This document shows positions 1-64,000 of a stretch of DNA of 64,000 nucleotides, one piece after another; position 1 is the stretch's first letter, and each line of letters opens with the position of its first letter. This DNA is from Polynucleobacter rarus (lineage in GTDB: Bacteria > Pseudomonadota > Gammaproteobacteria > Burkholderiales > Burkholderiaceae): NCBI RefSeq assembly GCF_003072505.1, contig NZ_NTGB01000001.1:2607622-2671621 (forward strand). The letters are read 5' to 3'. The notes under the pieces were generated by a model. It was not told the DNA's origin and did no database searches. It saw only the letters and a list, made by a program, of their open reading frames with translations. Position numbers and translations under genes: made by a program.

Positions 1-963
1 AGTTTTACCCTTTACTTCTCCCTTTGTAAATTTCTCTACATAGTCCGCATTTACTCTTGCTGCACGCTCTAATAATCTTGAGTGTAGATAGAACACGTCA
101 CCAGGGAACGCTTCACGTCCTGGAGGTCTTCTTAACAATAACGATACCTGACGGTACGCTACAGCTTGCTTGGTTAAGTCATCGTAAACAATTAATGCAT
201 CTTCGCCACGATCCCTGAAATACTCACCCATCGTACAACCTGAGTATGCTGATAAATATTGCATCGCCGCAGATTCTGAGGCAGTTGCTGCCACTACTAC
301 TGTGTAAGATAAAGCTCCGTGTTCTTCAAGTTTACGAACTACGTTATTTACCGTTGATGCTTTTTGGCCAATCGCAACGTAAACGCAATATACGCCTTTA
401 CCCTTTTGGTTAATAATTGCATCGACAGCAACAGCTGTTTTTCCAGTTTGTCTATCACCAATAATCAACTCACGCTGACCACGACCGACAGGAACCATGG
501 CATCAATAGACTTTAAACCTGTTTGTAGCGGTTGGCTGACTGACTGACGAGCGATAACTCCAGGAGCGACTTTCTCGATAATATCAGTTAGCTTTGCATT
601 TATCGGACCTTTACCATCAATTGGTTGACCGAGTGCATTTACCACACGACCAAGGAGCTCTGGTCCAACCGGTACCTCTAAAATACGGCCTGTACATTTA
701 ACTGGATCACCTTCAGAAATTAGTTCGTACTCGCCCAATATAACGGCGCCTACAGAATCTCTTTCGAGGTTCAATGCTAATCCAAAAGTGTTATTAGGGA
801 ACTCTAACATTTCACCTTGCATCACACCAGATAAGCCGTGAATACGACAAATTCCGTCAGTTACTGATATCACGGTACCTTGATTACGAACTTCAGTATC
901 AACGCCTACTCCGCTGATTTTACTTTTGATCAGTTCACTGATCTCAGATGGGTTAAGTTGCAT
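1..963 (-). CDS. atpA: ATP synthase F1 subunit alpha (partial, N-terminal 321 residues)
   Basis: Non-catalytic nucleotide-binding alpha subunit of the F1 part of the proton-driven ATP synthase, on the cytoplasmic face of the inner membrane. The reading frame is open from the ATG at 963 down to the window edge, so the C-terminal third lies outside. The Walker A motif GDRQTGKT lies near residues 170-177, preceded by a typical beta-barrel N-terminus beginning [16 protein letters not shown]. It follows atpH with a 38-bp gap in an atpI-B-E-F-H-A operon. Identification is certain; only the true end is unseen. Confidence 0.98.
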
Positions 964-1001
964 TTATAACTCCTAAGGTCTTTTAATTTCGTTTATTCTC
1001 A

Positions 1002-1538
1002 TTAAGCTGACATTGCAGCTTGCATTGCTTCTAGTCTGGACTTTACTGATGAGTCTAAAACCTCATCTCCAACCTGTATTTTCACGCCACCGATTAATTC
1101 TGGATCGATTATTAATGTTGGTCGTAAAGCTTTTCCGTCAAATCTTTTCGAAATTGAGGATAGCAAACTTTCCAAAGCTAAACCGTCGATTGGAAAGGCA
1201 CTAGTAATAGTGACTTCTGCCGCACCCTCTCTTTGATTCTTGATTTGCTCAAACTGAAGGGCAATTTCAGGAATTACAGAAATACGGTGATTTTGGGCAA
1301 CCAAGTTAATAAATTGTTTGATCGGTTCACTTGGTGTTGATTTTGTACCAGTTGCCAAAAGATCACAAATTTGCTTTGAAGATACATTTGGATTGTTGGC
1401 CAAGGAAGCAATGTCTGGATGTGCGGCTAGCTGAGCTAACTCAGTTAATGACTCTAACCAAGCAGCCAAATCGCTATCTTTAGCTAGTTCTGACAAAGCT
1501 TCCGCGTAAGGGCGTGCAATTGTGGCGATATCTGCCAT
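1002..1538 (-). CDS. atpH: ATP synthase F1 subunit delta
   Basis: Delta subunit, which clamps the top of the F1 alpha3-beta3 hexamer to the peripheral b-subunit stalk. The 178-residue length is normal. The N-terminal helical domain begins MADIATIARPYAEALSELA, the usual start of the family, and the C-terminal part carries the conserved IDPELIGGVKIQVGDEVLDSS segment. It starts one base after the atpF stop codon, so the two are translationally coupled within the atp operon. Confidence 0.97.
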   Translation of the reverse strand: MADIATIARPYAEALSELAKDSDLAAWLESLTELAQLAAHPDIASLANNPNVSSKQICDLLATGTKSTPSEPIKQFINLVAQNHRISVIPEIALQFEQIKNQREGAAEVTITSAFPIDGLALESLLSSISKRFDGKALRPTLIIDPELIGGVKIQVGDEVLDSSVKSRLEAMQAAMSA

Positions 1539-1539
1539 T

Positions 1540-2010
1540 TTAGAGCTCTGCTTTCAATTGTTCTAGTAATGCCTGGTGAGCATTTTGATCTACTTCACGA
1601 CGTAAAATTTGCTCAGCACCTTTTATCGCTAGAGTAGCTACTTCATTTCTGAGAGTATCTCTAGCTCTAATAATTTGTTGATCTGCTTCAGATTTTGCTT
1701 GAGCAATAATACGAGCTGCTTCACTTCGTGCATTGTTTTTGATTTCATCTGCACTAAGTTGAGCTTTTTTCTCTGCCTCAGCAATTCTTTGAGCACCTTC
1801 ACTTTTAGCATCCGCTAAAGCTTGATCAGCACGTTTAGTAGCAATTTCTAAATCTGTCTTGCTCTTTTCAGCTGCAGCAAGACCATCTGCAATTTTAGTT
1901 GCTCTTTCATCTAAGGCTTTTACAAGCGGTGGCCAAACAAATGTAGCCACAACCCACCAAAGAATAAAAAACACAACCATTTGCGCGAATAGGGTCGCGT
2001 TCAGATTCAC
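1540..2010 (-). CDS. atpF: ATP synthase F0 subunit b
   Basis: Peripheral-stalk subunit of the F0 sector. One N-terminal membrane helix (about residues 5-30, with [16 protein letters not shown]) is followed by a long charged alpha-helical region rich in Ala, Lys and Glu that dimerises and reaches up to delta. The length of 156 residues is typical for betaproteobacteria. It sits between atpE and atpH in the canonical order, 66 bp after atpE. Confidence 0.97.
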
Positions 2011-2076
2011 GGCTTTTCCTTTCGGTTCATTTTAATAACTACCAGAAATTTCTGGTAGTTTCCTAAATAACTAATA

Positions 2077-2355
<279 letters not shown>

Positions 2356-2395
2356 CTAGTGTTAAAAAATGAAAAATGAAAAATGAAAACCTGAA

Positions 2396-3253
<858 letters not shown>

Positions 3254-3268
3254 TTATATCCTGATGAC

Positions 3269-3763
3269 TTATCGTAAAAACTTAAAATTTAGACCCTGCA
3301 ACCAATGGGCTTGCAAGGTGATAATAAACATCCCCAAAAAGGGAAACCACTTAATTTGAGGTACATACCTCACGACTACAAATATTATAATTAACGAAAA
3401 TGTAATTTTTATGAATTCTGCGAAAACTAAAGTATAAACAAAACTTTTGGCAGATCTCTTGTGACTACTTTTGTTAAACTGCATTCGCATTATAAACATA
3501 ATATTAGGGAGAACCCCTAAAATTGATCCACATAGTAATGAAATTACAACATCATTAACTTGAAAATTTATATTAATTAGCGAAGTTAAAATTGTAACAA
3601 GAATCGTTAATTGGCACTGAAGAATAACTACTTTCCAAGGACTGTTAATCCTTGGCTGAAGATCTTTACCCAATAACCGTATGGCTTGATCGTGACTAAG
3701 CACTTTAAAATTTTCATTAAATAGCTCATCTTTTCGATCAAAATCATCGTTATTAGGGTGCAA
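3269..3763 (-). CDS. atpI: ATP synthase subunit I (AtpI), c-ring assembly helper
   Basis: Small membrane protein encoded first in many atp operons; family members help assemble the c-ring. The 164 residues comprise a polar N-terminal stretch of about 45 residues and then four hydrophobic segments. Sequence in this family is poorly conserved, so the call rests on size, topology and position between parB and atpB. The gap to parB is only 12 bp, so the par genes and atp genes may be cotranscribed. Confidence 0.85.
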   Translation of the reverse strand: MHPNNDDFDRKDELFNENFKVLSHDQAIRLLGKDLQPRINSPWKVVILQCQLTILVTILTSLININFQVNDVVISLLCGSILGVLPNIMFIMRMQFNKSSHKRSAKSFVYTLVFAEFIKITFSLIIIFVVVRYVPQIKWFPFLGMFIITLQAHWLQGLNFKFLR

Positions 3764-3775
3764 AATTTTTCCCTT

Positions 3776-4657
3776 TTAAGACAAATTTAGTTTTTTAAGC
3801 AAGCTATCTAGCTCATCAGGATGGGAAAATTTAATTTTAATTTCACCCCCCTTAGATTTGGTTTTTATTTCCACCTCCAAACCAATCATATCTGCAATTC
3901 TTGTTTGTAAACCCTGAATATCCGGATCGACTTTAACCACTTTAACTTTTTGAATTCCATCAAGATTTTTTTTGCTAGATTGAATGATCTGATTTGCTAA
4001 TTTCTCTGCTTCTCTAACCGATAATCCTTGCGCGGCGACTCTTTGCGCCAAACCTATCTGTCTGGCTGTAGGAACATTCAACATCGCTCTGGCATGCCCC
4101 ATATCAATGTCACCGGCCATTAAAAGTGCCTGAACGGGCTTAGATAGTTGTGTTAGTCTTAACAGGTTGCTAACAGCACTTCTTGACTTACCAACTACCT
4201 GGGCAGCTTGTTCATGCGTAAAACCGAAATCTGAGATTAGTCTCGCCAAACCTTCGGCCTCCTCCAGTGGATTTAAATCTTGGCGCTGCATATTTTCGAT
4301 CAAGGCCATCGCTGCTGCCGTTTGATCGTCGACTTCTTTAATTAATGCTGGTACTGTATCTAATCCAGCCATTCCTGCTGCTCTAAATCGTCTTTCCCCA
4401 GCAATAATTTCATACTTTCCCTCACCAATCTGTCTGATTAAAAGAGGTTGCATTATTCCTTGTTGCTTAATACTTTCTGACAATTCTTGAAGCTCTGATT
4501 CTTTCATTTGCATACGAGGTTGATACTTCCCTCTTTGCAAATCTGCTAACTTTATAAATTTAATTTGATCTGTGTTTATCCCACTTGCTAACCCTGAATC
4601 TAACGATTCTCCTAACAATGCCTCGAGACCTCTACCTAAACCTTTTTTCTTAATCAT
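3776..4657 (-). CDS. parB: Chromosome partitioning protein ParB
   Basis: CTP-dependent DNA clamp that loads at parS sites and spreads to form the origin-proximal partition complex. The 293 residues begin with the short basic ParA-interaction tail (MIKKKGLGRGLEALLG). The CTP-binding motif GERRFR lies at residues 87-92 and the helix-turn-helix that reads parS at about 147-168 (HEQAAQVVGKSRSAVSNLL); the C-terminal dimer domain is lysine rich. It overlaps parA by 4 bp (ATGA). Two perfect parS sequences lie at 6610 and 8086, close by. Confidence 0.97.
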   Translation of the reverse strand: MIKKKGLGRGLEALLGESLDSGLASGINTDQIKFIKLADLQRGKYQPRMQMKESELQELSESIKQQGIMQPLLIRQIGEGKYEIIAGERRFRAAGMAGLDTVPALIKEVDDQTAAAMALIENMQRQDLNPLEEAEGLARLISDFGFTHEQAAQVVGKSRSAVSNLLRLTQLSKPVQALLMAGDIDMGHARAMLNVPTARQIGLAQRVAAQGLSVREAEKLANQIIQSSKKNLDGIQKVKVVKVDPDIQGLQTRIADMIGLEVEIKTKSKGGEIKIKFSHPDELDSLLKKLNLS

Positions 4658-5430
4658 TGTGTATTTTTCTTTGTTCTTTCAATCATTTCTGCGGCAAACT
4701 CAACATACGCTTTTGCCCCCCTTGAAACCTTGTCGTACACCACGCCTGGCATTCCGTAAGACGGGGCTTCAGCAAGTCTTACGTTTCTTGGAATAATAGT
4801 TTTAAATACTTTATCTCCAAAATGATTTATTAATTGTTCAGATACTTGTTGTTGTAATGCGGTACGTGGATCAAACATGACCCTTAACAATCCAATAATC
4901 TTTAAGTCACTATTTAAGTTTGCATGAACTTGCTTAATGCTATTGACAAGATCAGACAAACCCTCAAGGGCAAAATATTCGCACTGCATTGGAACGATTA
5001 CTCCATTTGCAGCACATAAACCATTCAAAGTTAGTAATGACAAAGCTGGGGGACAATCAATTAATACAAAATCATAATTATCATGCTCGACCTTTAAAGC
5101 TTTTCTAAGCAAAGATTCGCGATGATCAAAATCCACTAGCTCAACTTCAGCTCCAGCTAAGTTTCTATTAGCTGGTAAGACATCATAACCACCTGATTCT
5201 GAATAAGATTTTGAATTTTTTACATTCTCTAAACCAATTAATACTTGATAGACTGAGCTTTTTAGTTGGTGTTTATCTACTCCAGACCCCATCGTCGCGT
5301 TACCTTGGGGATCCAAATCAATCAGTAAAACCCTTTGATTTAATGAAGCTAAACTTGCTGCTAAGTTAATGGCAGTGGTTGTTTTTCCCACTCCCCCTTT
5401 TTGGTTTGCAATACAAAACACTTGTGCCAT
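4654..5430 (-). CDS. parA: Chromosome partitioning ATPase ParA
   Basis: Deviant-Walker ATPase that moves ParB-bound origins apart over the nucleoid. The N-terminal motif KGGVGKTTTAINLAASL (residues 10-26) is the deviant Walker A with the extra signature lysine at position 10, and the Walker B region is DFVLIDCPPALSLLT. Its 258 residues match the chromosomal (Soj-like, no N-terminal HTH) type. It is coupled to parB by an ATGA overlap and follows rsmG by 17 bp. Confidence 0.98.
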   Translation of the reverse strand: MAQVFCIANQKGGVGKTTTAINLAASLASLNQRVLLIDLDPQGNATMGSGVDKHQLKSSVYQVLIGLENVKNSKSYSESGGYDVLPANRNLAGAEVELVDFDHRESLLRKALKVEHDNYDFVLIDCPPALSLLTLNGLCAANGVIVPMQCEYFALEGLSDLVNSIKQVHANLNSDLKIIGLLRVMFDPRTALQQQVSEQLINHFGDKVFKTIIPRNVRLAEAPSYGMPGVVYDKVSRGAKAYVEFAAEMIERTKKNTQ

Positions 5431-5447
5431 TCTGAGTCCTTTTTCTA

Positions 5448-6128
5448 TTATTTTCTCATGGAAGTCATGACTAATAAACAGCGATATGCATCTAATTTTG
5501 GTATATTTAATTCAATGTTTTTAATTAATCTCCAATCACCAATAACTCTCTTCAACTCTTCATCAACCCTTTGCGATTTCATTGCAAACACTAATGACTC
5601 CCCTTTTATTAGCGAGTTCGAGTAATCTAAAAAATTATTTAGTTCAGTAAATGCACGAGAAATTGTTGCATCAAAGATGTTAGGGTTTTCTTTCGCAAAG
5701 GCTTCAATTCTCTTATCAACAACAAAGTAATTTTCTAACTTTAGGCGAATTTTAATTGTTTGTAAAAAAGCTGTTTTTTTCTTTATTGACTCTATTGCAT
5801 AAAAGTTAATTTCAGGCAATAAAATAGCTAATACAATACTTGGAAAACCTCCGCCTGATCCTAGGTCAGCAACCTTGATTGGAGCTAGCCTATCTAAGTC
5901 CTTGAGATAGTTCCCTACACTAGGAACAACCGACATTGAATCCAAATAGTGTGCACGCATTAATGTTTCAAAGTTATTTACGGCACTTAAATTATGCACA
6001 GCGTTCCACTTAATGAACTCTTGAATAAACAATTGGACTTGATCAATTTGAGCATCGGTTAATTTCTGCTTAAAACAATGCTCTCCCTCAGCTATTATTT
6101 GATCAAAAACCAATTGATTAAACTGCAT
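5448..6128 (-). CDS. rsmG: 16S rRNA (guanine-527-N7)-methyltransferase
   Basis: Methylates G527 of 16S rRNA using S-adenosylmethionine. The Rossmann SAM motif [17 protein letters not shown] and the preceding family motif RAHYLDS are present. The ATG at 6128 is chosen because an AAAGG sits about 10 bases upstream; an in-frame GTG at 6152 would add eight residues but has a poorly placed ribosome site. From 6128 the product is 226 residues, close to the usual size. It overlaps the mnmG end by 11 bp, the classic gidA-gidB pairing. Confidence 0.95.
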
Positions 6129-8043
6129 CAGATTGAGCCTTTCTACCGACACCTCTTTTTAAGTGAACTAACAAAAGAGAAATTGCCGCTGGTGTTACCC
6201 CAGAGATTCTTGATGCTTGACCTAAAGTAGTTGGTTTACCCTTGTTTAGTTTTTGCTGAACTTCATTTGATAAGCCTAAAACTTCTACATAATTCAAATT
6301 ATTTGGTAATTCCATATTTTCATAATAGGCATGACGGTCAATTTCAATGGTTTGTCTATCAATATAACCCTGATACTTTATTCCAATTTCGACCTGCTCT
6401 TCTAGTTGCTTTAACAAAAGCCCATCATACTGTTGATCCACACTCGCCCATCTACCATCAAGAGCATTCATCAGATGATCATACGTAATCTCCGGCCTCT
6501 TTAATAACTCTGCGAGGCTATATTCATGGGACAAGACTTGACCAAAAACAGCTTTACTTTCGTCTGGAGTTATATTTTTTGGAGATACCCAAGTAGTTGA
6601 AAGTCTCGATGTTTCACGTGAAACACCTTCAAGTTTTCTACAAAAGAAATCCCATTGCTTATCCCCTACCAAACCTAAGGATCTACCTATTTCTGTTAAT
6701 CGAATATCAGCATTATCTTCACGCAAACTCAAACGATATTCTGCTCGACTTGTAAACATACGATAAGGTTCTTGTACACCCTTTGTTATTAAGTCATCAA
6801 CCAGCACACCTAAATAAGCATCACTTCTCAATGGATGCCAAGAGTCTTTAGATGTTGCTCTCAGCCCTGCATTTATGCCTGCCAACAAACCCTGTGCTGC
6901 TGCCTCTTCATACCCTGTAGTTCCATTAATTTGCCCTGCAAAGAAAAGGCCCTTAATCAACTTTGACTCAAGCGAAGGTGTTAATGATCTTGGGTCGTAA
7001 TAATCATATTCGATTGCATATCCGGGTCGTAAGATGTGGGCATTTTCAAGGCCAGGAATAGAATGAACAAGGTCTAACTGAACATCAAAAGGTAAACTAG
7101 TTGAAATTCCATTCGGATAAAATTCATTTGTTGATAAGCCCTCTGGTTCTAAAAAAATCTGATGGCTATTCTTACTGGCAAAACGGTGAATTTTATCCTC
7201 TATTGATGGACAATATCGTGGTCCAACCCCTTCTATAACCCCGGTGTACATCGGTGAGCGATCGAGGCCCCCACGGATAATATCGTGCGTTTGCTCATTA
7301 GTATGAGTAATCCAACAAGGAACTTGTTTAGGATGTTGCTCAGGCCTCCCCATAAATGAAAATACCGGTACAGGATCCAAGTCCCCAGGTTGCTCTGTCA
7401 TTACAGAAAAATCAATTGTTCGGCCGTCAATTCTTGGCGGCGTACCTGTTTTTAATCGCCCTTGTGGAAGCTTCAACTCTTTTAACCTAGCTGAAAGCCT
7501 CACAGATGCAGGATCACCCGCCCTACCTCCAGAGTGATTATCAAGACCTACATGGATCTTACCATCAAGAAAAGTACCTGCAGTTATAACAACTTGCTCA
7601 GCATAAAAATGAACCCCTAACTGGGTAATAGCACCGCGAACTTCATCACCTAAAATGATTAAATCATCAACGGCCGCCTGAAATAATGTCAAGTTTTCTT
7701 GGTTTTCGAGAAGCGTCCTCATTGAAGATTTATAAAGGGCTCGATCAGCCTGTGCTCTAGTGGCCCTTACCGCAGGACCTTTACTTGAATTTAAGATTCG
7801 AAACTGAATACCGGATAAATCAGTAATATGAGCCATTGCTCCACCAAGAGCATCTATCTCTTTTACTAAGTGTCCCTTGCCAATACCCCCAATAGAGGGG
7901 TTACAACTCATTGTCCCAAGTGTCTCAATATTGTGGGTTAAAAGCAAGGTTTTACAGCCCATTCTTGCACTTGCTAAGGCAGCTTCACAGCCAGCATGAC
8001 CCCCGCCAATAACGATTACAGCAAATTTTACTTTATATTCCAT
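6118..8043 (-). CDS. mnmG: tRNA uridine-34 5-carboxymethylaminomethyl synthesis enzyme, FAD subunit
   Basis: FAD-binding partner of MnmE; together they install the cmnm5 group on U34 of several tRNAs in the cytoplasm. The N-terminal dinucleotide-binding motif [19 protein letters not shown] lies at about residues 11-29. The family motifs [18 protein letters not shown] and [13 protein letters not shown] follow, and the 641-residue length is standard. Its partner mnmE is encoded at 24010-25380. A perfect parS site (6610-6625) is embedded in the frame, encoding part of GVSRETS. Confidence 0.98.
6610..6625. promoter_or_regulatory. parS centromere site within mnmG
   Basis: The 16-bp sequence TGTTTCACGTGAAACA, a perfect palindrome, matches the consensus chromosomal parS bound by ParB. 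It lies inside the mnmG coding frame, about 2 kb from parB, as is common for origin-proximal parS sites. Confidence 0.95.
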
Positions 8044-8078
8044 AGATGAATTTCCCTTAGGGAAGAGATGATAACACT

Positions 8079-8906
8079 TTAATAATGTTTCACGTGAAAC
8101 AAATTTTTATCAGTTACTAATTGTAACCAATGATAGGAGTCATTTGATGTTTTTAAGATTAAAAGCACAACCACCAAAATGAATACTTTTCTAACAAGCA
8201 AGCTGCCTTTTGCTATAGCTAGGCGACTACCAAAAAAACTACCCAATATATTAAAAAACATCATCCAAATAGCAACACCCCAGCTAATATGACCCGTAGG
8301 TATAAACAAGGCTAAGGCAGCAAAATTAGTGATACAGTTAATTACCTTTGTCGCAGCAGCGCCATTGATAAAGTCAAACCGAAGAAAATGTACAAATAAG
8401 AACATGAGGAACATACCTGTTCCAGGACCAAAAAAGCCATCATAAAAACCAATAGTTAACGTGCCAATAATTAAAATCAAGAACTCTTTACTTGTGAAAG
8501 TAAAGGCTCGATGCTCAATCCCCATACTTTTATTAAAAAGAGTAAAAATTAATAAAGCAATTAACAGAGGGGGTAAGGATTGACGAAGGAAATCAGCAGA
8601 TATCTGGGTAACTGCCCAGGCTCCCAGGAAAGATCCAACTAAGGCACAACCACCACCTAATAATAAAACCAACTTGGGAAGTCTAACAGTAGCTAAATAC
8701 TTCTTAGCAGCAGTTGCAGTTCCTCCTAAAGAAGCAAGTTTATTGGTTCCAAAAAGGGTTGCTGGAGACTCATTAGGAAATGCCACAAACAAAGCGGGGA
8801 CTTGAATTAGACCACCACCTCCAACGATGGAATCAATAAATCCAGCGATAAATGCAAGGAGACCTAGAAAAAAAATAGAAAATTCGAAAAGATCAATAAA
8901 AGACAA
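8079..8906 (-). CDS. TauE/SafE family permease (sulfite/sulfonate exporter family)
   Basis: Polytopic inner-membrane protein of 275 residues with about eight hydrophobic segments and the two glycine-rich repeats of the family ([18 protein letters not shown] near the N-terminus, [15 protein letters not shown] in the second half). Members export sulfite, organosulfonates or sulfoacetate, but substrates cannot be told from sequence. It is 8 bp after livM and 35 bp before mnmG, so it may be read with either. The end of its frame contains the second parS site. The link with a sulfite-oxidising enzyme at 62920 is only speculative. Confidence 0.88.
8086..8101. promoter_or_regulatory. parS centromere site at the 3' end of the TauE/SafE gene
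   Basis: A second perfect copy of TGTTTCACGTGAAACA. It overlaps the last codons of the permease gene (encoding FHVKH), 1.5 kb from the first site and about 3.4 kb upstream of parB. Two identical 16-mers so close to parAB are very unlikely by chance. Confidence 0.95.
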
Positions 8907-8914
8907 AATAAGGA

Positions 8915-9877
8915 CTATTTAATCTTCGCAAGAATTTCTCCCACGATACCTTTACGAAACAACATAACGCAGATAACAAATATTAGACCAGTGACAATAG
9001 TAACTGACTCACCAAGTGTTCTAAACCATTCAATGTTTGTAAGGTTAAAGATAGAGAGCCCAATATCACCAACTTTATGTTCTAAAACGGTAATAACAAC
9101 GGCACCAACCACTGGACCAATTAAAGTTCCAACGCCACCAACCAGGGTCATCAAAATAACAAGACCTGACATGGACCAATGAGCATCAGATAACGTTTCA
9201 AAGCCCATCATGAGGGCCTGCAAGCTTCCAGCAAGACCAGCTAAGGTGCCAGACAAAACAAAAGCAAGTAGTTTAAAACGGTTAACCTCATAGCCAAGCG
9301 ATATCGCTCTGGGCTCATTTTCTTTAATGGCAAATAAGACCTTACCAAAAGGAGATGAAACAACCCTAGCAATAAGAAGCATAGCAAGTACTGTAAAAAA
9401 CAAGAAAACAAAGTACATATTCAAGTCATTATTTAAATCAATAACACCTAAGAAAACACCCCTTGGTATTCCTTGCATTCCATCTTCACCGCCAGTAAAT
9501 TTTGCTTGTAAGAAAATGAAATACAACATTTGGGCTAAAGCCATCGTGATCATCGCAAAATAAATCCCTTGACGGCGAATAGCAAGGCTACCCATAACAA
9601 AGCCAAGAATTGCGGCAAAAAAAGTTCCTGCAAACAAACCCACCTCAGGTGGAAACCCTAGATCTCGAATGAAATAACCACAAATATAACCAGCTCCACC
9701 AAGAAAAGCAGCATGCCCAAATGATAATAGGCCTGTGTATCCTAATAACAAATTGAAGGCGGCAGCAAACAGTGAAAAGCATAAAATCTTCATCAAGAAG
9801 ATTGGATATAAGATAAAGGGTGCTAAAAGAGAAAACCCAAATAACACAAAATAAAGTAATTTACTTGATATTTTCAT
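8915..9877 (-). CDS. Branched-chain amino acid type ABC transporter permease, LivM family
   Basis: Inner-membrane permease of 320 residues with eight to ten helices. It carries the LivM hallmarks: AAFNLLLGYTGLLSFGHAAF near residue 40 and the ATP-coupling loop with AIRENEP-like AIKENEPRAISLGY near residue 185. It partners the LivH-type permease, whose stop codon overlaps this start by one base. The substrate is unknown; relatives carry branched-chain amino acids, urea, or aromatic and short acids. Confidence 0.93.
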   Translation of the reverse strand: MKISSKLLYFVLFGFSLLAPFILYPIFLMKILCFSLFAAAFNLLLGYTGLLSFGHAAFLGGAGYICGYFIRDLGFPPEVGLFAGTFFAAILGFVMGSLAIRRQGIYFAMITMALAQMLYFIFLQAKFTGGEDGMQGIPRGVFLGVIDLNNDLNMYFVFLFFTVLAMLLIARVVSSPFGKVLFAIKENEPRAISLGYEVNRFKLLAFVLSGTLAGLAGSLQALMMGFETLSDAHWSMSGLVILMTLVGGVGTLIGPVVGAVVITVLEHKVGDIGLSIFNLTNIEWFRTLGESVTIVTGLIFVICVMLFRKGIVGEILAKIK

Positions 9878-10761
9878 TAACTCTCTCGACCAAATAAACC
9901 CGCTGGACGCACTAAAAGAACGATAGCCATAATCACAAAAACAACAGTACTAGAAGCCTCTGGATAAATAACTTTTGTAAACGCCTCAATCAGTCCAAGC
10001 CCAAGGCCTGTAAAAATAGAACCTAAAATCGAACCCATACCGCCAATTACAACAATCGCAAATATTGCAATAATTAAGTTTGAGCCCATTAATGGGGATA
10101 CTTGAATAATCGGTGCAGCTAAGACACCAGATAAAGCAGCTAAAGCAACACCAAAGCCATAGGTTAATGTCACCATCAAAGGAAAGTTAATACCAAAAGC
10201 TTGAACTAATTTCGGGTTCTCTGTACCAGCTCTTAAATAAGCACCCAATTTTGTTCTCTCGATAACAAACCAGGTTCCAAAACAGACAACCAGGGATATC
10301 AATACAACCCAAGCTCGGTAGATAGGTAAGAACATAAAGCCTACATTAATAGCGCCGGTAAGGGCCTCTGGGACATTGTAAGACATCCCAGATACACCAT
10401 AAAAAGATCTAAAGACGCCCTCTAAGATTAGAGTCATACCAAAAGTTAAAAGCAGACCATATAAATGATCTAATGCATATAAATGCTTCAATAATATTTT
10501 TTCGATCAATACACCAACAATACCAACCGACAAAGGGGCCAAAATTAACATCTGCCAGTAAGAAATATTAAAGGCAGTCAAACCAATCCAAGTGAATAAT
10601 GCCCCCATCATAAACATCGCTCCATGAGCGAAGTTAACCACATTCAAAAGGCCAAAAATCACAGCGAGACCAAGACTTAGCATGGCATAAAAGCTACCAT
10701 TCACCAGCCCCAACAGGAGCTGGCTAAGAATAGCAGAAACAGGAAGACTAAATATTTCCAT
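9877..10761 (-). CDS. Branched-chain amino acid type ABC transporter permease, LivH family
   Basis: Second permease, 294 residues. Family features include LGLAVIFGLLNVVNFAHGAMFMMGA near residue 30 and the coupling loop RAGTENPKLVQAFGIN near residue 177. It lies 8 bp after the periplasmic binding protein gene and overlaps the LivM gene by one base, so the operon order is ATPases - binding protein - H - M. Substrate range is not predictable from this protein. Confidence 0.93.
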   Translation of the reverse strand: MEIFSLPVSAILSQLLLGLVNGSFYAMLSLGLAVIFGLLNVVNFAHGAMFMMGALFTWIGLTAFNISYWQMLILAPLSVGIVGVLIEKILLKHLYALDHLYGLLLTFGMTLILEGVFRSFYGVSGMSYNVPEALTGAINVGFMFLPIYRAWVVLISLVVCFGTWFVIERTKLGAYLRAGTENPKLVQAFGINFPLMVTLTYGFGVALAALSGVLAAPIIQVSPLMGSNLIIAIFAIVVIGGMGSILGSIFTGLGLGLIEAFTKVIYPEASSTVVFVIMAIVLLVRPAGLFGRES

Positions 10762-10769
10762 TAAATCAA

Positions 10770-11966
10770 TTACTTAACTAAAGAACACTTAGATTCAGCA
10801 AGGGTATTAAATGCTTTCTCACCCGGGACCTTGTTAATAACTTTGTAATAGTCCCAAGGCTTAGTTACCTCTTCAGCTTTTTTAGTTTCGAACAAATACA
10901 TGTCATGAACCATAGTTCCATCCTTACGAATATATCCACCCTTAGTAAATAAATCGTTAATTTTCATTTTTTGGAGTTCAGCCATAACTTTGTCAGGGTT
11001 GTCCGTACCAGCAGCTTTAACCGCCTTGAGGTAAGTTAACATTGAAGAGTAATCCCCGGCATGAACAGAAGTCGGCATACGCTTCATTTTTTGAATAAAC
11101 CGACCTGCAAAAGCCCGACTCTCGTCATTCAGGTCCCAATACCAAGCTTCAGTCGCCAACAATCCTGCGGCATTTTTAATACCAATACTATGAATATCTG
11201 TGATGAAAACTAATAAACCGGCTAGTTTCATTGTTTTATTAATTCCAAATTCTGCAGCAGCCTTTACAGAATTAATCGTGTCTCCACCGGCATTAGCCAA
11301 ACCAAGAACTTGTGCTTTAGAGCTTTGTGCTTGTAATAAAAAGGAAGAGAAGTCGCTTGCGTTGAGGGGGTGTTTAACAGAGCCTAATACTTTGCCACCA
11401 TTATCAACCACAACCTTCGTTGCATCCTTTTGTAATTGCTCACCAAAAGCATAATCTGCTGTTAAAAAGTACCAATTTTTATTACCCTTATCTACCATGG
11501 CTTTGCCAGTAACATTTGCCAAGGCAATCGTGTCATAAGTATAGTGAACAGTATACGGTGAGCATTGCTCATTTGTAAGAGCAGAAGTTCCAGCACCATT
11601 ATTAATATATATGCGTTTCTTTTCTGACGTTACTTTAGCGGTTGCTAAAGCAGTACCAGAGTTCGTACCACCAAACACTACATTAACACCCTCTTGATCA
11701 ATCCACTCACGCGCTTTTGAAGCTGCGATATCTGCTTTATTTTGATGATCAGCATATAAAATTTCTACCTTACGACCTAAAACGCTGCCACCAAAGTCAG
11801 CAATCGCCATTTCCATTGCTTCTTTACCACCAATACCGTCAATATCAGAATATAAGCTAGCACCGTCAGTAATAAAACCAATCTTAATTGGTTTGGTATC
11901 AGCTGCAACAACTAAATCGGTTGCACAAAGCAATATTAAAGCAGAAACTATTTTTTTAATTTTCAT
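10770..11966 (-). CDS. Periplasmic substrate-binding protein of the Liv-type ABC transporter
   Basis: Type I periplasmic binding fold (Peripla_BP_6), 398 residues. A Sec signal peptide of about 21 residues ends at VVAADTKP, followed by KIGFITDGASLYSDIDGIGG, the typical first strand and ligand loop. Two cysteines in the mature protein may form a disulfide. This subgroup is often annotated for aromatic or short-chain acid or amide uptake rather than strictly for leucine, but the ligand cannot be fixed by eye. It lies between the ATPase genes and permease genes of the same operon. Confidence 0.9.
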   Translation of the reverse strand: MKIKKIVSALILLCATDLVVAADTKPIKIGFITDGASLYSDIDGIGGKEAMEMAIADFGGSVLGRKVEILYADHQNKADIAASKAREWIDQEGVNVVFGGTNSGTALATAKVTSEKKRIYINNGAGTSALTNEQCSPYTVHYTYDTIALANVTGKAMVDKGNKNWYFLTADYAFGEQLQKDATKVVVDNGGKVLGSVKHPLNASDFSSFLLQAQSSKAQVLGLANAGGDTINSVKAAAEFGINKTMKLAGLLVFITDIHSIGIKNAAGLLATEAWYWDLNDESRAFAGRFIQKMKRMPTSVHAGDYSSMLTYLKAVKAAGTDNPDKVMAELQKMKINDLFTKGGYIRKDGTMVHDMYLFETKKAEEVTKPWDYYKVINKVPGEKAFNTLAESKCSLVK

Positions 11967-11990
11967 AAATATCCTTACTGTTTAGATTAA

Positions 11991-12692
11991 TTAAACACCC
12001 AAATAACTATTAAGTAATTCAGTTTTCTGAGCCAATTCACTACTTAAAACGGTTTCAACAACTTGACCATGTTCTATTACATAATGTCGATCCGCAAGAG
12101 GAGCCGCGAATCGAAAATTTTGCTCTACCAAAATAATGGTGTAACCTTTTTCACGCAAATCTCGAACAACTTGACCCAATTTTTGAACAATAACAGGTGC
12201 AAGACCTTCCGTAATTTCATCCAGCAGCAATAACTTTGCACCAGTTCTTAGAATCCTAGCCATCGCTAACATTTGTTGTTCCCCGCCACTCAAACGCATA
12301 CCTGGACTGTTACGACGCTCAAACAGGTTAGGAAACATATTGTAAATCTCATCTAAGCCCAAACCTCCAGCCTTCACTACTGGAGGAAGCATTAAATTCT
12401 CCTCAGTAGAAAGGGTAGAAAAAATACCACGCTCCTCAGGGCAATAACCAACTCCTAGACGAGGGATCGTATAGGTATCCATGTTAATTGTTTCTTGGTC
12501 ATAAATCTTTATAGAACCAGTTCTTTTACCAGTAAGCCCTAAAATTGCCCTCAAGGTACTAGTGCGCCCAGCACCATTTCTTCCAAGAAGGGTAACAACC
12601 TCTCCTTCTTGAACAGATAAGTTAACGCCATGCAATATGTGGGACTCCCCGTACCATGCATTAAGATTGCTTATTTCAATTGCAAAACTCAT
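11991..12692 (-). CDS. ABC transporter ATP-binding protein, LivF family
   Basis: Cytoplasmic ATPase of 233 residues that powers the Liv-type importer with its LivG partner. The signature LSGGEQQMLAMARIL and Walker B LLLLDEITEGLAP are intact. The Walker A motif reads GRNGAGRTST: the invariant lysine is replaced by arginine, encoded by CGC near position 12570. The same change is known to me from some LivF-like proteins of betaproteobacteria, so it may be a lineage feature and not damage. Its start overlaps the LivG stop by 4 bp. Confidence 0.92.
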   Translation of the reverse strand: MSFAIEISNLNAWYGESHILHGVNLSVQEGEVVTLLGRNGAGRTSTLRAILGLTGKRTGSIKIYDQETINMDTYTIPRLGVGYCPEERGIFSTLSTEENLMLPPVVKAGGLGLDEIYNMFPNLFERRNSPGMRLSGGEQQMLAMARILRTGAKLLLLDEITEGLAPVIVQKLGQVVRDLREKGYTIILVEQNFRFAAPLADRHYVIEHGQVVETVLSSELAQKTELLNSYLGV

Positions 12693-13453
12693 GCGTTTTC
12701 CTCCGATGAGCCCATGTAAGCCTCGAGAACTTGTGGGTTTTTAGAAACCTCAGCATAAGAACCTTCCGCTAGTACAGCCCCACGTTGTAAAACAGTAATC
12801 TTATCGGCAATCGTAGATACAACCTTCATATTGTGTTCAACCATCAACACCGTTCTTCCTTTAGCAACGGTTTTGATGAGGTCTGTAACCATCATTACAT
12901 CCTCATGACCCATTCCTTGGGTTGGTTCATCTAGTAACATTAAAGACGGACTCATCGCTAAAGTAGTGGCAATTTCTAAGACCCGTTTTCTACCATAAGG
13001 TAAATTGACCGTTAGTTCATCAGCAAACTCATTAAGACCAACTAGACTTAACAACTCCATCGCCCTACCGTTTAATTGATCAAGAGTTGTGGATGATTTC
13101 CAAAATGAAAACTCTACCCCAAGTTCCTTTAATAAGGCAACCCTGACGTTATCCAAAACAGACAAATGAGGAAAAACTGCAGATATTTGAAAAGACCGAA
13201 TAATCCCTAAACGAGCTATCTGGGCAGGGTCTTTAGCGGTAATATCGGAACCCTTGAAAAGAATGGTCCCACTACTTGGAATATGAAACTTTGTAAGTAA
13301 ATTAAAACAGGTTGTTTTTCCAGCACCATTAGGACCAATTAAGGCATGAATAGAACCTTCTTCTACTTTTAAATTAACGTCATTAACAGCAACGAAACCT
13401 TTAAAAGTCTTAAATAGGCTTTTGGTTTCTAAGATGTAATTGGATTTATTCAT
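12689..13453 (-). CDS. ABC transporter ATP-binding protein, LivG family
   Basis: First gene of the transporter operon, 254 residues. Walker A is the canonical GPNGAGKTTCFNLLT (about residues 38-52), Walker B is LMLLDEPTQGM, and the signature segment reads NLPYGRKRVLEIATTL. The LivG-type extended region between Walker A and the signature (SFQISAVFPHLSVLDNV) is present. A 73-bp gap separates it from the upstream GMC oxidoreductase, enough for a promoter. Confidence 0.93.
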   Translation of the reverse strand: MNKSNYILETKSLFKTFKGFVAVNDVNLKVEEGSIHALIGPNGAGKTTCFNLLTKFHIPSSGTILFKGSDITAKDPAQIARLGIIRSFQISAVFPHLSVLDNVRVALLKELGVEFSFWKSSTTLDQLNGRAMELLSLVGLNEFADELTVNLPYGRKRVLEIATTLAMSPSLMLLDEPTQGMGHEDVMMVTDLIKTVAKGRTVLMVEHNMKVVSTIADKITVLQRGAVLAEGSYAEVSKNPQVLEAYMGSSEENA

Positions 13454-13526
13454 AGGTATATATTATCTACAATATTACATATTACGCGAGGTATTTAGAG
13501 ACTAAATTAATAGGGGTTTTTACCAA

Positions 13527-15137
13527 CTAAACGGTTCGTAGTAACTCTGCGACCCTATATGCCATCATCATAGTAGGAGCAGCTGTATTACCTGAGGTTA
13601 TAAATGGCATTGCAGAAGCATCAATAACACGCAAACCATGAACACCACGAACTCGAAGCTCCGAATCTAATACTGCACTATCGTCACTATTAGCCCCCAT
13701 TTTACAAGTACCAACAGGATGAAAGATCGTGGTTCCAATATCCCCAGCAGCTTGAATCAATTCGTCATTAGAAGTTAAATGAGCTCCAGGTTTATATTCT
13801 TCAGGCTGGTATTTTTTTAATGAAGTTTGTTGAACAATCAATCTCGTGGTTTGAATAGATTCAATCGCAACTGTTTGATCAAAGGAGGTAGATAAGTAAT
13901 TGGGATTAATCTTGGGCTTAGCTGAAACATCGGCTGAACTGATATGAACAGAACCACGTGAAGTTGGACGCAAATTACAAACGCTTGCCGTAAATGCATC
14001 GAAGGCATGTAGGTCTTCTCCAAACCGCTCTAGGGATAAAGGCTGGACATGATATTGAATATTTGCTCTAGGATGATAGTCAGCACTCTTAGTAAAAGCG
14101 CCTAATTGTGATGGTGCCATAGACATGGGACCACTACGATTTAAGAGGTACTCCAAACCAATTAAACCTTTACCAATAAGTGAGCTCGATTTAGTATTTA
14201 AAGTAGAAATTCCCTTTACTTTATAAATCATTCGCAGTTGAAGGTGGTCTTGAAGATTTTCACCAACACCTGGAGCGTGAACGAGAGTATCGATACCCAA
14301 AGACTGTAAATGATTACCTTGACCTATACCAGACCTCTCTAAGATTTGAACAGAACCAATTGAGCCAGCACTCAAAAGAACCTCTTGATTAACTTGAGCT
14401 GTATGCGAATGATTAGCTCCGATAAAGGATACGGATTTTGTTTTTTTTGTTATAGGATCAATGTTAATTTTGTCAACTAGGGCTCCCGTAATCAAGGTTA
14501 AGTTTGGCCTCTTCGTAGCCATCTTTAAAAAGGCTTTAGAAGCATTTAACCTAAATCCCTTTTCTTGATTTACGTCAAAATATCCAATACCCGAATTATC
14601 CCCACGATTAAAATCGTCAGTATCCTGAATACCAAACTCATTAGCTGCTTGCTTAAAGACGTCTAAGACTCTCCAATTAAGCCGTTGACGACTAACGGTC
14701 CAAGGACCTTTATGACCATGCCATTCATTACTACCACCATGATAATTTTCAAAAGCTTTAAATCGTTCTAAACAGTTTTTCCACGACCAAGAATTGTCAT
14801 TTGTTAACGAAGCCCAATTATCGTAATCTTGTTGTTGACCTCTCATATAAATCATCCCATTAATGGAGGAACTACCACCAAGAACCTTTCCTCTTGGGTA
14901 TAAAAGAGATCGTTGATTTAAGCCAGGAGATGGTTCAGTTTTGAACTGCCAATCAGTTCTAGGATTATCAATACAGTACAAATAACCAACAGGAATATGA
15001 ATCCATAAGTAATCATCTTTTGCTCCAGCTTCAAGAAGCAATACTCGGTTTTCAGGATTTTTTGTTAACTGGTTTGCTAATAAGCAACCAGCACTCCCAG
15101 CACCGATAATAATGAAATCGAAAGCACCATGATCCAT
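13527..15137 (-). CDS. GMC-family FAD-dependent oxidoreductase (choline/alcohol dehydrogenase type)
   Basis: Flavoenzyme of 536 residues that oxidises an alcohol to an aldehyde; the substrate is not predictable. The N-terminal FAD motif DFIIIGAGSAGCLLANQL (residues 7-24) is followed by the first GMC signature (YPRGKVLGGSSSINGMIYMRG-like region near residue 80). The C-terminal catalytic segment FHPVGTCKMG ends in GNTAAPTMMMAYRVAELL. No signal peptide is seen, so it is cytoplasmic. It lies 4 bp after the DUF3717 gene and upstream of the Liv-type operon. Confidence 0.92.
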   Translation of the reverse strand: MDHGAFDFIIIGAGSAGCLLANQLTKNPENRVLLLEAGAKDDYLWIHIPVGYLYCIDNPRTDWQFKTEPSPGLNQRSLLYPRGKVLGGSSSINGMIYMRGQQQDYDNWASLTNDNSWSWKNCLERFKAFENYHGGSNEWHGHKGPWTVSRQRLNWRVLDVFKQAANEFGIQDTDDFNRGDNSGIGYFDVNQEKGFRLNASKAFLKMATKRPNLTLITGALVDKINIDPITKKTKSVSFIGANHSHTAQVNQEVLLSAGSIGSVQILERSGIGQGNHLQSLGIDTLVHAPGVGENLQDHLQLRMIYKVKGISTLNTKSSSLIGKGLIGLEYLLNRSGPMSMAPSQLGAFTKSADYHPRANIQYHVQPLSLERFGEDLHAFDAFTASVCNLRPTSRGSVHISSADVSAKPKINPNYLSTSFDQTVAIESIQTTRLIVQQTSLKKYQPEEYKPGAHLTSNDELIQAAGDIGTTIFHPVGTCKMGANSDDSAVLDSELRVRGVHGLRVIDASAMPFITSGNTAAPTMMMAYRVAELLRTV

Positions 15138-15141
15138 AAAA

Positions 15142-15372
15142 CTATCCTTTTGTATTACTAATTTCTAGAAGGTATCTGTTCCAAGCATCCAGTTCTTTTG
15201 ATTCTAAATTATCGATTGAAATCCTTTGAGCGCCTTGCAAAATCAAAATTGCATAGGGCTTTGCCAAAGCAGATGCTTCTTTAGATAACACTAAAGAATC
15301 CCCAACGGAAGGAGATTTATTGCGCCAAAAATTGATAGCGTTTTCTAATTCGGTAAGAGTAATAAATAACAT
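15142..15372 (-). CDS. DUF3717 family protein
   Basis: Small protein of 76 residues, function unknown. The opening ITLTELENAINFWRNKSPS and the following ALAKPYAILI resemble the DUF3717 family, which is found mostly in Burkholderiales. No signal peptide or membrane helix is visible. It lies tightly between the SET-domain gene (6-bp gap) and the GMC gene (4-bp gap). Confidence 0.75.
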   Translation of the reverse strand: MLFITLTELENAINFWRNKSPSVGDSLVLSKEASALAKPYAILILQGAQRISIDNLESKELDAWNRYLLEISNTKG

Positions 15373-15378
15373 AGTATT

Positions 15379-18364
<2,986 letters not shown>

Positions 18365-18372
18365 TTATTAGA

Positions 18373-19488
18373 TTAAATACGCATTGGCATTACGACATAC
18401 TTGAAATTTTCATTATCAGGTATGGTGATGAGGGCACTAGAATTAGAATCTCCTAAATTAATTTGGACGCTTTCATTCTTAACATTTGATAAAACATCTA
18501 GTAAATAAGTTACGTTAAATCCAATATCTAAATGATCACCATCATAGGAGGTTTCAATTTCTTCTTGAGCTTCTTCTTGTTCAGCATTCGTAGATTGAAT
18601 GGTAAGTAAGTTCTCTTTAAGTGAACAACGAATACCTTTAAATTTATCCGTTGTTAAGATTGCAGCTCTTTGCAAGGCGGATTGGAAAATCTCTCGGGGA
18701 ACAACAAAAGAATTTTTATGACCTTTTGGAATGACCCTTTGATAATCAGGAAATTTTCCTTCAACGAGTTTAGATAAAAGTTCTATCGTACTAAATTCAA
18801 ATTTAATTTGAGTTGGACTAATAGAAATATTTAAAGGGGCATCAATATCCTCTAAGAGATGTTGGCATTCTAAAATCGTTTTTCTAGGAACAATCACTTC
18901 TATCTTATTGGATTCACCAACTGGCGGGTTTTTAAGAATAATTTGACCATAAGCTAAGCGGTGACCATCTGTAGCAACAGCAATTAATTTATCACCTTCT
19001 AAAACAATCAACATACCATTTAAATAATAGCGGATATCTTGTTGAGCCATTGCAAAATGAACCTGGCTAATTAACTGTTTGAATTCTTTTTGAGAAATTT
19101 CAAATGTACGAACATTTTGATTGTTCTCCAACATGATTGGAAATTCACCTGAGGACAAAGTTTGAAGAGAAAATCTACTTTTTCCACTTTGTACAACCAT
19201 ACGGTTGTCTTTCATTGTTAAGCTGATAGGTCCTTCAGGCATCGCACGAAGAATATCTAAAAGTTTTCTGGCACCAACAGTTGTACTAAATTCGTCATCA
19301 CCTACTCCAAAATCAGCAATAGTCGTTATTTGGATATCAATATCTGTAGAGATAAAAGAAATTGAGTCTTTATTCTTACGTATAAGTAAATTAGCAAGAA
19401 TTGGTAATGTGTGACGTCTTTCAACAATTCCACTTACGAACTGTAAGGGTTTTAAAAGACTATCTCTTGTTGTACTGACCAGTTGCAT
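18373..19488 (-). CDS. dnaN: DNA polymerase III sliding clamp (beta subunit)
   Basis: Ring-shaped processivity factor. The product, 371 residues from the chosen start, begins MQLVSTTRDSLLKPLQ and contains the family landmark RRHTLPILANLL. The frame is open to 19560, but the ATG at 19488 matches the family N-terminus and has AGGA at a good spacing; an ATG two codons earlier (19494) is also possible. It lies between dnaA and gyrB. Confidence 0.96.
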   Translation of the reverse strand: MQLVSTTRDSLLKPLQFVSGIVERRHTLPILANLLIRKNKDSISFISTDIDIQITTIADFGVGDDEFSTTVGARKLLDILRAMPEGPISLTMKDNRMVVQSGKSRFSLQTLSSGEFPIMLENNQNVRTFEISQKEFKQLISQVHFAMAQQDIRYYLNGMLIVLEGDKLIAVATDGHRLAYGQIILKNPPVGESNKIEVIVPRKTILECQHLLEDIDAPLNISISPTQIKFEFSTIELLSKLVEGKFPDYQRVIPKGHKNSFVVPREIFQSALQRAAILTTDKFKGIRCSLKENLLTIQSTNAEQEEAQEEIETSYDGDHLDIGFNVTYLLDVLSNVKNESVQINLGDSNSSALITIPDNENFKYVVMPMRI

Positions 19489-19761
19489 ATTCATTTTCCT
19501 GAATGATAATTTTTTGTTTAGTAGTAATAATAGGGAATCAAATTTCTGTGGATAAATCAATAAAACTATTTAAAACAATAACTTAATAAAATTAAAAGTT
19601 GTTGATAACTTCGGTATAACTAAAGAATAAATAATGAATAACTACGGTTATAACTCTATTTTGCATGAACATTACAAATTATCCACAAATTTTAAACAAC
19701 TTATACATTAGTTGTTAACATACTTCCTCACAACTTGCTAACACGGTTATCCACAGCTATT
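19489..19761. promoter_or_regulatory. dnaA-dnaN intergenic region with DnaA boxes
   Basis: AT-rich spacer of 273 bp. It holds perfect DnaA boxes: TTATCCACA at 19679-19687 and 19747-19755, and the reverse form TGTGGATAA at 19547-19555. There are also weaker TTGATAA-like matches near 19600. It must contain the dnaN promoter and may be an origin sub-region or an autoregulatory site for DnaA. Confidence 0.7.
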
Positions 19762-21228
19762 TTAGGCTTTTAAAGTTTGCTCAAGTACGTGTAATTCATG
19801 GTTAAGTTGACTATCTAACGATCGTAACTCATTTATTCTTCTAACAGCATGTAAAACAGTAGTATGATCTCGTCCACCAAATAGCTCTCCAATTTCTGGT
19901 AGGCTCTTTTGAGTTAACTCTTTTGCAATATACATTGCTATTTGACGAGGTTTAGCAATATTAGCGGGTCTTTTTTTCGAATACATATCAGCAACTTTAA
20001 TACCGTAAAAATCCGCAACGGCTTTTTGAATATTTTCGACCGAAATTTGTCTATTTTGTATTGATAATAAGTCTTTTAGAGCTTCTTTGGCTACGTCAAT
20101 GGTTACTTCTTTACCGTGAAACCTAACATAAGCAAGAATTTTACGTAAAGCACCTTCTAACTCACGAATATTAGATCTTAGGTGTTTAGCAATGAAAAAA
20201 GCAACATCTTCAGACATAGGAACAAATTCAGCTTGTGCCTTCTTCATCAAGATTGCAACCCGCATTTCAAGCTCTGGCGGTTCAATTGCAACCGTAAGTC
20301 CGGAGTCAAACCTTGATATCAGTCGATCATCAATACCATCAATTTCCTTAGGATAAGTATCAGATGTAATGATTACTTGAGATTTATTAGAGGTCAATGC
20401 TTCGAAAGCATAAAAAAACTCTTCCTGCGTACGATTTTTCCCGCTAAAAAATTGGATATCATCAATGAGTAACAGATCTAAAGAATGGTAATAAGATTTA
20501 AATTTTTCAAAAGCTTTTTGTTGATAAGCCCTTACAACATCTGAGACATATTGTTCTGCATGTATATATCTTATTTTGGCATTGGGCTTTTGTTTTAAAA
20601 GATAATTACCAACAGCCTGAATTAAATGTGTTTTACCCAAGCCTACACCACCATACAAAAACATGGGATTGTATGAGGTGCCAGGGTTATTTGCCACTTG
20701 AATAGCGGCAGCACGAGCTAATTGATTCGCTTTTCCATTTACAAAGGTATCAAAAGTTAAAATAGGATTAAGCTTAGAAAAGTCCTCGACATTAATTTTG
20801 AAATTAATACTTTCAATACTGTCAATATCATCATCAGAATCACTAATAAGGATTTCAGCTTCAGGACTTTTGTTAATAAAATTACTAGGTTGATAGTCGT
20901 CAGCCTCTTTTATTGAACACGCTTGTGAGTCAACTATAAATTTAATTTGAGTGCCTGCGGGTAAAAAATTTTTAGCTATATCATTGATTTTGTTAGTGAA
21001 CTGGTTTTTTATCCAATCCAACTTAAATTGATTTGGAACGGCAATAACAAAACTACTCCCCGAAACATCAAGGCCAATAGGTGCCAAAGGTTTAATCCAA
21101 GTCCTAAATTGCGAACTTGGCATCTCCCTTTCCATACTCAGGACAAAGGTATTCCAAAATCTTTCAGAGACAGACTCAACATTTAATGTTGCATCCGTAT
21201 TAAGATTGCTGCCTAAGTGGTTAATCAT
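19762..21228 (-). CDS. dnaA: Chromosomal replication initiator protein DnaA
   Basis: AAA+ initiator that binds 9-mer boxes at oriC and melts the DNA. Its 488 residues show the four usual domains: N-terminal oligomerisation region ([20 protein letters not shown]), a linker with an Asp/Glu-rich stretch, the AAA+ core with Walker [11 protein letters not shown] and Walker [11 protein letters not shown], and the C-terminal box-binding domain with the DnaA signature [16 protein letters not shown]. It diverges from rpmH across the candidate origin. Confidence 0.98.
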
Positions 21229-21482
21229 AGATGTAATAAATAGAACTTTAAGAGTTTTAGATTGTATCGAATTTTAGTACTTATCAACAACCTTTAAGCC
21301 TGTGAAAAACCTGTGGATAACTTGTTAATAACATCTTTAAGTTGATAAAATTCAGTAATTTAGTCACAATTATGGAAAATAAAATAATTAATGTGTAGAT
21401 TTAAATAAATTCTAAATTGACAGAACAAATAAAATAATGGAAAATAGTCGGTTCTCTAGTATTTTAACTGTGGTGAAATCAA
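21229..21482. other. Candidate oriC / divergent dnaA-rpmH intergenic region
   Basis: A 254-bp very AT-rich region between divergent dnaA and rpmH. It has a perfect DnaA box (TGTGGATAA, 21312-21320), a near match TTATCAACA (21281-21289), further GTTGATAA-like sequences near 21350, and AT-rich runs suited to unwinding. Gene strand switches here: everything to the left runs leftward. Together with the boxes in the dnaA-dnaN gap and the nearby parS sites this marks the replication origin. The exact minimal origin cannot be set by eye. Confidence 0.7.
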
Positions 21483-21617
21483 ATGAAACGTACATATCAA
21501 CCTTCCGTAACACGCCGTAAACGTACTCACGGCTTTCTTGTTCGCATGAAAACTAAAGGCGGACGTAAGGTATTGAACAGTCGCCGTGCAAAAGGCCGTA
21601 AACGTTTAGCTGTTTAA
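21483..21617 (+). CDS. rpmH: 50S ribosomal protein L34
   Basis: A 44-residue basic ribosomal protein beginning [18 protein letters not shown] and ending GRKRLAV, a complete match to the L34 pattern. It starts the plus-strand rpmH-rnpA-yidD-yidC-mnmE series at the right side of the candidate origin. Confidence 0.98.
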
Positions 21618-21665
21618 ATTTTACAGTTAAGTTGTTGCGGGAAAGTGTAAAACTCTTCTCCGCGT

Positions 21666-22025
21666 ATGCATAAACACTCAAAACCTCACAAGCTATTACT
21701 GCCTAAAGAAATAGCTGAAACTCTTAAGATGCCAGGCCCAAAAACCTCGCATCTTTCCTTTCATATAAAAGAGTCTACTGATCAGATGAATTCTAGACTT
21801 GGCTTGGCTATTCCTAAAAAAAAGGCAAGACGTGCAATAGATAGAAACAGAATTAAAAGATTAATTCGAGAAAACTTTAGAAAAGCAGCAATTACACCTT
21901 TGTCCGATATAGTCGTAAAGTTAAACCGGGCGGTTGGTATGCAAACAAGAGGACGTTTAAGAGAAAAAGAAAGAGTTTCTATTCGAAAACAAATTCAACT
22001 GCATCTGACGAATAATCTTGAATAA
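21666..22025 (+). CDS. rnpA: Ribonuclease P protein component
   Basis: Basic protein subunit of RNase P, which trims the 5' leader of pre-tRNAs. Its 119 residues contain the signature RLGLAIPKKKARRAIDRNRIKRLIRENFR. It lies 48 bp after rpmH and its end overlaps the yidD start by 8 bp. Confidence 0.95.
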   Translation: MHKHSKPHKLLLPKEIAETLKMPGPKTSHLSFHIKESTDQMNSRLGLAIPKKKARRAIDRNRIKRLIRENFRKAAITPLSDIVVKLNRAVGMQTRGRLREKERVSIRKQIQLHLTNNLE

Positions 22026-22245
22026 TATTATTTATTTTCTAGTCAAGTTGTATCAGTTTACGGTTAGACCCCTATTGGGAAATCGTTGTCGTTTTCATCC
22101 GAGTTGTTCAGATTATTTAAAAGAAGCTGTAAAACTGCATGGATCTTCGCACGGAAGCTATTTAGGAGTCAAAAGAATTTGTCGATGTGCACCTTGGAGT
22201 CTCGGTGGTTATGATCCAGTTCCTCAAAAAAAGATTAAGTTATAA
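22018..22245 (+). CDS. yidD: Membrane protein insertion efficiency factor YidD
   Basis: Short membrane-associated protein of 75 residues that helps YidC insert inner-membrane proteins. Cysteine motif RFHPSCSDYLKEAV and the CAPWSLGGYDPVP end are diagnostic. Translation appears to start at a TTG (22018) inside the 3' end of rnpA, in a different frame, giving an 8-bp overlap and likely coupling. Confidence 0.93.
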   Translation: MNNIIYFLVKLYQFTVRPLLGNRCRFHPSCSDYLKEAVKLHGSSHGSYLGVKRICRCAPWSLGGYDPVPQKKIKL

Positions 22246-22300
22246 ATTTATATTCAAGCACTACAATCTAACATCACACTAATTTTGTAAAGTCATCAAA

Positions 22301-24001
22301 ATGGAAATTAAAAAAACCTTACTTTGGGTCGTATTCTCTGTCTCAGGCATTATGCTATTTAATAATTGGCAAATCGCCCATGGAAATAAGCCTCTACCAT
22401 TTCTTGCGCCACCACCGCCCGCTTCTGAAAGTACTAATCAAGGTACAGTAAAGGACGTCTCAGGAACTGCACAATTACCTAACACTGCTGGTTTAAACCA
22501 AAAACAAGAAATCGTACCGAGTGAATCTGCAAAGATCTCACCAGATCAAGGAATAGTTACCACCACTCGATTGCAAAACGAAGTATTAGACTTAGAAATT
22601 AGTGCAAAGGGTGGAACGATAATTAAATCATCCCTCAAAAAACACCTCGATAAGGGTAATACGGGTGATCCAGTTGTTTTAATGGAAAATAAGAATGGCC
22701 ATATTTACATTGCTAGAAACGGACTAATATCCCAAGGCTTAGATGTACCAAATCATAATGATATTTTTACCCAGAAACTCAGTACAGATGGGCATTCACT
22801 TGTTCAGGTTGCTGAGAAGAGTGGTGTTCTTTATGAAAAAACCTACACACTTAAGCCAAACAGCTACGTTTTAGAGGTAAAACACACAGTTACTAACAAA
22901 AACCCTAATCCAATTTCGTCAACAATTTACTCTGAGCTAGTCAGAGACGGAACAAGTATTTCCGAAAGCCAGTTTTACAGTACTTTTACTGGACCTGCAA
23001 TTTTTACTGATAAAGAAAAGTTCAAAGAAGTTTCTTTTAAAGACATTGAAAACAAAAAGGTAACCGTCCCAGCACCATTAGGAACCGATGAGCCAGGATG
23101 GATTGCAATGGTGCAGCATTATTTCGCAAGCGCTTGGATTCCGGAGATAAATACGAAGCGTGAGTTTTACTTTGATAATTTAGATAAAAATTTATATCGA
23201 GTAGGAATGACTTCATCTTTGGAGATGATTGCTCCAGGAACAGCGCAAACTCAAACTGTTAAATTGTTTATTGGCCCAGATGATGAAACCATTTTAAGAC
23301 CTATTTCACCAGGCTTTGAGTTAATTAAAGACTATGGTCGATTGACAATCATAGCCAAACCTATATTTTGGTTTTTGACCCAGATTCATAGCGTAGTCGG
23401 AAACTGGGGTTGGGCAATCATTATCTTAACGGTCTTGATTAAGTTGGCATTCTTTCCGCTATCTGCCGCAAGTTACAAATCAATGGCGCGTATGAAAGAG
23501 GTTCAACCTCGACTCGTTCAAATGAAAGAACAATATAAAAGCGATCCACAACGTCTTAACAAAGAAATGATGGAAATGTACAAAAAGGAAAAAATCAATC
23601 CTTTGGGTGGTTGTTTACCTGTAGTAATACAGATTCCTGTATTTATTTCTTTATATTGGGTTTTATTGTTAAGTGTTGAAATGCGGGGTGCGCCTTGGAC
23701 CTTGTGGATTCATGATTTGTCAGCACCTGACACTTCTTTAAGTGGCTTAGTCGGTTTGAGTATTCCTATCGGGATTTTGCCTATACTGATGGCTATTTCA
23801 ATGTTCGTTCAGACAAAATTAAATCCAGCACCACCAGATCCAGTTCAGGCGAAAGTAATGCTATTTATGCCCTTAGCATTCTCTCTAATGTTCTTCTTTT
23901 TCCCATCAGGATTAGTGCTGTATTACATTGTGAATAATTTATTATCGATTGCACAACAGTGGCAAATCAATCGGCTTTATAGAGTAAAAAATCAAGCGTA
24001 A
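22301..24001 (+). CDS. yidC: Membrane protein insertase YidC
   Basis: Inner-membrane insertase of 566 residues. It has an N-terminal signal-anchor helix (residues 5-25), a large periplasmic beta-sandwich domain (about 60-340), and a C-terminal five-helix core beginning near IFWFLTQIHSVVGNWGWAIIILTVLIK. The cytoplasmic hairpin with the conserved MQPR-like segment (MKEVQPRLVQMKEQYK) is present. The order yidD-yidC-mnmE is canonical. Confidence 0.97.
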   Translation: MEIKKTLLWVVFSVSGIMLFNNWQIAHGNKPLPFLAPPPPASESTNQGTVKDVSGTAQLPNTAGLNQKQEIVPSESAKISPDQGIVTTTRLQNEVLDLEISAKGGTIIKSSLKKHLDKGNTGDPVVLMENKNGHIYIARNGLISQGLDVPNHNDIFTQKLSTDGHSLVQVAEKSGVLYEKTYTLKPNSYVLEVKHTVTNKNPNPISSTIYSELVRDGTSISESQFYSTFTGPAIFTDKEKFKEVSFKDIENKKVTVPAPLGTDEPGWIAMVQHYFASAWIPEINTKREFYFDNLDKNLYRVGMTSSLEMIAPGTAQTQTVKLFIGPDDETILRPISPGFELIKDYGRLTIIAKPIFWFLTQIHSVVGNWGWAIIILTVLIKLAFFPLSAASYKSMARMKEVQPRLVQMKEQYKSDPQRLNKEMMEMYKKEKINPLGGCLPVVIQIPVFISLYWVLLLSVEMRGAPWTLWIHDLSAPDTSLSGLVGLSIPIGILPILMAISMFVQTKLNPAPPDPVQAKVMLFMPLAFSLMFFFFPSGLVLYYIVNNLLSIAQQWQINRLYRVKNQA

Positions 24002-24009
24002 TCATTTTG

Positions 24010-25380
24010 ATGGGCTTTAGTTCTGAACCAATTGTAGCTATTGCGACTGCATCAGGTCTAGGCGGCATAGGTATTGTGAGGGTATCTGGAAAAGATCTCT
24101 CACAACTCTCACGAGATTTATTTGGAAAATTGCTTGACCCCAGAAAAGCGGAACTCGTCAAAGTGCTTGACGATCAAAAGCAAGTAATTGATAGCGGTAT
24201 AGCGTTATTTTTTCCAGACCCAAATTCTTTTACTGGCGAAGATGTACTCGAATTTCAAGGTCATGGTGGAACCGTTGTTTTGAATTTGGTCTTGCAAAGA
24301 ATCTTGGTTGTTGGTCAAAAACTTCAAATGCGAGTTGCAAGACCCGGAGAGTTTAGCGAAAGAGCTTTTTTAAATAATAAAATTGATTTGGCCCAAGCAG
24401 AGGCTATTGCTGACCTAATTGAAGCTTCTACAGAGGTTGCGGTTAAAAGTGCTAATCGGACACTATCTGGAGAGTTTTCAAATGCAATCAATAATGTTGT
24501 TCAAAAAGTAACTCATTTAAGAATCCTGGTTGAAGCCACTTTAGATTTTCCTGAAGAAGAAATTGATTTTTTGGAAAATGCGAAAGCCAAAGAGCAGTGG
24601 CAAGAAATCAACTTAGCGATTAACAAGTTACTCCAAAAGTCAAAACAAGGATCTATCCTAAGAAATGGCGCATTAGTCGTTTTAGCGGGACAGCCCAATG
24701 TTGGCAAAAGCTCCCTCATTAATCAACTTGCAGGAAACGAGATTGCTATTGTTACTCCTATTGCGGGTACAACTCGGGATAGAATCAAAGAAACGATTCA
24801 AATCCAAGGGGTACCTATACAAATTATTGATACCGCAGGGCTACGCGATACCTTGGATACAGTGGAGAAAATTGGGGTTGAACGATCTTGGGAAGCAATC
24901 AAAGAGTCAGACCTTATCATTCATGTAAAAGATGCCACACAACAAAGTAATGACAACGGTTACAAACTAGAGCGCGAGATACGGGAGCAAATCAATAACT
25001 TTGATAATTCGATTCCAATTATTGAAGTATGGAACAAAATTGACCTCTCCAACCAGGGCGAAAACTTAAGTGGTATCAAAATAAGTGCCAAATTAGGCAT
25101 CGGAATTGAAGAACTCAAAGAAGCAATATTGAAACAACTTGGCTGGTCCGACCAAGTTGAAAATACTTTCATTGCTAGAACTAGACATATTGAGGCAATT
25201 AAGAAAGCACAATTTCACCTGGAAGAATCAGGAAAATACCTTTCTAGAGGCAATAGCGCATTGGAGTTATTTGCGGAGGAACTCCGACTAACACAAGAAA
25301 ATTTAGGTGAAATAACTGGCAAATTATTGGCAGATGATTTATTAGGAAAAATATTTGGGTCTTTTTGCATCGGAAAGTAA
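24010..25380 (+). CDS. mnmE: tRNA modification GTPase MnmE
   Basis: GTPase partner of MnmG in forming cmnm5U34. The N-terminal tetrahydrofolate-binding domain begins EPIVAIATASGLGGIGIVRVSG. The G domain carries GQPNVGKSSLI, DTAGLRD and NKID. The C-terminal catalytic cysteine lies in the terminal FCIGK motif. Total length is 456 residues. The ATG at 24010 is chosen over a TTG one codon earlier. Confidence 0.97.
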   Translation: MGFSSEPIVAIATASGLGGIGIVRVSGKDLSQLSRDLFGKLLDPRKAELVKVLDDQKQVIDSGIALFFPDPNSFTGEDVLEFQGHGGTVVLNLVLQRILVVGQKLQMRVARPGEFSERAFLNNKIDLAQAEAIADLIEASTEVAVKSANRTLSGEFSNAINNVVQKVTHLRILVEATLDFPEEEIDFLENAKAKEQWQEINLAINKLLQKSKQGSILRNGALVVLAGQPNVGKSSLINQLAGNEIAIVTPIAGTTRDRIKETIQIQGVPIQIIDTAGLRDTLDTVEKIGVERSWEAIKESDLIIHVKDATQQSNDNGYKLEREIREQINNFDNSIPIIEVWNKIDLSNQGENLSGIKISAKLGIGIEELKEAILKQLGWSDQVENTFIARTRHIEAIKKAQFHLEESGKYLSRGNSALELFAEELRLTQENLGEITGKLLADDLLGKIFGSFCIGK

Positions 25381-25466
25381 TTACAGTGTCCGTTGCACTG
25401 CAACATCATTAATTCAGAAAAAATGAGAAAATACTAAAAAATTAATTAACTTCAAAGAAACTATCT

Positions 25467-27332
25467 ATGACTATTATCAACCAGCAGGAAAAAACACAAC
25501 TGAATGTACCTGACTATATTCAGCATCAAAAACTCATTAATTGGGTAAATGAAATTGCCAAAATAACACAACCAGATCAAATTTATTGGTGTGATGGTAG
25601 TGAAGCAGAATACGATCGCCTTTGCCAACAAATGGTGGATGCGGGAACAATGAAAAAACTAAACCCAGAAAAAAGAAAAAACTCTTACTGGGCTTGTTCT
25701 GATCCAACTGATGTAGCACGAGTTGAAGACAGAACGTTTATTTGTTGGGAAAAGAAAGAGCAAGCAGGACCTACAAATAATTGGATTGATCCTGTAGAAA
25801 TGCGTTCAACCATGAATGGTTTGATGACGGGTGCCATGAAAGGTAGAACAATGTATGTTGTACCTTTTTCTATGGGTCCTCTCGGATCGCCAATTGCACA
25901 TATCGGCGTAGAGTTGACGGATAGTCCATTTGTTGTGGTAAACATGAGAATCATGACAAGAATGGGTAAAGCTGTTTTTGATGTGTTGGGTAATGAAGGT
26001 GAGTTTGTACCTTGTGTCCACTCAGTAGGTAAGCCTTTAGCTGCTGGTGAAGAAGATGTTAAATGGCCTTGTAACGAAACCAAATATATTGTGCACTATC
26101 CAGAAACTAGAGAAATCTGGTCATTTGGTTCAGGCTACGGTGGTAATGCATTATTAGGTAAAAAATGTTTTGCACTTCGTATTGCATCCATTATGGGTCG
26201 CGATGAGGGTTGGCAGGCTGAACATATGTTGATTCTTGGTGTAACAACCCCTGAGGGGAAGAAGCATCACGTAGCAGCAGCATTCCCATCCGCCTGTGGA
26301 AAAACAAACTTTGCGATGTTGATTCCACCTGCAGGCTTTAATGGTTGGAAAGTGACCACTATTGGCGATGATATTGCATGGATTAAACCAAGAATTGATC
26401 CAGTAACCGGCAAAACAAAGCTCTACGCAATTAACCCAGAAGCTGGATTATTTGGGGTTGCACCAGGCACAAACTCTGTTACTAATCCAAACTGTATGGC
26501 TTCCCTAGATAAAGATGTCATCTTCACGAACGTCGGATTAACGGACGATGGCGATGTGTGGTGGGAAGGCATGACGAAAGAGGCCCCAGCGCATTTAATT
26601 GACTGGCAAGGTAATGATTGGACTCCTGCTGATGGTGCTGCCGGCAAAAAAGCAGCTCATCCAAATGCACGATTTACCGTTGCTGCCATTAATAATCCAG
26701 CATGTGATGATGAGTGGAACAATCCAGAAGGCGTTCCAATTGATGCATTTATCTTTGGTGGCAGAAGATCTACTACGGTCCCATTGATCACAGAAGCAAG
26801 AAATTGGGTTGAAGGCGTATACATGGCCGCAACTATGGGCTCAGAAACAACTGCTGCTGCAACAGGTAAAACTGGTGTTGTTAGAAGAGATCCGTTTGCG
26901 ATGTTACCTTTTGCAGGTTACAACATGAGTGAGTATTTCCAACATTGGTTAAACATTGGTGATAACTTAACTGCTACAAATGCAACATTACCGAAATTCT
27001 ACTGCGTAAATTGGTTCAGAAAAGGTGACGATGGTAAGTTTGTTTGGCCTGGATATGGAGAAAATATGCGTGTGTTGGCCTGGATTATTGGCCGCATTGA
27101 AGGTAGCGCAAAAGCTAATGAGAATATTTTCGGTTACTCTCCTAGCTTTACAGATCTTAATTGGAATGGTGTTGACTTTACTGAAGCGCAGTTTAATCAA
27201 GTTATTTCAGTTGATAAGCGGTCTTGGCAAGAGGAGCTCAAGTTACACGAAGAGTTGTTCGATCAACTCTCTTATAACTTACCTGAAATATTGAGAACTA
27301 CTAAAGCAAAATTAGAAGATTCTTTAAATTAA
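25467..27332 (+). CDS. pckG: Phosphoenolpyruvate carboxykinase (GTP)
   Basis: Interconverts oxaloacetate plus GTP with phosphoenolpyruvate, CO2 and GDP; a key gluconeogenic step. The 621-residue product carries the GTP-type motifs: [12 protein letters not shown] (P-loop with the mobile cysteine), the Mn site GDDIAW and FGGRRSTT. It stands alone on the plus strand and is convergent with the M23 peptidase gene, only 3 bp apart. Confidence 0.97.
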
Positions 27333-27335
27333 TTG

Positions 27336-28505
27336 TTAATTGTTGCTTAAAGAGCGGCACTCTTCACGAGTGCTGCTTTGTAGTTTTCGATCCTGATCCA
27401 CATAGGTACAGTCATCGAGAAGAACACTTTTATCTTTGATCGCTCGACTTCTACCCTCTTGAAAACGTGAGATTAATAAGTCTTTTGCCTTTTTGCCACC
27501 AGAAAGAAGACACTCTTTCATTAAGGCAGCGTTTTCATCTACAACAATCAACAATAATTCAGCACACCTAGATTTTGCTTCGGCATTAACGGATGCCATT
27601 GCTATTGGACTTGGCTTGACTTTGAGGGCAGATACACCACTTAATGGATCAACTGCAGTACCAGCGATATTTACTTCAAAATGGAGGTGAGGGCCGGTGG
27701 ACCTTCCAGTGCTCCCAACTGTGCCTAAGATTTCCCCACGGTTGAGTTTTTGATGAAGACTTACAAGAATCCGATCTAAATGACCATATTTGGAAGTTAC
27801 ACCATTGGGGTGGCTAATTTCAACATAGTTTCCAAGACCTGTTTTATCGGTATTATTCACCACGTTAATCACTACGCCAGGGTCGGAAGCAACTACATAA
27901 GTCCCTTTTAAAGCAGCAAAATCAAGCCCGGCATGAAACTCATCCTTAAGAGTAAAAGGATCTGGCCTTATTCCAAAACCACTTGAAAAAATATAATCGC
28001 CCAACAAAGGAACGCCGCTGGGCAAATTAGTATTTTTATAAAAAGCCAAAGTCATTGCACTTTTGATAGAGGGAATAGTATTTTCAAAAATATCCAAAAT
28101 CATATCGATAGATTCAAAAGAGGAATTAATTTCATAATCCTTATCTTTAAAATAAATAGGTTGTATTGTTGGATAAGAACCGCCTTTGCCAGGTTCTTTT
28201 GAGCTTGGTTTGATTTTGGGTTGTGTTTGTAATTCGAGCTTTTGCTGAAGAGTGGAAAGATCTTTAAATTGAGAAATTGCATCATTGATTTTAGATTGGA
28301 CTTGTTCAAATCTTGCAATTAACTCTGGGCTTAAGGGTTCAGCTTGATTTACCGGAGGTGTAAATCCAATGTAAAGGCCAATATGAGACAAATAAAAAAA
28401 AGCACATGCAATGAATCCTATGACAGATAAAAGACCTATTAGAAGGTTTTTTTTTCTTATATGAAGGAATAGCTTGGATTGCTCATCGTTAATTGGATCA
28501 AGCAT
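27336..28505 (-). CDS. M23-family peptidoglycan endopeptidase (LytM-type), membrane anchored
   Basis: A 389-residue protein with one N-terminal membrane helix (about 22-44), a linker with a possible short coiled coil, and an M23 domain at about residues 180-290. Zinc ligands are visible in HAGLDFAALKG and HLHFEV, with the GSTGRSTGPHLHFE signature intact, so it should cut peptidoglycan cross-links in the periplasm. A C-terminal extension of about 100 residues with several cysteines follows the catalytic domain. Confidence 0.9.
   Translation of the reverse strand: MLDPINDEQSKLFLHIRKKNLLIGLLSVIGFIACAFFYLSHIGLYIGFTPPVNQAEPLSPELIARFEQVQSKINDAISQFKDLSTLQQKLELQTQPKIKPSSKEPGKGGSYPTIQPIYFKDKDYEINSSFESIDMILDIFENTIPSIKSAMTLAFYKNTNLPSGVPLLGDYIFSSGFGIRPDPFTLKDEFHAGLDFAALKGTYVVASDPGVVINVVNNTDKTGLGNYVEISHPNGVTSKYGHLDRILVSLHQKLNRGEILGTVGSTGRSTGPHLHFEVNIAGTAVDPLSGVSALKVKPSPIAMASVNAEAKSRCAELLLIVVDENAALMKECLLSGGKKAKDLLISRFQEGRSRAIKDKSVLLDDCTYVDQDRKLQSSTREECRSLSNN
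27353..27380 (+). terminator. Hairpin terminator after pckG
   Basis: Arms AGCGGCACTC and GAGTGCTGCT (one G-T wobble) around a 5-base loop, 20 bp past the pckG stop, followed by a short T-rich tract. It lies inside the 3' end of the convergent peptidase gene and could act on both strands. Confidence 0.55.
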
Positions 28506-28574
28506 GGCTCAGTCTTTATGTACTAAACTAAAATTATAAATCGTTAATCACAAAGTTATTAGAAAAATCTAAAA

Positions 28575-29819
28575 ATGCATGTAATCGTGTTGGGAGCAGG
28601 AATTGCAGGATCACTCATTGCTCAAAAACTAGCAAGAGCAACTTCTTATCAAATTACTGTAGTTGATCAAGCTGACGGTCCAGCTACTCAAACTTCTGAC
28701 CATCAACTCGCTTTAGTACACCCACAGGTAAGTAAAAAAAGTACAAAACTTCAAAGGTTCACTCAAATTGCAAATCGAATAGTTTGGCAAAATTTTCAAC
28801 CAAGTATTCGATACGCAGGTGTTTATCAACCAATACTAAAAGAAGATTGGGTCAATTGCGAAACATTAAGTGAGTTAATACTCACACTTGGATTTAATCT
28901 TTCTGAAATTGAGCCATTGGAATCAAAAGCCGCTTTAGAAAAATTAAATATTAATCGCCCCGGTCTCTGGTTTAACACTTCAGGTATCTATGACTTGAAA
29001 AAATTATCTACCCAAGCAATTGAGACATTAACGCATCATGAAATCATTTGGGGTGAAAAAGTAATCCGAATTCAAAAAAACAATGACTTATGGCAGCTTT
29101 ATAACAACAAGAATGAAAAAATTTGTGAAGGCGACGCTTTAGTTTTAGCGAGTAATTATCAGACTAAAGAATTACTAGCTTCAATTGAGGTTGAACTTCC
29201 ATTACGACCAGTAAGAGGACAGTTAAGTAGATTTATTATTCCGAAAGAAAGTTATGTTGGTAAGCACTTACCTTGGTCCGCAACAAGAGGCGACGGTTAT
29301 TGTTCTCCTGCTAAGGAATGGGACCCTGAAAACTGGCTTTGGGAAGTCGGATCAAGTTATGATGAAGACATTGATGTCCTAATGCCATCCAAAGAAAGTG
29401 CAAGCGCAAATCAAAAGAAGGGCTTTGCATTATTAGGCATAGCAGAAAGACCAGAATACAACTTCCTAGAACAATCGAATTTCGTTGGCATACGCAGTGC
29501 CTCCAAAGATCGACTACCTCTCATTGGGCCAGTTAACGGGCAAAGCGGACTATTTTTAGCTACCGCTTATGGCTCCCGAGGATTAATTTGGGCAACGCTT
29601 GGAGCTGAATTAATAAACGCTTATTTAGCAACTTTCTTTGCTGGAACTGATTTCTTAGCGGCTGGTTTCTTAACAGCAGGTTTTGCTGGTGAAGATTTAA
29701 CAACTTTAGAAGTAGAACTATCATCTGCCGTTTCACCATCACGTTTTTTTGCAGGAGCCTTAGGTGCTCGAACTTCAAATTCAAAACCAACTTTCCCTTC
29801 AGGATTCAAAGAAAGATAA
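28575..29819 (+). CDS. FAD-dependent oxidoreductase, MnmC C-domain-like (DAO superfamily)
   Basis: FAD enzyme of the D-amino-acid oxidase superfamily, 414 residues. The N-terminus has the dinucleotide motif VIVLGAGIAGSLIAQKLA. The segment LALVHPQVSKKSTKLQRFTQIA and the near-terminal ATAYGSRGLIWATLGAELI resemble the FAD domain of MnmC, which removes the carboxymethyl group from cmnm5 uridine in tRNA; a lone-domain equivalent is possible but not proven. Oddly, the last 66 residues are encoded antisense to the 3' end of topB (29621-29819) and form an Ala/Gly/Phe-rich tail with no MnmC counterpart. Confidence 0.75.
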   Translation: MHVIVLGAGIAGSLIAQKLARATSYQITVVDQADGPATQTSDHQLALVHPQVSKKSTKLQRFTQIANRIVWQNFQPSIRYAGVYQPILKEDWVNCETLSELILTLGFNLSEIEPLESKAALEKLNINRPGLWFNTSGIYDLKKLSTQAIETLTHHEIIWGEKVIRIQKNNDLWQLYNNKNEKICEGDALVLASNYQTKELLASIEVELPLRPVRGQLSRFIIPKESYVGKHLPWSATRGDGYCSPAKEWDPENWLWEVGSSYDEDIDVLMPSKESASANQKKGFALLGIAERPEYNFLEQSNFVGIRSASKDRLPLIGPVNGQSGLFLATAYGSRGLIWATLGAELINAYLATFFAGTDFLAAGFLTAGFAGEDLTTLEVELSSAVSPSRFFAGALGARTSNSKPTFPSGFKER

Positions 29820-32296
29820 GCTTTAAAAATTCGACCATTCCTTTGGGACTTAAAATTAGTTAATAAATCAGTTTTTCCAGAACCTAAAAGTTTCTGAATT
29901 TGCTCTGGAGAAATCTCCTGTTGCAAAATAACTTTCCCTGTAGAAAAATCACAAGTGCGGTCAGGACCGACAGAGCGTTCGCAAATATAACTCATACCGT
30001 GTTCGTAAATAGCCCCAGAACATTTTGGACAAGCCCCTAAGGCTTGAAGTCCAGTAAAGTCGACGGGTTCATCGTTGTCAGCGCTATTTTGACCAAAATC
30101 AAACTCTAGCTTATAGCCTGCATTAGGATAATCTTTATCATCCATCGGAATTTCAGATAATTTAATAATTGCAGCAAATGGTCTACCCATTTTGCTTCTA
30201 AATCCTTGCAGAGGCCCCACCTTTTTCTCACGTATCAGTTCTTCAGCTTCAACATACTCTAAAGCTTTACCACCTGGAATTTTACTGATAGAAAAGCCAC
30301 ATTTTTCACAAGAAAAGCGACGATAATTTTCTTTTACAGGGCCACCACAATTAGGGCATGGAGTTTCTAAAGTGATGTAATCACCAGGGATTGTGTCGCT
30401 ATCAAACTCTTTTGCGCGTTTCACAATCCGTTGAGTCATTTGAGAAATCTCTTGCATAAAGCTAGATCTAGGAATCAGACCTTTTTCCATTTGTGACAAT
30501 TGAAATTCCCAGCCTCCAGTTAAGGCAGGTTGGGTAAGTTCTTCAATGCCTAAACCTCTTAATAGAGTCATCAACTGGAAAGCCTTCGCAGTTGGTATGA
30601 GCTCTCGGCCCTCACGAAATATATAACGTTCAGCAAGTAAGCCTTCAATAATGGAGGCTCTAGTTGCTGGGGTGCCTAAGCCTTTTTCAGCCATCGCTTC
30701 TCGGAACTCATCTTCTTCTACTAGCTTTCCGGCACCTTCCATTGCTGATAATAAGGTTGCTTCTGAAAACCTCGCGGGAGGTTTTGTTTTTAAAGCAACT
30801 AGATCAATCGATTCAGTTTGGACTTTTTCACCGGGTTCAACCATTACCAACTCTTTATCATCTTGACTACTACGTCCATAGACTTTCAACCAACCAGGGT
30901 TGACTAAAACCTTACCTTCAGTCTTGAAAGAGTGACCACTTACACTTGTAATACGGGTTGTAATCAGGAATTCAGCAGCAGGATAAAAGACAGATAGAAA
31001 CCTGCGAACCACTAAATCGAAAAGTTTTTGTTCAGGCTCTGAAAGGTTTTTTGGAGCTTCTTGCAAGGTCGGAATAATAGCAAAGTGATCTGATATTTTA
31101 GAATTATCAAAAATCTTTTTATTCGGCTTTACCCAATTATTTTTATGAATTTCCGAGGCGAACGAAACATAATTATCAGAGACCTGTCCAAGAGACTCAA
31201 TCGTATCTTTTACGGTTTGAATATAGTCTTCAGGCAGCGCACGTGAGTCCGTTCTTGGATAAGTCAATACTTTGTGGCGCTCATACAATGCCTGTGCAAG
31301 TCCTAAGGTGTTTTTAGCTGAAAACCCAAATCTAGCATTGGCTTCTCTTTGTAAACTCGTTAAATCGAATAATTGTGGAGCTTGTTGAGTGGAGGGTTTA
31401 GACTCTTCAGTAACCGAAGCCTGTTTGTTTTTACAGGCTACAACAATACTTTTAGCTTCGGATTCAGACCATAATCTACTGTCCCGTAATTCAGGGTCGA
31501 CGATATCATTTTTACTTTGTTTCTTGAATTCGGGATTAAACCAACGACCTTCATAAATTCCAGCAGCAGCAATAAATTGAGCTTTAACTTCCCAGTAGTC
31601 GCGGGATATAAATTTCCGAATACTCTCTTCACGCATGACCATGATAGACAGAGTAGGAGTTTGTACACGACCTACTGTCGTTAGAAAAAAACCGCCACTT
31701 TTACTGTTAAAGGCAGTCATGGCTCTAGTGCCATTAATACCTACTAGCCAATCCGCTTCTGAACGACATCTTGCCGCATCTGAAAGAGGTAACATTTCTT
31801 CATCAGAACGTAAATTAGCAAACCCCTCGCGAATGGCGTTTGGTGTCATCGATTGCAACCACAGACGTTTAATTGGTTGTGAAGCCTTCGTTTGTTGCGC
31901 AATTAGTCGAAATATTAACTCACCCTCTCGTCCCGCATCACAGGCGTTAATAAGTGCTGATACGTCTTTACGCTTAATTAATTTTTGCAAAGCTTTTAAG
32001 CGAGACTCCGTTTTAACAATGGGCCTTAATTCAAATCTAGGCGGAATGACGGGTAAATTATTAAAAGACCATTTGCCACGCTTCACTTCAAATTCTTCAG
32101 GGGCAGTAATTTCTAAGAGATGACCAACTGCAGAAGAAATAAGAAAGTCCTTGCTTTCAAAATAATCTTCATGTTTTGTAAAACCACCTAAAGCACGGGC
32201 GATATCAGCCGCAACCGAAGGCTTTTCAGCAATGATTAATGTTTTTAACTGCTCAGAATCGACAGGGGAACTACTCGGTTTTTTGGCCAATTTCAT
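29621..32296 (-). CDS. topB: DNA topoisomerase III
   Basis: Type IA topoisomerase of 891 residues that decatenates single-stranded junctions. The N-terminal TOPRIM domain contains AEKPSVAADIARALGG and DAGREGELIFR. The active-site tyrosine lies in LTYPRTDSRALPEDY. Two C-terminal zinc-finger-like Cys clusters (CPNCGGPV...CEKCGF; CPKCSGAI...C) follow, then a lysine/alanine-rich tail of about 45 residues. The tail-coding region overlaps the convergent FAD gene by 199 bp. Confidence 0.95.
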   Translation of the reverse strand: MKLAKKPSSSPVDSEQLKTLIIAEKPSVAADIARALGGFTKHEDYFESKDFLISSAVGHLLEITAPEEFEVKRGKWSFNNLPVIPPRFELRPIVKTESRLKALQKLIKRKDVSALINACDAGREGELIFRLIAQQTKASQPIKRLWLQSMTPNAIREGFANLRSDEEMLPLSDAARCRSEADWLVGINGTRAMTAFNSKSGGFFLTTVGRVQTPTLSIMVMREESIRKFISRDYWEVKAQFIAAAGIYEGRWFNPEFKKQSKNDIVDPELRDSRLWSESEAKSIVVACKNKQASVTEESKPSTQQAPQLFDLTSLQREANARFGFSAKNTLGLAQALYERHKVLTYPRTDSRALPEDYIQTVKDTIESLGQVSDNYVSFASEIHKNNWVKPNKKIFDNSKISDHFAIIPTLQEAPKNLSEPEQKLFDLVVRRFLSVFYPAAEFLITTRITSVSGHSFKTEGKVLVNPGWLKVYGRSSQDDKELVMVEPGEKVQTESIDLVALKTKPPARFSEATLLSAMEGAGKLVEEDEFREAMAEKGLGTPATRASIIEGLLAERYIFREGRELIPTAKAFQLMTLLRGLGIEELTQPALTGGWEFQLSQMEKGLIPRSSFMQEISQMTQRIVKRAKEFDSDTIPGDYITLETPCPNCGGPVKENYRRFSCEKCGFSISKIPGGKALEYVEAEELIREKKVGPLQGFRSKMGRPFAAIIKLSEIPMDDKDYPNAGYKLEFDFGQNSADNDEPVDFTGLQALGACPKCSGAIYEHGMSYICERSVGPDRTCDFSTGKVILQQEISPEQIQKLLGSGKTDLLTNFKSQRNGRIFKAYLSLNPEGKVGFEFEVRAPKAPAKKRDGETADDSSTSKVVKSSPAKPAVKKPAAKKSVPAKKVAK

Positions 32297-32534
32297 ACCT
32301 TAGAATTTAATTTCTCTTTTTTTATTATTACCCGAAGATGATAAAAATATGTAAAAATTTCCACTAACAACCTTAAAAATTTGTAAATAAAATTATAAGT
32401 TGTTGATGTTAAACAACTTTAATTTGATGAGTTTTGGAGTTATTTTGATCAAAAACAAGGTTTTAAAATCAAATTTTCTACACTATACTAAATTCAATTA
32501 GGTAAAATGAGAAATTCTAACTTAAGTTCTTTAT

Positions 32535-33044
32535 ATGGCCTTACTCCCAATCATCTGTTATCCAGACCCACGGCTCCATAAAATTGCAAAGCCGGTGAAA
32601 GAGTTTGATGATCGTCTTAAGAAAATTGTGGCGGATATGGCCCACACTATGTATGAAGCTCCAGGCGTTGGACTTGCAGCAACACAAGTAGATATCCACG
32701 AACGAATCATCGTAATTGATGTATCGGATAGCCGAGCGGAATTAAAAGTATTGATTAATCCTGAGGTCATTTGGCAAAGTGAAGAAGTCAAATCTTGGCG
32801 TGAAGGTTGTCTGTCCGTGCCAGACTATTTTGATGAAGTGGAGAGGCCGGATAAAGTCCGTATCAAAGCCTATGATGAAAATGGTGATGATTTCGAATTA
32901 GAAGCAGAGGGGCTTTTATCCGTTTGTATTCTTCATGAAATGGACCACTTGGTTGGCAAAGTATTTGTTGACTATCTTTCCCCTTTAAAGAGGATGCGAA
33001 TCAAAGGGAAAATGAAAAAAAGAGAGAAGATTTCCGGTAAGTAA
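32535..33044 (+). CDS. def: Peptide deformylase
   Basis: Removes the formyl group from nascent N-formylmethionine. The three metal-site motifs are intact in 169 residues: [15 protein letters not shown] and HEMDHL. It is unusual that def is not next to fmt, which is 3.9 kb downstream behind the sugar-transfer genes; the four intervening genes may have been inserted between them. The 238 bp upstream, shared with divergent topB, hold an AT-rich likely promoter. Confidence 0.97.
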
Positions 33045-33066
33045 TTCTTTTTTAGACAATACAAAA

Positions 33067-33897
33067 CTATTGTTCAACGGAAGTCTTCATTTTGGCAATA
33101 GTCAGATGATGCAGATTTAAATCTTCTTGAAAAGCATCTGAGGAAAAATAGCTAAACTCAATTGGTCTCTGACTACCAATCGGATCATTATTGACTACTT
33201 CTATTGCTGGATGACACATAATTAGAGTGTTACTTTTAGCATTCATGAGCCAGGCTCGCATTAATTCTCGGTAGGCTGCCTCATTCACTGCATTAAAACC
33301 ATAAACACCTAAAAAGCCAAAGTTTGAAAGCAATTTATAGGTTTTAAGTAAAGAGTAAAAACTCCTTCCACCCAGCACTTCTAGAACAAAAGCCTTAGAG
33401 ACTTGAGGTATGTTGCTGCTATTATCTGGACGTAATGTATTACGAATCCAAGGTAAGGAACGACTTGAATAACGTTTTAATACTTCATCTAGGACGATTT
33501 TCCCAATCTTAGGAAATTGGTGAACATGTTGATGTCCATCAATATAGTCTGGCATAAAACCGTAAGTATCTTCAAATCTTGTGAGTTGTAATTGAAAAGC
33601 TTGCTTAATTTCAATAGGATTTAATAAACCAAGTTGACTTAAAACAATCCAATGATAAAGAGGCTTGATATTTTGTTGAGTGGCCTTTGGAAAGGCGAGG
33701 GTTAAATTAAAGTGTAAACCGACTTCAAGACCTTCCTTATGGGCATTTTGTAAAGTCAAAACTGAGGAAGCAACATGAGGACCATCAATTAAAACACTCG
33801 TGGCAGATAAGCGTTGTTGATAGAACAGACTAAAGACCGCTTCATTAATTAAAGGATCCTGGCCAAAATCATCTGCGCAGAGTTGAATCGTATTCAT
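33067..33897 (-). CDS. YdjC/ChbG-family carbohydrate deacetylase (HpnK/NaxD-like)
   Basis: Metal-dependent deacetylase of 276 residues. Family metal motifs are CADDFG near the N-terminus, GLHFNLT, and DGHQHVHQFP, with a late LIMCHPA. Relatives include ChbG, HpnK and NaxD; NaxD deacetylates a lipid-linked N-acetylhexosamine before its transfer to lipid A. Here the gene is joined (one-base overlap) to GtrA-like and GtrB-like genes and lies near a GT39 transferase gene, which favours a NaxD-like role. That role is inferred from context. Confidence 0.8.
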   Translation of the reverse strand: MNTIQLCADDFGQDPLINEAVFSLFYQQRLSATSVLIDGPHVASSVLTLQNAHKEGLEVGLHFNLTLAFPKATQQNIKPLYHWIVLSQLGLLNPIEIKQAFQLQLTRFEDTYGFMPDYIDGHQHVHQFPKIGKIVLDEVLKRYSSRSLPWIRNTLRPDNSSNIPQVSKAFVLEVLGGRSFYSLLKTYKLLSNFGFLGVYGFNAVNEAAYRELMRAWLMNAKSNTLIMCHPAIEVVNNDPIGSQRPIEFSYFSSDAFQEDLNLHHLTIAKMKTSVEQ

Positions 33898-34298
33898 TAA
33901 GTTAATTTAAAAGCCCAACGTTTTGAAACAACAAAAGTTCCAATCGCAACTAATAAAACAATAATTGGCAAGGCAACGTAATACGGAATATGGAAGAGAT
34001 AAATAGCAATGTAGAAAAAAAACTCATTAAATAGAAAAGAACATACAGAAACTAAAAAATATCTTTTAAGGGAATAAAAAAAAGTTTGATTTGAGTCAGA
34101 AAAAGTTAAATAACGTTGCCCTGAAAAACTAAAGCAAAAGGCAATAAGAAAAGCAAAAATATTGGCAATTAATGCAGGCGTTGCAAACAGTTCAACAAAT
34201 AAAATGACGCTCATAAAATGAATTGCTGCAGCCCCCCCTCCGACTAAAACAAAAAGACTTACTTGAGGGAGTCTACGAATCCAAGGAACTATTGTCAT
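33897..34298 (-). CDS. GtrA-like membrane protein (putative polyprenyl-phosphate sugar flippase)
   Basis: Four-helix membrane protein of 133 residues with the GtrA pattern: LFVLVGGGAAAIHFMSVILF at the start, FLIAFCFSFSGQRYLTF in the middle and a basic C-terminal SKRWAF. Members are thought to move lipid-linked monosaccharides across the inner membrane. It overlaps the glycosyltransferase gene by 26 bp and the deacetylase gene by one base. Confidence 0.85.
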   Translation of the reverse strand: MTIVPWIRRLPQVSLFVLVGGGAAAIHFMSVILFVELFATPALIANIFAFLIAFCFSFSGQRYLTFSDSNQTFFYSLKRYFLVSVCSFLFNEFFFYIAIYLFHIPYYVALPIIVLLVAIGTFVVSKRWAFKLT

Positions 34299-35244
34299 TA
34301 TCTTTAGCGACCAAATAAAGAGGCCTTTGTTTTACTTCATCAAAAATACGTCCAATGTATTCTCCGAGAATACCAATTGATAATAGTTGCACACCAGAAA
34401 ACAGCATTAAAGCTACCGTAATGGTTGGCCAGCCACCGACGGGGTTACCATTAATCAGTGTGTCAAAAGCCACGAAAATGCCATAAGAAATGGCAACTAA
34501 GGAAATAAAGCTTCCAATAAAAGTCCATAGTCTTAAAGGTAAAGTGCTAAATGCTGTAATACCGGACAGGGCTAGTTTAATAAGGCTGGTAATTTTAAAA
34601 CTAGAAACTCCGGAAAAGCGATCGGCAGGAACAAAAGGCAATCCAACAGACTTGAAACCAACCCAAGCATACAAACCCTTCATAAAACGATTGCGTTCGG
34701 GCAAGGTTTTAAGAGCCTCGACTACCTTACGGTCTAGCCAACGAAAATCTCCAGCATTTTGGGGAATAGCGACATCTGTACCAGCACTCATCAAGGAATA
34801 GAAGAAACGGGTACCAAAGCGTTTTAAGAAAGACTCATTACCGCGGTCAACAATGACACCATAAACCATGTCATAACCACTTTGCCAAAGTGCACACATC
34901 TCAGATAATTTATCCATTGGATGTTGGAAATCTGCGTCAATCAATAAAACCGCATCACCACGAGAATAATCAATCCCAGCAGATAACGCGGCTTCTTTAC
35001 CAAAGTTTCTTGAAAAAGCGAGATAACGAATGCCCGATTCTTTGGCTAATTCCATCCCCACTTCATCAGTATTGTCCCGACTCCCGTCATTAATAATGAT
35101 AATCTCATAACGTGAGGTAATGGCGGTAATCGTTGACCTTAAAGCTTCTACAAACTTGATTAAATTCGTCGACTCATTGTAAGCAGGAACAACAACGCTT
35201 AAAGAAAAGTTTTTTAGGCGAGAAGAATTATTAGTCATATTCAA
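34273..35244 (-). CDS. GtrB/ArnC-type polyprenyl-phosphate glycosyltransferase
   Basis: GT2 transferase of 323 residues expected to make an undecaprenyl-phosphate sugar on the cytoplasmic face. The GT-A domain shows VVPAYNES, INDGSRDNT and DADFQHP; two C-terminal membrane helices follow (about 230-255 and 265-290), as in GtrB, DPMS and ArnC. It is the first gene of the minus-strand trio and diverges from the GT39 gene across 64 bp. Confidence 0.88.
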   Translation of the reverse strand: MNMTNNSSRLKNFSLSVVVPAYNESTNLIKFVEALRSTITAITSRYEIIIINDGSRDNTDEVGMELAKESGIRYLAFSRNFGKEAALSAGIDYSRGDAVLLIDADFQHPMDKLSEMCALWQSGYDMVYGVIVDRGNESFLKRFGTRFFYSLMSAGTDVAIPQNAGDFRWLDRKVVEALKTLPERNRFMKGLYAWVGFKSVGLPFVPADRFSGVSSFKITSLIKLALSGITAFSTLPLRLWTFIGSFISLVAISYGIFVAFDTLINGNPVGGWPTITVALMLFSGVQLLSIGILGEYIGRIFDEVKQRPLYLVAKDNDNSSLDS

Positions 35245-35308
35245 ATTTTACAGTTAAACCTATAATTACAGACTATAAATCATTATTAACAGAAAGCCCC
35301 CCTTCCTA

Positions 35309-36949
35309 ATGTTGGAAAAGGTAAAAAATCAAAAAGTCACGATGCAAGCCTGGCAAATTTTTTTGCTAATTTCTTGTATTTGGTTTTTCACCACCCTATT
35401 AATCCGTAAAGCCCCCGAATGGGACAATATGGAAGAGTTGGTTTGGGCAAGTTCATACGAGTGGGGGTATCAAAAACATCCCCCATTACCCTCTTGGCTC
35501 ATTTACCCTTTAACGATGCTTTTTGGGAAGGTAATTTGGCTTCCGTTTGTTTTAGGTTTTACTAGCGTCGTTTTATCTCAATGGATTGTGTATAACTTAT
35601 TCATAAAAATTTGCAAGCAAACGAAAGAATTAGTACCACCTTGGGCACCTCTTGTGTTTGTTTTAACTGGATCATTTATTCTCTATTACACAGTCAGAGG
35701 TGGAGATTACAACCATAATAGTATGCAGCTTTGGTCAATTGCTGCCATGTTTTATTTTTATTATTCAAGCTGGGTTATTGATCGCAAGACTGAATTCGAA
35801 ACCCACCATGAGAAAACGTATTACTTTTATTGGATATTGTTAGGACTTTTTACAGGTCTTGCACTTTTAAGTAAGTACAGTGCCATCGTGCAAATTACTG
35901 TTTTATTCGTACATTTTTTGTTTGAAAAAAGATTTCTAAAAAAGAATGCACTAATAGGCATTTTGATGGCGATTGCATCTTGCCTATTGATCATGTGCCC
36001 ACATTTGTATTGGCTTTACGAGCAGACATCTCTCAATCAGGGACCTCTATTTTACGCTAGAGAGTCATTGGCCGACTCCTCAACTTATGCCGCCAAGCTC
36101 TTTGAACTATTTAACGGCTTTTTATTGACGCAGGCTTTAAGAGTCGCCCCAGTCATCTTAGCCATTTACCTGTTGTTTAGATTAAGTAACAATCAGGATA
36201 AAACGCAACAAACACTTCAGCTAGAACGGGTTTTAAAACCAACCTGGTGGGAATTATTCTCACAAAAGGATCGAATATTTTTAGTTTTTTTTGCGATAGG
36301 ACCAACCGTCGTAGCCCTTTTAATAGGAATTTTATTTGGGCAGAAAATTGAGGCAAAGTGGGCGGTCACTTTTTATTTAGGGTTTGGTATTATTGGAGCT
36401 TTGGTTGCGAGAGAGATTGATTTAAAGTCGTTTATTAAAAAAGTACTATGGTTACACTTGATATTTGCAATGGGCTACGGCCTCATCGTTGGACCAGGAG
36501 CTGATTATTTAGGAAAACAAGGTCGAGGAAATTTTCCTAGTAAAAAACTTGGCGAAGAAATTCATTTGCGTTGGCAAGAAAATAGTGCCATTACCCAAGG
36601 CAAACCAATCACACTAATTGCTGGCGATACTTGGATTATTGGCAATGTGATTATTAATGATACTGTTTCTCGTGGTAGAAATATTAAAGCTTGGATTGAT
36701 GCCAATGATTTAGAGTCACCATGGTTAACTAAAGCCGATAAAAACGCCCCATTGTTGATCCTGATGGACTCTGCTCCAACTCATTCTGGTAAGTGGTGGC
36801 GCGGTGGACACCCCCCCTCCGCTAAGGTGAAAGAGCTATTTGCAAAAGCCCCCGTTAAGGGTGTTGTTTCTATTCCTTGGACAAGTAATAACAATGCCCT
36901 TCCACTCAAAGTACAATGGGCAATTTTGCCGAGTGCGGAGGAGCCTTGA
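35309..36949 (+). CDS. ArnT-like GT39 family lipid-linked-sugar glycosyltransferase
   Basis: Polytopic membrane transferase of 546 residues with about eleven helices and a soluble C-terminal periplasmic domain of some 150 residues. The first loop has the acidic residues typical of ArnT/PMT_2 enzymes (PEWDNMEELVW), and the QKHPPLPSWL segment follows. It should take a sugar from an undecaprenyl carrier and place it on a periplasmic acceptor, plausibly lipid A. Its stop codon overlaps the fmt start (TTGA). Confidence 0.83.
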   Translation: MLEKVKNQKVTMQAWQIFLLISCIWFFTTLLIRKAPEWDNMEELVWASSYEWGYQKHPPLPSWLIYPLTMLFGKVIWLPFVLGFTSVVLSQWIVYNLFIKICKQTKELVPPWAPLVFVLTGSFILYYTVRGGDYNHNSMQLWSIAAMFYFYYSSWVIDRKTEFETHHEKTYYFYWILLGLFTGLALLSKYSAIVQITVLFVHFLFEKRFLKKNALIGILMAIASCLLIMCPHLYWLYEQTSLNQGPLFYARESLADSSTYAAKLFELFNGFLLTQALRVAPVILAIYLLFRLSNNQDKTQQTLQLERVLKPTWWELFSQKDRIFLVFFAIGPTVVALLIGILFGQKIEAKWAVTFYLGFGIIGALVAREIDLKSFIKKVLWLHLIFAMGYGLIVGPGADYLGKQGRGNFPSKKLGEEIHLRWQENSAITQGKPITLIAGDTWIIGNVIINDTVSRGRNIKAWIDANDLESPWLTKADKNAPLLILMDSAPTHSGKWWRGGHPPSAKVKELFAKAPVKGVVSIPWTSNNNALPLKVQWAILPSAEEP

Positions 36950-37935
36950 GGCCTTTAAAAATAGTGTATGCGGGGACGCCAGAGTTTGCAAAAATCATTC
37001 TCAGCAGAATCTTAAATACGCCGCACCAAGTGGTTCTTGTTATGACCCAACCAGATAGACCCTCTGGTAGAGGCCTAAAGATTCATCCAAGTCCAGTAAA
37101 AGAAGTCGCCCTTGATAAGAATATTTCATTATTACAACCCACTTCTTTAAAACTCGACGGTAAATATCCAGAGGAAGCAGAGCAAGCAAAGACGGTTTTA
37201 GAAGCTTTAGACTTTGATGTAATGGTTGTGGCTGCCTATGGTCTGATTTTGCCGAAATGGTTACTAGATTTAGTAGAGTCAAAATCAACGTTAGGTTGTA
37301 TTAATGTCCATGCATCTTTATTGCCACGTTGGCGCGGTGCAGCACCGATCCACCGTGCAATTTGGAGTGGCGATAAGCAAACAGGTACATGCATCATGAA
37401 AATGGAAGAGGGTTTAGATACTGGTCCTATCATTGCACAAGAAAGTTTAGCAATACAAAACTTCGAAACAACCCAAACATTGCATGATCGCTTGGCATTG
37501 CAGGGAGCAAGGTTATTGAATGAAACTTTGGACCTCATTGCAAGCGGACAAGATTTATTTTTACAGAATCAATCAGAAATAGGCGTTACTTACGCTCAAA
37601 AAATACTCAAAGAGGAAGCGTTAATTGATTGGAATCTGGATGCACAAATTATCGATCGTAAAGTTCGTGCTTTAAATCCAAGCCCAGTAGCATTTACTCA
37701 TTTGATGGCGACGCTTTATAAGCTATGGTTGTGCGAAGACGTTTCTCAAACTTGGGCGCAGCGGCAAACAGGCAAACCGGGAGAGGTTCTAGAAATCAAT
37801 GATTACGGAATTGAAATTGCATGTGGTACGGGTGTGTTGAGAATAATAGAACTCCAAAAAGCAGGGTCAAAAAGAATGAGCGCAAAGCAATTTATCTTAA
37901 CTAATACAATTCAGATTGGCGAGATATTCAATTAA
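36946..37935 (+). CDS. fmt: Methionyl-tRNA formyltransferase
   Basis: Formylates initiator Met-tRNA with 10-formyltetrahydrofolate. Motifs include IVYAGTPEFA at the start, the catalytic HASLLPRWRGAAPIHRAI, and GDKQTG. The TTG at 36946 is chosen because it gives the family N-terminus MRPLKIVYAGTPEFA and follows a GGAGGAG ribosome site. It overlaps the GT39 stop. The product is 329 residues, normal for the family. Confidence 0.95.
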   Translation: MRPLKIVYAGTPEFAKIILSRILNTPHQVVLVMTQPDRPSGRGLKIHPSPVKEVALDKNISLLQPTSLKLDGKYPEEAEQAKTVLEALDFDVMVVAAYGLILPKWLLDLVESKSTLGCINVHASLLPRWRGAAPIHRAIWSGDKQTGTCIMKMEEGLDTGPIIAQESLAIQNFETTQTLHDRLALQGARLLNETLDLIASGQDLFLQNQSEIGVTYAQKILKEEALIDWNLDAQIIDRKVRALNPSPVAFTHLMATLYKLWLCEDVSQTWAQRQTGKPGEVLEINDYGIEIACGTGVLRIIELQKAGSKRMSAKQFILTNTIQIGEIFN

Positions 37936-37987
37936 AAAAATTTGTTATATTGTTAAATATTGATCTACAAAAACGAGAGGAGAGGCA

Positions 37988-38845
37988 ATGTTTAATTTAG
38001 CTAAAACGGCGATATTAATGGCAGTTATTACTGCATTGTTTATCTTTGTTGGGGGTGTATTAGGAGGTGGTCAAGGGCTGATCATCGCTTTTCTATTAGC
38101 TGTTGGCATGAATTTCTTTAGTTATTGGAATTCAGACAAAATGGTTCTCCGAATGGTGGGAGCGAACCCAGTTGATGAATCAAATTATCCAAAATATTAT
38201 CAAATGGTCAGAGAGTTATCACAAAAGGCTGGTTTACCAATGCCGAAGGTGTATATTATCGAAGAGGATGCACCGAATGCTTTTGCCACTGGTAGAAACC
38301 CAGAAAATGCTGCAGTAGCGGCAACTACGGGGATTTTAAGTATTTTGACAGAACGGGAGCTTCGCGGTGTCATGGCACATGAACTCTCCCATGTTAAACA
38401 TCGCGATATTCTCATTTCAACGATTGCTGCAACGATGGCGGGAGCCATTTCAAGCTTGGCAAACTTTGCAATGTTTTTTAGTCCTAAAGACAGTGAAGGA
38501 AGGTCGAATCCAATTGCTGGAATATTAGTCATGTTTTTAGCGCCTTTGGCCGCTAGTCTAATACAAATGACTATTTCAAGAGCCAGAGAATACGAAGCAG
38601 ACCGAGGCGGTGGAGAAATAAGTGGTGATCCAGAAGCCTTAGCAATGGCATTAAGAAAAATTGAGAACTATGTTAAGGGTATTCCTTTTCAGGCGATTGA
38701 GGAGCATCCTGCCGTTGCACAAATGATGATTATGAATCCTCTATCCGCTGGCGGTTTACGTGGATTATTTTCAACCCATCCTGACACGGAAGAACGAGTC
38801 AGAAAACTTTTACAAATGTCCAAAACAGGAATCTATCCAAATTAG
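37988..38845 (+). CDS. htpX: Membrane zinc metalloprotease HtpX
   Basis: Heat-shock-type M48 protease of the inner membrane that degrades misfolded membrane proteins. Two N-terminal helices precede the metal motif [10 protein letters not shown], with two further helices and the third zinc ligand in [15 protein letters not shown]. The length of 285 residues is standard. A strong GAGAGGAGAGG ribosome site lies just upstream. Confidence 0.96.
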
Positions 38846-40167
38846 TGAATAAGGCAAAAATAACACCCCAACCCGAGTTAAGCAAGGTACCTAATGAGTT
38901 AAAAGGAGCTAACCTTAGTCAAATCCTGCAATATTCCGCCGATGCATTAAATGCTTTAGAAATGGGCACCACCTTGACAGAGAGTTTTGTTAATCTGCCA
39001 AAGGAATTACGCTCTGCAGTCCAGAGCTTCACTTTCACTACCCTACGTCATAAAGCACGCTTGCTACATGTAATTTATGAGTTTATTAATAAAGAGCCTG
39101 AGATCGAAGTAGAAAATCTGCTACTAGTTGCAGCAAGCGTATTACTACCGGACTCTCCTAATCAGTACAACTCGCATACCTTAGTCAATGAAGCGGTGAA
39201 TGCTGCTACTTTATCTACCAAAACACAATTTGCCAAAGGCATGATTAATGCCGTGATGAGGCGTTGCGTTGAAAATCCACAATTATTTATTGGACCAGTT
39301 AATGATGATGTTCCGTATTATCAACAGTGGTGGATTAAACGTTTGAAAAGAGCCTATCCAAAAGATTGGCGAAGTATTTTGGAAACGAATCTGCATGAAC
39401 CAGGCTTTTATTTGCGTGTTAATACCTCAAAAATTACAAAGCAAGAATACCAAGACTTACTTCAAAGTGAGAGTATTGAGACTGTCGATATTCCCATTGA
39501 GTTTTTGAAGTTGGCGCCAGAAGCGATTCGATTGGCGCATTCGACACCCGTTCAGCAACTACCGGGATATGATTTAGGTTACTTTAGTATCCAAGACTTG
39601 GGTGCTCAATTTTCTGCCCATTTATTGCCGTTAAAACCCGATCAAATAGTCTTAGACGCTTGCTGTGCGCCAGGTGGTAAAACTACCCATTTATTAGAAT
39701 TAAATACAATTCATTTAAATAGCCTTGAATTAGATGCGTCTAGATTAACCAGAGTCCAGGAAAACTTAAGTCGACTTGGGCTTTCATCTAACTTAGTTCA
39801 AGGAGATGCTTGTGATTTATCAACTTGGTGGAATGGGGAGAGTTTTGATGCGGTCTTAGCCGATGTCCCCTGTTCCGCAAGTGGGATTGTGAGAAGGCAT
39901 CCAGATATTTTAGAATTGAGAAGGGACGAAGATTTTCAACAACTGTCGATTACCCAAAAGAAAATCTTAGGAAATTTGTGGACGGTTCTAAAACCAGGAG
40001 GTGTCCTCCTGTATGTGACGTGCTCTATCTTTCCTGATGAAGGTGAGAATCAGTTGCAATGGTTAATGAAAAAATTTGATGACGCAATAAGATTAGATTG
40101 TTTAGGGCAACTCTTGCCTAATGAATGGCATGACGGCTTCTTCTACGGGTTACTACAAAAAAAATAA
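38845..40167 (+). CDS. rsmB: 16S rRNA (cytosine-967-C5)-methyltransferase
   Basis: Methylates C967 of 16S rRNA. An N-terminal NusB-like helical domain precedes the SAM domain with DACCAPGGKTTHLLEL. The two catalytic cysteines are in DVPCSASGIVRRHPD and VTCSIFPDEGE. A GTG start at 38845 overlaps the htpX stop by one base. The 440-residue product matches the family. Confidence 0.95.
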   Translation: MNKAKITPQPELSKVPNELKGANLSQILQYSADALNALEMGTTLTESFVNLPKELRSAVQSFTFTTLRHKARLLHVIYEFINKEPEIEVENLLLVAASVLLPDSPNQYNSHTLVNEAVNAATLSTKTQFAKGMINAVMRRCVENPQLFIGPVNDDVPYYQQWWIKRLKRAYPKDWRSILETNLHEPGFYLRVNTSKITKQEYQDLLQSESIETVDIPIEFLKLAPEAIRLAHSTPVQQLPGYDLGYFSIQDLGAQFSAHLLPLKPDQIVLDACCAPGGKTTHLLELNTIHLNSLELDASRLTRVQENLSRLGLSSNLVQGDACDLSTWWNGESFDAVLADVPCSASGIVRRHPDILELRRDEDFQQLSITQKKILGNLWTVLKPGGVLLYVTCSIFPDEGENQLQWLMKKFDDAIRLDCLGQLLPNEWHDGFFYGLLQKK

Positions 40168-40748
40168 TGAATTTTTGGCGAAAACAACTTTTAATAATAC
40201 TAGCTCTGATTTTAGGATTAATCAGCGTACAAGTATTTGCTGAAGGGATTAAGCTAAGACAAATACAATTTGATCCTGCAGAATCTAATTGGGTATTAAA
40301 TGCTTCTTACCAGATAGACTTACCGTCGGAACTGGGTGATGCGGTAAGAAAAGGCGTTACTTTTCATTTTTTAGTCGAATTCGAGGTTACAAGAGGTCGT
40401 TGGTATTGGTTTGAAGAGCGACCCATTCAAGTAATGAAAAACATTCGACTGTCTTATCAACCACTAACTCAACAATATCGAATCAATGGCGGTGGCTTAA
40501 CCATTTCAACTAGTACTTTGGAGGAAGCCCTCTTACAATTGGGATCCATTGGTGGATGGCAGGTAGCGGACCTTGTGGCACTAGATAATAATAAAACCTA
40601 CCAAGGGATTATTCGGATGCGCCTAGACTTAAGCCAATTACCAAAACCATTCCAAATAAATGCCTTAAACGCTAGAGAATGGAATCTTTCCAGTGAAAAA
40701 CATGCGTTCTCATTTACGCCGCACTATCGAATACCAAATAGTAAATGA
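40167..40748 (+). CDS. DUF4390 family protein (exported)
   Basis: A 193-residue protein with an N-terminal signal or anchor helix (LLIILALILGLISVQVFAEG) and a predicted beta-rich body containing FEVTRGRWYWFEE and ALLQLGSIGGWQVAD, matching DUF4390. The family is found next to rsmB and NtrY-like kinase genes in betaproteobacteria and has no established function. It overlaps both neighbours by 1-4 bp, so it belongs to the same transcript. Confidence 0.82.
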   Translation: MNFWRKQLLIILALILGLISVQVFAEGIKLRQIQFDPAESNWVLNASYQIDLPSELGDAVRKGVTFHFLVEFEVTRGRWYWFEERPIQVMKNIRLSYQPLTQQYRINGGGLTISTSTLEEALLQLGSIGGWQVADLVALDNNKTYQGIIRMRLDLSQLPKPFQINALNAREWNLSSEKHAFSFTPHYRIPNSK

Positions 40749-42970
40749 AGAGACTAAAAACCCCCATTACCAACCAGTCATTTAATGGTCAATACCGAAT
40801 AAAGCGGGATTTAATAGCTTTTATTGTTGTTGTTGTGATACTAGCCATTCTTTTGATTGGTCTGCTAACGGGAATTAGCGCAGACGCACAAATTTTAGGT
40901 CAATATTTTGTTTGGTTATATACAGCCAATATCATTATTGGGGTAGCACTTTTATTGTTAATTATTGGCTTAGTCGTAACTTTAACTATCCGGTGGCGAC
41001 AACGCTATTTTGGTACTAGATTAATTGCTAAGTTGGCTATGATTTTTGGATTAGTTGGCGTGTTACCAGGGGCAATTTTATATTCTGTATCACTTCAATT
41101 TGTCGGTAGAAGTATTGAATCTTGGTTTGATCTGAATGTGGAATCAGCCCTTGATGCCGGCTTGAGTTTGGGAAGAAATTCTTTTGAGATGGGCCAAAGG
41201 GATTTTTTGAATACCGGCCTCACAATTATTCCGAGATTATCAACCGACAATTTCAGTGAAGCGCAGCAAAATTTACTATGTAAAGAGTTTGAACTACTAG
41301 GTATAGAAATACTCAACGAACAAGGTTCTCAACTATTAACTAAACCATGTACTTCAGAGGCTTTAATTGAAAATTACGCGTATGTTGATGCGTTACCTTT
41401 CTTAAAAAGAGACGGCAAGGTTGCGTTGGTTGATGACTTTGGAGGTGGAAAAGGAGTAGATAATTATCGCTATATTGCTCTATATCAACTACAAAATAAA
41501 AAAATAATTAAATTAACCAAAAAAATACCAATTGAATTGGCTGAAAATGCAAAAATTATTCAAAATGCTTATAGTGAGTATCAAGAAAAGTCATTAAGTC
41601 GCGTTGGTTTGCGCAAAATGTATATCGGTTCATTAACCTTAACAATGTTTATTGCACTTTTTTTAGCTATAACCTTAGCGCTAATTTTAGGTCGTCAATT
41701 GGCACAACCCTTGTTATTGTTGTTAAGAGGAACTCAAGCTGTAGCACAAGGTGATTTATCACCCAAACCTGAAATTAATTCGAATGATGAATTGGGCATG
41801 TTAACTCGTCAATTTAACAATATGACGAGACAGCTAAGAGAAACTCGCCAATCACTTCAAGAGTCAAAGGATTTTTCTGAATCAGTTCTCACTAATTTGA
41901 CAGCAGGTGTTTGTGTTTTTGATCAAGATTTCCATTTACTTGTAGCCAATGAGGGTGCCAAAAGAATTTTAGAGCGTGACTTAAACCATGTAATAGGTAA
42001 GACAATGAGCTCGATTCCGGAATTATTGTTTTTTGAGACAAATATTAAAGAAGCTTTTAAAGCAAATTTAATTTCTATTGGCGGTGAAGATGGTCTCAAT
42101 TCAAGCACAGGCACTCAACCCTCTTGGCAAAGGCAGCTTTCTTTATACGACAATACTCTTGATGGGGATAAAACGACCCCTACGCTACTGACTAGAGGAA
42201 CAGAGTTGATTGGTAAACAATATATTATTGTCTTTGATGATATTACCGAAGTCATCACTGCTCAACGAGCGCTAGCCTGGGGTGAGGTTGCACAGCGCTT
42301 AGCGCACGAAATAAAAAATCCATTAACCCCCATTCAGTTATCGGCTGAAAGAATTTACCAAAAACTAGCTGGAACAATTCCAACTGAGCAAGAGGATATT
42401 GTTGCAAAGTTAACGAATACAATTATTCATCAAGTTCAAGCCATGAAGACAATGGTAAATAATTTTAGAGACTTTGGGAAAAAACAAACTCCAAATATGC
42501 AAGAAATTGACTTGAATCAATTGATCAATCAAATTATGGGACTTTATGAAAATAATCATATTGAATTAAAGTTAGATTTAGATTGTCCTCATATTGTGGG
42601 TGATTCTACCCAGCTCAGACAAGTAGTTCATAACATCCTTCAAAACGCCTTGGATGCTGCAACAGAAATACACTCTGAACCAGAAATTGAAATAAAAACA
42701 GAAACAGTAAATCACGCAGACCATTTAGGGAATATTGAAAAATTAGTAAGGTTATCGGTCGCTGATAATGGTCCAGGATTCTCACCCCGAATCCTTAGCA
42801 GAGCTTTTGAGCCGTACATTACTTCGAAATCAAAAGGAACTGGTTTGGGGCTTGCTGTTGTAAAGAAAATTGTTGATGAGCATGGAGCAAGAATAGAGTT
42901 AAAAAATAGAATGAGGAAAGAAGTGATTCGTGGGGCAAGGATTTCAATACTGTTTCAGAAATTGGCATAA
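40745..42970 (+). CDS. NtrY-like membrane sensor histidine kinase
   Basis: Sensor kinase of 741 residues. It has two to three N-terminal membrane helices, a periplasmic segment, another helix near residue 310, a HAMP region (LARPLLLLLRGTQAVAQGD-like, about 325-375), a PAS-like domain (about 380-490), and a HisKA domain with phospho-acceptor His521 in RLAHEIKNPLTP. The ATPase domain has NILQNALDAA, DNGPGF and GTGLGLAVVKKI. Together with the downstream regulator it forms an NtrYX-like pair; the signal is unknown. Confidence 0.88.
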   Translation: MKRLKTPITNQSFNGQYRIKRDLIAFIVVVVILAILLIGLLTGISADAQILGQYFVWLYTANIIIGVALLLLIIGLVVTLTIRWRQRYFGTRLIAKLAMIFGLVGVLPGAILYSVSLQFVGRSIESWFDLNVESALDAGLSLGRNSFEMGQRDFLNTGLTIIPRLSTDNFSEAQQNLLCKEFELLGIEILNEQGSQLLTKPCTSEALIENYAYVDALPFLKRDGKVALVDDFGGGKGVDNYRYIALYQLQNKKIIKLTKKIPIELAENAKIIQNAYSEYQEKSLSRVGLRKMYIGSLTLTMFIALFLAITLALILGRQLAQPLLLLLRGTQAVAQGDLSPKPEINSNDELGMLTRQFNNMTRQLRETRQSLQESKDFSESVLTNLTAGVCVFDQDFHLLVANEGAKRILERDLNHVIGKTMSSIPELLFFETNIKEAFKANLISIGGEDGLNSSTGTQPSWQRQLSLYDNTLDGDKTTPTLLTRGTELIGKQYIIVFDDITEVITAQRALAWGEVAQRLAHEIKNPLTPIQLSAERIYQKLAGTIPTEQEDIVAKLTNTIIHQVQAMKTMVNNFRDFGKKQTPNMQEIDLNQLINQIMGLYENNHIELKLDLDCPHIVGDSTQLRQVVHNILQNALDAATEIHSEPEIEIKTETVNHADHLGNIEKLVRLSVADNGPGFSPRILSRAFEPYITSKSKGTGLGLAVVKKIVDEHGARIELKNRMRKEVIRGARISILFQKLA

Positions 42971-43031
42971 CTTGAGAAATGAATTATTTGTATTTATGAC
43001 GTACTAAAATTGTTTTACAGGAAGAAAAAGA

Positions 43032-43751
43032 ATGGCAAATATATTAGTTGTTGACGATGAAATGGGAATTAGAGAGTTGCTTAATGAGATATTAAGCGAT
43101 GAAGGTCATGTAGTTTATTCTGCAGAGAATGCCCAACAAGCGAGGACAGTTCGAGACCAACTTCAACCTGATCTTGTGTTGCTAGATATTTGGATGCCAG
43201 ATACAGATGGAGTAACACTGTTAAAAGAATGGTCAAAAGATAATAAGTTGACAATGCCAGTAGTAATGATGTCCGGTCATGCCACTATAGATACCGCCGT
43301 AGAGGCTACTCGAATCGGAGCCTGTAATTTCTTGGAAAAGCCGATTGCTTTACAAAAGCTTCTTAAAACAGTGAATCAAGCTTTAGAACGAGTTTTACCG
43401 AAAGATGATGTATTTAAGGGTAATTCAAACGTCATTAAAGAATATTCAACGACGATGCTTGTTAGTACTAGTGATAAATCTAGCGCATTGGATTCATCAA
43501 GACAATCAATTGATGGTGAGTTTGTATCTCCAAGTGGCGCTGATGCCGAATTAAGTCCCGGTCATTTTGATTTACCGCTTAGAGAAGCCAGAGATATTTT
43601 TGAGAAGGCATATTTCGAGTACCATCTTAAGAAAACTGGCGGAAGTATGACCAAAGTTTCAGAATATACAGGTCTTGAGCGCACTCACTTGTATCGAAAG
43701 TTAAAGGCGTTAGGGATCGATGTTCGCAAAGCTGGTAACAATGGAAGTTAA
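43032..43751 (+). CDS. Response regulator with Fis-type DNA-binding domain (NtrX-like, no AAA+ domain)
   Basis: A 239-residue regulator. The receiver domain has the acidic pocket VVDDEMG and the phospho-acceptor Asp52 (LLDIWMPDTDG). A linker of about 55 residues leads to a C-terminal Fis-type helix-turn-helix (SMTKVSEYTGLERTHLYRKL). The sigma-54-activating AAA+ domain of classical NtrX is absent, so it probably acts as a simple repressor or activator. It lies 61 bp after the kinase gene. Confidence 0.88.
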   Translation: MANILVVDDEMGIRELLNEILSDEGHVVYSAENAQQARTVRDQLQPDLVLLDIWMPDTDGVTLLKEWSKDNKLTMPVVMMSGHATIDTAVEATRIGACNFLEKPIALQKLLKTVNQALERVLPKDDVFKGNSNVIKEYSTTMLVSTSDKSSALDSSRQSIDGEFVSPSGADAELSPGHFDLPLREARDIFEKAYFEYHLKKTGGSMTKVSEYTGLERTHLYRKLKALGIDVRKAGNNGS

Positions 43752-43894
43752 TTTTAAAATAATTAACTAGCCAAAGTTAAAGGCACAATATTCAAAAAAT
43801 TTATTCGGTCGGATACTAAATTACAAGGTAAATATACTATGGGGGCTCTAAGTTCTTTATCTCTAATTGAACTTAAGTTATAATATTCGATTAT

Positions 43895-43970
43895 GGCCTG
43901 GTAGCTCAGTCGGTAGAGCAGAGGATTGAAAATCCTTGTGTCGGTGGTTCGATTCCGCCCCGGGCCACCA
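43895..43970 (+). tRNA. tRNA-Phe (anticodon GAA)
   Basis: A complete 76-base cloverleaf with GGCCTGG and CCGGGCC acceptor strands, D arm GCTCAGTCGGTAGAGC, anticodon loop TTGAAAA (GAA), T arm GGTGGTTCGATTCCGCC, and encoded CCA. It is the anchor of the downstream accessory region: its 3' half is repeated about ten times over the next 18.6 kb. Confidence 0.97.
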
Positions 43971-43980
43971 AGTAATACCA

Positions 43981-44003
43981 AAACCACCTTCGGGTGGTTT
44001 TTT
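43981..44003 (+). terminator. Rho-independent terminator of tRNA-Phe
   Basis: Perfect 8-bp stem AAACCACC / GGTGGTTT with a TTCG tetraloop and a T run, starting 10 bases after CCA. This hairpin, with the flanking sequence, recurs after several of the displaced tRNA fragments downstream. Confidence 0.92.
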
Positions 44004-44015
44004 CATTTTGATTAA

Positions 44016-44411
44016 TTAAGTTAAGGCGGCGTCATACTGACGACGGCATTTATAAATTTCCGTCAGATTTTCTTGTTCCCAGTTATGAACCGCTTGGTAG
44101 ATTGGACCCAAACTTAATCCAAGCTCAGTCATGGAATATTCAACATGTGGCGGTACTTCAGGAAATACCTGTCTCTTGATAAGTCCGTCTCGTTCTAGTT
44201 CTCGCAGTTGTTGTGTCAACATTTTTTGAGAAATTCCAGCAACTGTCTTCTTAAGTTGATTAAAGCGAACAACGCCTTGTGATGAAAGAACATACAAGAT
44301 CATGCTCTTCCACTTACCTCCAATCATTATAAAAGCATCCCTAATTTCACAACTATTCGCAGTACAGGGGCTATCAACGGAAATTTTTAATGTTTTTTCA
44401 TTGGTTACCAT
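44016..44411 (-). CDS. HxlR-family winged-helix transcriptional regulator
   Basis: A 131-residue regulator of the HxlR (MarR-like) type, with the conserved Cys near the start (SPCTANSCEIRDAF), the core IGGKWKSMILYVLSSQGVVRFNQL, recognition region ISQKMLTQQLRELERDGLI and wing PPHVEYSMTELG. It is divergent from the membrane-protein gene at 44498 across 86 bp of AT-rich DNA, so it may control that gene. It is in the first block after tRNA-Phe. Confidence 0.88.
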   Translation of the reverse strand: MVTNEKTLKISVDSPCTANSCEIRDAFIMIGGKWKSMILYVLSSQGVVRFNQLKKTVAGISQKMLTQQLRELERDGLIKRQVFPEVPPHVEYSMTELGLSLGPIYQAVHNWEQENLTEIYKCRRQYDAALT

Positions 44412-44497
44412 TTGGTGCCTACTTATATATTTTTTATAGATATCTAAAATATACCAAAAGCTAATTAAAAGCTATTTTAAAAAATAGAAGAGGAAAA

Positions 44498-44974
44498 ATG
44501 ATGAAATCAACTGACATAAGAATGAGTGCCAAGATTGGTGCGATGCTTCTATTACTTTGGGGAGTTCTTCACATTTGGGTTGGTGCTGAAGGTATTCATC
44601 AGTATCTTGGTGGAGATATTCAGTCTCAATGGAACATGCTATTGGGTGGAGTTAATGGCTCAAAAGAGACTTTTCAATTTGCTGTCGATCAGATGACTTC
44701 AACTATCCATTCAAGATTGCTCATCAACTTTTGTTTAGATGTTGGTGGTTATGGCGTATTAGCAATCTTTTTATCTTGGATGCTTTGGAAACAAGGATCT
44801 TGGTTGGCTTATTGGATAGCTGTATTAGTTATTGGGATTGGTGATTTAGCATTCCTGTTCAATATGTTGTTATCAGGAATAATTGAATTGAATATCGGGA
44901 CAATTGGCGGACCAGTCCTTTGGTTTATTGTAATTTCAATCACACCATTTGGTTTAATTAAAGTAAAGAGGTGA
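44498..44974 (+). CDS. Small four-helix membrane protein, unknown function
   Basis: A 158-residue hydrophobic protein with about four membrane segments (near residues 13-33, 80-100, 104-126 and 133-153). I do not recognise a functional motif. It diverges from the HxlR regulator gene and has an AGAGGA ribosome site. A regulated exporter, quinone-related or DoxX-like role would be guesswork. Its stop lies about 30 bp before the first displaced tRNA fragment. Confidence 0.75.
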   Translation: MMKSTDIRMSAKIGAMLLLLWGVLHIWVGAEGIHQYLGGDIQSQWNMLLGGVNGSKETFQFAVDQMTSTIHSRLLINFCLDVGGYGVLAIFLSWMLWKQGSWLAYWIAVLVIGIGDLAFLFNMLLSGIIELNIGTIGGPVLWFIVISITPFGLIKVKR

Positions 44975-45003
44975 TTCTTGCGACAGAGTTACTTATCTTA
45001 GCC

Positions 45004-45062
45004 CTGGTCGAATCCGCCCCGGGCCACCAAGAAACACCAAAACCACCTTCGGGTGGTTTTTT
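45004..45062 (+). repeat. Displaced tRNA-Phe 3' fragment 1 plus terminator
   Basis: GGTCGAATCCGCCCCGGGCC followed by ACCA matches the T arm to CCA of tRNA-Phe with a two-base deletion and one substitution. After AGAAACACC comes the same AAACCACC-TTCG-GGTGGTTT hairpin as behind the intact tRNA (45040-45062). It marks the right end of the HxlR block. The anticodon part is too decayed to align with confidence. Confidence 0.85.
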
Positions 45063-45069
45063 ATTTGGA

Positions 45070-45116
45070 TTGGCGGAAGATGAGGCTTCTACACCAAATG
45101 AAGCTCGATCTTCTGG
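45070..45116 (-). pseudogene. Remnant of a HigA antitoxin 3' end
   Basis: About 47 bp after the terminator resemble the sequence at 45716-45760, which spans the last codons and trailer of the intact HigA gene (shared GGCGGA...ATGAG and the exact stretch TGAAGCTCGATCTTCT). After 45116 the similarity stops. It is therefore the tail of a deleted antitoxin cassette. The rest of the 45117-45262 gap holds nothing I can identify except the VOC gene promoter region. Confidence 0.6.
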
Positions 45117-45262
45117 CTCTTCACCATAATTGAGGGATGAGCATTTATCAAAACGATTAATAACTCCATTCTAACCAGGTAGTGCCAATAGTACCCTGCT
45201 TTGTTGAGGTATTTTCTTTTGAATTTGCTATGATTTAATAAATCAATTTAAAACAGACGCAA

Positions 45263-45628
45263 ATGATCCTCGGACTCAGAACAGTAATCTACCCAGTAAA
45301 TGATTTAAACAAAGCCAAAGACTGGTATTCACAAGTATTAGAAATGAAGCCCTACTTTGATCAACCTTTTTATGTTGGCTTTCGGGTGGGTGGTTTTGAG
45401 CTTGGACTCTTGCCACAAGGTGAATCATCTACTGATGGTTCACAACTTCTTTGGGGTGTGGTAGATATAGAAAACGCCTTTCAAAGATTATTAGATCTTG
45501 GTGCTCAATCACTTGAGCCAGTTTCTGATGTTGGTGAGGGAATTAGGGTTGCCTCTGTTAAAGACCCGTTTGGAAATCGATTTGGACTTATTCAAAACCC
45601 TAACTTCAATCCAAAACAAGTGAAATAG
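45263..45628 (+). CDS. VOC (glyoxalase/bleomycin resistance) family protein
   Basis: A single vicinal-oxygen-chelate domain pair in 121 residues, starting LRTVIYPVNDLNKAKDWYSQVLEM and ending VKDPFGNRFGLIQNP, both typical of the family. The enzyme may act on a metabolite or bind a toxic compound; the substrate is not predictable. Its stop codon (45626-45628) overlaps the first bases of the next tRNA fragment, so the block has no spacer at its right end. Confidence 0.87.
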   Translation: MILGLRTVIYPVNDLNKAKDWYSQVLEMKPYFDQPFYVGFRVGGFELGLLPQGESSTDGSQLLWGVVDIENAFQRLLDLGAQSLEPVSDVGEGIRVASVKDPFGNRFGLIQNPNFNPKQVK

Positions 45629-45706
45629 GATCAGGCATCCTTCACCCTAGTTCGATTCCGCCCCGAGCCACCAAGAAACACCAAAACCACCTTCGGGTGG
45701 TTTTTT
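45627..45706 (+). repeat. Displaced tRNA-Phe 3' fragment 2 plus terminator
   Basis: Begins AGGATCAGGCATCCTT, a version of the tRNA anticodon stem-loop that keeps the GGAT/ATCC pairing, and continues GTTCGATTCCGCCCCGAGCC then ACCA (one substitution). AGAAACACC and the AAACCACC-TTCG-GGTGGTTT hairpin follow (45684-45706). It separates the VOC and HigBA blocks. Confidence 0.88.
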
Positions 45707-45729
45707 CATTTGGTCTGGCGGATGAGTGT

Positions 45730-46038
45730 TTAGACTAAGTGAAGCTCGATCTTCTTACCAACTGCGGCAGCATATTTTCTAAGAGTGCTTAGACTTGGAG
45801 AATGCTTACCCGTTGCCAAAGAGCTTTCTAATCTAGCAACTGCAGGTGCTTGCGTTCCCATAAGCTTAGCAATTTGAGCCTGGGTTAATCCAGACTCTTT
45901 TCTTGCGGCAAGAATTTCATCAAGAATGGCGAACTCTTCACGATTGAGTTTATCCACCTCAGCTTTAACTGCCGAGTTCTTGAGCATTTTATTAACCATT
46001 TGTTTATGGCTTAGCGTTTTAGTTTTAATTGTTGTCAT
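45730..46038 (-). CDS. HigA-type antitoxin, Xre helix-turn-helix
   Basis: A 102-residue DNA-binding antitoxin. The HTH lies at about residues 50-90 (SGLTQAQIAKLMGTQAPAVARLES, then SPSLSTLRKYAAAVG). It follows the toxin gene with a 14-bp overlap, the HigB-HigA order in which the antitoxin is second. A second, broken copy of this gene lies at 50704-51105 and a tail remnant at 45070. Confidence 0.9.
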   Translation of the reverse strand: MTTIKTKTLSHKQMVNKMLKNSAVKAEVDKLNREEFAILDEILAARKESGLTQAQIAKLMGTQAPAVARLESSLATGKHSPSLSTLRKYAAAVGKKIELHLV

Positions 46039-46357
46039 TTTTTATCTCCTTCATGCGTTGCTTAGCAAGTTTTAATTCTTTATCTGGCGTTTTTTGAGTC
46101 TTCTTAATAAAACTGTGCAGCATGACAATTTCTTGTCCTACCATCGTACAAAAGAAAACTCTCGCAATACCCTCAGCACCTTTAAGTCTTAATTCAAATA
46201 GACCACCACCAAAAGCATCGGTATGCGGCAAACCTAAATTTGGACCATACTCAATCATTCGATCAGTCAAGCCAATGTAACGAGCTTGAAGTGTTACGGG
46301 CAAATTCATGATCTCTTCTTGAACTTCTTGACTGTAATAAATGATGGAATATGCCAT
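46025..46357 (-). CDS. HigB/RelE-family toxin (mRNA interferase-like)
   Basis: A 110-residue phage-derived Gp49/HigB-like toxin: the core GLFELRLKGAEGIARVFFCTM and FIKKTQKTPDKELKLAKQRM are characteristic and carry the basic residues thought to act on ribosome-bound mRNA. The ATG at 46357 is preferred over a TTG two codons earlier, since relatives begin close to the first beta-strand (YSIIYYS). A perfect palindrome lies 6 bp upstream of the start (46364-46385) and is the likely operator. Confidence 0.9.
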   Translation of the reverse strand: MAYSIIYYSQEVQEEIMNLPVTLQARYIGLTDRMIEYGPNLGLPHTDAFGGGLFELRLKGAEGIARVFFCTMVGQEIVMLHSFIKKTQKTPDKELKLAKQRMKEIKNDNN

Positions 46358-46363
46358 ATCCAA

Positions 46364-46385
46364 ATGATAACAAATTTGTTATCAT
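46364..46385. promoter_or_regulatory. Putative HigA operator palindrome
   Basis: A perfect 22-bp palindrome with half-site ATGATAACAAA, directly upstream of the toxin start. HigBA operons are usually repressed by the antitoxin at such inverted repeats, so this is probably the autoregulatory site. Confidence 0.7.
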
Positions 46386-46427
46386 GGGGCAAGGGAAAAT
46401 TGTCCTTCAAAAAGACATACCTAAAGC

Positions 46428-46519
46428 AGGATCAAATTTCCTTGTGTCGGTGGTTCGATTCCGCCCCGGGCCACCACTGAACTACCTGAAGCACCCTAGT
46501 CTAGCGACTGGGGTGTTTT
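46428..46519 (+). repeat. Displaced tRNA-Phe 3' fragment 3 plus terminator
   Basis: AGGATCAAATTTCCTT (anticodon stem-loop version) runs into 37 bases identical to the tRNA from CCTTGTGTCGG to CCACCA (46440-46476). It is followed by a different hairpin, CACCCTAGT / ACTGGGGTG with a T run (46492-46519). It marks the left boundary of the first MazEF block. Confidence 0.93.
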
Positions 46520-46838
46520 GCTTTAAGCGTAAGCGTAAAAATAATATACGCTTAAACCACTTTCCTTTGATGCTTTCTTTTTACACTGCGATCAAATGTA
46601 TAAGGGTAAGTCGACAGGTAAAACTAACCCCCAGCCACTCAACCAGTCACCGCCACACCAAAAGACACTAGGGTTCTTAGTAGGCACTACCCCCAGTTTT
46701 GTTGGCTGTCCAACTTTTGGGGGGCAGTTCATTTATGATGTAGGGCCGTTATATCGACTTCTCGACCTCTAACTAACTAGTTCTAATGTTGACTTATCCC
46801 ATTCGAGTATCTACAATGTAGAAACATGGGGGGGTAAA
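46520..46838. other. Gene-free stretch upstream of MazEF copy 1
   Basis: No credible gene. An inverted repeat TTTAAGCGTA / TACGCTTAAA (46522-46556) follows the terminator. A run of G (CTTTTGGGGGGCAG) lies near 46715. The last 50 bp hold the MazEF promoter, listed separately. Confidence 0.6.
46789..46822 (+). promoter_or_regulatory. Sigma-70 promoter and operator of MazEF copy 1
   Basis: TTGACT and TACAAT are separated by exactly 17 bp (46789-46794 and 46812-46817). The -10 box lies in the odd palindrome TCTACAATGTAGA (46810-46822), a likely binding site for the MazE-MazF complex. The second copy (61836-61864) has TTGACA-17-TACAAT. Confidence 0.8.
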
Positions 46839-47081
46839 ATGCAAGCAATTATAAAAAAATGGGGCAACAGCCCAGCATTAAGAATTTCAAGTTCTATCAT
46901 GGAGATGGCTAATTTAAAAATGGAACAGGCGGTTAATATAAATGTGCTGAAAGGTAAAATTATCATTGAACCTATTTCGCCTAAACAACCTAGCCTTGAG
47001 GAAATGTTAGCTGGTATTACTCAAAGCAACCTCCATGCAGAAGAGAATTTTGGCCCTGCAGTTGGAAAGGAAATTTTATAG
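46839..47081 (+). CDS. mazE: MazE-family antitoxin, copy 1
   Basis: An 80-residue AbrB/MazE-fold antitoxin beginning MQAIIKKWGNSPALRIS, with the usual swapped-hairpin N-terminal DNA-binding half and a disordered acidic C-terminal half that wraps the toxin. The stop codon TAG shares its G with the GTG start of the toxin gene. The copy at 61885 differs at only two residues (Ser/Gly near 18 and Met/Leu near 29). Confidence 0.95.
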   Translation: MQAIIKKWGNSPALRISSSIMEMANLKMEQAVNINVLKGKIIIEPISPKQPSLEEMLAGITQSNLHAEENFGPAVGKEIL

Positions 47082-47422
47082 TGCCTAAAAATTACGTTCC
47101 AGATGCAGGTGATGTGGTGTGGCTAGAATTTGATCCTCAAGCAGGACGAGAGCAAGCTGGCCATCGCCCCGCTTTGGTCTTGAGTCCCGCAATTTACAAT
47201 GATAAAGTGAGTTTGGCAATCTGTTGCCCGTTATCAACAAAAGTAAAAGGATATCCATTTGAGGTTGAAATAGAAATGGGTAAAACAACGAGTGTGGTTT
47301 TATCTGATCAGGTTAAATCTTTAGATTGGCGAGAACGTAAAGCAAAATTCAAATCTAAAATAACACCCGCTCAACTAAAAAAAGTACGTCAAAACATAAA
47401 AGTGTTACTTTCTATCGAGTAG
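47081..47422 (+). CDS. mazF: MazF-family endoribonuclease toxin, copy 1
   Basis: A 113-residue PemK/MazF toxin that cuts mRNA. Family motifs are GDVVWLEFDPQAGREQAGHRP-like (start of the SH3 barrel with the catalytic Arg), PALVLSPAIYN, and the S/T-containing LSDQVKSLDWRERKAKF. It starts at GTG overlapping the mazE stop. The stop codon lies 2 bp before the palindromic tRNA-derived site at 47425. Confidence 0.95.
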   Translation: MPKNYVPDAGDVVWLEFDPQAGREQAGHRPALVLSPAIYNDKVSLAICCPLSTKVKGYPFEVEIEMGKTTSVVLSDQVKSLDWRERKAKFKSKITPAQLKKVRQNIKVLLSIE

Positions 47423-47424
47423 CT

Positions 47425-47513
47425 GACACAAGGATTGAAAATCCTTGTGTCGGTGGTTCGATTCCGCCCCGGGCCACCAAAATCAAATAATGCCCTGCTT
47501 CTTGCGGGGCATT
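47425..47513 (+). repeat. Displaced tRNA-Phe 3' fragment 4 with extended palindrome, plus terminator
   Basis: From 47431 the 49 bases to CCACCA (47479) are identical to tRNA-Phe. The four bases on the left differ from the tRNA in a way that completes a perfect inverted repeat: GACACAAGGATT - GAA - AATCCTTGTGTC (47425-47451), centred on the anticodon. A hairpin AATGCCCTGC / GCGGGGCATT follows at 47489-47513 (one wobble pair). It bounds the MazEF and hydrolase blocks. Confidence 0.93.
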
Positions 47514-47521
47514 TTCTTCTG

Positions 47522-47536
47522 GTCCTTTAAAAGGAA
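47522..47536. repeat. GTCCTTTAAAAGGAC palindrome, copy with one mismatch
   Basis: GTCCTTTAAAAGGAA, one mismatch from the 15-bp odd palindrome found exactly at 48727, 56134, 60495, and in the reverse orientation (central T) at 61381 and 62714. It comes right after the terminator of fragment 4. Confidence 0.7.
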
Positions 47537-47539
47537 AAG

Positions 47540-48505
47540 TTAAGTGAGCTTCATTTGTTTTAAAACTAACTTACCTAAAAGCCCATATGGATTGGCGATT
47601 GTTTCAGGCATCTCAAAATGGTTATAGTTTTGACCAACTATATAGTCAACGGGTTTACCCATATCTTTGACTGCTTTGGCGAAGTCTCTACTCTGTCTTT
47701 GGAAATCAGGTGTTTCAAGATTGCCATGAGCAACAATGATTGGAGTATTTAAAAACTCAAGATGTCTTTGGGTACTTAGAGCATCTTCCATGCTGTCAGT
47801 AAATTTCACATACGAGCTTCTAGCAGATAGTCGAACGGGTTTCAGATCATACATGCCACTACATAAAAGACCACCTTTAATGATATCCATTGGTAAGTCA
47901 TAATCTTTTTTCCAATTTGTGACTAGGGTTACACCGGCTAAATGACCTCCAGAGGAATGTCCAGATAGATAGATCTTATTGGGGTCACCATTAAAGCTAG
48001 AAGCATTTTTATAAACCCAAGCAACAGCCCTTCTTACTTGATCGATCATGGGCATTAAATCGCCACCAGATTCAAAAGCGTTAATAAAATCAGGCACCAC
48101 AAAATGAGCGCCCGCATTTACAAAAGTCTCGGCTTTAAAACCAAAATTCTTGGCTAATCCAGAACGCCATGCTCCGCCATGAATAAAAATATTAATAGGT
48201 GCTTTAGGACGATCGCAGAGATAAACATCAAGACCCTCTATTGGGGTTGGTCCATAAGCAAATCGTTTTGGATTGCCTAGGCGGCTACGAGTGATATCGC
48301 TATTGGAGGCATATCGACTTTGAATTTGTCTAATATTGGGAGCATAAACACTTTGATCATAAGAGGCATCCAGTTCTGCCTGATCCATATCTAGCCATAC
48401 CAAGGGCCCTTTTTGTTTGGGTGGGGTTGAAGATGTAGATTGGGCAAAGGCTGAAGAAACAATTCCAGCTCCCATTGTAAAAAGTAGTGATCGTTTTGTG
48501 TTCAT
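47540..48505 (-). CDS. Exported alpha/beta hydrolase (kynurenine formamidase-like)
   Basis: A 321-residue hydrolase with a signal peptide (MNTKRSLLFTMGAGIVSSAFAQ). The oxyanion motif HGGAWRSG and the nucleophile Ser in SGHSSGGHLAG are visible, and the catalytic His is likely in NYNHFEM. This arrangement resembles arylformamidase and related BD-FAE-type esterases; the substrate is unknown. The open frame reaches 48607, into tRNA fragment 5, but the ATG at 48505 with the signal peptide is clearly the start. Its stop is 3 bp from a palindrome copy. Confidence 0.87.
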   Translation of the reverse strand: MNTKRSLLFTMGAGIVSSAFAQSTSSTPPKQKGPLVWLDMDQAELDASYDQSVYAPNIRQIQSRYASNSDITRSRLGNPKRFAYGPTPIEGLDVYLCDRPKAPINIFIHGGAWRSGLAKNFGFKAETFVNAGAHFVVPDFINAFESGGDLMPMIDQVRRAVAWVYKNASSFNGDPNKIYLSGHSSGGHLAGVTLVTNWKKDYDLPMDIIKGGLLCSGMYDLKPVRLSARSSYVKFTDSMEDALSTQRHLEFLNTPIIVAHGNLETPDFQRQSRDFAKAVKDMGKPVDYIVGQNYNHFEMPETIANPYGLLGKLVLKQMKLT

Positions 48506-48560
48506 ATTGCCCCCATTAGATTCTTGATTATGGGGGAATTTGTTAATAAAGGCAAAGAAC

Positions 48561-48640
48561 CGGATCAAACATCCTCGGCCCTGGTCGATTCCGCCCCGGG
48601 CCACCAAAAAATACCAAAACTATCTTCAGGTGCTTTTTTA
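48561..48640 (+). repeat. Displaced tRNA-Phe 3' fragment 5 plus decayed terminator
   Basis: CGGATCAAACATCCTC is a version of the anticodon stem-loop; CTGGTCGATTCCGCCCCGGG and CCACCA (ending 48606) match the tRNA 3' end with a small deletion shared with fragment 1 (GCCCTGGTCG). The following CCAAAACTATCTTCAGGTGC is a degenerate relative of the TTCG hairpin. Confidence 0.87.
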
Positions 48641-49116
48641 TTGCCCGTTTGCTTCTAAGCTAGTTGATGGCGCATCTACCTTGAGCCTGCGTTTGAGTAG
48701 TGTTCTGCGTGCTCCATGCATTACCTGTCCTTTAAAAGGACGATTGATGTTTGATGTTAGAAATATATGACCATTTCAAATCGGCATTAAGCCCCCCTAA
48801 TGAATTCTAAAAATATCAATGGAGACATTGATTGCTCCTTTAAAAGAAACTATAAATAAAAGAAGTATCTATTTGGGGGTTTAAGGAGTATGGTGAAGAA
48901 GTTGTAATAAATAAGAAAAATTTATAACTACTTATTACTTCAACCTTACCCAACGGTCTACCTCTCTTGCGAAGAAGAGTAGGGGATATCTATCAAATTA
49001 GTTTGTCAAATAACTACGATTCACAACTCCTTCATTAGCAAAAGTAAATTCATAACTTTTTGTATGTAATTCTCAGTAAAAGTGACTAGATCACAGTTGA
49101 TTTATGAGCTTAGGCT
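48641..49116. other. Gene-free stretch with palindromes, upstream of the secreted-protein genes
   Basis: About 475 bp with no convincing gene. It contains an exact GTCCTTTAAAAGGAC palindrome (48727-48741), a decayed version (CTCCTTTAAAAGAAAC, 48835-48850), and AT-rich DNA near 48900-49080 that should hold the promoter of the next gene. A minus-strand stretch near 48641-48727 could be a coding fragment but cannot be assigned. Confidence 0.6.
48727..48741. repeat. GTCCTTTAAAAGGAC palindrome, exact copy
   Basis: Exact 15-bp odd palindrome (7-bp arms around a central A). It follows tRNA fragment 5 by 120 bp. The same element recurs elsewhere in this accessory region and was not seen in the first 43 kb. 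Confidence 0.85.
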
Positions 49117-49863
49117 TTGCTTAAAAACTTGGAGAGATTTATCCGATTCTTTTTTGTTGTATTCACCTTATTATCCCTATCTGGATTAGCTCAGACTTCA
49201 AACGACGTCAACTCTACAGGCTCTGGAGCAGCAAATACTTCAGTTGGAGGTGGTCAATCAAATCTATTGGGAAATAATATTGGTACGCAGCAGAACTTAA
49301 CTAACGTGACAGGTGGATATGGCAACGTAAACACGAGTACGCCAGTAAACACCACATCAAATGTTAATTCCGTTCCAACTATGTATGCCCCAGGTTTAAC
49401 GGCAGCAGGTAGCGATGTCTGCCTTGGCTCTGTATCCGCGTCAGGATCTATCTTGGGACTCGGATTGGCTGGAGGCAGCACATATGTGGACGATAACTGT
49501 GTTTTATTAAAGAACAGTCAAAGGATGGCGGCTTTAGGCTTTGGTAATGCAGCAGTAGTAATGATGTTGCAAAACAAAGATGTTGAAAAAGCGATTAGAA
49601 CTTCAAGCCCATCAGTTTATCTGCAGGTATCAAAAGATAGGTTAGCTAACTTGCAGGCTGAGTTTGATGATGCAAAAGAGATGGGTGAGTCAACCTTTGA
49701 TCTTGAAGAAAAACTCATCAAGGCTAATAAAGAAGTGCGCATCATTGCTAGGCGAATAAAGGCTTTCCCTGGCTTACCGGAAAAGGCAGTAGAAATTCCA
49801 CTAAACCCCTCAAACGGTCAGGCTAAAACAGCCAGTGACCCAAGAGAAATCCTCAATCACTAA
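49117..49863 (+). CDS. Secreted protein of unknown function, Asn/Gly/Ser/Thr-rich N-terminal region
   Basis: A 248-residue protein, not recognised. A signal peptide (hydrophobic FFFVVFTLLSLSGLAQT) is followed by about 80 residues rich in Asn, Gly, Ser and Thr, then a segment with two cysteines (DVCLGSVSASGSILGLGLAGG, DDNCVLLKNSQRM), then a charged helix likely to form a coiled coil (about 165-215). The start is uncertain: the frame opens at a TTG (49117), and a TTG at 49129 is also possible. The next gene begins 10 bp later and is also exported. Confidence 0.65.
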   Translation: MLKNLERFIRFFFVVFTLLSLSGLAQTSNDVNSTGSGAANTSVGGGQSNLLGNNIGTQQNLTNVTGGYGNVNTSTPVNTTSNVNSVPTMYAPGLTAAGSDVCLGSVSASGSILGLGLAGGSTYVDDNCVLLKNSQRMAALGFGNAAVVMMLQNKDVEKAIRTSSPSVYLQVSKDRLANLQAEFDDAKEMGESTFDLEEKLIKANKEVRIIARRIKAFPGLPEKAVEIPLNPSNGQAKTASDPREILNH

Positions 49864-49873
49864 GGTTAAAAAA

Positions 49874-50626
49874 ATGAAAAAGCTACTAGTATCATCCGTA
49901 CTAACAATTTCTACTGCTGTATTTGCAGCTCCACCCACCGCATTTACCTTTGTGGCCCCAGCGTCGGTAGCTGTTGCTCCAGCATTAACCAACTTACTTG
50001 GAGTGGCCAATGCATTTAAAGCTGTAGGAACAGCATTTGCTTTGAATGACTCAACAGCAACTGGCTTATTAGATCAGGCCTCGAAAAATTTAACGCTTTC
50101 AGTAGATATAAAAAATATTGATACCTCAGCCATAAACTCTCCAGCTTATAACAGTACTACTGGGCAAATTACCTGGGTCAATAACTTCGCAAGCTCAGTT
50201 TCATCTTCAAATGTCTGGATTCAAACAGATACCGCTGGCTACGATACAGCAGCTAAGGCATTTCGTGATGCTGGTGGCGCATACGCGGTTACTGCAATTA
50301 TGACTGGCGGATCGGGCGTAAATAATTTGCTGTCAGCTATTGATGGTACAACGCGAATAGTTAATGGTGTAAGTTATATTCCCGACAGCTCTTTTAATGC
50401 TCTAGTTACAAGCTTCAATACGGGTTTAACGGTGAGTCAAAAAATAGCTGACATGGCAACTATAGCAACTGCTTTGACCGCCATTCAAGCCCAAGCATCT
50501 GCAATAGATATTGCTGGAGCAGTAGCTGTCACTACATTAAATACTTTGGTGTTACCTGCAGCTGGTAAGAATTCGGCGTCCTATAGCACTTTAAACGATT
50601 TATTGTTATATAACGCTTTACAGTAA
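49874..50626 (+). CDS. Secreted Ala/Ser/Thr-rich protein of unknown function
   Basis: A 250-residue protein, not recognised. A clear signal peptide (KKLLVSSVLTISTAVFAAPP) precedes a low-complexity body rich in Ala, Val, Ser, Thr and Asn with no cysteine and few charges, suggesting an exported or surface-associated fibrous or adhesive protein. The ATG at 49874 is chosen because it gives the signal peptide. It is cotranscribed with the preceding secreted-protein gene. Confidence 0.65.
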   Translation: MKKLLVSSVLTISTAVFAAPPTAFTFVAPASVAVAPALTNLLGVANAFKAVGTAFALNDSTATGLLDQASKNLTLSVDIKNIDTSAINSPAYNSTTGQITWVNNFASSVSSSNVWIQTDTAGYDTAAKAFRDAGGAYAVTAIMTGGSGVNNLLSAIDGTTRIVNGVSYIPDSSFNALVTSFNTGLTVSQKIADMATIATALTAIQAQASAIDIAGAVAVTTLNTLVLPAAGKNSASYSTLNDLLLYNALQ

Positions 50627-50641
50627 TCGTTGATGCCTCGT

Positions 50642-50696
50642 GAAAAACCGAACGGTGACAATTGATTCGACCGGTTTTTTCATTTGGTCTGGCGGA
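50642..50696 (+). repeat. Terminator and rearranged tRNA/terminator junction
   Basis: GAAAAACCG and CGGTTTTTTC form arms around a 21-base loop after the secreted-protein genes. The stretch GATTCGACCGGTTTTTTCATTTGGTCTGGCGG fuses a scrap of tRNA T-arm-like sequence to the trailer (TTTTTTCATTTGGTCTGGCGG) that follows fragment 2 at 45701-45721. It therefore looks like a degraded cassette boundary. Confidence 0.5.
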
Positions 50697-50703
50697 TGAG
50701 TGT

Positions 50704-51105
50704 TTAAACTAAGTGAAGCTCCATTTTCTTACCAACTGCGGCAGCATATTTTCTAAGAGTACTCAAACTCGGAGAGTGCTTACCGGTGGCCAAAGAGCTG
50801 TCTAATCTCGCTACTGCTGGAGCTTGGGTTCCCATCAGTTTGGCAATTTGGGCTTATGTCAATCCAGAATCTTTTCTTGCTGCAAGAATTTCATCAAGAA
50901 TAGCGAACTCTTCAAGATTGAGTTTATCTACCTCAGCTTTAACTGCGGAGTTCTTGAGCATCTTATTAAACATTTGTTGATGAGTTAATAAGTTTTTCTT
51001 AATAGTTTTACGTTTTTTCTCAGAAACAACCTTGCTCTTAACGAAACCATCTAATGTTTGTTTCATTTCTTGAATAACCCTACTATTTTTTTCAATTGTT
51101 GCCAT
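50704..51105 (-). pseudogene. Chimeric HigA-type antitoxin, inactivated by a nonsense codon
   Basis: The residues from TIKKNLLTHQQMFNKMLK to the end (KKMELHLV) copy the intact HigA at 45730. At the codon that is Gln (CAG) in the intact gene, here in GLT-stop-AQIAKLMG (near 50852), there is TAA, so only 83 residues can be made and the HTH is lost. The first 33 residues (MATIEKNSRVIQEMKQTLDGF) instead resemble the start of the other antitoxin at 60628. No toxin gene accompanies it. It is a fused, dead antitoxin. Confidence 0.85.
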
Positions 51106-51237
51106 ATTGAATTTTCCACAACCTTCTAAATAATTCGATAATTAACAATATCAGAGTGACTTTAATAAGTTTGAATATAAAAGGACCCCACCCTAATAAT
51201 GGTTATTGACACCATATAATAGTATGGGTGAGATGGT

Positions 51238-51390
51238 TTGAGAATTGTTGGATATGACAATGAGCGTGGTAAAAGCGATCATAAGCATATTAATGAAGTT
51301 GAAGTTCCTTATAAATTTGTTACTGTTGAAAAACTTGTCGCAGATTTCTTAGCAGACATAGATAGGATTAAACATGAAAAAATCGACTAA
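51238..51390 (+). pseudogene. Truncated TumE-like (DUF6516) toxin remnant
   Basis: A 50-codon frame from TTG (51238) encodes RIVGYDNERGKSDHKH and EVPYKFVTVEKLVADFLADI, the C-terminal half of the DUF6516/TumE toxin family. The usual 50 or so N-terminal residues are missing and a stop codon lies just upstream. It overlaps the antitoxin-like gene at 51374 by 17 bp, the normal layout of such pairs. Confidence 0.75.
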
Positions 51391-51736
51391 AGTTCAAGTC
51401 CCTGTTGGCAGTCTTCAAGATATGGCAAATCGATTTACTCATGCATGGAATCTGGCATCTAAAGGAATTGAAGTAAACGAAACAAATGTCACATTCCTAG
51501 ATATTCAAACGATGTTGGACACTTTATCTCCACGACGTTCAGATTTACTGAAATATTTAAGAAAAAATGGAGCTAACAATATTAAGGCATTAGCCTTAGC
51601 ATTGGGAAGAGATTATAAAAATGTTCATAACGATGTAACCGTTCTTATTTCAGTCGGATTACTATTACAAGATGGACGGAAGTTATCAGCCCCATGGGAT
51701 GAGTTAAGTACTCATGTATCTTTAAAAATGGCATAA
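51374..51736 (+). CDS. TumA-like winged-helix antitoxin (orphaned)
   Basis: A 120-residue protein with a winged-helix C-terminal half (LLKYLRKNGANNIKALALALGRDYKNVHNDVTVLISVGLLLQDG) as in the antitoxins that accompany DUF6516 toxins and in HVO_A0114-type regulators. It seems intact although its toxin gene is truncated, so it may act as a free regulator or antidote. Confidence 0.75.
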   Translation: MKKSTKVQVPVGSLQDMANRFTHAWNLASKGIEVNETNVTFLDIQTMLDTLSPRRSDLLKYLRKNGANNIKALALALGRDYKNVHNDVTVLISVGLLLQDGRKLSAPWDELSTHVSLKMA

Positions 51737-51760
51737 GTTGGCCCTCCTTATGCTTAAAAC

Positions 51761-51813
51761 TGTAAAGTGTGTCTCAGGTCATATAACCAAAACAACCTTC
51801 GGGTGGATTTTGA
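51761..51813 (+). repeat. Decayed cassette boundary: shared 23-bp repeat plus terminator relic
   Basis: TGTAAAGTGTGTCTCAGGTC and the following ATA recur at 62604-62626 with one change. AAAACAACCTTCGGGTGG with ATTTTGATTT follows here, a degenerate relative of the tRNA terminator. The tRNA part is no longer recognisable. Confidence 0.6.
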
Positions 51814-51855
51814 TTTATAAAGTTAGATAATTGCATTCTTTTATTTAAGGTTTTT

Positions 51856-52182
51856 ATGAATCTCAACACAAAAGAAGTAATTGAAATATGCGCACATGAA
51901 TCGAATGCCGGCTTACTCACTTTTCCAGAGGTGTTGGGACGCTTAATGACAGTTGGGGTCGAGTCATATTTTGCCGACTATCGCAATCAATCAACCACTT
52001 ATTATTTGTCTAGTAATGAAAGGTATATTCTTTCGATGGAAATGCCATCGATTGATATTCCAATTTCATTTAACAAAGATGGCATAGTATCAGCTATTCG
52101 CGGCGCTCAAAGTGATATGGTTAGATACCCCGAGTTTTTGAGGTTAACGATATCTGCCGGTTGTGTCGGATACATGGTTTGA
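51856..52182 (+). CDS. DUF1398 family protein
   Basis: A 108-residue protein of unknown function. The pattern HESNAGLLTFPEVLGRLMTVGVESYFADYRN and the late AIRGAQSDMVRYPEFLRLTISAGCVGYMV fits DUF1398 (YbcV-like, often called a phage envelope protein). No signal peptide. It stands alone between two decayed tRNA/terminator relics, so it was probably a one-gene cassette. Confidence 0.78.
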   Translation: MNLNTKEVIEICAHESNAGLLTFPEVLGRLMTVGVESYFADYRNQSTTYYLSSNERYILSMEMPSIDIPISFNKDGIVSAIRGAQSDMVRYPEFLRLTISAGCVGYMV

Positions 52183-52592
52183 ATAACTGGAAAGCATGTA
52201 AGTTATTTCGGGCGACAGGGCGAAGTTCATCTAGAGCATTTTCCAAAAAGATGAGGATACTATAACTCTGTCCATTTTTATTTGGACCACCAAAATCAAA
52301 TTACTCCTCTCTTGAGCAGGGCATTTTATTTGGTGGCTATTCTTTTACTTCCCATTTTGGAATAGTTGAAGTACTTGTATAAAGAAAAAGATTTACCAAA
52401 ATTAATTGTTACTTGGGCTTATGAAAATAAATTTATATGAGTAATTACCCTAAATATGCTGAGTAATTTTTTATGGATTTGAATATTTAGTAAGAATTTT
52501 GCAAAGGTTTTTGTTATTTTAAGAGGTAGCTGTATTACACTAAGAAACATAAATTTAAAATTAGTTCTAAAAAGAACCTACAAGGAGACACG
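52183..52592. other. Gene-free stretch with decayed tRNA fragment 6
   Basis: At 52253-52331 GAGGATAC...GGACCACCAAAATCAAAT, then TTGAGCAGGGCATTTTATTTGG, matches the sequence around fragment 4 (CCACCAAAATCAAAT and a GCGGGGCATTTT hairpin at 47474-47516) but is heavily mutated. The rest, to 52592, is AT-rich and should contain the promoter of the cytochrome gene, with AAGGAGA as ribosome site. Confidence 0.6.
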
Positions 52593-52958
52593 ATGAAACG
52601 ATGTTTTAAAGTTATCTTTATGTTGTGCTTAAGCACTTTTGCAGCGGGATATACATACTCTCAAACGTTAACTAAAGATCAATTAAATGGTCGTGCATTA
52701 CTTGCTCAGAATTGTGGCGTTTGTCATCTTCAAATTGAAATTGGATCTAAGCCTTTTGGCCCCTATTTAAATCAAGCAACGCTTGGCGGCAATAAGGCTG
52801 CAATTCATTCAGTTATTCAATATGGAAATGAAAAGATGCCTGGTTTTAAATATACCTTGAATGTGGCGCAAATGAATGCAATTACTGCTTACATGAAAAC
52901 GGTTCCAGTAAAAGAAGCTCCTAAAAAAATTGTAGACTCCCCAAACATGGATGATTAA
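52593..52958 (+). CDS. Exported monohaem cytochrome c
   Basis: A 121-residue protein with a signal peptide (to about residue 23, YTYSQ) and one class I cytochrome domain. The haem-binding motif is CGVCH (residues 41-45), with the likely axial Met in KMPGFKYTL. It should carry electrons in the periplasm for the adjacent protein, whose start codon overlaps its stop by 8 bp. Confidence 0.9.
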   Translation: MKRCFKVIFMLCLSTFAAGYTYSQTLTKDQLNGRALLAQNCGVCHLQIEIGSKPFGPYLNQATLGGNKAAIHSVIQYGNEKMPGFKYTLNVAQMNAITAYMKTVPVKEAPKKIVDSPNMDD

Positions 52959-54774
52959 TATGAAAAAGCTATTACTACTAACCATTTCGAGTGTCTTAAT
53001 TGGATTCATATCTCTAGCATCGGCACAGTCTTCAGAGGAAGTTCTAAGTGGTCAGATTATTGGGCCTAAGGGACAGAACTTGGAGGGAGTTACTGTTTCA
53101 GCTAGAGCGCAAGGAAGCACTATTACCACGAGCGTGTATACCGATTTATCAGGACATTACATCTTTCCAGCATTGCCAAAAGGGATATATAGTGTTTGGT
53201 CTCAAGCTTTAGGTTTTGAATGGAGTCGTAAACAGGTGACTCTTCAACAAAAGACTCAACTGAACTTTAAGTTGGAATTAATTACTGATTCAGAAAAAAA
53301 ATATCGTCAATTGCCCCCAGAAATGTTGGTTGCAGCTTTGCCAGAAAGTAGTGATCACGATGCATTGATGAAGCGTATTTTTACTACAAACTGTACGGGA
53401 TGCCATTCGCCTGCCTATCCGTTGCAATTTAAATTTGATGAAGCAGGATGGAACAAGATTATTAATTTGATGTCTGTTGTTCCAGTAAGTGGAGTATATC
53501 CAGGACCCAATGCGAAGGCAAATAGTATCTTAAAAAGACACCAAAGTGAATTGGCGCAATATTTGGCCAATGCAAGAGGACCAGGTCCAACCAGCATGGT
53601 TTTTAAAGATAGACCAAGACCAACTGGCGAGGCAGCAAGAGCGGTTTGGCGCTTGTATGACATCCCACGCAATGAAAGTGTGGGTATGAAAACAAATGAG
53701 CATTTAAATGATGGAACGGATTGGAGTAAAGGAGCGACCTCAAAAATTGGACAAATTCCACATGATGGTGGATTAGGTCTAGATGGTACGATTTACTTCT
53801 CATCCAATAGTCGTAATACGCGAGTAACTATTGGAAAAATTGACCCTAAAACGGGGGTTATTAAAAACTTAAAGTATCCAGGAATAAATGGTTTAGCAGC
53901 CTCTTCCCATGGATTAGTACGTGATACGAATGGTAATTTTTGGTTTGATGCCGATACGGGCCGCCGTGCTTTAGGAAAGTTAGATACATTAACAGACAAA
54001 ATTACAGTGTATCAAACACCCGCTTCAGGTTCTCCTGTCGGAGGTGCAGTATCGGTCGATGTAGCACCTAATGGTGAAGTTTGGATTTCGAGCCCGAATG
54101 GAGCATTTAGCTTTAATCCATCGACAGAAAAATTTACAGAGTATAAATCCCTCATCCCAGGGGTTGGTCCACGGGGTAGTGGCGCAACGTATGGTGTCGC
54201 TGCAGACAAGCAGAATAATGGCTGGTGGGCACAAATGGGTATGGATACCATTTATAAATCTGATAAAGAGCACCAAAGTGCTATTCCTTTAAAAATACCT
54301 GATGTGGAGGTAAGGGGAATGTCTGCGGAAGATAGAGCATTTTATGAAAAATTTGATGGCTTAGGATTTAATGCTCCCTTACCTTACTCAGCTGGACCGC
54401 GTCGAATGGGAACTGATAAAGAAAGCAATATTTTATGGGTGGGAAATTCTTGGGGAGCAAGCCTATCAAAAATAGATCCACAAACAATGGATATTGAAAC
54501 AGTTAAATTTCCAGAGCCAACGATGCAACCTTATATGGTTTATGTTGATCATGACCATAATGTTTGGGGTAATTTATGGTCTTCGGATCGAATCTTTCGT
54601 TACAACCCAGAGCAAAAGCAGTGGGCATTTTTTGACTTACCAGTTCGGGCCACAGAAATAAGACATTTATCGGTCTTAGATAAAAATGGGAAATTTGAAG
54701 TTGTAGTACCTGTTTATCGGACCAACCAGATGGGTGTTATGACGCTTAGGAGTGAAAAACAACTCACAGAGTAA
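52951..54774 (+). CDS. Exported multi-domain haem protein: carboxypeptidase-regulatory-like domain, CxxCH, Vgb-like propeller
   Basis: A 607-residue protein with a signal peptide (LLLTISSVLIGFISLASAQ). A CarboxypepD_reg-like beta-sandwich (about residues 30-110) is followed by a single haem-attachment motif CTGCH near residue 150. From about residue 250 there is a beta-propeller with repeats like GKIDPKTG, GKLDTLTD and SKIDPQTM, as in virginiamycin B lyase/streptogramin-lyase-like proteins. The function is unknown; with the cytochrome c it may form a periplasmic oxidoreductase or sensor. Confidence 0.8.
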   Translation: MINMKKLLLLTISSVLIGFISLASAQSSEEVLSGQIIGPKGQNLEGVTVSARAQGSTITTSVYTDLSGHYIFPALPKGIYSVWSQALGFEWSRKQVTLQQKTQLNFKLELITDSEKKYRQLPPEMLVAALPESSDHDALMKRIFTTNCTGCHSPAYPLQFKFDEAGWNKIINLMSVVPVSGVYPGPNAKANSILKRHQSELAQYLANARGPGPTSMVFKDRPRPTGEAARAVWRLYDIPRNESVGMKTNEHLNDGTDWSKGATSKIGQIPHDGGLGLDGTIYFSSNSRNTRVTIGKIDPKTGVIKNLKYPGINGLAASSHGLVRDTNGNFWFDADTGRRALGKLDTLTDKITVYQTPASGSPVGGAVSVDVAPNGEVWISSPNGAFSFNPSTEKFTEYKSLIPGVGPRGSGATYGVAADKQNNGWWAQMGMDTIYKSDKEHQSAIPLKIPDVEVRGMSAEDRAFYEKFDGLGFNAPLPYSAGPRRMGTDKESNILWVGNSWGASLSKIDPQTMDIETVKFPEPTMQPYMVYVDHDHNVWGNLWSSDRIFRYNPEQKQWAFFDLPVRATEIRHLSVLDKNGKFEVVVPVYRTNQMGVMTLRSEKQLTE

Positions 54775-54871
54775 GTCGAATAATTGATCCGTTTATGAAT
54801 GGAAATAATAAGAAGAAAAGATCGTTTTGGTGTTCGGCAATTGCTTATGAAGATTTAGTAATTGCTGAACT

Positions 54872-54928
54872 GTTGGGAATGAAAATGAGTGTGGTAAAGG
54901 TGATCACAAACTCATTAAAATTGACTAA
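54872..54928 (+). pseudogene. Second, shorter TumE-like toxin remnant
   Basis: A stop-terminated stretch encoding GNENECGKGDHKLIKID repeats the core of the TumE remnant at 51238 (DNERGKSDHKH). Only this signature piece is left. It shares its stop codon's last base with the ATG of the GNAT gene (TAATG). The preceding 54775-54871 shows nothing recognisable. Confidence 0.6.
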
Positions 54929-55374
54929 TGAAATTAACCAAGGCTACTCATTCTGATATTCCGGAACTCGTTGAGTTGTTAAAGACTCTTTTTGAGCAAG
55001 AGGCAGAGTTTGAGCCTAACTCAGAAGCCCAAAGAAAAGCCCTTAGCAAAATCATTCTTGACCCAACGATTGGCATCATTTTGGTTGCTAGAGATGATAA
55101 AAAAATAATGGGGATGATTAACTTGCTGTTTACAGAATCAACCGCTCTTGGCTCTAAAGTAGCCATTCTTGAAGATATGGTTGTGCTATCTGAAGCCAGA
55201 GGGGAAGGTATCGGCTCAAAGTTAATTGACTATGCGATTAGCGAAGCCAAAAAAGAGGGCTGTAAGCGAATTACTTTACTAACGGATATTGAAAACACTC
55301 AAGCACAGTCTTTCTATCAAAAGAAAGGGTTTGTGAAATCCAAGATGACGCCCTATAGGCTTTTACTAGATTAG
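54928..55374 (+). CDS. GNAT-family N-acetyltransferase
   Basis: A 148-residue acetyltransferase with the usual order: MKLTKATHSDIPELVELL start, a central strand VAILEDMVVLSEARGEGIGSKLIDYAI holding the acetyl-CoA loop (R-G-E-G-I-G), and the C-terminal QSFYQKKGF. The acceptor is not predictable. It sits between a TumE remnant and a terminator relic, as a one-gene block. Confidence 0.9.
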   Translation: MKLTKATHSDIPELVELLKTLFEQEAEFEPNSEAQRKALSKIILDPTIGIILVARDDKKIMGMINLLFTESTALGSKVAILEDMVVLSEARGEGIGSKLIDYAISEAKKEGCKRITLLTDIENTQAQSFYQKKGFVKSKMTPYRLLLD

Positions 55375-55402
55375 CCATTCTCGGGTAGTTTTTCATTTGG
55401 AG
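55374..55402 (+). terminator. Decayed copy of the tRNA terminator
   Basis: GCCATTCTCGGGTAGTTTTTCATTTGG corresponds base by base to ACCACCTTCGGGTGGTTTTTTCATTTGG after fragment 2, with a few changes. No tRNA fragment remains in front of it, since the GNAT stop codon abuts it. Confidence 0.55.
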
Positions 55403-55414
55403 TATTCTTAACTG

Positions 55415-55999
55415 ATGAGTCAATCCCTCTCCAAGCTCGTTAAAGAAATTCGCTCTTGTACCTTGTGCGCCAAGCATTTGCCATTGGGGCCGCGACCCAT
55501 TATTCAAGTCAGTAGTTCTGCCAAAATTCTCATTGTTGGTCAGGCCCCTGGTAGCCGCGTTCATGAAACCGGAATTCCATTCAATGACCCAAGTGGCGAT
55601 CGTTTAAGAGAATGGATGGGAATAAATAAAGAAGTTTTCTATGATGACAAAAAAATCGCTCTGGTACCAATGGGCTTTTGTTTTCCTGGAACAGTTAAAT
55701 CAGGCGATCTGCCACCCAGATCAGAGTGTGCTGATACATGGCGAGTCAAACTATTAGAACAATTACCCAATATCAAGCTAACCATCATTGTTGGTCAATA
55801 TGCTCAAGCATGGCACTTAGATAAAGGCGGTAAAGAGAATTTGACTGAAACAGTTATGGCATGGAAAGAATACTGGCCTAAAGCAATTCCATTGCCGCAT
55901 CCAAGCCCAAGAAACAATATTTGGCTAAAAAAGAATCCTTGGTTTGAGGAAGAGGTATTGCCCTCTCTTAGAGGAAAAGTGAAAGCTGTATTGAAATAA
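55415..55999 (+). CDS. Uracil-DNA glycosylase superfamily protein
   Basis: A 194-residue protein of the UDG fold. Motif 1 is LIVGQAPGSRVHETGIPFNDPSGDRL, and motif 2 is PLPHPSPRN near the end. An early CTLCAKHLP pair of cysteines could contact a cluster, but the full four-Cys set of family 4 is not obvious. It may repair deaminated bases or have another nucleic-acid role. Its stop codon (55997-55999) overlaps the start of tRNA fragment 7. Confidence 0.83.
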   Translation: MSQSLSKLVKEIRSCTLCAKHLPLGPRPIIQVSSSAKILIVGQAPGSRVHETGIPFNDPSGDRLREWMGINKEVFYDDKKIALVPMGFCFPGTVKSGDLPPRSECADTWRVKLLEQLPNIKLTIIVGQYAQAWHLDKGGKENLTETVMAWKEYWPKAIPLPHPSPRNNIWLKKNPWFEEEVLPSLRGKVKAVLK

Positions 56000-56078
56000 G
56001 ATTAGACATCCTCAACAATGGTCGATTCCGCCCCAGGCAACCAAGAATCTCAATAGCCCACTTGTTGGGTTATTTTCT
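55998..56078 (+). repeat. Displaced tRNA-Phe 3' fragment 7 plus terminator
   Basis: AAGATTAGACATCCTC (anticodon stem-loop relic) leads to GGTCGATTCCGCCCCAGGCA and ACCA, with two changes from the tRNA. A hairpin AATAGCCCA / TGGGTTATT with a T-rich tail follows (56052-56078). The layout and the abutting gene stop match fragment 2. Confidence 0.82.
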
Positions 56079-56133
56079 TTTATGGTTAGGTTCGGTTTGT
56101 CACCATCGTTCTCGGATACCACTATCTAGAACC

Positions 56134-56236
56134 GTCCTTTAAAAGGACAAGTCAATTATTCATCCTTGTAGTGGTCCTGCGTCGATTTAAGCGACGCTCA
56201 TCTAGGGTCGGTGCTTGTGTTGTCGTTTTAAATGAC
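56134..56236. repeat. Composite palindrome unit, copy 1
   Basis: It starts with an exact GTCCTTTAAAAGGAC (56134-56148). A tRNA-like scrap CATCCTTGTAGTGGTC follows at 56161, then CGATTTAAGCGACGCTCATCTA, and it ends with a second palindrome GTCGTTTTAAATGAC (56222-56236). The same order of pieces recurs at 62714-62826. It lies just upstream of the kinase gene and may contain its control region. Confidence 0.7.
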
Positions 56237-56284
56237 AAATTCATTTTTACGCCTTTTTTACACCAATAGATTCAAAATGATTGT

Positions 56285-57784
56285 GTGAATAAAAAGACAA
56301 TAAATTCCTCTTTAGCAGATCGGCCACTTTTTTCTGGCTTGATATGCATTGGAATTGCATCAATTCTGAGTTTGGCCTGTACTGCTCTCTTGGGCATAGT
56401 CGATATTGCCAACATTGTGATGATCTTTTTGTTAAGCACTTTTTTGATAGCCACTTCATTGGGCCGAGATGCTGCCATATTCTCGGCCTTTATCAATGTC
56501 GTTTTCTTTGATTTCTTTTTTGTGCCCCCCAGATTCTCATTCTCTGTAGACGATAGTCAGTACCTCATTACTTTCTTAGTGATGATGATTGTCGGTTTAG
56601 TAACAGGCCATTTGGCCGCAAAATTAAAAGAGCAGATTAAAGATGTTTCAGCCAGAGAAAGGTTGGCAAAAGCACTTCAAAGTTTATCCCGCGGCCTCTT
56701 TAGCGCCCAATCAGATGAGCAGATTGTTCAAGTTTCTAAATCTGCTCTAGAAGTGCCCCTAGGTATTGAAATAGATTTATTCATTACCGAGAATCTAGAT
56801 CAGTTAAAGATTGACAAGTTTGATATGCAATCTGTTGCTTGGTCGATGCAAAGTGGTACTCGGATATTTAATGAGGTTGATGAGGTGGATGGGAAATCCA
56901 TCATTTATCTTCCGATTCGCTCTGAATTAAAGACACTGGGTATTCTTGTAGCATCTGATTCCACAAAGTCCTTAAGGCACTATGGTCGTGATGATTTACT
57001 ACAAACCGCCGCAAATCTCATTGCGTTGGAAGTTGTTCAACTGCGTTCTGCACAAGCTCGGGAACTCAGTAAAGTAGAGGCCGCAACAGAGCGTTTGAAA
57101 AGTGCCATTCTCTCCTCCCTTTCACACGATCTTCGTACGCCATTGACAACAATGATTGGTTTGGCTGAAAGCCTACAAGAGCGTAATCAAGGAATTAATT
57201 CTCAGAGTAAGGCTGATCTTGAAACTATTCGAAGTCAGGGCTTAAGACTTTCAAGCATGATTGGCAACTTGCTGGAGATGGCAAGACTGCAGACGCAAGG
57301 CCCCACCCTTAAAAAAGAATGGCAACCAATAGAAGATGTAATTGGTTCCAGTATTAAACACTTTTCTACATCGTTTCCTAAAAGCATCGTGAAGACAAGT
57401 ATTACAAGTGATGTACCGCCCTTATATTTTGATGAAGTATTAATTGAGCGGGTACTTTGCAACTTGCTTGAAAATGTCGCCAAGTATTCGCTTGAATCTG
57501 CCACCATTGAAGTGCTTGTTAGGAAGAACGAACAATTCGTTGAAGTATCTGTAATTGATGCAGGTACTGGCTTTGCTCAAGAGCCTAGTCAATTATTTGA
57601 GATGTTTGCCAGAGGAATTTCTGATACGAATAAGTCGGGCATGGGATTAGGACTTGCAATTTGTAAAGAAATTATTGAGGCGCATGGCGGCTCTATATCG
57701 GCAAAGAACAATGAATCCAAAGCTGGCTCTGTAATTACCTTTACTTTACCCATTACCGAAAATTCTGAATTGCCTAAGCTATGA
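56285..57784 (+). CDS. KdpD-like sensor histidine kinase, short form
   Basis: A 499-residue kinase matching the C-terminal part of KdpD: a four-helix membrane module (DUF4118-like, about residues 15-110), a GAF-like region (about 130-250), HisKA with His281 in SLSHDLRTPLTT, and the ATPase domain with GMGLGLAICKEI. The N-terminal KdpD and Usp domains of the long form are missing. It starts at GTG 56285 and overlaps the response regulator gene by 4 bp. It likely senses potassium or turgor-related cues. Confidence 0.88.
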   Translation: MNKKTINSSLADRPLFSGLICIGIASILSLACTALLGIVDIANIVMIFLLSTFLIATSLGRDAAIFSAFINVVFFDFFFVPPRFSFSVDDSQYLITFLVMMIVGLVTGHLAAKLKEQIKDVSARERLAKALQSLSRGLFSAQSDEQIVQVSKSALEVPLGIEIDLFITENLDQLKIDKFDMQSVAWSMQSGTRIFNEVDEVDGKSIIYLPIRSELKTLGILVASDSTKSLRHYGRDDLLQTAANLIALEVVQLRSAQARELSKVEAATERLKSAILSSLSHDLRTPLTTMIGLAESLQERNQGINSQSKADLETIRSQGLRLSSMIGNLLEMARLQTQGPTLKKEWQPIEDVIGSSIKHFSTSFPKSIVKTSITSDVPPLYFDEVLIERVLCNLLENVAKYSLESATIEVLVRKNEQFVEVSVIDAGTGFAQEPSQLFEMFARGISDTNKSGMGLGLAICKEIIEAHGGSISAKNNESKAGSVITFTLPITENSELPKL

Positions 57785-58470
57785 CTAATACAGTGACAAA
57801 AGTTTTAGTAATTGAAGATGACGCCGATATTCGGGGGCTGATTATCAAAGTGATTAAAGGTATGGATTTGATAGCCTTGGAGGCCCAGACAATTAATGAT
57901 GGCACTCAAATAGCCGCCAAAGAGAAGCCCGACTTAATTATTTTGGACCTAGGTTTGCCTGATGGCGACGGTATTGCTTTTATTAATAACTATCGTAGTT
58001 GGTCTACCAATCCCGTCCTCGTTCTCTCAGCCAGAGTTCAAGAGCATGAGAAGGTAAAGGCACTTGATGCAGGCGCCGACGATTACCTTACCAAGCCGTT
58101 TGGTACCGCAGAGCTGATGGCAAGAATGCGTGTGCTACTAAGACGCTTGTCACAATCAGATACCAACACGCCAACCTTTAGCTTTGGTGATGTGAAGATT
58201 GATCTCAGTCTTCGTAAGGTTACTAAAGTTGATGAAGAAATTCATTTAAGCCCTATTGAGTATCAATTACTAAACATCTTGCTAACAAATAGCGGCAAGG
58301 TAGTGACACATCGTCAGTTACTAAAAGAAGTATGGGGCGGTCAACATACTGAAGATAACCACTACCTACGAATTTATATGGGTCACCTCCGCCAAAAGTT
58401 AGAGGATGACCCAACTCAACCGAAGTTTTTATTAACCGAAACAGGCGTTGGATACCGCCTAGACATATAA
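57781..58470 (+). CDS. KdpE-like OmpR-family response regulator
   Basis: A 229-residue regulator with the receiver (phospho-acceptor Asp56 in LIILDLGLPDGDG) and a C-terminal OmpR-type winged helix (HLSPIEYQLLNILLTNSGKVVTHRQLL, RIYMGHLRQKLEDDP). It is coupled to the kinase gene by an ATGA overlap and ends 18 bp before the transporter gene, so it probably controls that gene. Confidence 0.93.
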   Translation: MTNTVTKVLVIEDDADIRGLIIKVIKGMDLIALEAQTINDGTQIAAKEKPDLIILDLGLPDGDGIAFINNYRSWSTNPVLVLSARVQEHEKVKALDAGADDYLTKPFGTAELMARMRVLLRRLSQSDTNTPTFSFGDVKIDLSLRKVTKVDEEIHLSPIEYQLLNILLTNSGKVVTHRQLLKEVWGGQHTEDNHYLRIYMGHLRQKLEDDPTQPKFLLTETGVGYRLDI

Positions 58471-58488
58471 CCAAGAAACGCAGAGGTC

Positions 58489-60447
58489 ATGATGGAAAAG
58501 ATTATTAATTTTTTTAGAGGCAAAGCCTTAGATCCGATGGATCCAAAGACTCGCCATGCAATCTCAATTATTCCTTTACTGGCATGGGTGGGATTAGGAG
58601 CAGACGGACTGTCATCCTCTTGCTATGGTCCAGAGGAGGCATTCTTGGCTTTGGGCGCTAATCATAATTTAGCGCTGTTCTTGGCGATGGCTACTGCTGT
58701 AACCGTTTTTATTATTGCACTTGGCTACAACCAAATTATTGAACTCTTTCCTACTGGGGGTGGTGGATATAAAGTTGCTACAGCATTACTTGGTTCTAAA
58801 GCGGGCTTAATTTCTGGATCAGCTCTATTGGTTGACTATGTATTAACGATTGCTATTTCTCTTGCAAGCGGAGTTGATGCGGCATTTAGTTTGGTGCCGC
58901 CAGAGTATCAAGACTATAAATTGATCATTGAATTGGGCTTAGTAGTGTTCATGATCTTTTTGAACTTTAGAGGCATTAAAGAGTCAATCTTGATTTTGTT
59001 GCCAATCTTTTTAGGTTTTTGTATTACCCATGCCATTCTGATCGCTTACGGTATTGGTATTCATGCGCCTGAGCTTGGCAATCTATTTCCTAATGCGATC
59101 TCCGAAGCTAATGCACTGGGCTCTAATTTAGGTTGGATTATGGTTGCATCCTTATTCTTAAAAGCCTACTCATTAGGTGGCGGTACCTATACAGGCTTAG
59201 AGGCAGTATCTAATAATGTGAACACACTAGCTGAGCCAAAAGTACCTCATGGAAAAAGAACCATGTGGTACCTAGCATTTTCTTTGGCAATTACTGCTGG
59301 CGGCATCATTTTGTTGTACATGCTTTGGGGGTCACAGAAAGTAGATGGACAAACTCTCAACGCAACAGCATTTGGCGCAATTATTAATCACCTTAATCCA
59401 AATGGCGGCGGTGTTAACGATATTGCTTTAGCTGTTGTTCTCTTGCTTGAGGCTGGCTTATTATTCGTTGCCGCTCAGGCGGGATTCTTAGATGGCCCAA
59501 CAGTGCTCTCTAATATGGCCACTGACTATTGGGTACCAAGACAGTTTCGCGAGCTATCAAGCCGCTTGGTAAGGCAGAATGGTATCTTGGTCATGGGCAT
59601 TGCCGCATTTTTGATTTTGATTTTTACAGGTGGTTCAGTAGCTACATTAGTAGTGCTTTACAGTATTAATGTGTTCTTAACATTTAGCTTGTCCTTGTTT
59701 GGTATGTCAGTTTATTGGGTGAAGCACAGTAAAGATGCTGGCTGGATTAGACACTTCTTATTAAGTGCATTGGGATTTGTGGTGACAGCTTCTATTCTTG
59801 CTATCACCATCAGTGAAAAGCTATTTGAAGGTGGCTGGTTAACCATCCTTGTCACTTCGGTAGTGGTAGTTCTCTGCCTCTTGACGAGAAAGCACTACGA
59901 GAACTTTAGGGTTCAATTATCAAAAGCAGATGAAGCCTTTCCAGACCTACCAGCAGGAAATTCTGTAACACCACTGCAGATAGATAAATCAATGCCTGCC
60001 GCTATCGTGTTGGTTAGTCGTCATCGTGGCGCTAGTATGCATGCTTTGATGTGGGCGATGAGATTATTTCCTCACTATAAGAATTATGTATTCGTTGCAG
60101 TGGGTGAAGTAGATGCTACCAGCTTTGAAGGCCATCAAAAAATGGAAGAACTCAAAGAGAAGATGGAAAAGTCGATGTCTTACTATGTTGATTTCTGTCA
60201 TCAACATGGATTGGCCGCAACTTCAAAAATTGGATTTGGTACCGACCCAATCAAAGAGTTTATGAAGCTCACAGACGAGGCTTATGTGGAATTTCCAAAC
60301 GAGAGCGTTTGCTTCTCTAGTAAGCTACTCTTGGCTAAAGCAAACTTCTTTACTAAATTCTTGCATAACCAGACTCCATTAGAGATTCAAGAGCGTTTGC
60401 ACTTTAGCGGCCGTCAAATGATCCTATTACCAATGCGGGTAGGTTAA
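58489..60447 (+). CDS. APC-superfamily potassium transporter, KimA-like
   Basis: A 652-residue transporter with about twelve helices and a soluble C-terminal domain of some 170 residues. The APC core shows GADGLSSSCYGPEEAFLALG and the glycine-rich GGGGYKVATALLG with DYVLTIAISLASG, close to KimA (YdaO), a high-affinity K+/H+ symporter. The KdpD/KdpE-type genes immediately upstream support potassium uptake. No kdpFABC genes are seen in the window. Confidence 0.82.
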   Translation: MMEKIINFFRGKALDPMDPKTRHAISIIPLLAWVGLGADGLSSSCYGPEEAFLALGANHNLALFLAMATAVTVFIIALGYNQIIELFPTGGGGYKVATALLGSKAGLISGSALLVDYVLTIAISLASGVDAAFSLVPPEYQDYKLIIELGLVVFMIFLNFRGIKESILILLPIFLGFCITHAILIAYGIGIHAPELGNLFPNAISEANALGSNLGWIMVASLFLKAYSLGGGTYTGLEAVSNNVNTLAEPKVPHGKRTMWYLAFSLAITAGGIILLYMLWGSQKVDGQTLNATAFGAIINHLNPNGGGVNDIALAVVLLLEAGLLFVAAQAGFLDGPTVLSNMATDYWVPRQFRELSSRLVRQNGILVMGIAAFLILIFTGGSVATLVVLYSINVFLTFSLSLFGMSVYWVKHSKDAGWIRHFLLSALGFVVTASILAITISEKLFEGGWLTILVTSVVVVLCLLTRKHYENFRVQLSKADEAFPDLPAGNSVTPLQIDKSMPAAIVLVSRHRGASMHALMWAMRLFPHYKNYVFVAVGEVDATSFEGHQKMEELKEKMEKSMSYYVDFCHQHGLAATSKIGFGTDPIKEFMKLTDEAYVEFPNESVCFSSKLLLAKANFFTKFLHNQTPLEIQERLHFSGRQMILLPMRVG

Positions 60448-60465
60448 GAAAAATTAATGAAAGTT

Positions 60466-60585
60466 AAAACCATCCTTCGGGGTGGTGTTATTTTGTCCTT
60501 TAAAAGGACACTTCATGTATGGGGTTCACCGACCACAACAAGGACATCACATCCTTGTGTCAGTCAAATCCCTATCACACTACCA
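60466..60585 (+). repeat. Terminator relic, palindrome and displaced tRNA-Phe fragment 8
   Basis: AAACCATCC-TTCG-GGGTGGTGTT (60467-60490) is a variant of the tRNA terminator. An exact GTCCTTTAAAAGGAC palindrome follows (60495-60509), then AGGACATCACATCCTTGTGT and CAGTCAAATCC...CTACCA (60541-60585), a heavily mutated anticodon-to-CCA fragment. Here the order is terminator, palindrome, tRNA fragment. Confidence 0.75.
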
Positions 60586-60627
60586 AACCTATTCCTTCAA
60601 GTTTGCAAAATTTAGTAATGATTAGAC

Positions 60628-60948
60628 TTAAATTAGGGCTTCAATCCCTTTATTTTTTAATATAGAAAGCAGTTTAAGTGAAGGACCGCTTGGTTTCTTT
60701 TCGCCAGTTTCCCACTTTTGTATTGTAGACGTGCTTGTATTTAGAACAGCCGCAAAAACAGCTTGGCTAAGGCGTTCTTTTGTTCTTAATTGTTTGATGA
60801 CTTTAGGTTGAAAAGCTTTCACTTCTAAACTCTTTAATGCATCAAATTCAGCCATTTGTTTTTTATTGATTACTCCACTTTTTTTGAGATCAGCAAAGGT
60901 TTCCTGCATTTCTTCAATGATGCGGCTATTCTTTTTAAGTGTGGTCAT
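60628..60948 (-). CDS. HigA-type antitoxin, Xre helix-turn-helix (second type)
   Basis: A 106-residue antitoxin with HTH at about residues 55-95 (LRTKERLSQAVFAAVLNTSTSTIQKWETGEKKPSG), typical of antitoxins paired with RelE/HigB toxins. It follows the toxin gene with a 14-bp overlap. Its first 30 residues (MTTLKKNSRIIEEMQETF) resemble the N-terminus of the chimeric pseudogene at 50704-51105. Confidence 0.9.
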   Translation of the reverse strand: MTTLKKNSRIIEEMQETFADLKKSGVINKKQMAEFDALKSLEVKAFQPKVIKQLRTKERLSQAVFAAVLNTSTSTIQKWETGEKKPSGPSLKLLSILKNKGIEALI

Positions 60949-61321
60949 GATTTACCTCTATTAGTGATTTCTCTAGAATTAACTTATTAATTTCATTGCT
61001 TGATAGACCAAGCAATACTTCAGCAATCTTTTGTAAATTCGCAAGTTCAACATCGTTGATATTAGCTCGTTCGTTTTTTGTAAAGGCAAAAATAAAAAAC
61101 CAATGTTCACTGAGCTTGGTTGCAACGATCGTTCTGGCGCCGCGACTCTTTCCCCTATTACCAATAGCTACTCGTTTCTTATAAACATTACCGCCTAAGT
61201 CAGCTTCATATAGCCCCTTTTCTATTTCCTTAACCGCTACTAGCAAGTCCGTATCAGAAAGATCCGACTTGTTAAACCACTTAGAAAAAGCTTTTGTTTT
61301 GAAGATACGTTTTTTTGCCAT
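60935..61321 (-). CDS. RelE/HigB-type toxin (second type)
   Basis: A 128-residue toxin of the RelE/ParE superfamily (YgjN-like), with the pattern FKTKAFSKWFNKSDLSDTDLL, VYKKRVAIGNRGKSRGARTIV and WFFIFAFTKNERANI. The basic RGKSRGAR loop and the F-x-KNERANI strand are diagnostic. It is expected to cleave mRNA at the ribosome and be neutralised by the adjacent antitoxin. Confidence 0.92.
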   Translation of the reverse strand: MAKKRIFKTKAFSKWFNKSDLSDTDLLVAVKEIEKGLYEADLGGNVYKKRVAIGNRGKSRGARTIVATKLSEHWFFIFAFTKNERANINDVELANLQKIAEVLLGLSSNEINKLILEKSLIEVNHDHT

Positions 61322-61673
61322 GTTCGTAATATAGCACTAAGTGGTATAGATATCAACCGCTTAATTAATGCTGATTTAATGTCCTTTTAAAGGACAGGTC
61401 TTCATTGTGGCGCCTCAATAATTATATTAACTTATAGTTCGACTCCTATTAATGAAACAAGCTCATTTCTTTATTTGATTGTAGTAACTAAACCAATTTG
61501 TAATCCTTGTGTAAGTCAAATCCCACTATCCCACCACGAAGTTATGTAATCCCTGCGTTGGTCAAAATAACTAAACCAAATCAATGCCATAGAATCACCT
61601 ATCCAAGCAGTGCGCACAAAGTTTCGATATGGTGGGGTTACCTTGGCATCTTTGAAGCGATGTCGAGTCTAGC
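61322..61673. other. Gene-free stretch with palindrome and two tRNA scraps
   Basis: It holds the reversed palindrome GTCCTTTTAAAGGAC (61381-61395), a mutated tRNA piece AATCCTTGTGTAAGTCAAAT...CCCACCA (61502-61536) and a shorter scrap AATCCCTGCGTTGGTCAAA (61549-61567). The toxin promoter must lie near 61322-61380. No gene is credible. Confidence 0.6.
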
Positions 61674-61750
61674 AAGGGAGTTGAAAATCCTTGTGTCGGT
61701 GGTTCAAATACGCTCTGAGCAACCAAACCACCTTCGGGTGGTTTTTTTTA
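61674..61750 (+). repeat. Displaced tRNA-Phe 3' fragment 9 plus terminator
   Basis: AAGGGAGTTGAAAATCCTTG continues into TGTCGGTGGTTCAAATACGC and ends AACCA (61725); the anticodon region is intact but the T arm and acceptor are mutated. The exact AAACCACC-TTCG-GGTGGTTT hairpin and T run follow at 61725-61750. It is the left boundary of the second MazEF block. Confidence 0.85.
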
Positions 61751-61835
61751 TTAACCCTAGTAACATTAAATTTAAAAATAAATGGTGAACGATAGTTATC
61801 TTTACTTCAAAATCTTCAACTAGGAAGTACTAATG

Positions 61836-61872
61836 TTGACATTTCTCATTCGAGTATATACAATGTAGAAAC
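61836..61872 (+). promoter_or_regulatory. Sigma-70 promoter of MazEF copy 2
   Basis: TTGACA (61836-61841) and TACAAT (61859-61864) with exactly 17 bp between them, in a context otherwise matching the copy at 46789. The -35 box here is the consensus sequence. Confidence 0.8.
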
Positions 61873-61884
61873 ATGGGGGATAAA

Positions 61885-62127
61885 ATGCAAGCAATCATCA
61901 AAAAGTGGGGCAACAGCCCGGCATTAAGAATTTCAGGTTCTATCATGGAGATGGCAAATCTAAAATTGGAACAGGCGGTTAATATAAATGTGCTGAAAGG
62001 TAAAATTATCATTGAACCTATTTCGCCTAAACAACCTAGCCTTGAGGAAATGTTAGCTGGTATTACTCAAAGCAACCTCCATGCAGAAGAAAATTTTGGT
62101 CCTGCAGTTGGAAAGGAAATTTTATAG
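61885..62127 (+). CDS. mazE: MazE-family antitoxin, copy 2
   Basis: 80 residues, differing from the first copy only at two positions (Gly for Ser and Leu for Met). An in-frame ATG at 61873 exists, but the first copy has a stop codon in that position and the common ATG at 61885 gives the same protein, so that start is used. It overlaps the toxin start by one base. Confidence 0.95.
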   Translation: MQAIIKKWGNSPALRISGSIMEMANLKLEQAVNINVLKGKIIIEPISPKQPSLEEMLAGITQSNLHAEENFGPAVGKEIL

Positions 62128-62468
62128 TGCCTAAAAATTACGTTCCAGATGCAGGCGATGTGGTGTGGCTAGAATTTGATCCTCAAGCAGGACGAGAGCA
62201 AGCTGGCCATCGACCCGCTTTGGTCTTAAGTCCCGCAATTTACAATGATAAAGTGAGTTTGGCAATCTGTTGTCCGTTATCAACAAAAGTAAAAGGATAT
62301 CCATTTGAGGTTGAAATAGAAATGGGTAAAACAACGAGTGTAGTTTTATCTGATCAGGTTAAATCTTTAGATTGGCGAGAACGTAAAGCAAAATTCAAAT
62401 CTAAAATAACACCCGCTCAACTGAATAAAGTACGTCAAAACATAAAAGTGTTGCTTTCTATCGAGTAG
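62127..62468 (+). CDS. mazF: MazF-family endoribonuclease toxin, copy 2
   Basis: 113 residues, identical to the first copy except Asn for Lys in QLNKVRQNI near the C-terminus. It has the same GTG start, overlap and downstream palindromic tRNA site. A high nucleotide identity with copy 1, with mostly silent differences, indicates a recent duplication or two insertions of the same cassette. Confidence 0.95.
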   Translation: MPKNYVPDAGDVVWLEFDPQAGREQAGHRPALVLSPAIYNDKVSLAICCPLSTKVKGYPFEVEIEMGKTTSVVLSDQVKSLDWRERKAKFKSKITPAQLNKVRQNIKVLLSIE

Positions 62469-62470
62469 CT

Positions 62471-62523
62471 GACACAAGGATTGAAAATCCTTGTGTCGGT
62501 GGTTCGATTCCGCCCCGGGCCAC
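62471..62523 (+). repeat. Displaced tRNA-Phe 3' fragment 10 with extended palindrome
   Basis: The same perfect inverted repeat as after MazEF copy 1 (GACACAAGGATT - GAA - AATCCTTGTGTC, 62471-62497), continuing with exact tRNA sequence to GGGCCAC (62523). CCA is broken, and no terminator of the usual type follows. It is the last clear tRNA fragment in the window. Confidence 0.92.
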
Positions 62524-62919
62524 TATTAAGTGGTTATTCAACAACTCCACTTTGGCACATTTGATGCCGTTTGGGTGGGAGCGTCCATCCCATTGGTATA
62601 AAGTGTAAAGTATGTCTCAGGTCATACACTCAAAATATTAGAGGTGGTCCAAAGAATATCTAGTGTTGGTCGCGGTCTGGCACTATTTCCTTTAGATATT
62701 CACATATTAAATCGTCCTTTTAAAGGACAGCTATGAACGAGGGGATTTGTCATCCTTGTGTTGGTCAAGTGTTGATTTAAGCGATACTCATCTATGGTTG
62801 GCACTCCTAATGTCGTTTAAAACGAAATTTTTAATGCTCGATGAGGGTAATCACTAATGTATACTTCTAAAAAAGTTGTATTCTAAGATCAGCCTAAAAA
62901 TAGTATGAAGGAGACTTCT
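62524..62919. other. Gene-free stretch with composite palindrome unit, copy 2
   Basis: It contains the 23-bp repeat TGTAAAGTATGTCTCAGGTC plus ATA (62604-62626), the reversed palindrome GTCCTTTTAAAGGAC (62714-62728), a tRNA scrap CATCCTTGTGTTGGTC (62751), then GATTTAAGCGATACTCATCTA and GTCGTTTAAAACGAA (62812-62826). The last three and the palindrome match the order at 56134-56236. The promoter of the molybdoenzyme gene should lie in 62830-62905. Confidence 0.65.
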
Positions 62920-64000
62920 ATGAATTCAGAAAACTTTTCCAATAGACGCAAAGTCATTGCAACGGCATTGGCTGGTGGAGCCAGTTCTTTATTGCCATCC
63001 TGGGTCTTGGGGGTAGAAAGAACTAATTTGCCCCTTGCCTATGGCGAGCGTGAACTCATGGCCTTTCCAGAAAAGAAGCCGATGATTGTGCTGACTTCTA
63101 GACCGCCGCAATTAGAAACTCCATTTAAGTATTTCGACAATCATCTAATTACGCCAAACGATGAATTCTTTGTGCGCTATCACATGGCCGGGATTCCAAC
63201 ATCCATTGACCCTAATACTTATAGATTAAAAGTGGGTGGCAATGTAGAAAAGCCTTTAGAGATTTCTCTAGAGTCTTTAAAGAAAAACTTTCCATCTCAA
63301 CGCATTGTTGCTGTTAATCAATGCTCTGGTAATAGTCGTGGCTTGTTTGAGCCTAGAGTGAATGGTGGGCAACTTGGTAATGGCGCGATGGGTAATGCCG
63401 CTTGGGTTGGTGTTGCCTTAAAGGATATTTTGAAGGCGGCCAATCCTAGTCGCGGCGCCAAGCAAGTGACCTTTGATGGCTTAGATCAACCAGTATTGCC
63501 AAGTGATTCTGATTTTGTAAAAGGTTTGGATATTGACCACGCGATGGATGGCAATGTCATGGTTGCCTATCAAATGAATGGAACAGATATTCCTTTCTTA
63601 AATGGTTATCCAATCAAGTTAATTGTTCCCGGCTATTACGGCACTTACTGGGTTAAGCATCTTAGTGAAATTAAAGTGGTTGATGATGTATACAACGGTT
63701 ATTGGATGAATCCTGCTTATCGCATTCCCGATAACGATTGTAATTGCGTTGATCCTGGAACGGCCCCTTCTAAAACGATTCCAATTAATCAATTTACGAT
63801 TCGCTCATTCATTACTAACTTTACCGACAACAGCATCGTGACGGTTGGAAAGCCTGTACAAGCCCGAGGCATTGCCTTTGATGCTGGCTATGGAATAAAG
63901 AGTGTTTTGTTCTCGCAGGACAATGGACAAAATTGGACAGAGGCAAGATTAGGCCAAGATTTGGGTCGCTTCTCATTTAGAGAGTGGCGCATTGAATTTA
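62920..64000 (+). CDS. SorA-type molybdopterin oxidoreductase (sulfite dehydrogenase-like), partial
   Basis: Open from the ATG at 62920 (ribosome site AAGGAGA) to the window edge, 360 residues. A twin-arginine signal (NRRKVIATALAGGASSLL) exports the folded enzyme. The molybdenum-ligating cysteine is probably Cys135 in VNQCSGNSRGLFEPRV, followed by GGQLGNGAMGNAAW, close to the SorA subunit of sulfite:cytochrome c oxidoreductase. The dimerisation domain starts near residue 280. Its cytochrome partner, if any, would lie beyond the edge. Sulfite as substrate is inferred from the family. Confidence 0.88.
   Translation, partial: MNSENFSNRRKVIATALAGGASSLLPSWVLGVERTNLPLAYGERELMAFPEKKPMIVLTSRPPQLETPFKYFDNHLITPNDEFFVRYHMAGIPTSIDPNTYRLKVGGNVEKPLEISLESLKKNFPSQRIVAVNQCSGNSRGLFEPRVNGGQLGNGAMGNAAWVGVALKDILKAANPSRGAKQVTFDGLDQPVLPSDSDFVKGLDIDHAMDGNVMVAYQMNGTDIPFLNGYPIKLIVPGYYGTYWVKHLSEIKVVDDVYNGYWMNPAYRIPDNDCNCVDPGTAPSKTIPINQFTIRSFITNFTDNSIVTVGKPVQARGIAFDAGYGIKSVLFSQDNGQNWTEARLGQDLGRFSFREWRIEF

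Follow-up and report, generated by a model that had tools for sequence, protein, structure and literature searches.

Small gene cassettes in rows at the tRNA-Phe gene of Polynucleobacter: two classes of site and a candidate integron-like system

Introduction

Integrons are the textbook bacterial platform for collecting single genes. Rows of mobile units also arise by accretion, in which integrase-less units lying between att copies, such as CIMEs, are mobilised in trans and form tandem stacks.

Other described systems combine tRNA genes, short sites and small cargo. In the additive flexible genomic islands of Alteromonas, a conserved tRNA is the target for cassette insertion (PMC4119200). The islands of Ca. 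Methylopumilus (Methylophilaceae) contain recurring 20-nt copies of tRNA-Lys, come in sizes from 330 bp, and encode proteins of which 79-80% have no known function (PMC10872708). Tycheposons are described in the same paper as spanning 4-200 kb and containing a tyrosine recombinase (PMC10872708). The pdif (Xer) modules of Acinetobacter plasmids are small and thought to be moved in trans by a host recombinase between short sites (PMC12907356, PMC13141974).

Here, we analyse a 64-kb stretch of the Polynucleobacter rarus genome (the window), in which an initial annotation had proposed one integron-like cassette system using the tRNA-Phe gene as its site, and compare the locus with arrays across the genus.

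Results

A 24-mer from the 3' end of tRNA-Phe occurred seven times in the window with up to three mismatches, the gene itself included, and not once in 100 shuffles. All matches were on the forward strand, confirming that the fragments share the orientation of the tRNA. The initial annotation had listed ten fragments, each extending from the anticodon to CCA. These ten places were aligned locally to tRNA positions 27-76 and compared with 3,000 shuffled stretches. Eight of them (45004, 45627, 46428, 47425, 48561, 55998, 61674 and 62471) had scores never matched by the shuffles and are real. The fragment at 60541 is marginal, its score being reached by 0.3% of shuffles, and that at 52253, with 53%, is indistinguishable from chance by the fragment alone. 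The claimed extent holds for 46428, 47425, 61674 and 62471, but at 45004, 45627, 48561 and 55998 unbroken tRNA identity starts only at the T-arm, preceded by a different conserved motif (worn at 45004).

This division recurs throughout the genus, where we mapped 261 displaced sites in 54 array stretches of 53 genomes. Class A sites (45 out of 261) start at the anticodon loop; class B sites (216 out of 261) start at the T-loop, after the conserved motif AGGATnAGGCATCCTnGGCCCTGG. The array, therefore, holds two classes rather than the single system first claimed, and its integron-like part is class B, with its own motif. The tRNA-Phe array is a genus-wide trait: a sequence model, R1, had matches at E<=1e-4 in 147 of the 151 genomes of the genus, and 138 genomes had at least two match locations, usually including the tRNA itself. 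An order-level scan at E<=1e-9 retrieved 7 out of 300 genomes, namely four of the genus, G284, which belongs to another family and has a class B site adjoining tRNA-Phe, and G386 and G445, with weaker matches. As to orientation, a pattern search of the first 20 genomes gave 110 forward matches (20 being the tRNA itself), one reverse match and none to a reversed control pattern; 34 further stretches gave 198 forward and no reverse matches. Variable cassettes thus stand at one conserved tRNA in the same place across the genus, as in additive islands, and the tRNA 3' end has been rebuilt with the old one displaced, as in CIMEs and accretion.

In the window, the platform (attB/attI-like) is tRNA-Phe(GAA) at 43895-43970, on the forward strand, as are all the sites below. 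Block 1 (44016-44974) contains an HxlR regulator gene (44016-44411, reverse) and a gene for a 158-aa protein without Pfam match (44498-44974, forward). It is followed by class B site 1 (44975-45037), with a worn left motif and the T-arm fragment from 45005. Block 2 is a forward VOC/glyoxalase gene (45263-45628) with a TAG stop overlapping the motif of class B site 2 (45619-45681). Block 3 (45730-46363, reverse) encodes a Gp49-type toxin and an HTH antitoxin, and is succeeded by a class A-type site reaching from the anticodon arm to CCA (46428-46476). Block 4 (46839-47422, forward), comprising an 80-aa partner gene without Pfam match and the first PemK toxin copy (47081-47422), precedes a class A site (47431-47479) that overlaps the extended palindrome ACACAAGGATTGAAAATCCTTGTGT, the start of which lies just 5' of the site. 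Block 5 is an alpha/beta hydrolase gene on the reverse strand (ORF listed as 47540-48607; judged by eye, its real start is probably nearer 48505), and next to it lies class B site 3 (48550-48613), the strongest R1 match in the genome (E 1.5e-17).

Further downstream, a composite block (49117-52182) encodes two proteins without Pfam match, a shortened HTH antitoxin copy (50854-51105, reverse), an HVO_A0114-type regulator and one unknown protein. Beyond the claimed decayed fragment at 52253-52292, where the alignment is not significant, forward genes for cytochrome c, a CarboxypepD_reg/Vgb-lyase-like protein, a GNAT protein and a UDG-family protein (52593-55999) lead to class B site 4 (55987-56050). 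The UDG-family stop codon overlaps this site, so that both stop-codon overlaps described initially, at the VOC and UDG-family genes, were recovered. A sensor kinase, a response regulator and an APC permease follow (56285-60447, forward); homologues of the kinase and regulator are present in a class A block of G012. The marginal, decayed fragment (60541-60590) is succeeded by a RelE-type toxin and HTH antitoxin (60628-61321, reverse), a decayed class A-type site (61677-61725), a second PemK toxin-antitoxin pair (61873-62468, forward; PemK 62127-62468) and a class A site (62477-62523). This PemK is named from its near-identity to the first copy, and the DNA of the two copies is 94.8% identical over 707 bp. 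The toxin-antitoxin pairs reported among the blocks are, thus, present. The array continues beyond the window, with more sites at G000:C1 2672077-2672138 and 2673889-2673938.

Class B blocks have a median length of 1,050 bp, and 121 out of 209 contain a single ORF (>=80 aa). In those up to 2.5 kb, 184 ORFs lie on the forward strand and 66 on the reverse. The last ORF is forward in 169 blocks and stops within -10 to +12 nt of the motif start in 123 of these, a tendency aided by the motif's own TAG start. An integron-type organisation (mostly single genes, one orientation, site at the 3' end) thus describes the majority of class B blocks and is not a strict rule. The motif was derived from an alignment of 51 sites. 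Since conservation over all 216 class B sites ends about 28 nt left of C56 and just past the terminator, these units appear to have no internal arm-type sites. Integron attC sites are recognised in folded single-stranded form and keep their structure; the class B consensus can form two hairpins (z -1.2 to -2.1 relative to shuffles), the right arm being nearly invariant. The most widespread class B cassette contains a BrnT-type toxin gene, and the cargo is otherwise mixed.

Lone, near-identical cassettes occur in different species and contexts. Comparison of 250 blocks yielded 37 shared clusters, and of 203 shared block pairs only one kept its right-hand neighbour cluster and one its left-hand neighbour cluster, a neighbour without a cluster being scored as different; cassettes, thus, come, go and change order one at a time. 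In six genomes, copies of cluster Ad (1,330 bp) share 97.8-99.8% identity while standing at differing places in the row, and one 573-bp cassette is 100% identical between flanks of 71.7% identity. Flanking DNA between species has a median identity of 76.2% (402 pairs). The cassette was more alike than its flanks in 78 of the 85 pairs with flank data, by more than 10 points in 59, and flank identity was just 68-83% in the 22 listed pairs where this excess was largest. Lengths differed by a median of 2 bp in 189 class B pairs. Block borders had been predicted to coincide with the fragments across genomes. Indeed, whole units are shared, and both ends fell at a site in 420 out of 893 alignments (>=80% identity, >=300 bp, inside arrays with at least four sites, every pair counted from both sides), versus 18 on average and 42 at most for shifted sites. 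The rows also show polarity, in that mismatches become more numerous with distance (mean rho 0.30 over 25 arrays, positive in 18 of them; p 0.002).

Breakpoints fit a shared 21-bp T-arm/acceptor stretch (43 pairs, 13 clusters), and the fully identical segment common to the tRNA and cassettes measures about 21-23 bp. By a crude sorting, the terminator is of one type in just 20 of the 37 clusters and mixed in the other 17. Among 41 class B pairs at least 95% identical with differing right neighbours, the terminator was kept in 33 and the motif, at >=90%, in only 18; identity falls to 0.63-0.76 at three motif positions. That the terminator does not always travel with its cassette points to additional homologous recombination or rapid change at the site. 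Allele tracking was sparse and mixed: alleles 55 and 57 follow the left cassette (three pairs and one cluster each), allele 67 follows the right neighbour in two pairs and the left in one, and allele 73 the left in two.

Because terminators are sometimes swapped, homologous recombination alone is a serious rival, albeit one that we consider unlikely. RecA would swap cassettes between arrays after DNA uptake, using the motif, T-arm/acceptor and terminator (roughly 45-85 bp) as a repeated handle, with no dedicated recombinase. This would suit the mixed terminators, the motif differences between copies otherwise 98-99% identical, the lack of a tracking recombinase in our searches (below) and an ectopic copy of cassette Af in G098, which has local sequence as far as the terminator hairpin. 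Yet the divergent flanks and the shortness of the fully identical segment speak against it, and it leaves unexplained the conserved left motif, absent from the tRNA, the stop-codon tendency, the strand bias and the rarity of shared neighbours.

Class A blocks resemble the usual products of insertion at an anticodon loop, comprising phage-like or two-recombinase elements and small passengers. Seven of 41 class A-ended blocks contain an integrase-like gene, and a viral contig of 13,065 bp with a 51-bp terminal repeat (L169), coding for a Zot-family protein and a phage integrase, has its first base exactly at the class A sequence. The window's four complete toxin-antitoxin modules are all found in blocks that end in a class A site. 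Their proposed role as stabilisers of the integron-like system was, thus, not borne out, the class B cargo being mixed, though the most widespread cassette has its toxin gene. If every block were the remnant of a phage or island after integrase loss, as in CIMEs, the class A evidence would be readily accommodated. A class B parallel could be a 17-kb class B-bounded stretch with an integrase in G115. This stretch is probably a composite, because it shares its integrase part with a class A element of G013 (84-87% identity) and also contains a known cassette. None of the 209 closed class B blocks has an integrase-like ORF; an internal tyrosine recombinase, as in Tycheposons, occurs in part of the class A elements. 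Moreover, class B lengths are near-constant across species, copies are 97-100% identical and arm-type flanks are absent, whereas decay would not preserve one minimal unit in many species. We, therefore, disfavour such accretion for class B and regard it as improbable.

The window has no resident integrase, as first noted: no Phage_integrase (tyrosine recombinase) match was found there, with seven elsewhere in the genome. The best TIGR02249 score among these seven PF00589 matches, 127 (XerD-like), is below the IntI cut-off of 265 bits. A recombinase acting in trans whose presence tracks fresh class B insertions, as the initial annotation envisaged, was sought and not found. G098 has an integrase-like ORF, without a left border, at 3.9 kb to the left of a worn class B site, and G096 has two beyond its last class B site. 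Resolvases were found in 4 of 15 genomes. Exact patterns for circular class B cassettes, run against viral contigs only, gave no hits. G001 has nine R1 matches and just two tyrosine recombinases, XerC- and XerD-like (named by analogy with the copies in P. rarus). XerC- and XerD-like genes top the match lists, the class B system is genus-wide and its site is short, with no arms seen, all of which would suit a host XerC/XerD pair moving the cassettes, as proposed for Acinetobacter pdif modules. Against this, the class B core is rich in G+C and does not, on visual inspection, resemble the E. coli-type dif pattern, although that pattern gave no matches at up to three mismatches in five genomes and so offers no local yardstick. 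We consider this reading very improbable.

Discussion

We lean towards an integron-like cassette system with tRNA-Phe as its platform, in which the class B recombinase acts in trans. Layout, whole-block sharing and the window without a tyrosine recombinase agree with that part of the initial proposal; the unity of the system does not hold, and the recombinase was not found. A class B cassette is a small unit consisting of a tRNA 3' end, a terminator, most often one gene and a motif (~AGGATnAGGCATCCTnGGCCCTGG) at the stop codon of that gene. A free or circular cassette may recombine within the identical T-arm/acceptor segment, its partner being the tRNA gene or a further copy of that segment. 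The incoming end would restore the whole tRNA and terminator, and the old tRNA 3' end would be pushed downstream, behind the motif of the cassette. Repeated insertion would build a row with the youngest cassette closest to the tRNA. The recombinase, absent from class B cassettes, could come from the host or from a helper present only transiently. The class A blocks of the row would be conventional integrations at the anticodon loop, of which some bring an integrase of their own and many are passengers without one. The data establish the unit structure, its boundaries, the occurrence of lone near-identical cassettes in various species and contexts, the orientation and the stop-codon tendency, whereas the circular intermediate, the site-specific enzyme, the exact crossover and the insertion order are inferred.

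More tentatively, this could be a new class of cassette capture, functionally an integron, with a living tRNA-Phe gene in the role of attI, a tRNA-derived double-strand site in that of attC, a host-encoded or otherwise hidden recombinase and a near genus-wide shared gene pool. In most examined species of a widespread freshwater genus, small units stand in a row at a tRNA gene, and individual units are almost unchanged between species that diverge by roughly a quarter in their flanking DNA. Should a recombinase acting in trans be proven, tRNA genes could play the part of integron platforms, and there would be a named route for the gene pool of genome-streamlined plankton. The origin of cassettes also becomes testable, because the motif stands at the stop codon of unrelated genes.

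The arrays resemble integrons in their rows of small, often single-gene cassettes, mostly in one orientation and moving singly. In both, the 3' end of the gene is marked by a conserved site like those used for recombination, and new cassettes probably enter at the platform end. The arrays depart from integrons in having a functional tRNA gene as platform, class B sites with a conserved sequence, a tRNA 3' end and usually a terminator in each cassette, and no integron integrase in the P. rarus genome (all seven tyrosine recombinases being below the TIGR02249 cut-off). Class A resembles CIMEs and accreted integrative elements well, whereas class B units differ in their much smaller size and their separate motif, with no integrase-bearing relative established at the same site. 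With Tycheposons, the arrays share tRNA-bounded cargo in streamlined aquatic bacteria. The pdif sites are dif-like and mainly plasmid-borne, while the class B site is tRNA-Phe-derived and chromosomal. A conserved tRNA as the target for cassettes is shared with the additive flexible genomic islands; relative to these, as far as the cited portions describe them (PMC4119200, PMC10872708), the present arrays differ in tRNA and taxon, in their separate conserved motif, in their one-gene tendency and in their cross-species shuffling statistics. Hence, tRNA-targeted 'additive' islands are already known, whereas the tRNA-Phe class B site and the genus-wide shuffling of single cassettes look new.

Two classes of tRNA-Phe fragment

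The only tRNA gene of the window, tRNA-Phe(GAA), lies at 43895-43970, and copies of its 3' end follow downstream on the same strand, in an array that extends past the window end. A 24-mer of the 3' end occurs seven times with at most 3 mismatches, including the gene itself, and is absent from 100 shuffled sequences. The initial annotation had listed ten such fragments. Eight stand far above shuffled sequence, whereas the one at 60541 is marginal (equalled in 0.3% of shuffles) and the one at 52253 is not significant (53%).

Two classes emerged when the copies were lined up with the tRNA. In class A, represented by the sites at 46428, 47425, 61674 and 62471, identity to the tRNA runs from the anticodon loop (approximately position 32 in tRNA numbering) through the CCA. 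In class B, at 45004, 45627, 48561 and 55998, unbroken identity starts only at the T-loop (approximately position 54) and is preceded by a conserved sequence. The threshold for the split was at least 14 of 20 identities at tRNA positions 32-51. The class B upstream motif has the consensus TAGGATnAGGCATCCTCGGCCCTGG in an alignment of 51 of the 64 first-set sites, which omits eight that exceeded 5 mismatches or fell outside the window reference, together with five near duplicates or odd sites. Across 216 class B sites, conservation of the motif stops about 28 nt to the left of C56, while the right side is conserved across the CCA, an A-rich spacer and a terminator. There is no further conservation inside the cassettes of these 216 sites, and hence no arm-type sites are visible. 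An imperfect inverted repeat is visible by eye, with ATCCTnGGCCCTGG to the left and CCCCGGGCCACCAAGAA to the right of TTCGATTCCG. Among known RNA families, the tRNA alone was matched at the sites.

The four complete toxin-antitoxin modules of the window are all in class A-ended blocks. A PemK toxin-antitoxin block is present twice in the array (46839-47422 and 61873-62468), with 94.8% identity over 707 bp and differing left-hand parts. By eye, a terminator-like remnant lacking the T-arm is recognizable at 55375-55410, with the GNAT gene on one side and the UDG-family gene on the other. Since the GNAT gene also forms a cassette of its own in genome G012, which clusters with a block of G150, these two cassettes seem to have fused in the window through the loss of a site.

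Blocks as mobile units

Cutting 54 array stretches from 53 genomes (G007 contributed two) at every site yielded 250 blocks, some of which are composites because sites with more than 6 mismatches escape detection. The 209 class B-ended blocks have a median length of 1,050 bp (range 298-16,292) and the 41 class A-ended blocks a median of 3,830 bp. Of the 54 stretches, 43 include the tRNA gene. The G098 and G115 stretches, at least, are rows away from the gene, and ordinal places are relative wherever the tRNA is not part of the stretch.

Shared clusters numbered 37 and took in 121 blocks. Cluster Aa, carrying a BrnT-type toxin gene, was found in 11 genomes, and cluster Ad (1,330 bp) in six, at 97.8-99.8% identity and in different places of the row. 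With unclustered neighbours scored as different, the right neighbour belonged to the same cluster in only one of 203 shared pairs, as did the left neighbour. Flank identity, available for 85 of the 203 pairs and biased high by its reliance on blastn pieces of at least 300 bp, was exceeded by cassette identity in 78 pairs, with an excess of more than 10 points in 59. In the most extreme pair (G010/G013), the cassette is 100% identical over 573 bp, against 71.7% for the flank. The median length difference among 189 paired class B blocks was 2 bp. In arrays with at least four sites, both ends of 420 out of 893 alignments fell at sites, whereas shifted sites gave 18 on average and 42 at most. The first check proposed in the initial annotation, whether whole blocks come and go precisely at fragment boundaries, is thus passed among species, not strains. 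On balance, we favour an integron-like system that uses tRNA-Phe and is served by a class B recombinase acting in trans.

Cassette form and cargo

Exactly one ORF of at least 80 aa is present in 121 of the 209 class B blocks, and none in nine. In class B blocks of up to 2.5 kb, 184 ORFs run with the tRNA versus 66 against it (p 5e-14). In 123 out of 169 class B blocks whose last ORF is on the plus strand, the stop codon of that ORF lies between -10 and +12 nt of the motif start, a tendency to which the motif's own TAG adds. The sites themselves share one orientation: the first 20 genomes gave one reverse match against 110 forward ones, 20 of which are the tRNA itself, with no occurrence of the reversed pattern at up to 7 mismatches, and 34 further stretches gave 198 forward and no reverse matches at up to 6. 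This second set was chosen out of 151 genomes for strong matches to R1, the class B site sequence model, and is therefore biased toward large arrays.

Mismatches to the tRNA increase with distance: mean rho is 0.30 over 25 arrays, of which 18 are positive (Wilcoxon p 0.002), and pooled rho is 0.16 (n=215), the first array position not being the lowest. This gradient is as expected if new units enter beside the tRNA.

Cargo was surveyed with Pfam and PADLOC in 86 class B cluster representatives (at least 80 aa) taken from the first 20 genomes. It is mixed, with 112 Pfam families, and the commonest among the best 25 of the 112 is MFS, with four members. The idea of a defence island was set aside. 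PADLOC matches were few (18 families among the 86 proteins, each in one or two); the strongest were to the candidate-defence model PDC-S43 (8e-35) and to DrmC (4e-29), with one member each.

Position of the putative crossover

Right ends were compared in 43 class B pairs from 13 clusters, at least 95% identical and with different right neighbours. Identity remained mostly around 0.9 as far as the motif and across it, except that it dropped to 0.63-0.76 at three motif positions, and mostly around 0.9 or higher in the T-arm/acceptor segment, before a sharp fall past A76. In 16 pairs from 9 clusters compared at the left end, the sequence before the motif is that of the neighbour, and most of the sequence beyond the site is shared. 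At positions 55 and 57, derived letters were common to the same left cassette (three pairs each, one cluster each) and never to the same right neighbour, which places the putative crossover to the right of position 57. Its right limit is not fixed by the derived letters: those at 61 and 73 go with the left cassette (two pairs each), those at 63 and 65 are split between one pair of each kind, and that at 67 goes with the right neighbour in two pairs and with the left cassette in one.

Terminator types are mixed in 17 of the 37 clusters, and among 41 close pairs the terminator was kept in 33, the motif at 90% identity in only 18. Both observations speak against a single clean crossover, to which a degree of homologous recombination, or rapid change of the site, has to be added. 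In clusters Am, Bh and Be, several exchangeable terminator types stand behind the sites, swapped among otherwise closely similar cassettes. One ectopic copy of the Af cassette does not turn to local sequence until the terminator hairpin, which speaks for homologous recombination. As the sole mechanism of the array, we rate homologous recombination less likely than a recombinase acting in trans, yet a serious rival.

Distribution across the genus and the order

Among the matches listed, R1 was found in 147 of 151 genus genomes, 138 of which have it in at least two places, one usually being the tRNA itself. Across 300 genomes of the order, seven had a match at E<=1e-9: four of the genus, plus G284, G386 and G445. 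G284, from another family of the order, has a single class B site beside tRNA-Phe, with a short block in between (L217:600-1380). A similar terminator was noted by eye on either side in this locus.

A total of 80 loci were retrieved via a neighbouring ntrX-like gene, 44 of them with a tRNA-Phe-like 3' end (at most 5 mismatches). Labels other than Polynucleobacter (Burkholderia, Paraburkholderia, Cupriavidus and other betaproteobacteria) apply to 33 of these (L073 to L126), 32 with a single copy and one, L122, with two. Among the eight labelled Polynucleobacter, a class B-type copy lies downstream in five (L049, L050, L058, L059 and L060), and three have the tRNA only. The remaining three are unclassified MAGs with one copy each.

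Complete genomes also contain R1 sites away from tRNA-Phe, among the matches listed. Class B-type sites stand behind partial tRNA-Phe copies in G098, G010, G095, G013 and G123, one of the G098 copies being called tRNA-Phe by ARAGORN. What the platform seems to require is thus the 3' sequence, not a functional tRNA. Partial copies at ectopic positions, mostly followed by class B-type sites, were observed in L199, L228, L234, L235, L239 and L223; in L239, what looks like a putative IS transposase gene ends adjoining the partial copy.

Class A elements and candidate recombinases

A viral contig of 13,065 bp (L169:1-13065), with a 51-bp terminal repeat, has its exact start at TTGAAAATCC...CCA and carries genes for a Zot-family protein and an integrase. 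It is apparently a circular filamentous-phage-like contig whose attP corresponds to tRNA-Phe from the anticodon loop to the CCA. Class A elements of approximately 13-14 kb carry two recombinase-like ORFs of around 424-436 aa and 188-221 aa. Those at L131:15445-16728 and L131:19410-19982 both match Phage_integrase, the large one slightly below the Pfam cut-off, and similar ORFs occur in blocks of G013, G014 and G020. Displaced 5' parts of tRNA-Phe (from about positions 1-33 to 1-42) were observed on the 5' side of the gene, at a distance from it, at G002:C1:2154522, G011:C17:141748, G018:C1:2022680, G020:C49:17935 and G005:C4:61989. Integrase genes lie between tRNA-Phe and the displaced part in G002, G011 and G018, so elements probably insert on the 5' side too.

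The genome (3.16 Mb) has seven Phage_integrase matches, none in the window. An integrase profile of our own, built from eight seed proteins and run at E<=1e-3 on the 54 array and 18 secondary stretches, detected integrase-like ORFs in 7 of 41 class A-ended blocks, in none of the 209 class B-ended blocks and in four secondary stretches (G098, G115, G047b and G009a). In G115, two such ORFs lie in a 17-kb stretch between class B sites that is probably composite, given that its integrase part is 84-87% identical to a G013 class A element and that it contains a known cassette. In G098 the ORF, with no border on its left, lies 3.9 kb to the left of a worn class B site, and in G096 two are found past the final class B site, with no border on their right.

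A recombinase tracking with insertions, as had been proposed, did not emerge from a survey of PF00589 in 25 and then 12 genomes (G001 in both) and of PF00239 in 15: among the matches listed (down to E 2.6e-8 for PF00589 in the 25-genome set), only XerC-/XerD-like genes were common to all genomes. Some genomes with class B sites have very few tyrosine recombinases among the matches listed (two in G001, which has nine R1 matches, and three each in G123 and G130). Three candidates would therefore remain for the class B enzyme: a member of the Xer pair, an enzyme outside the tyrosine family, or a transient helper. No E. coli-type dif was found in five genomes. As for a helper, no viral contig matches the three exact class B patterns, 11 phage records have weak partial matches, and no plasmid match was found.

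Comparison with known systems

The array resembles integrons in its layout, orientation, stop-codon tendency and single-cassette traffic, and differs from them in that no integron integrase is present in this genome; the claim that it functions as integrons do is distinct from the claim that it is one. For the consensus site, two hairpins are predicted (z from -1.2 to -2.1 relative to shuffled sequence). No description of the Polynucleobacter array was found in the open-licence literature, and the main text of PMC5644125 does not contain 'tRNA', 'integrase' or 'cassette'. Two studies describe a conserved tRNA as the insertion target for cassettes in an additive island (PMC4119200) and recurring 20-nt tRNA-Lys copies in Methylopumilus (PMC10872708). 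Such tRNA-targeted additive islands share with the array the use of a tRNA as an insertion target. The open-licence literature yielded no description of a dedicated motif combined with small units and with single units shuffled throughout a genus at a tRNA. Weighing both points, we count the array as a variant of this known kind, with a fair chance that it is something more.
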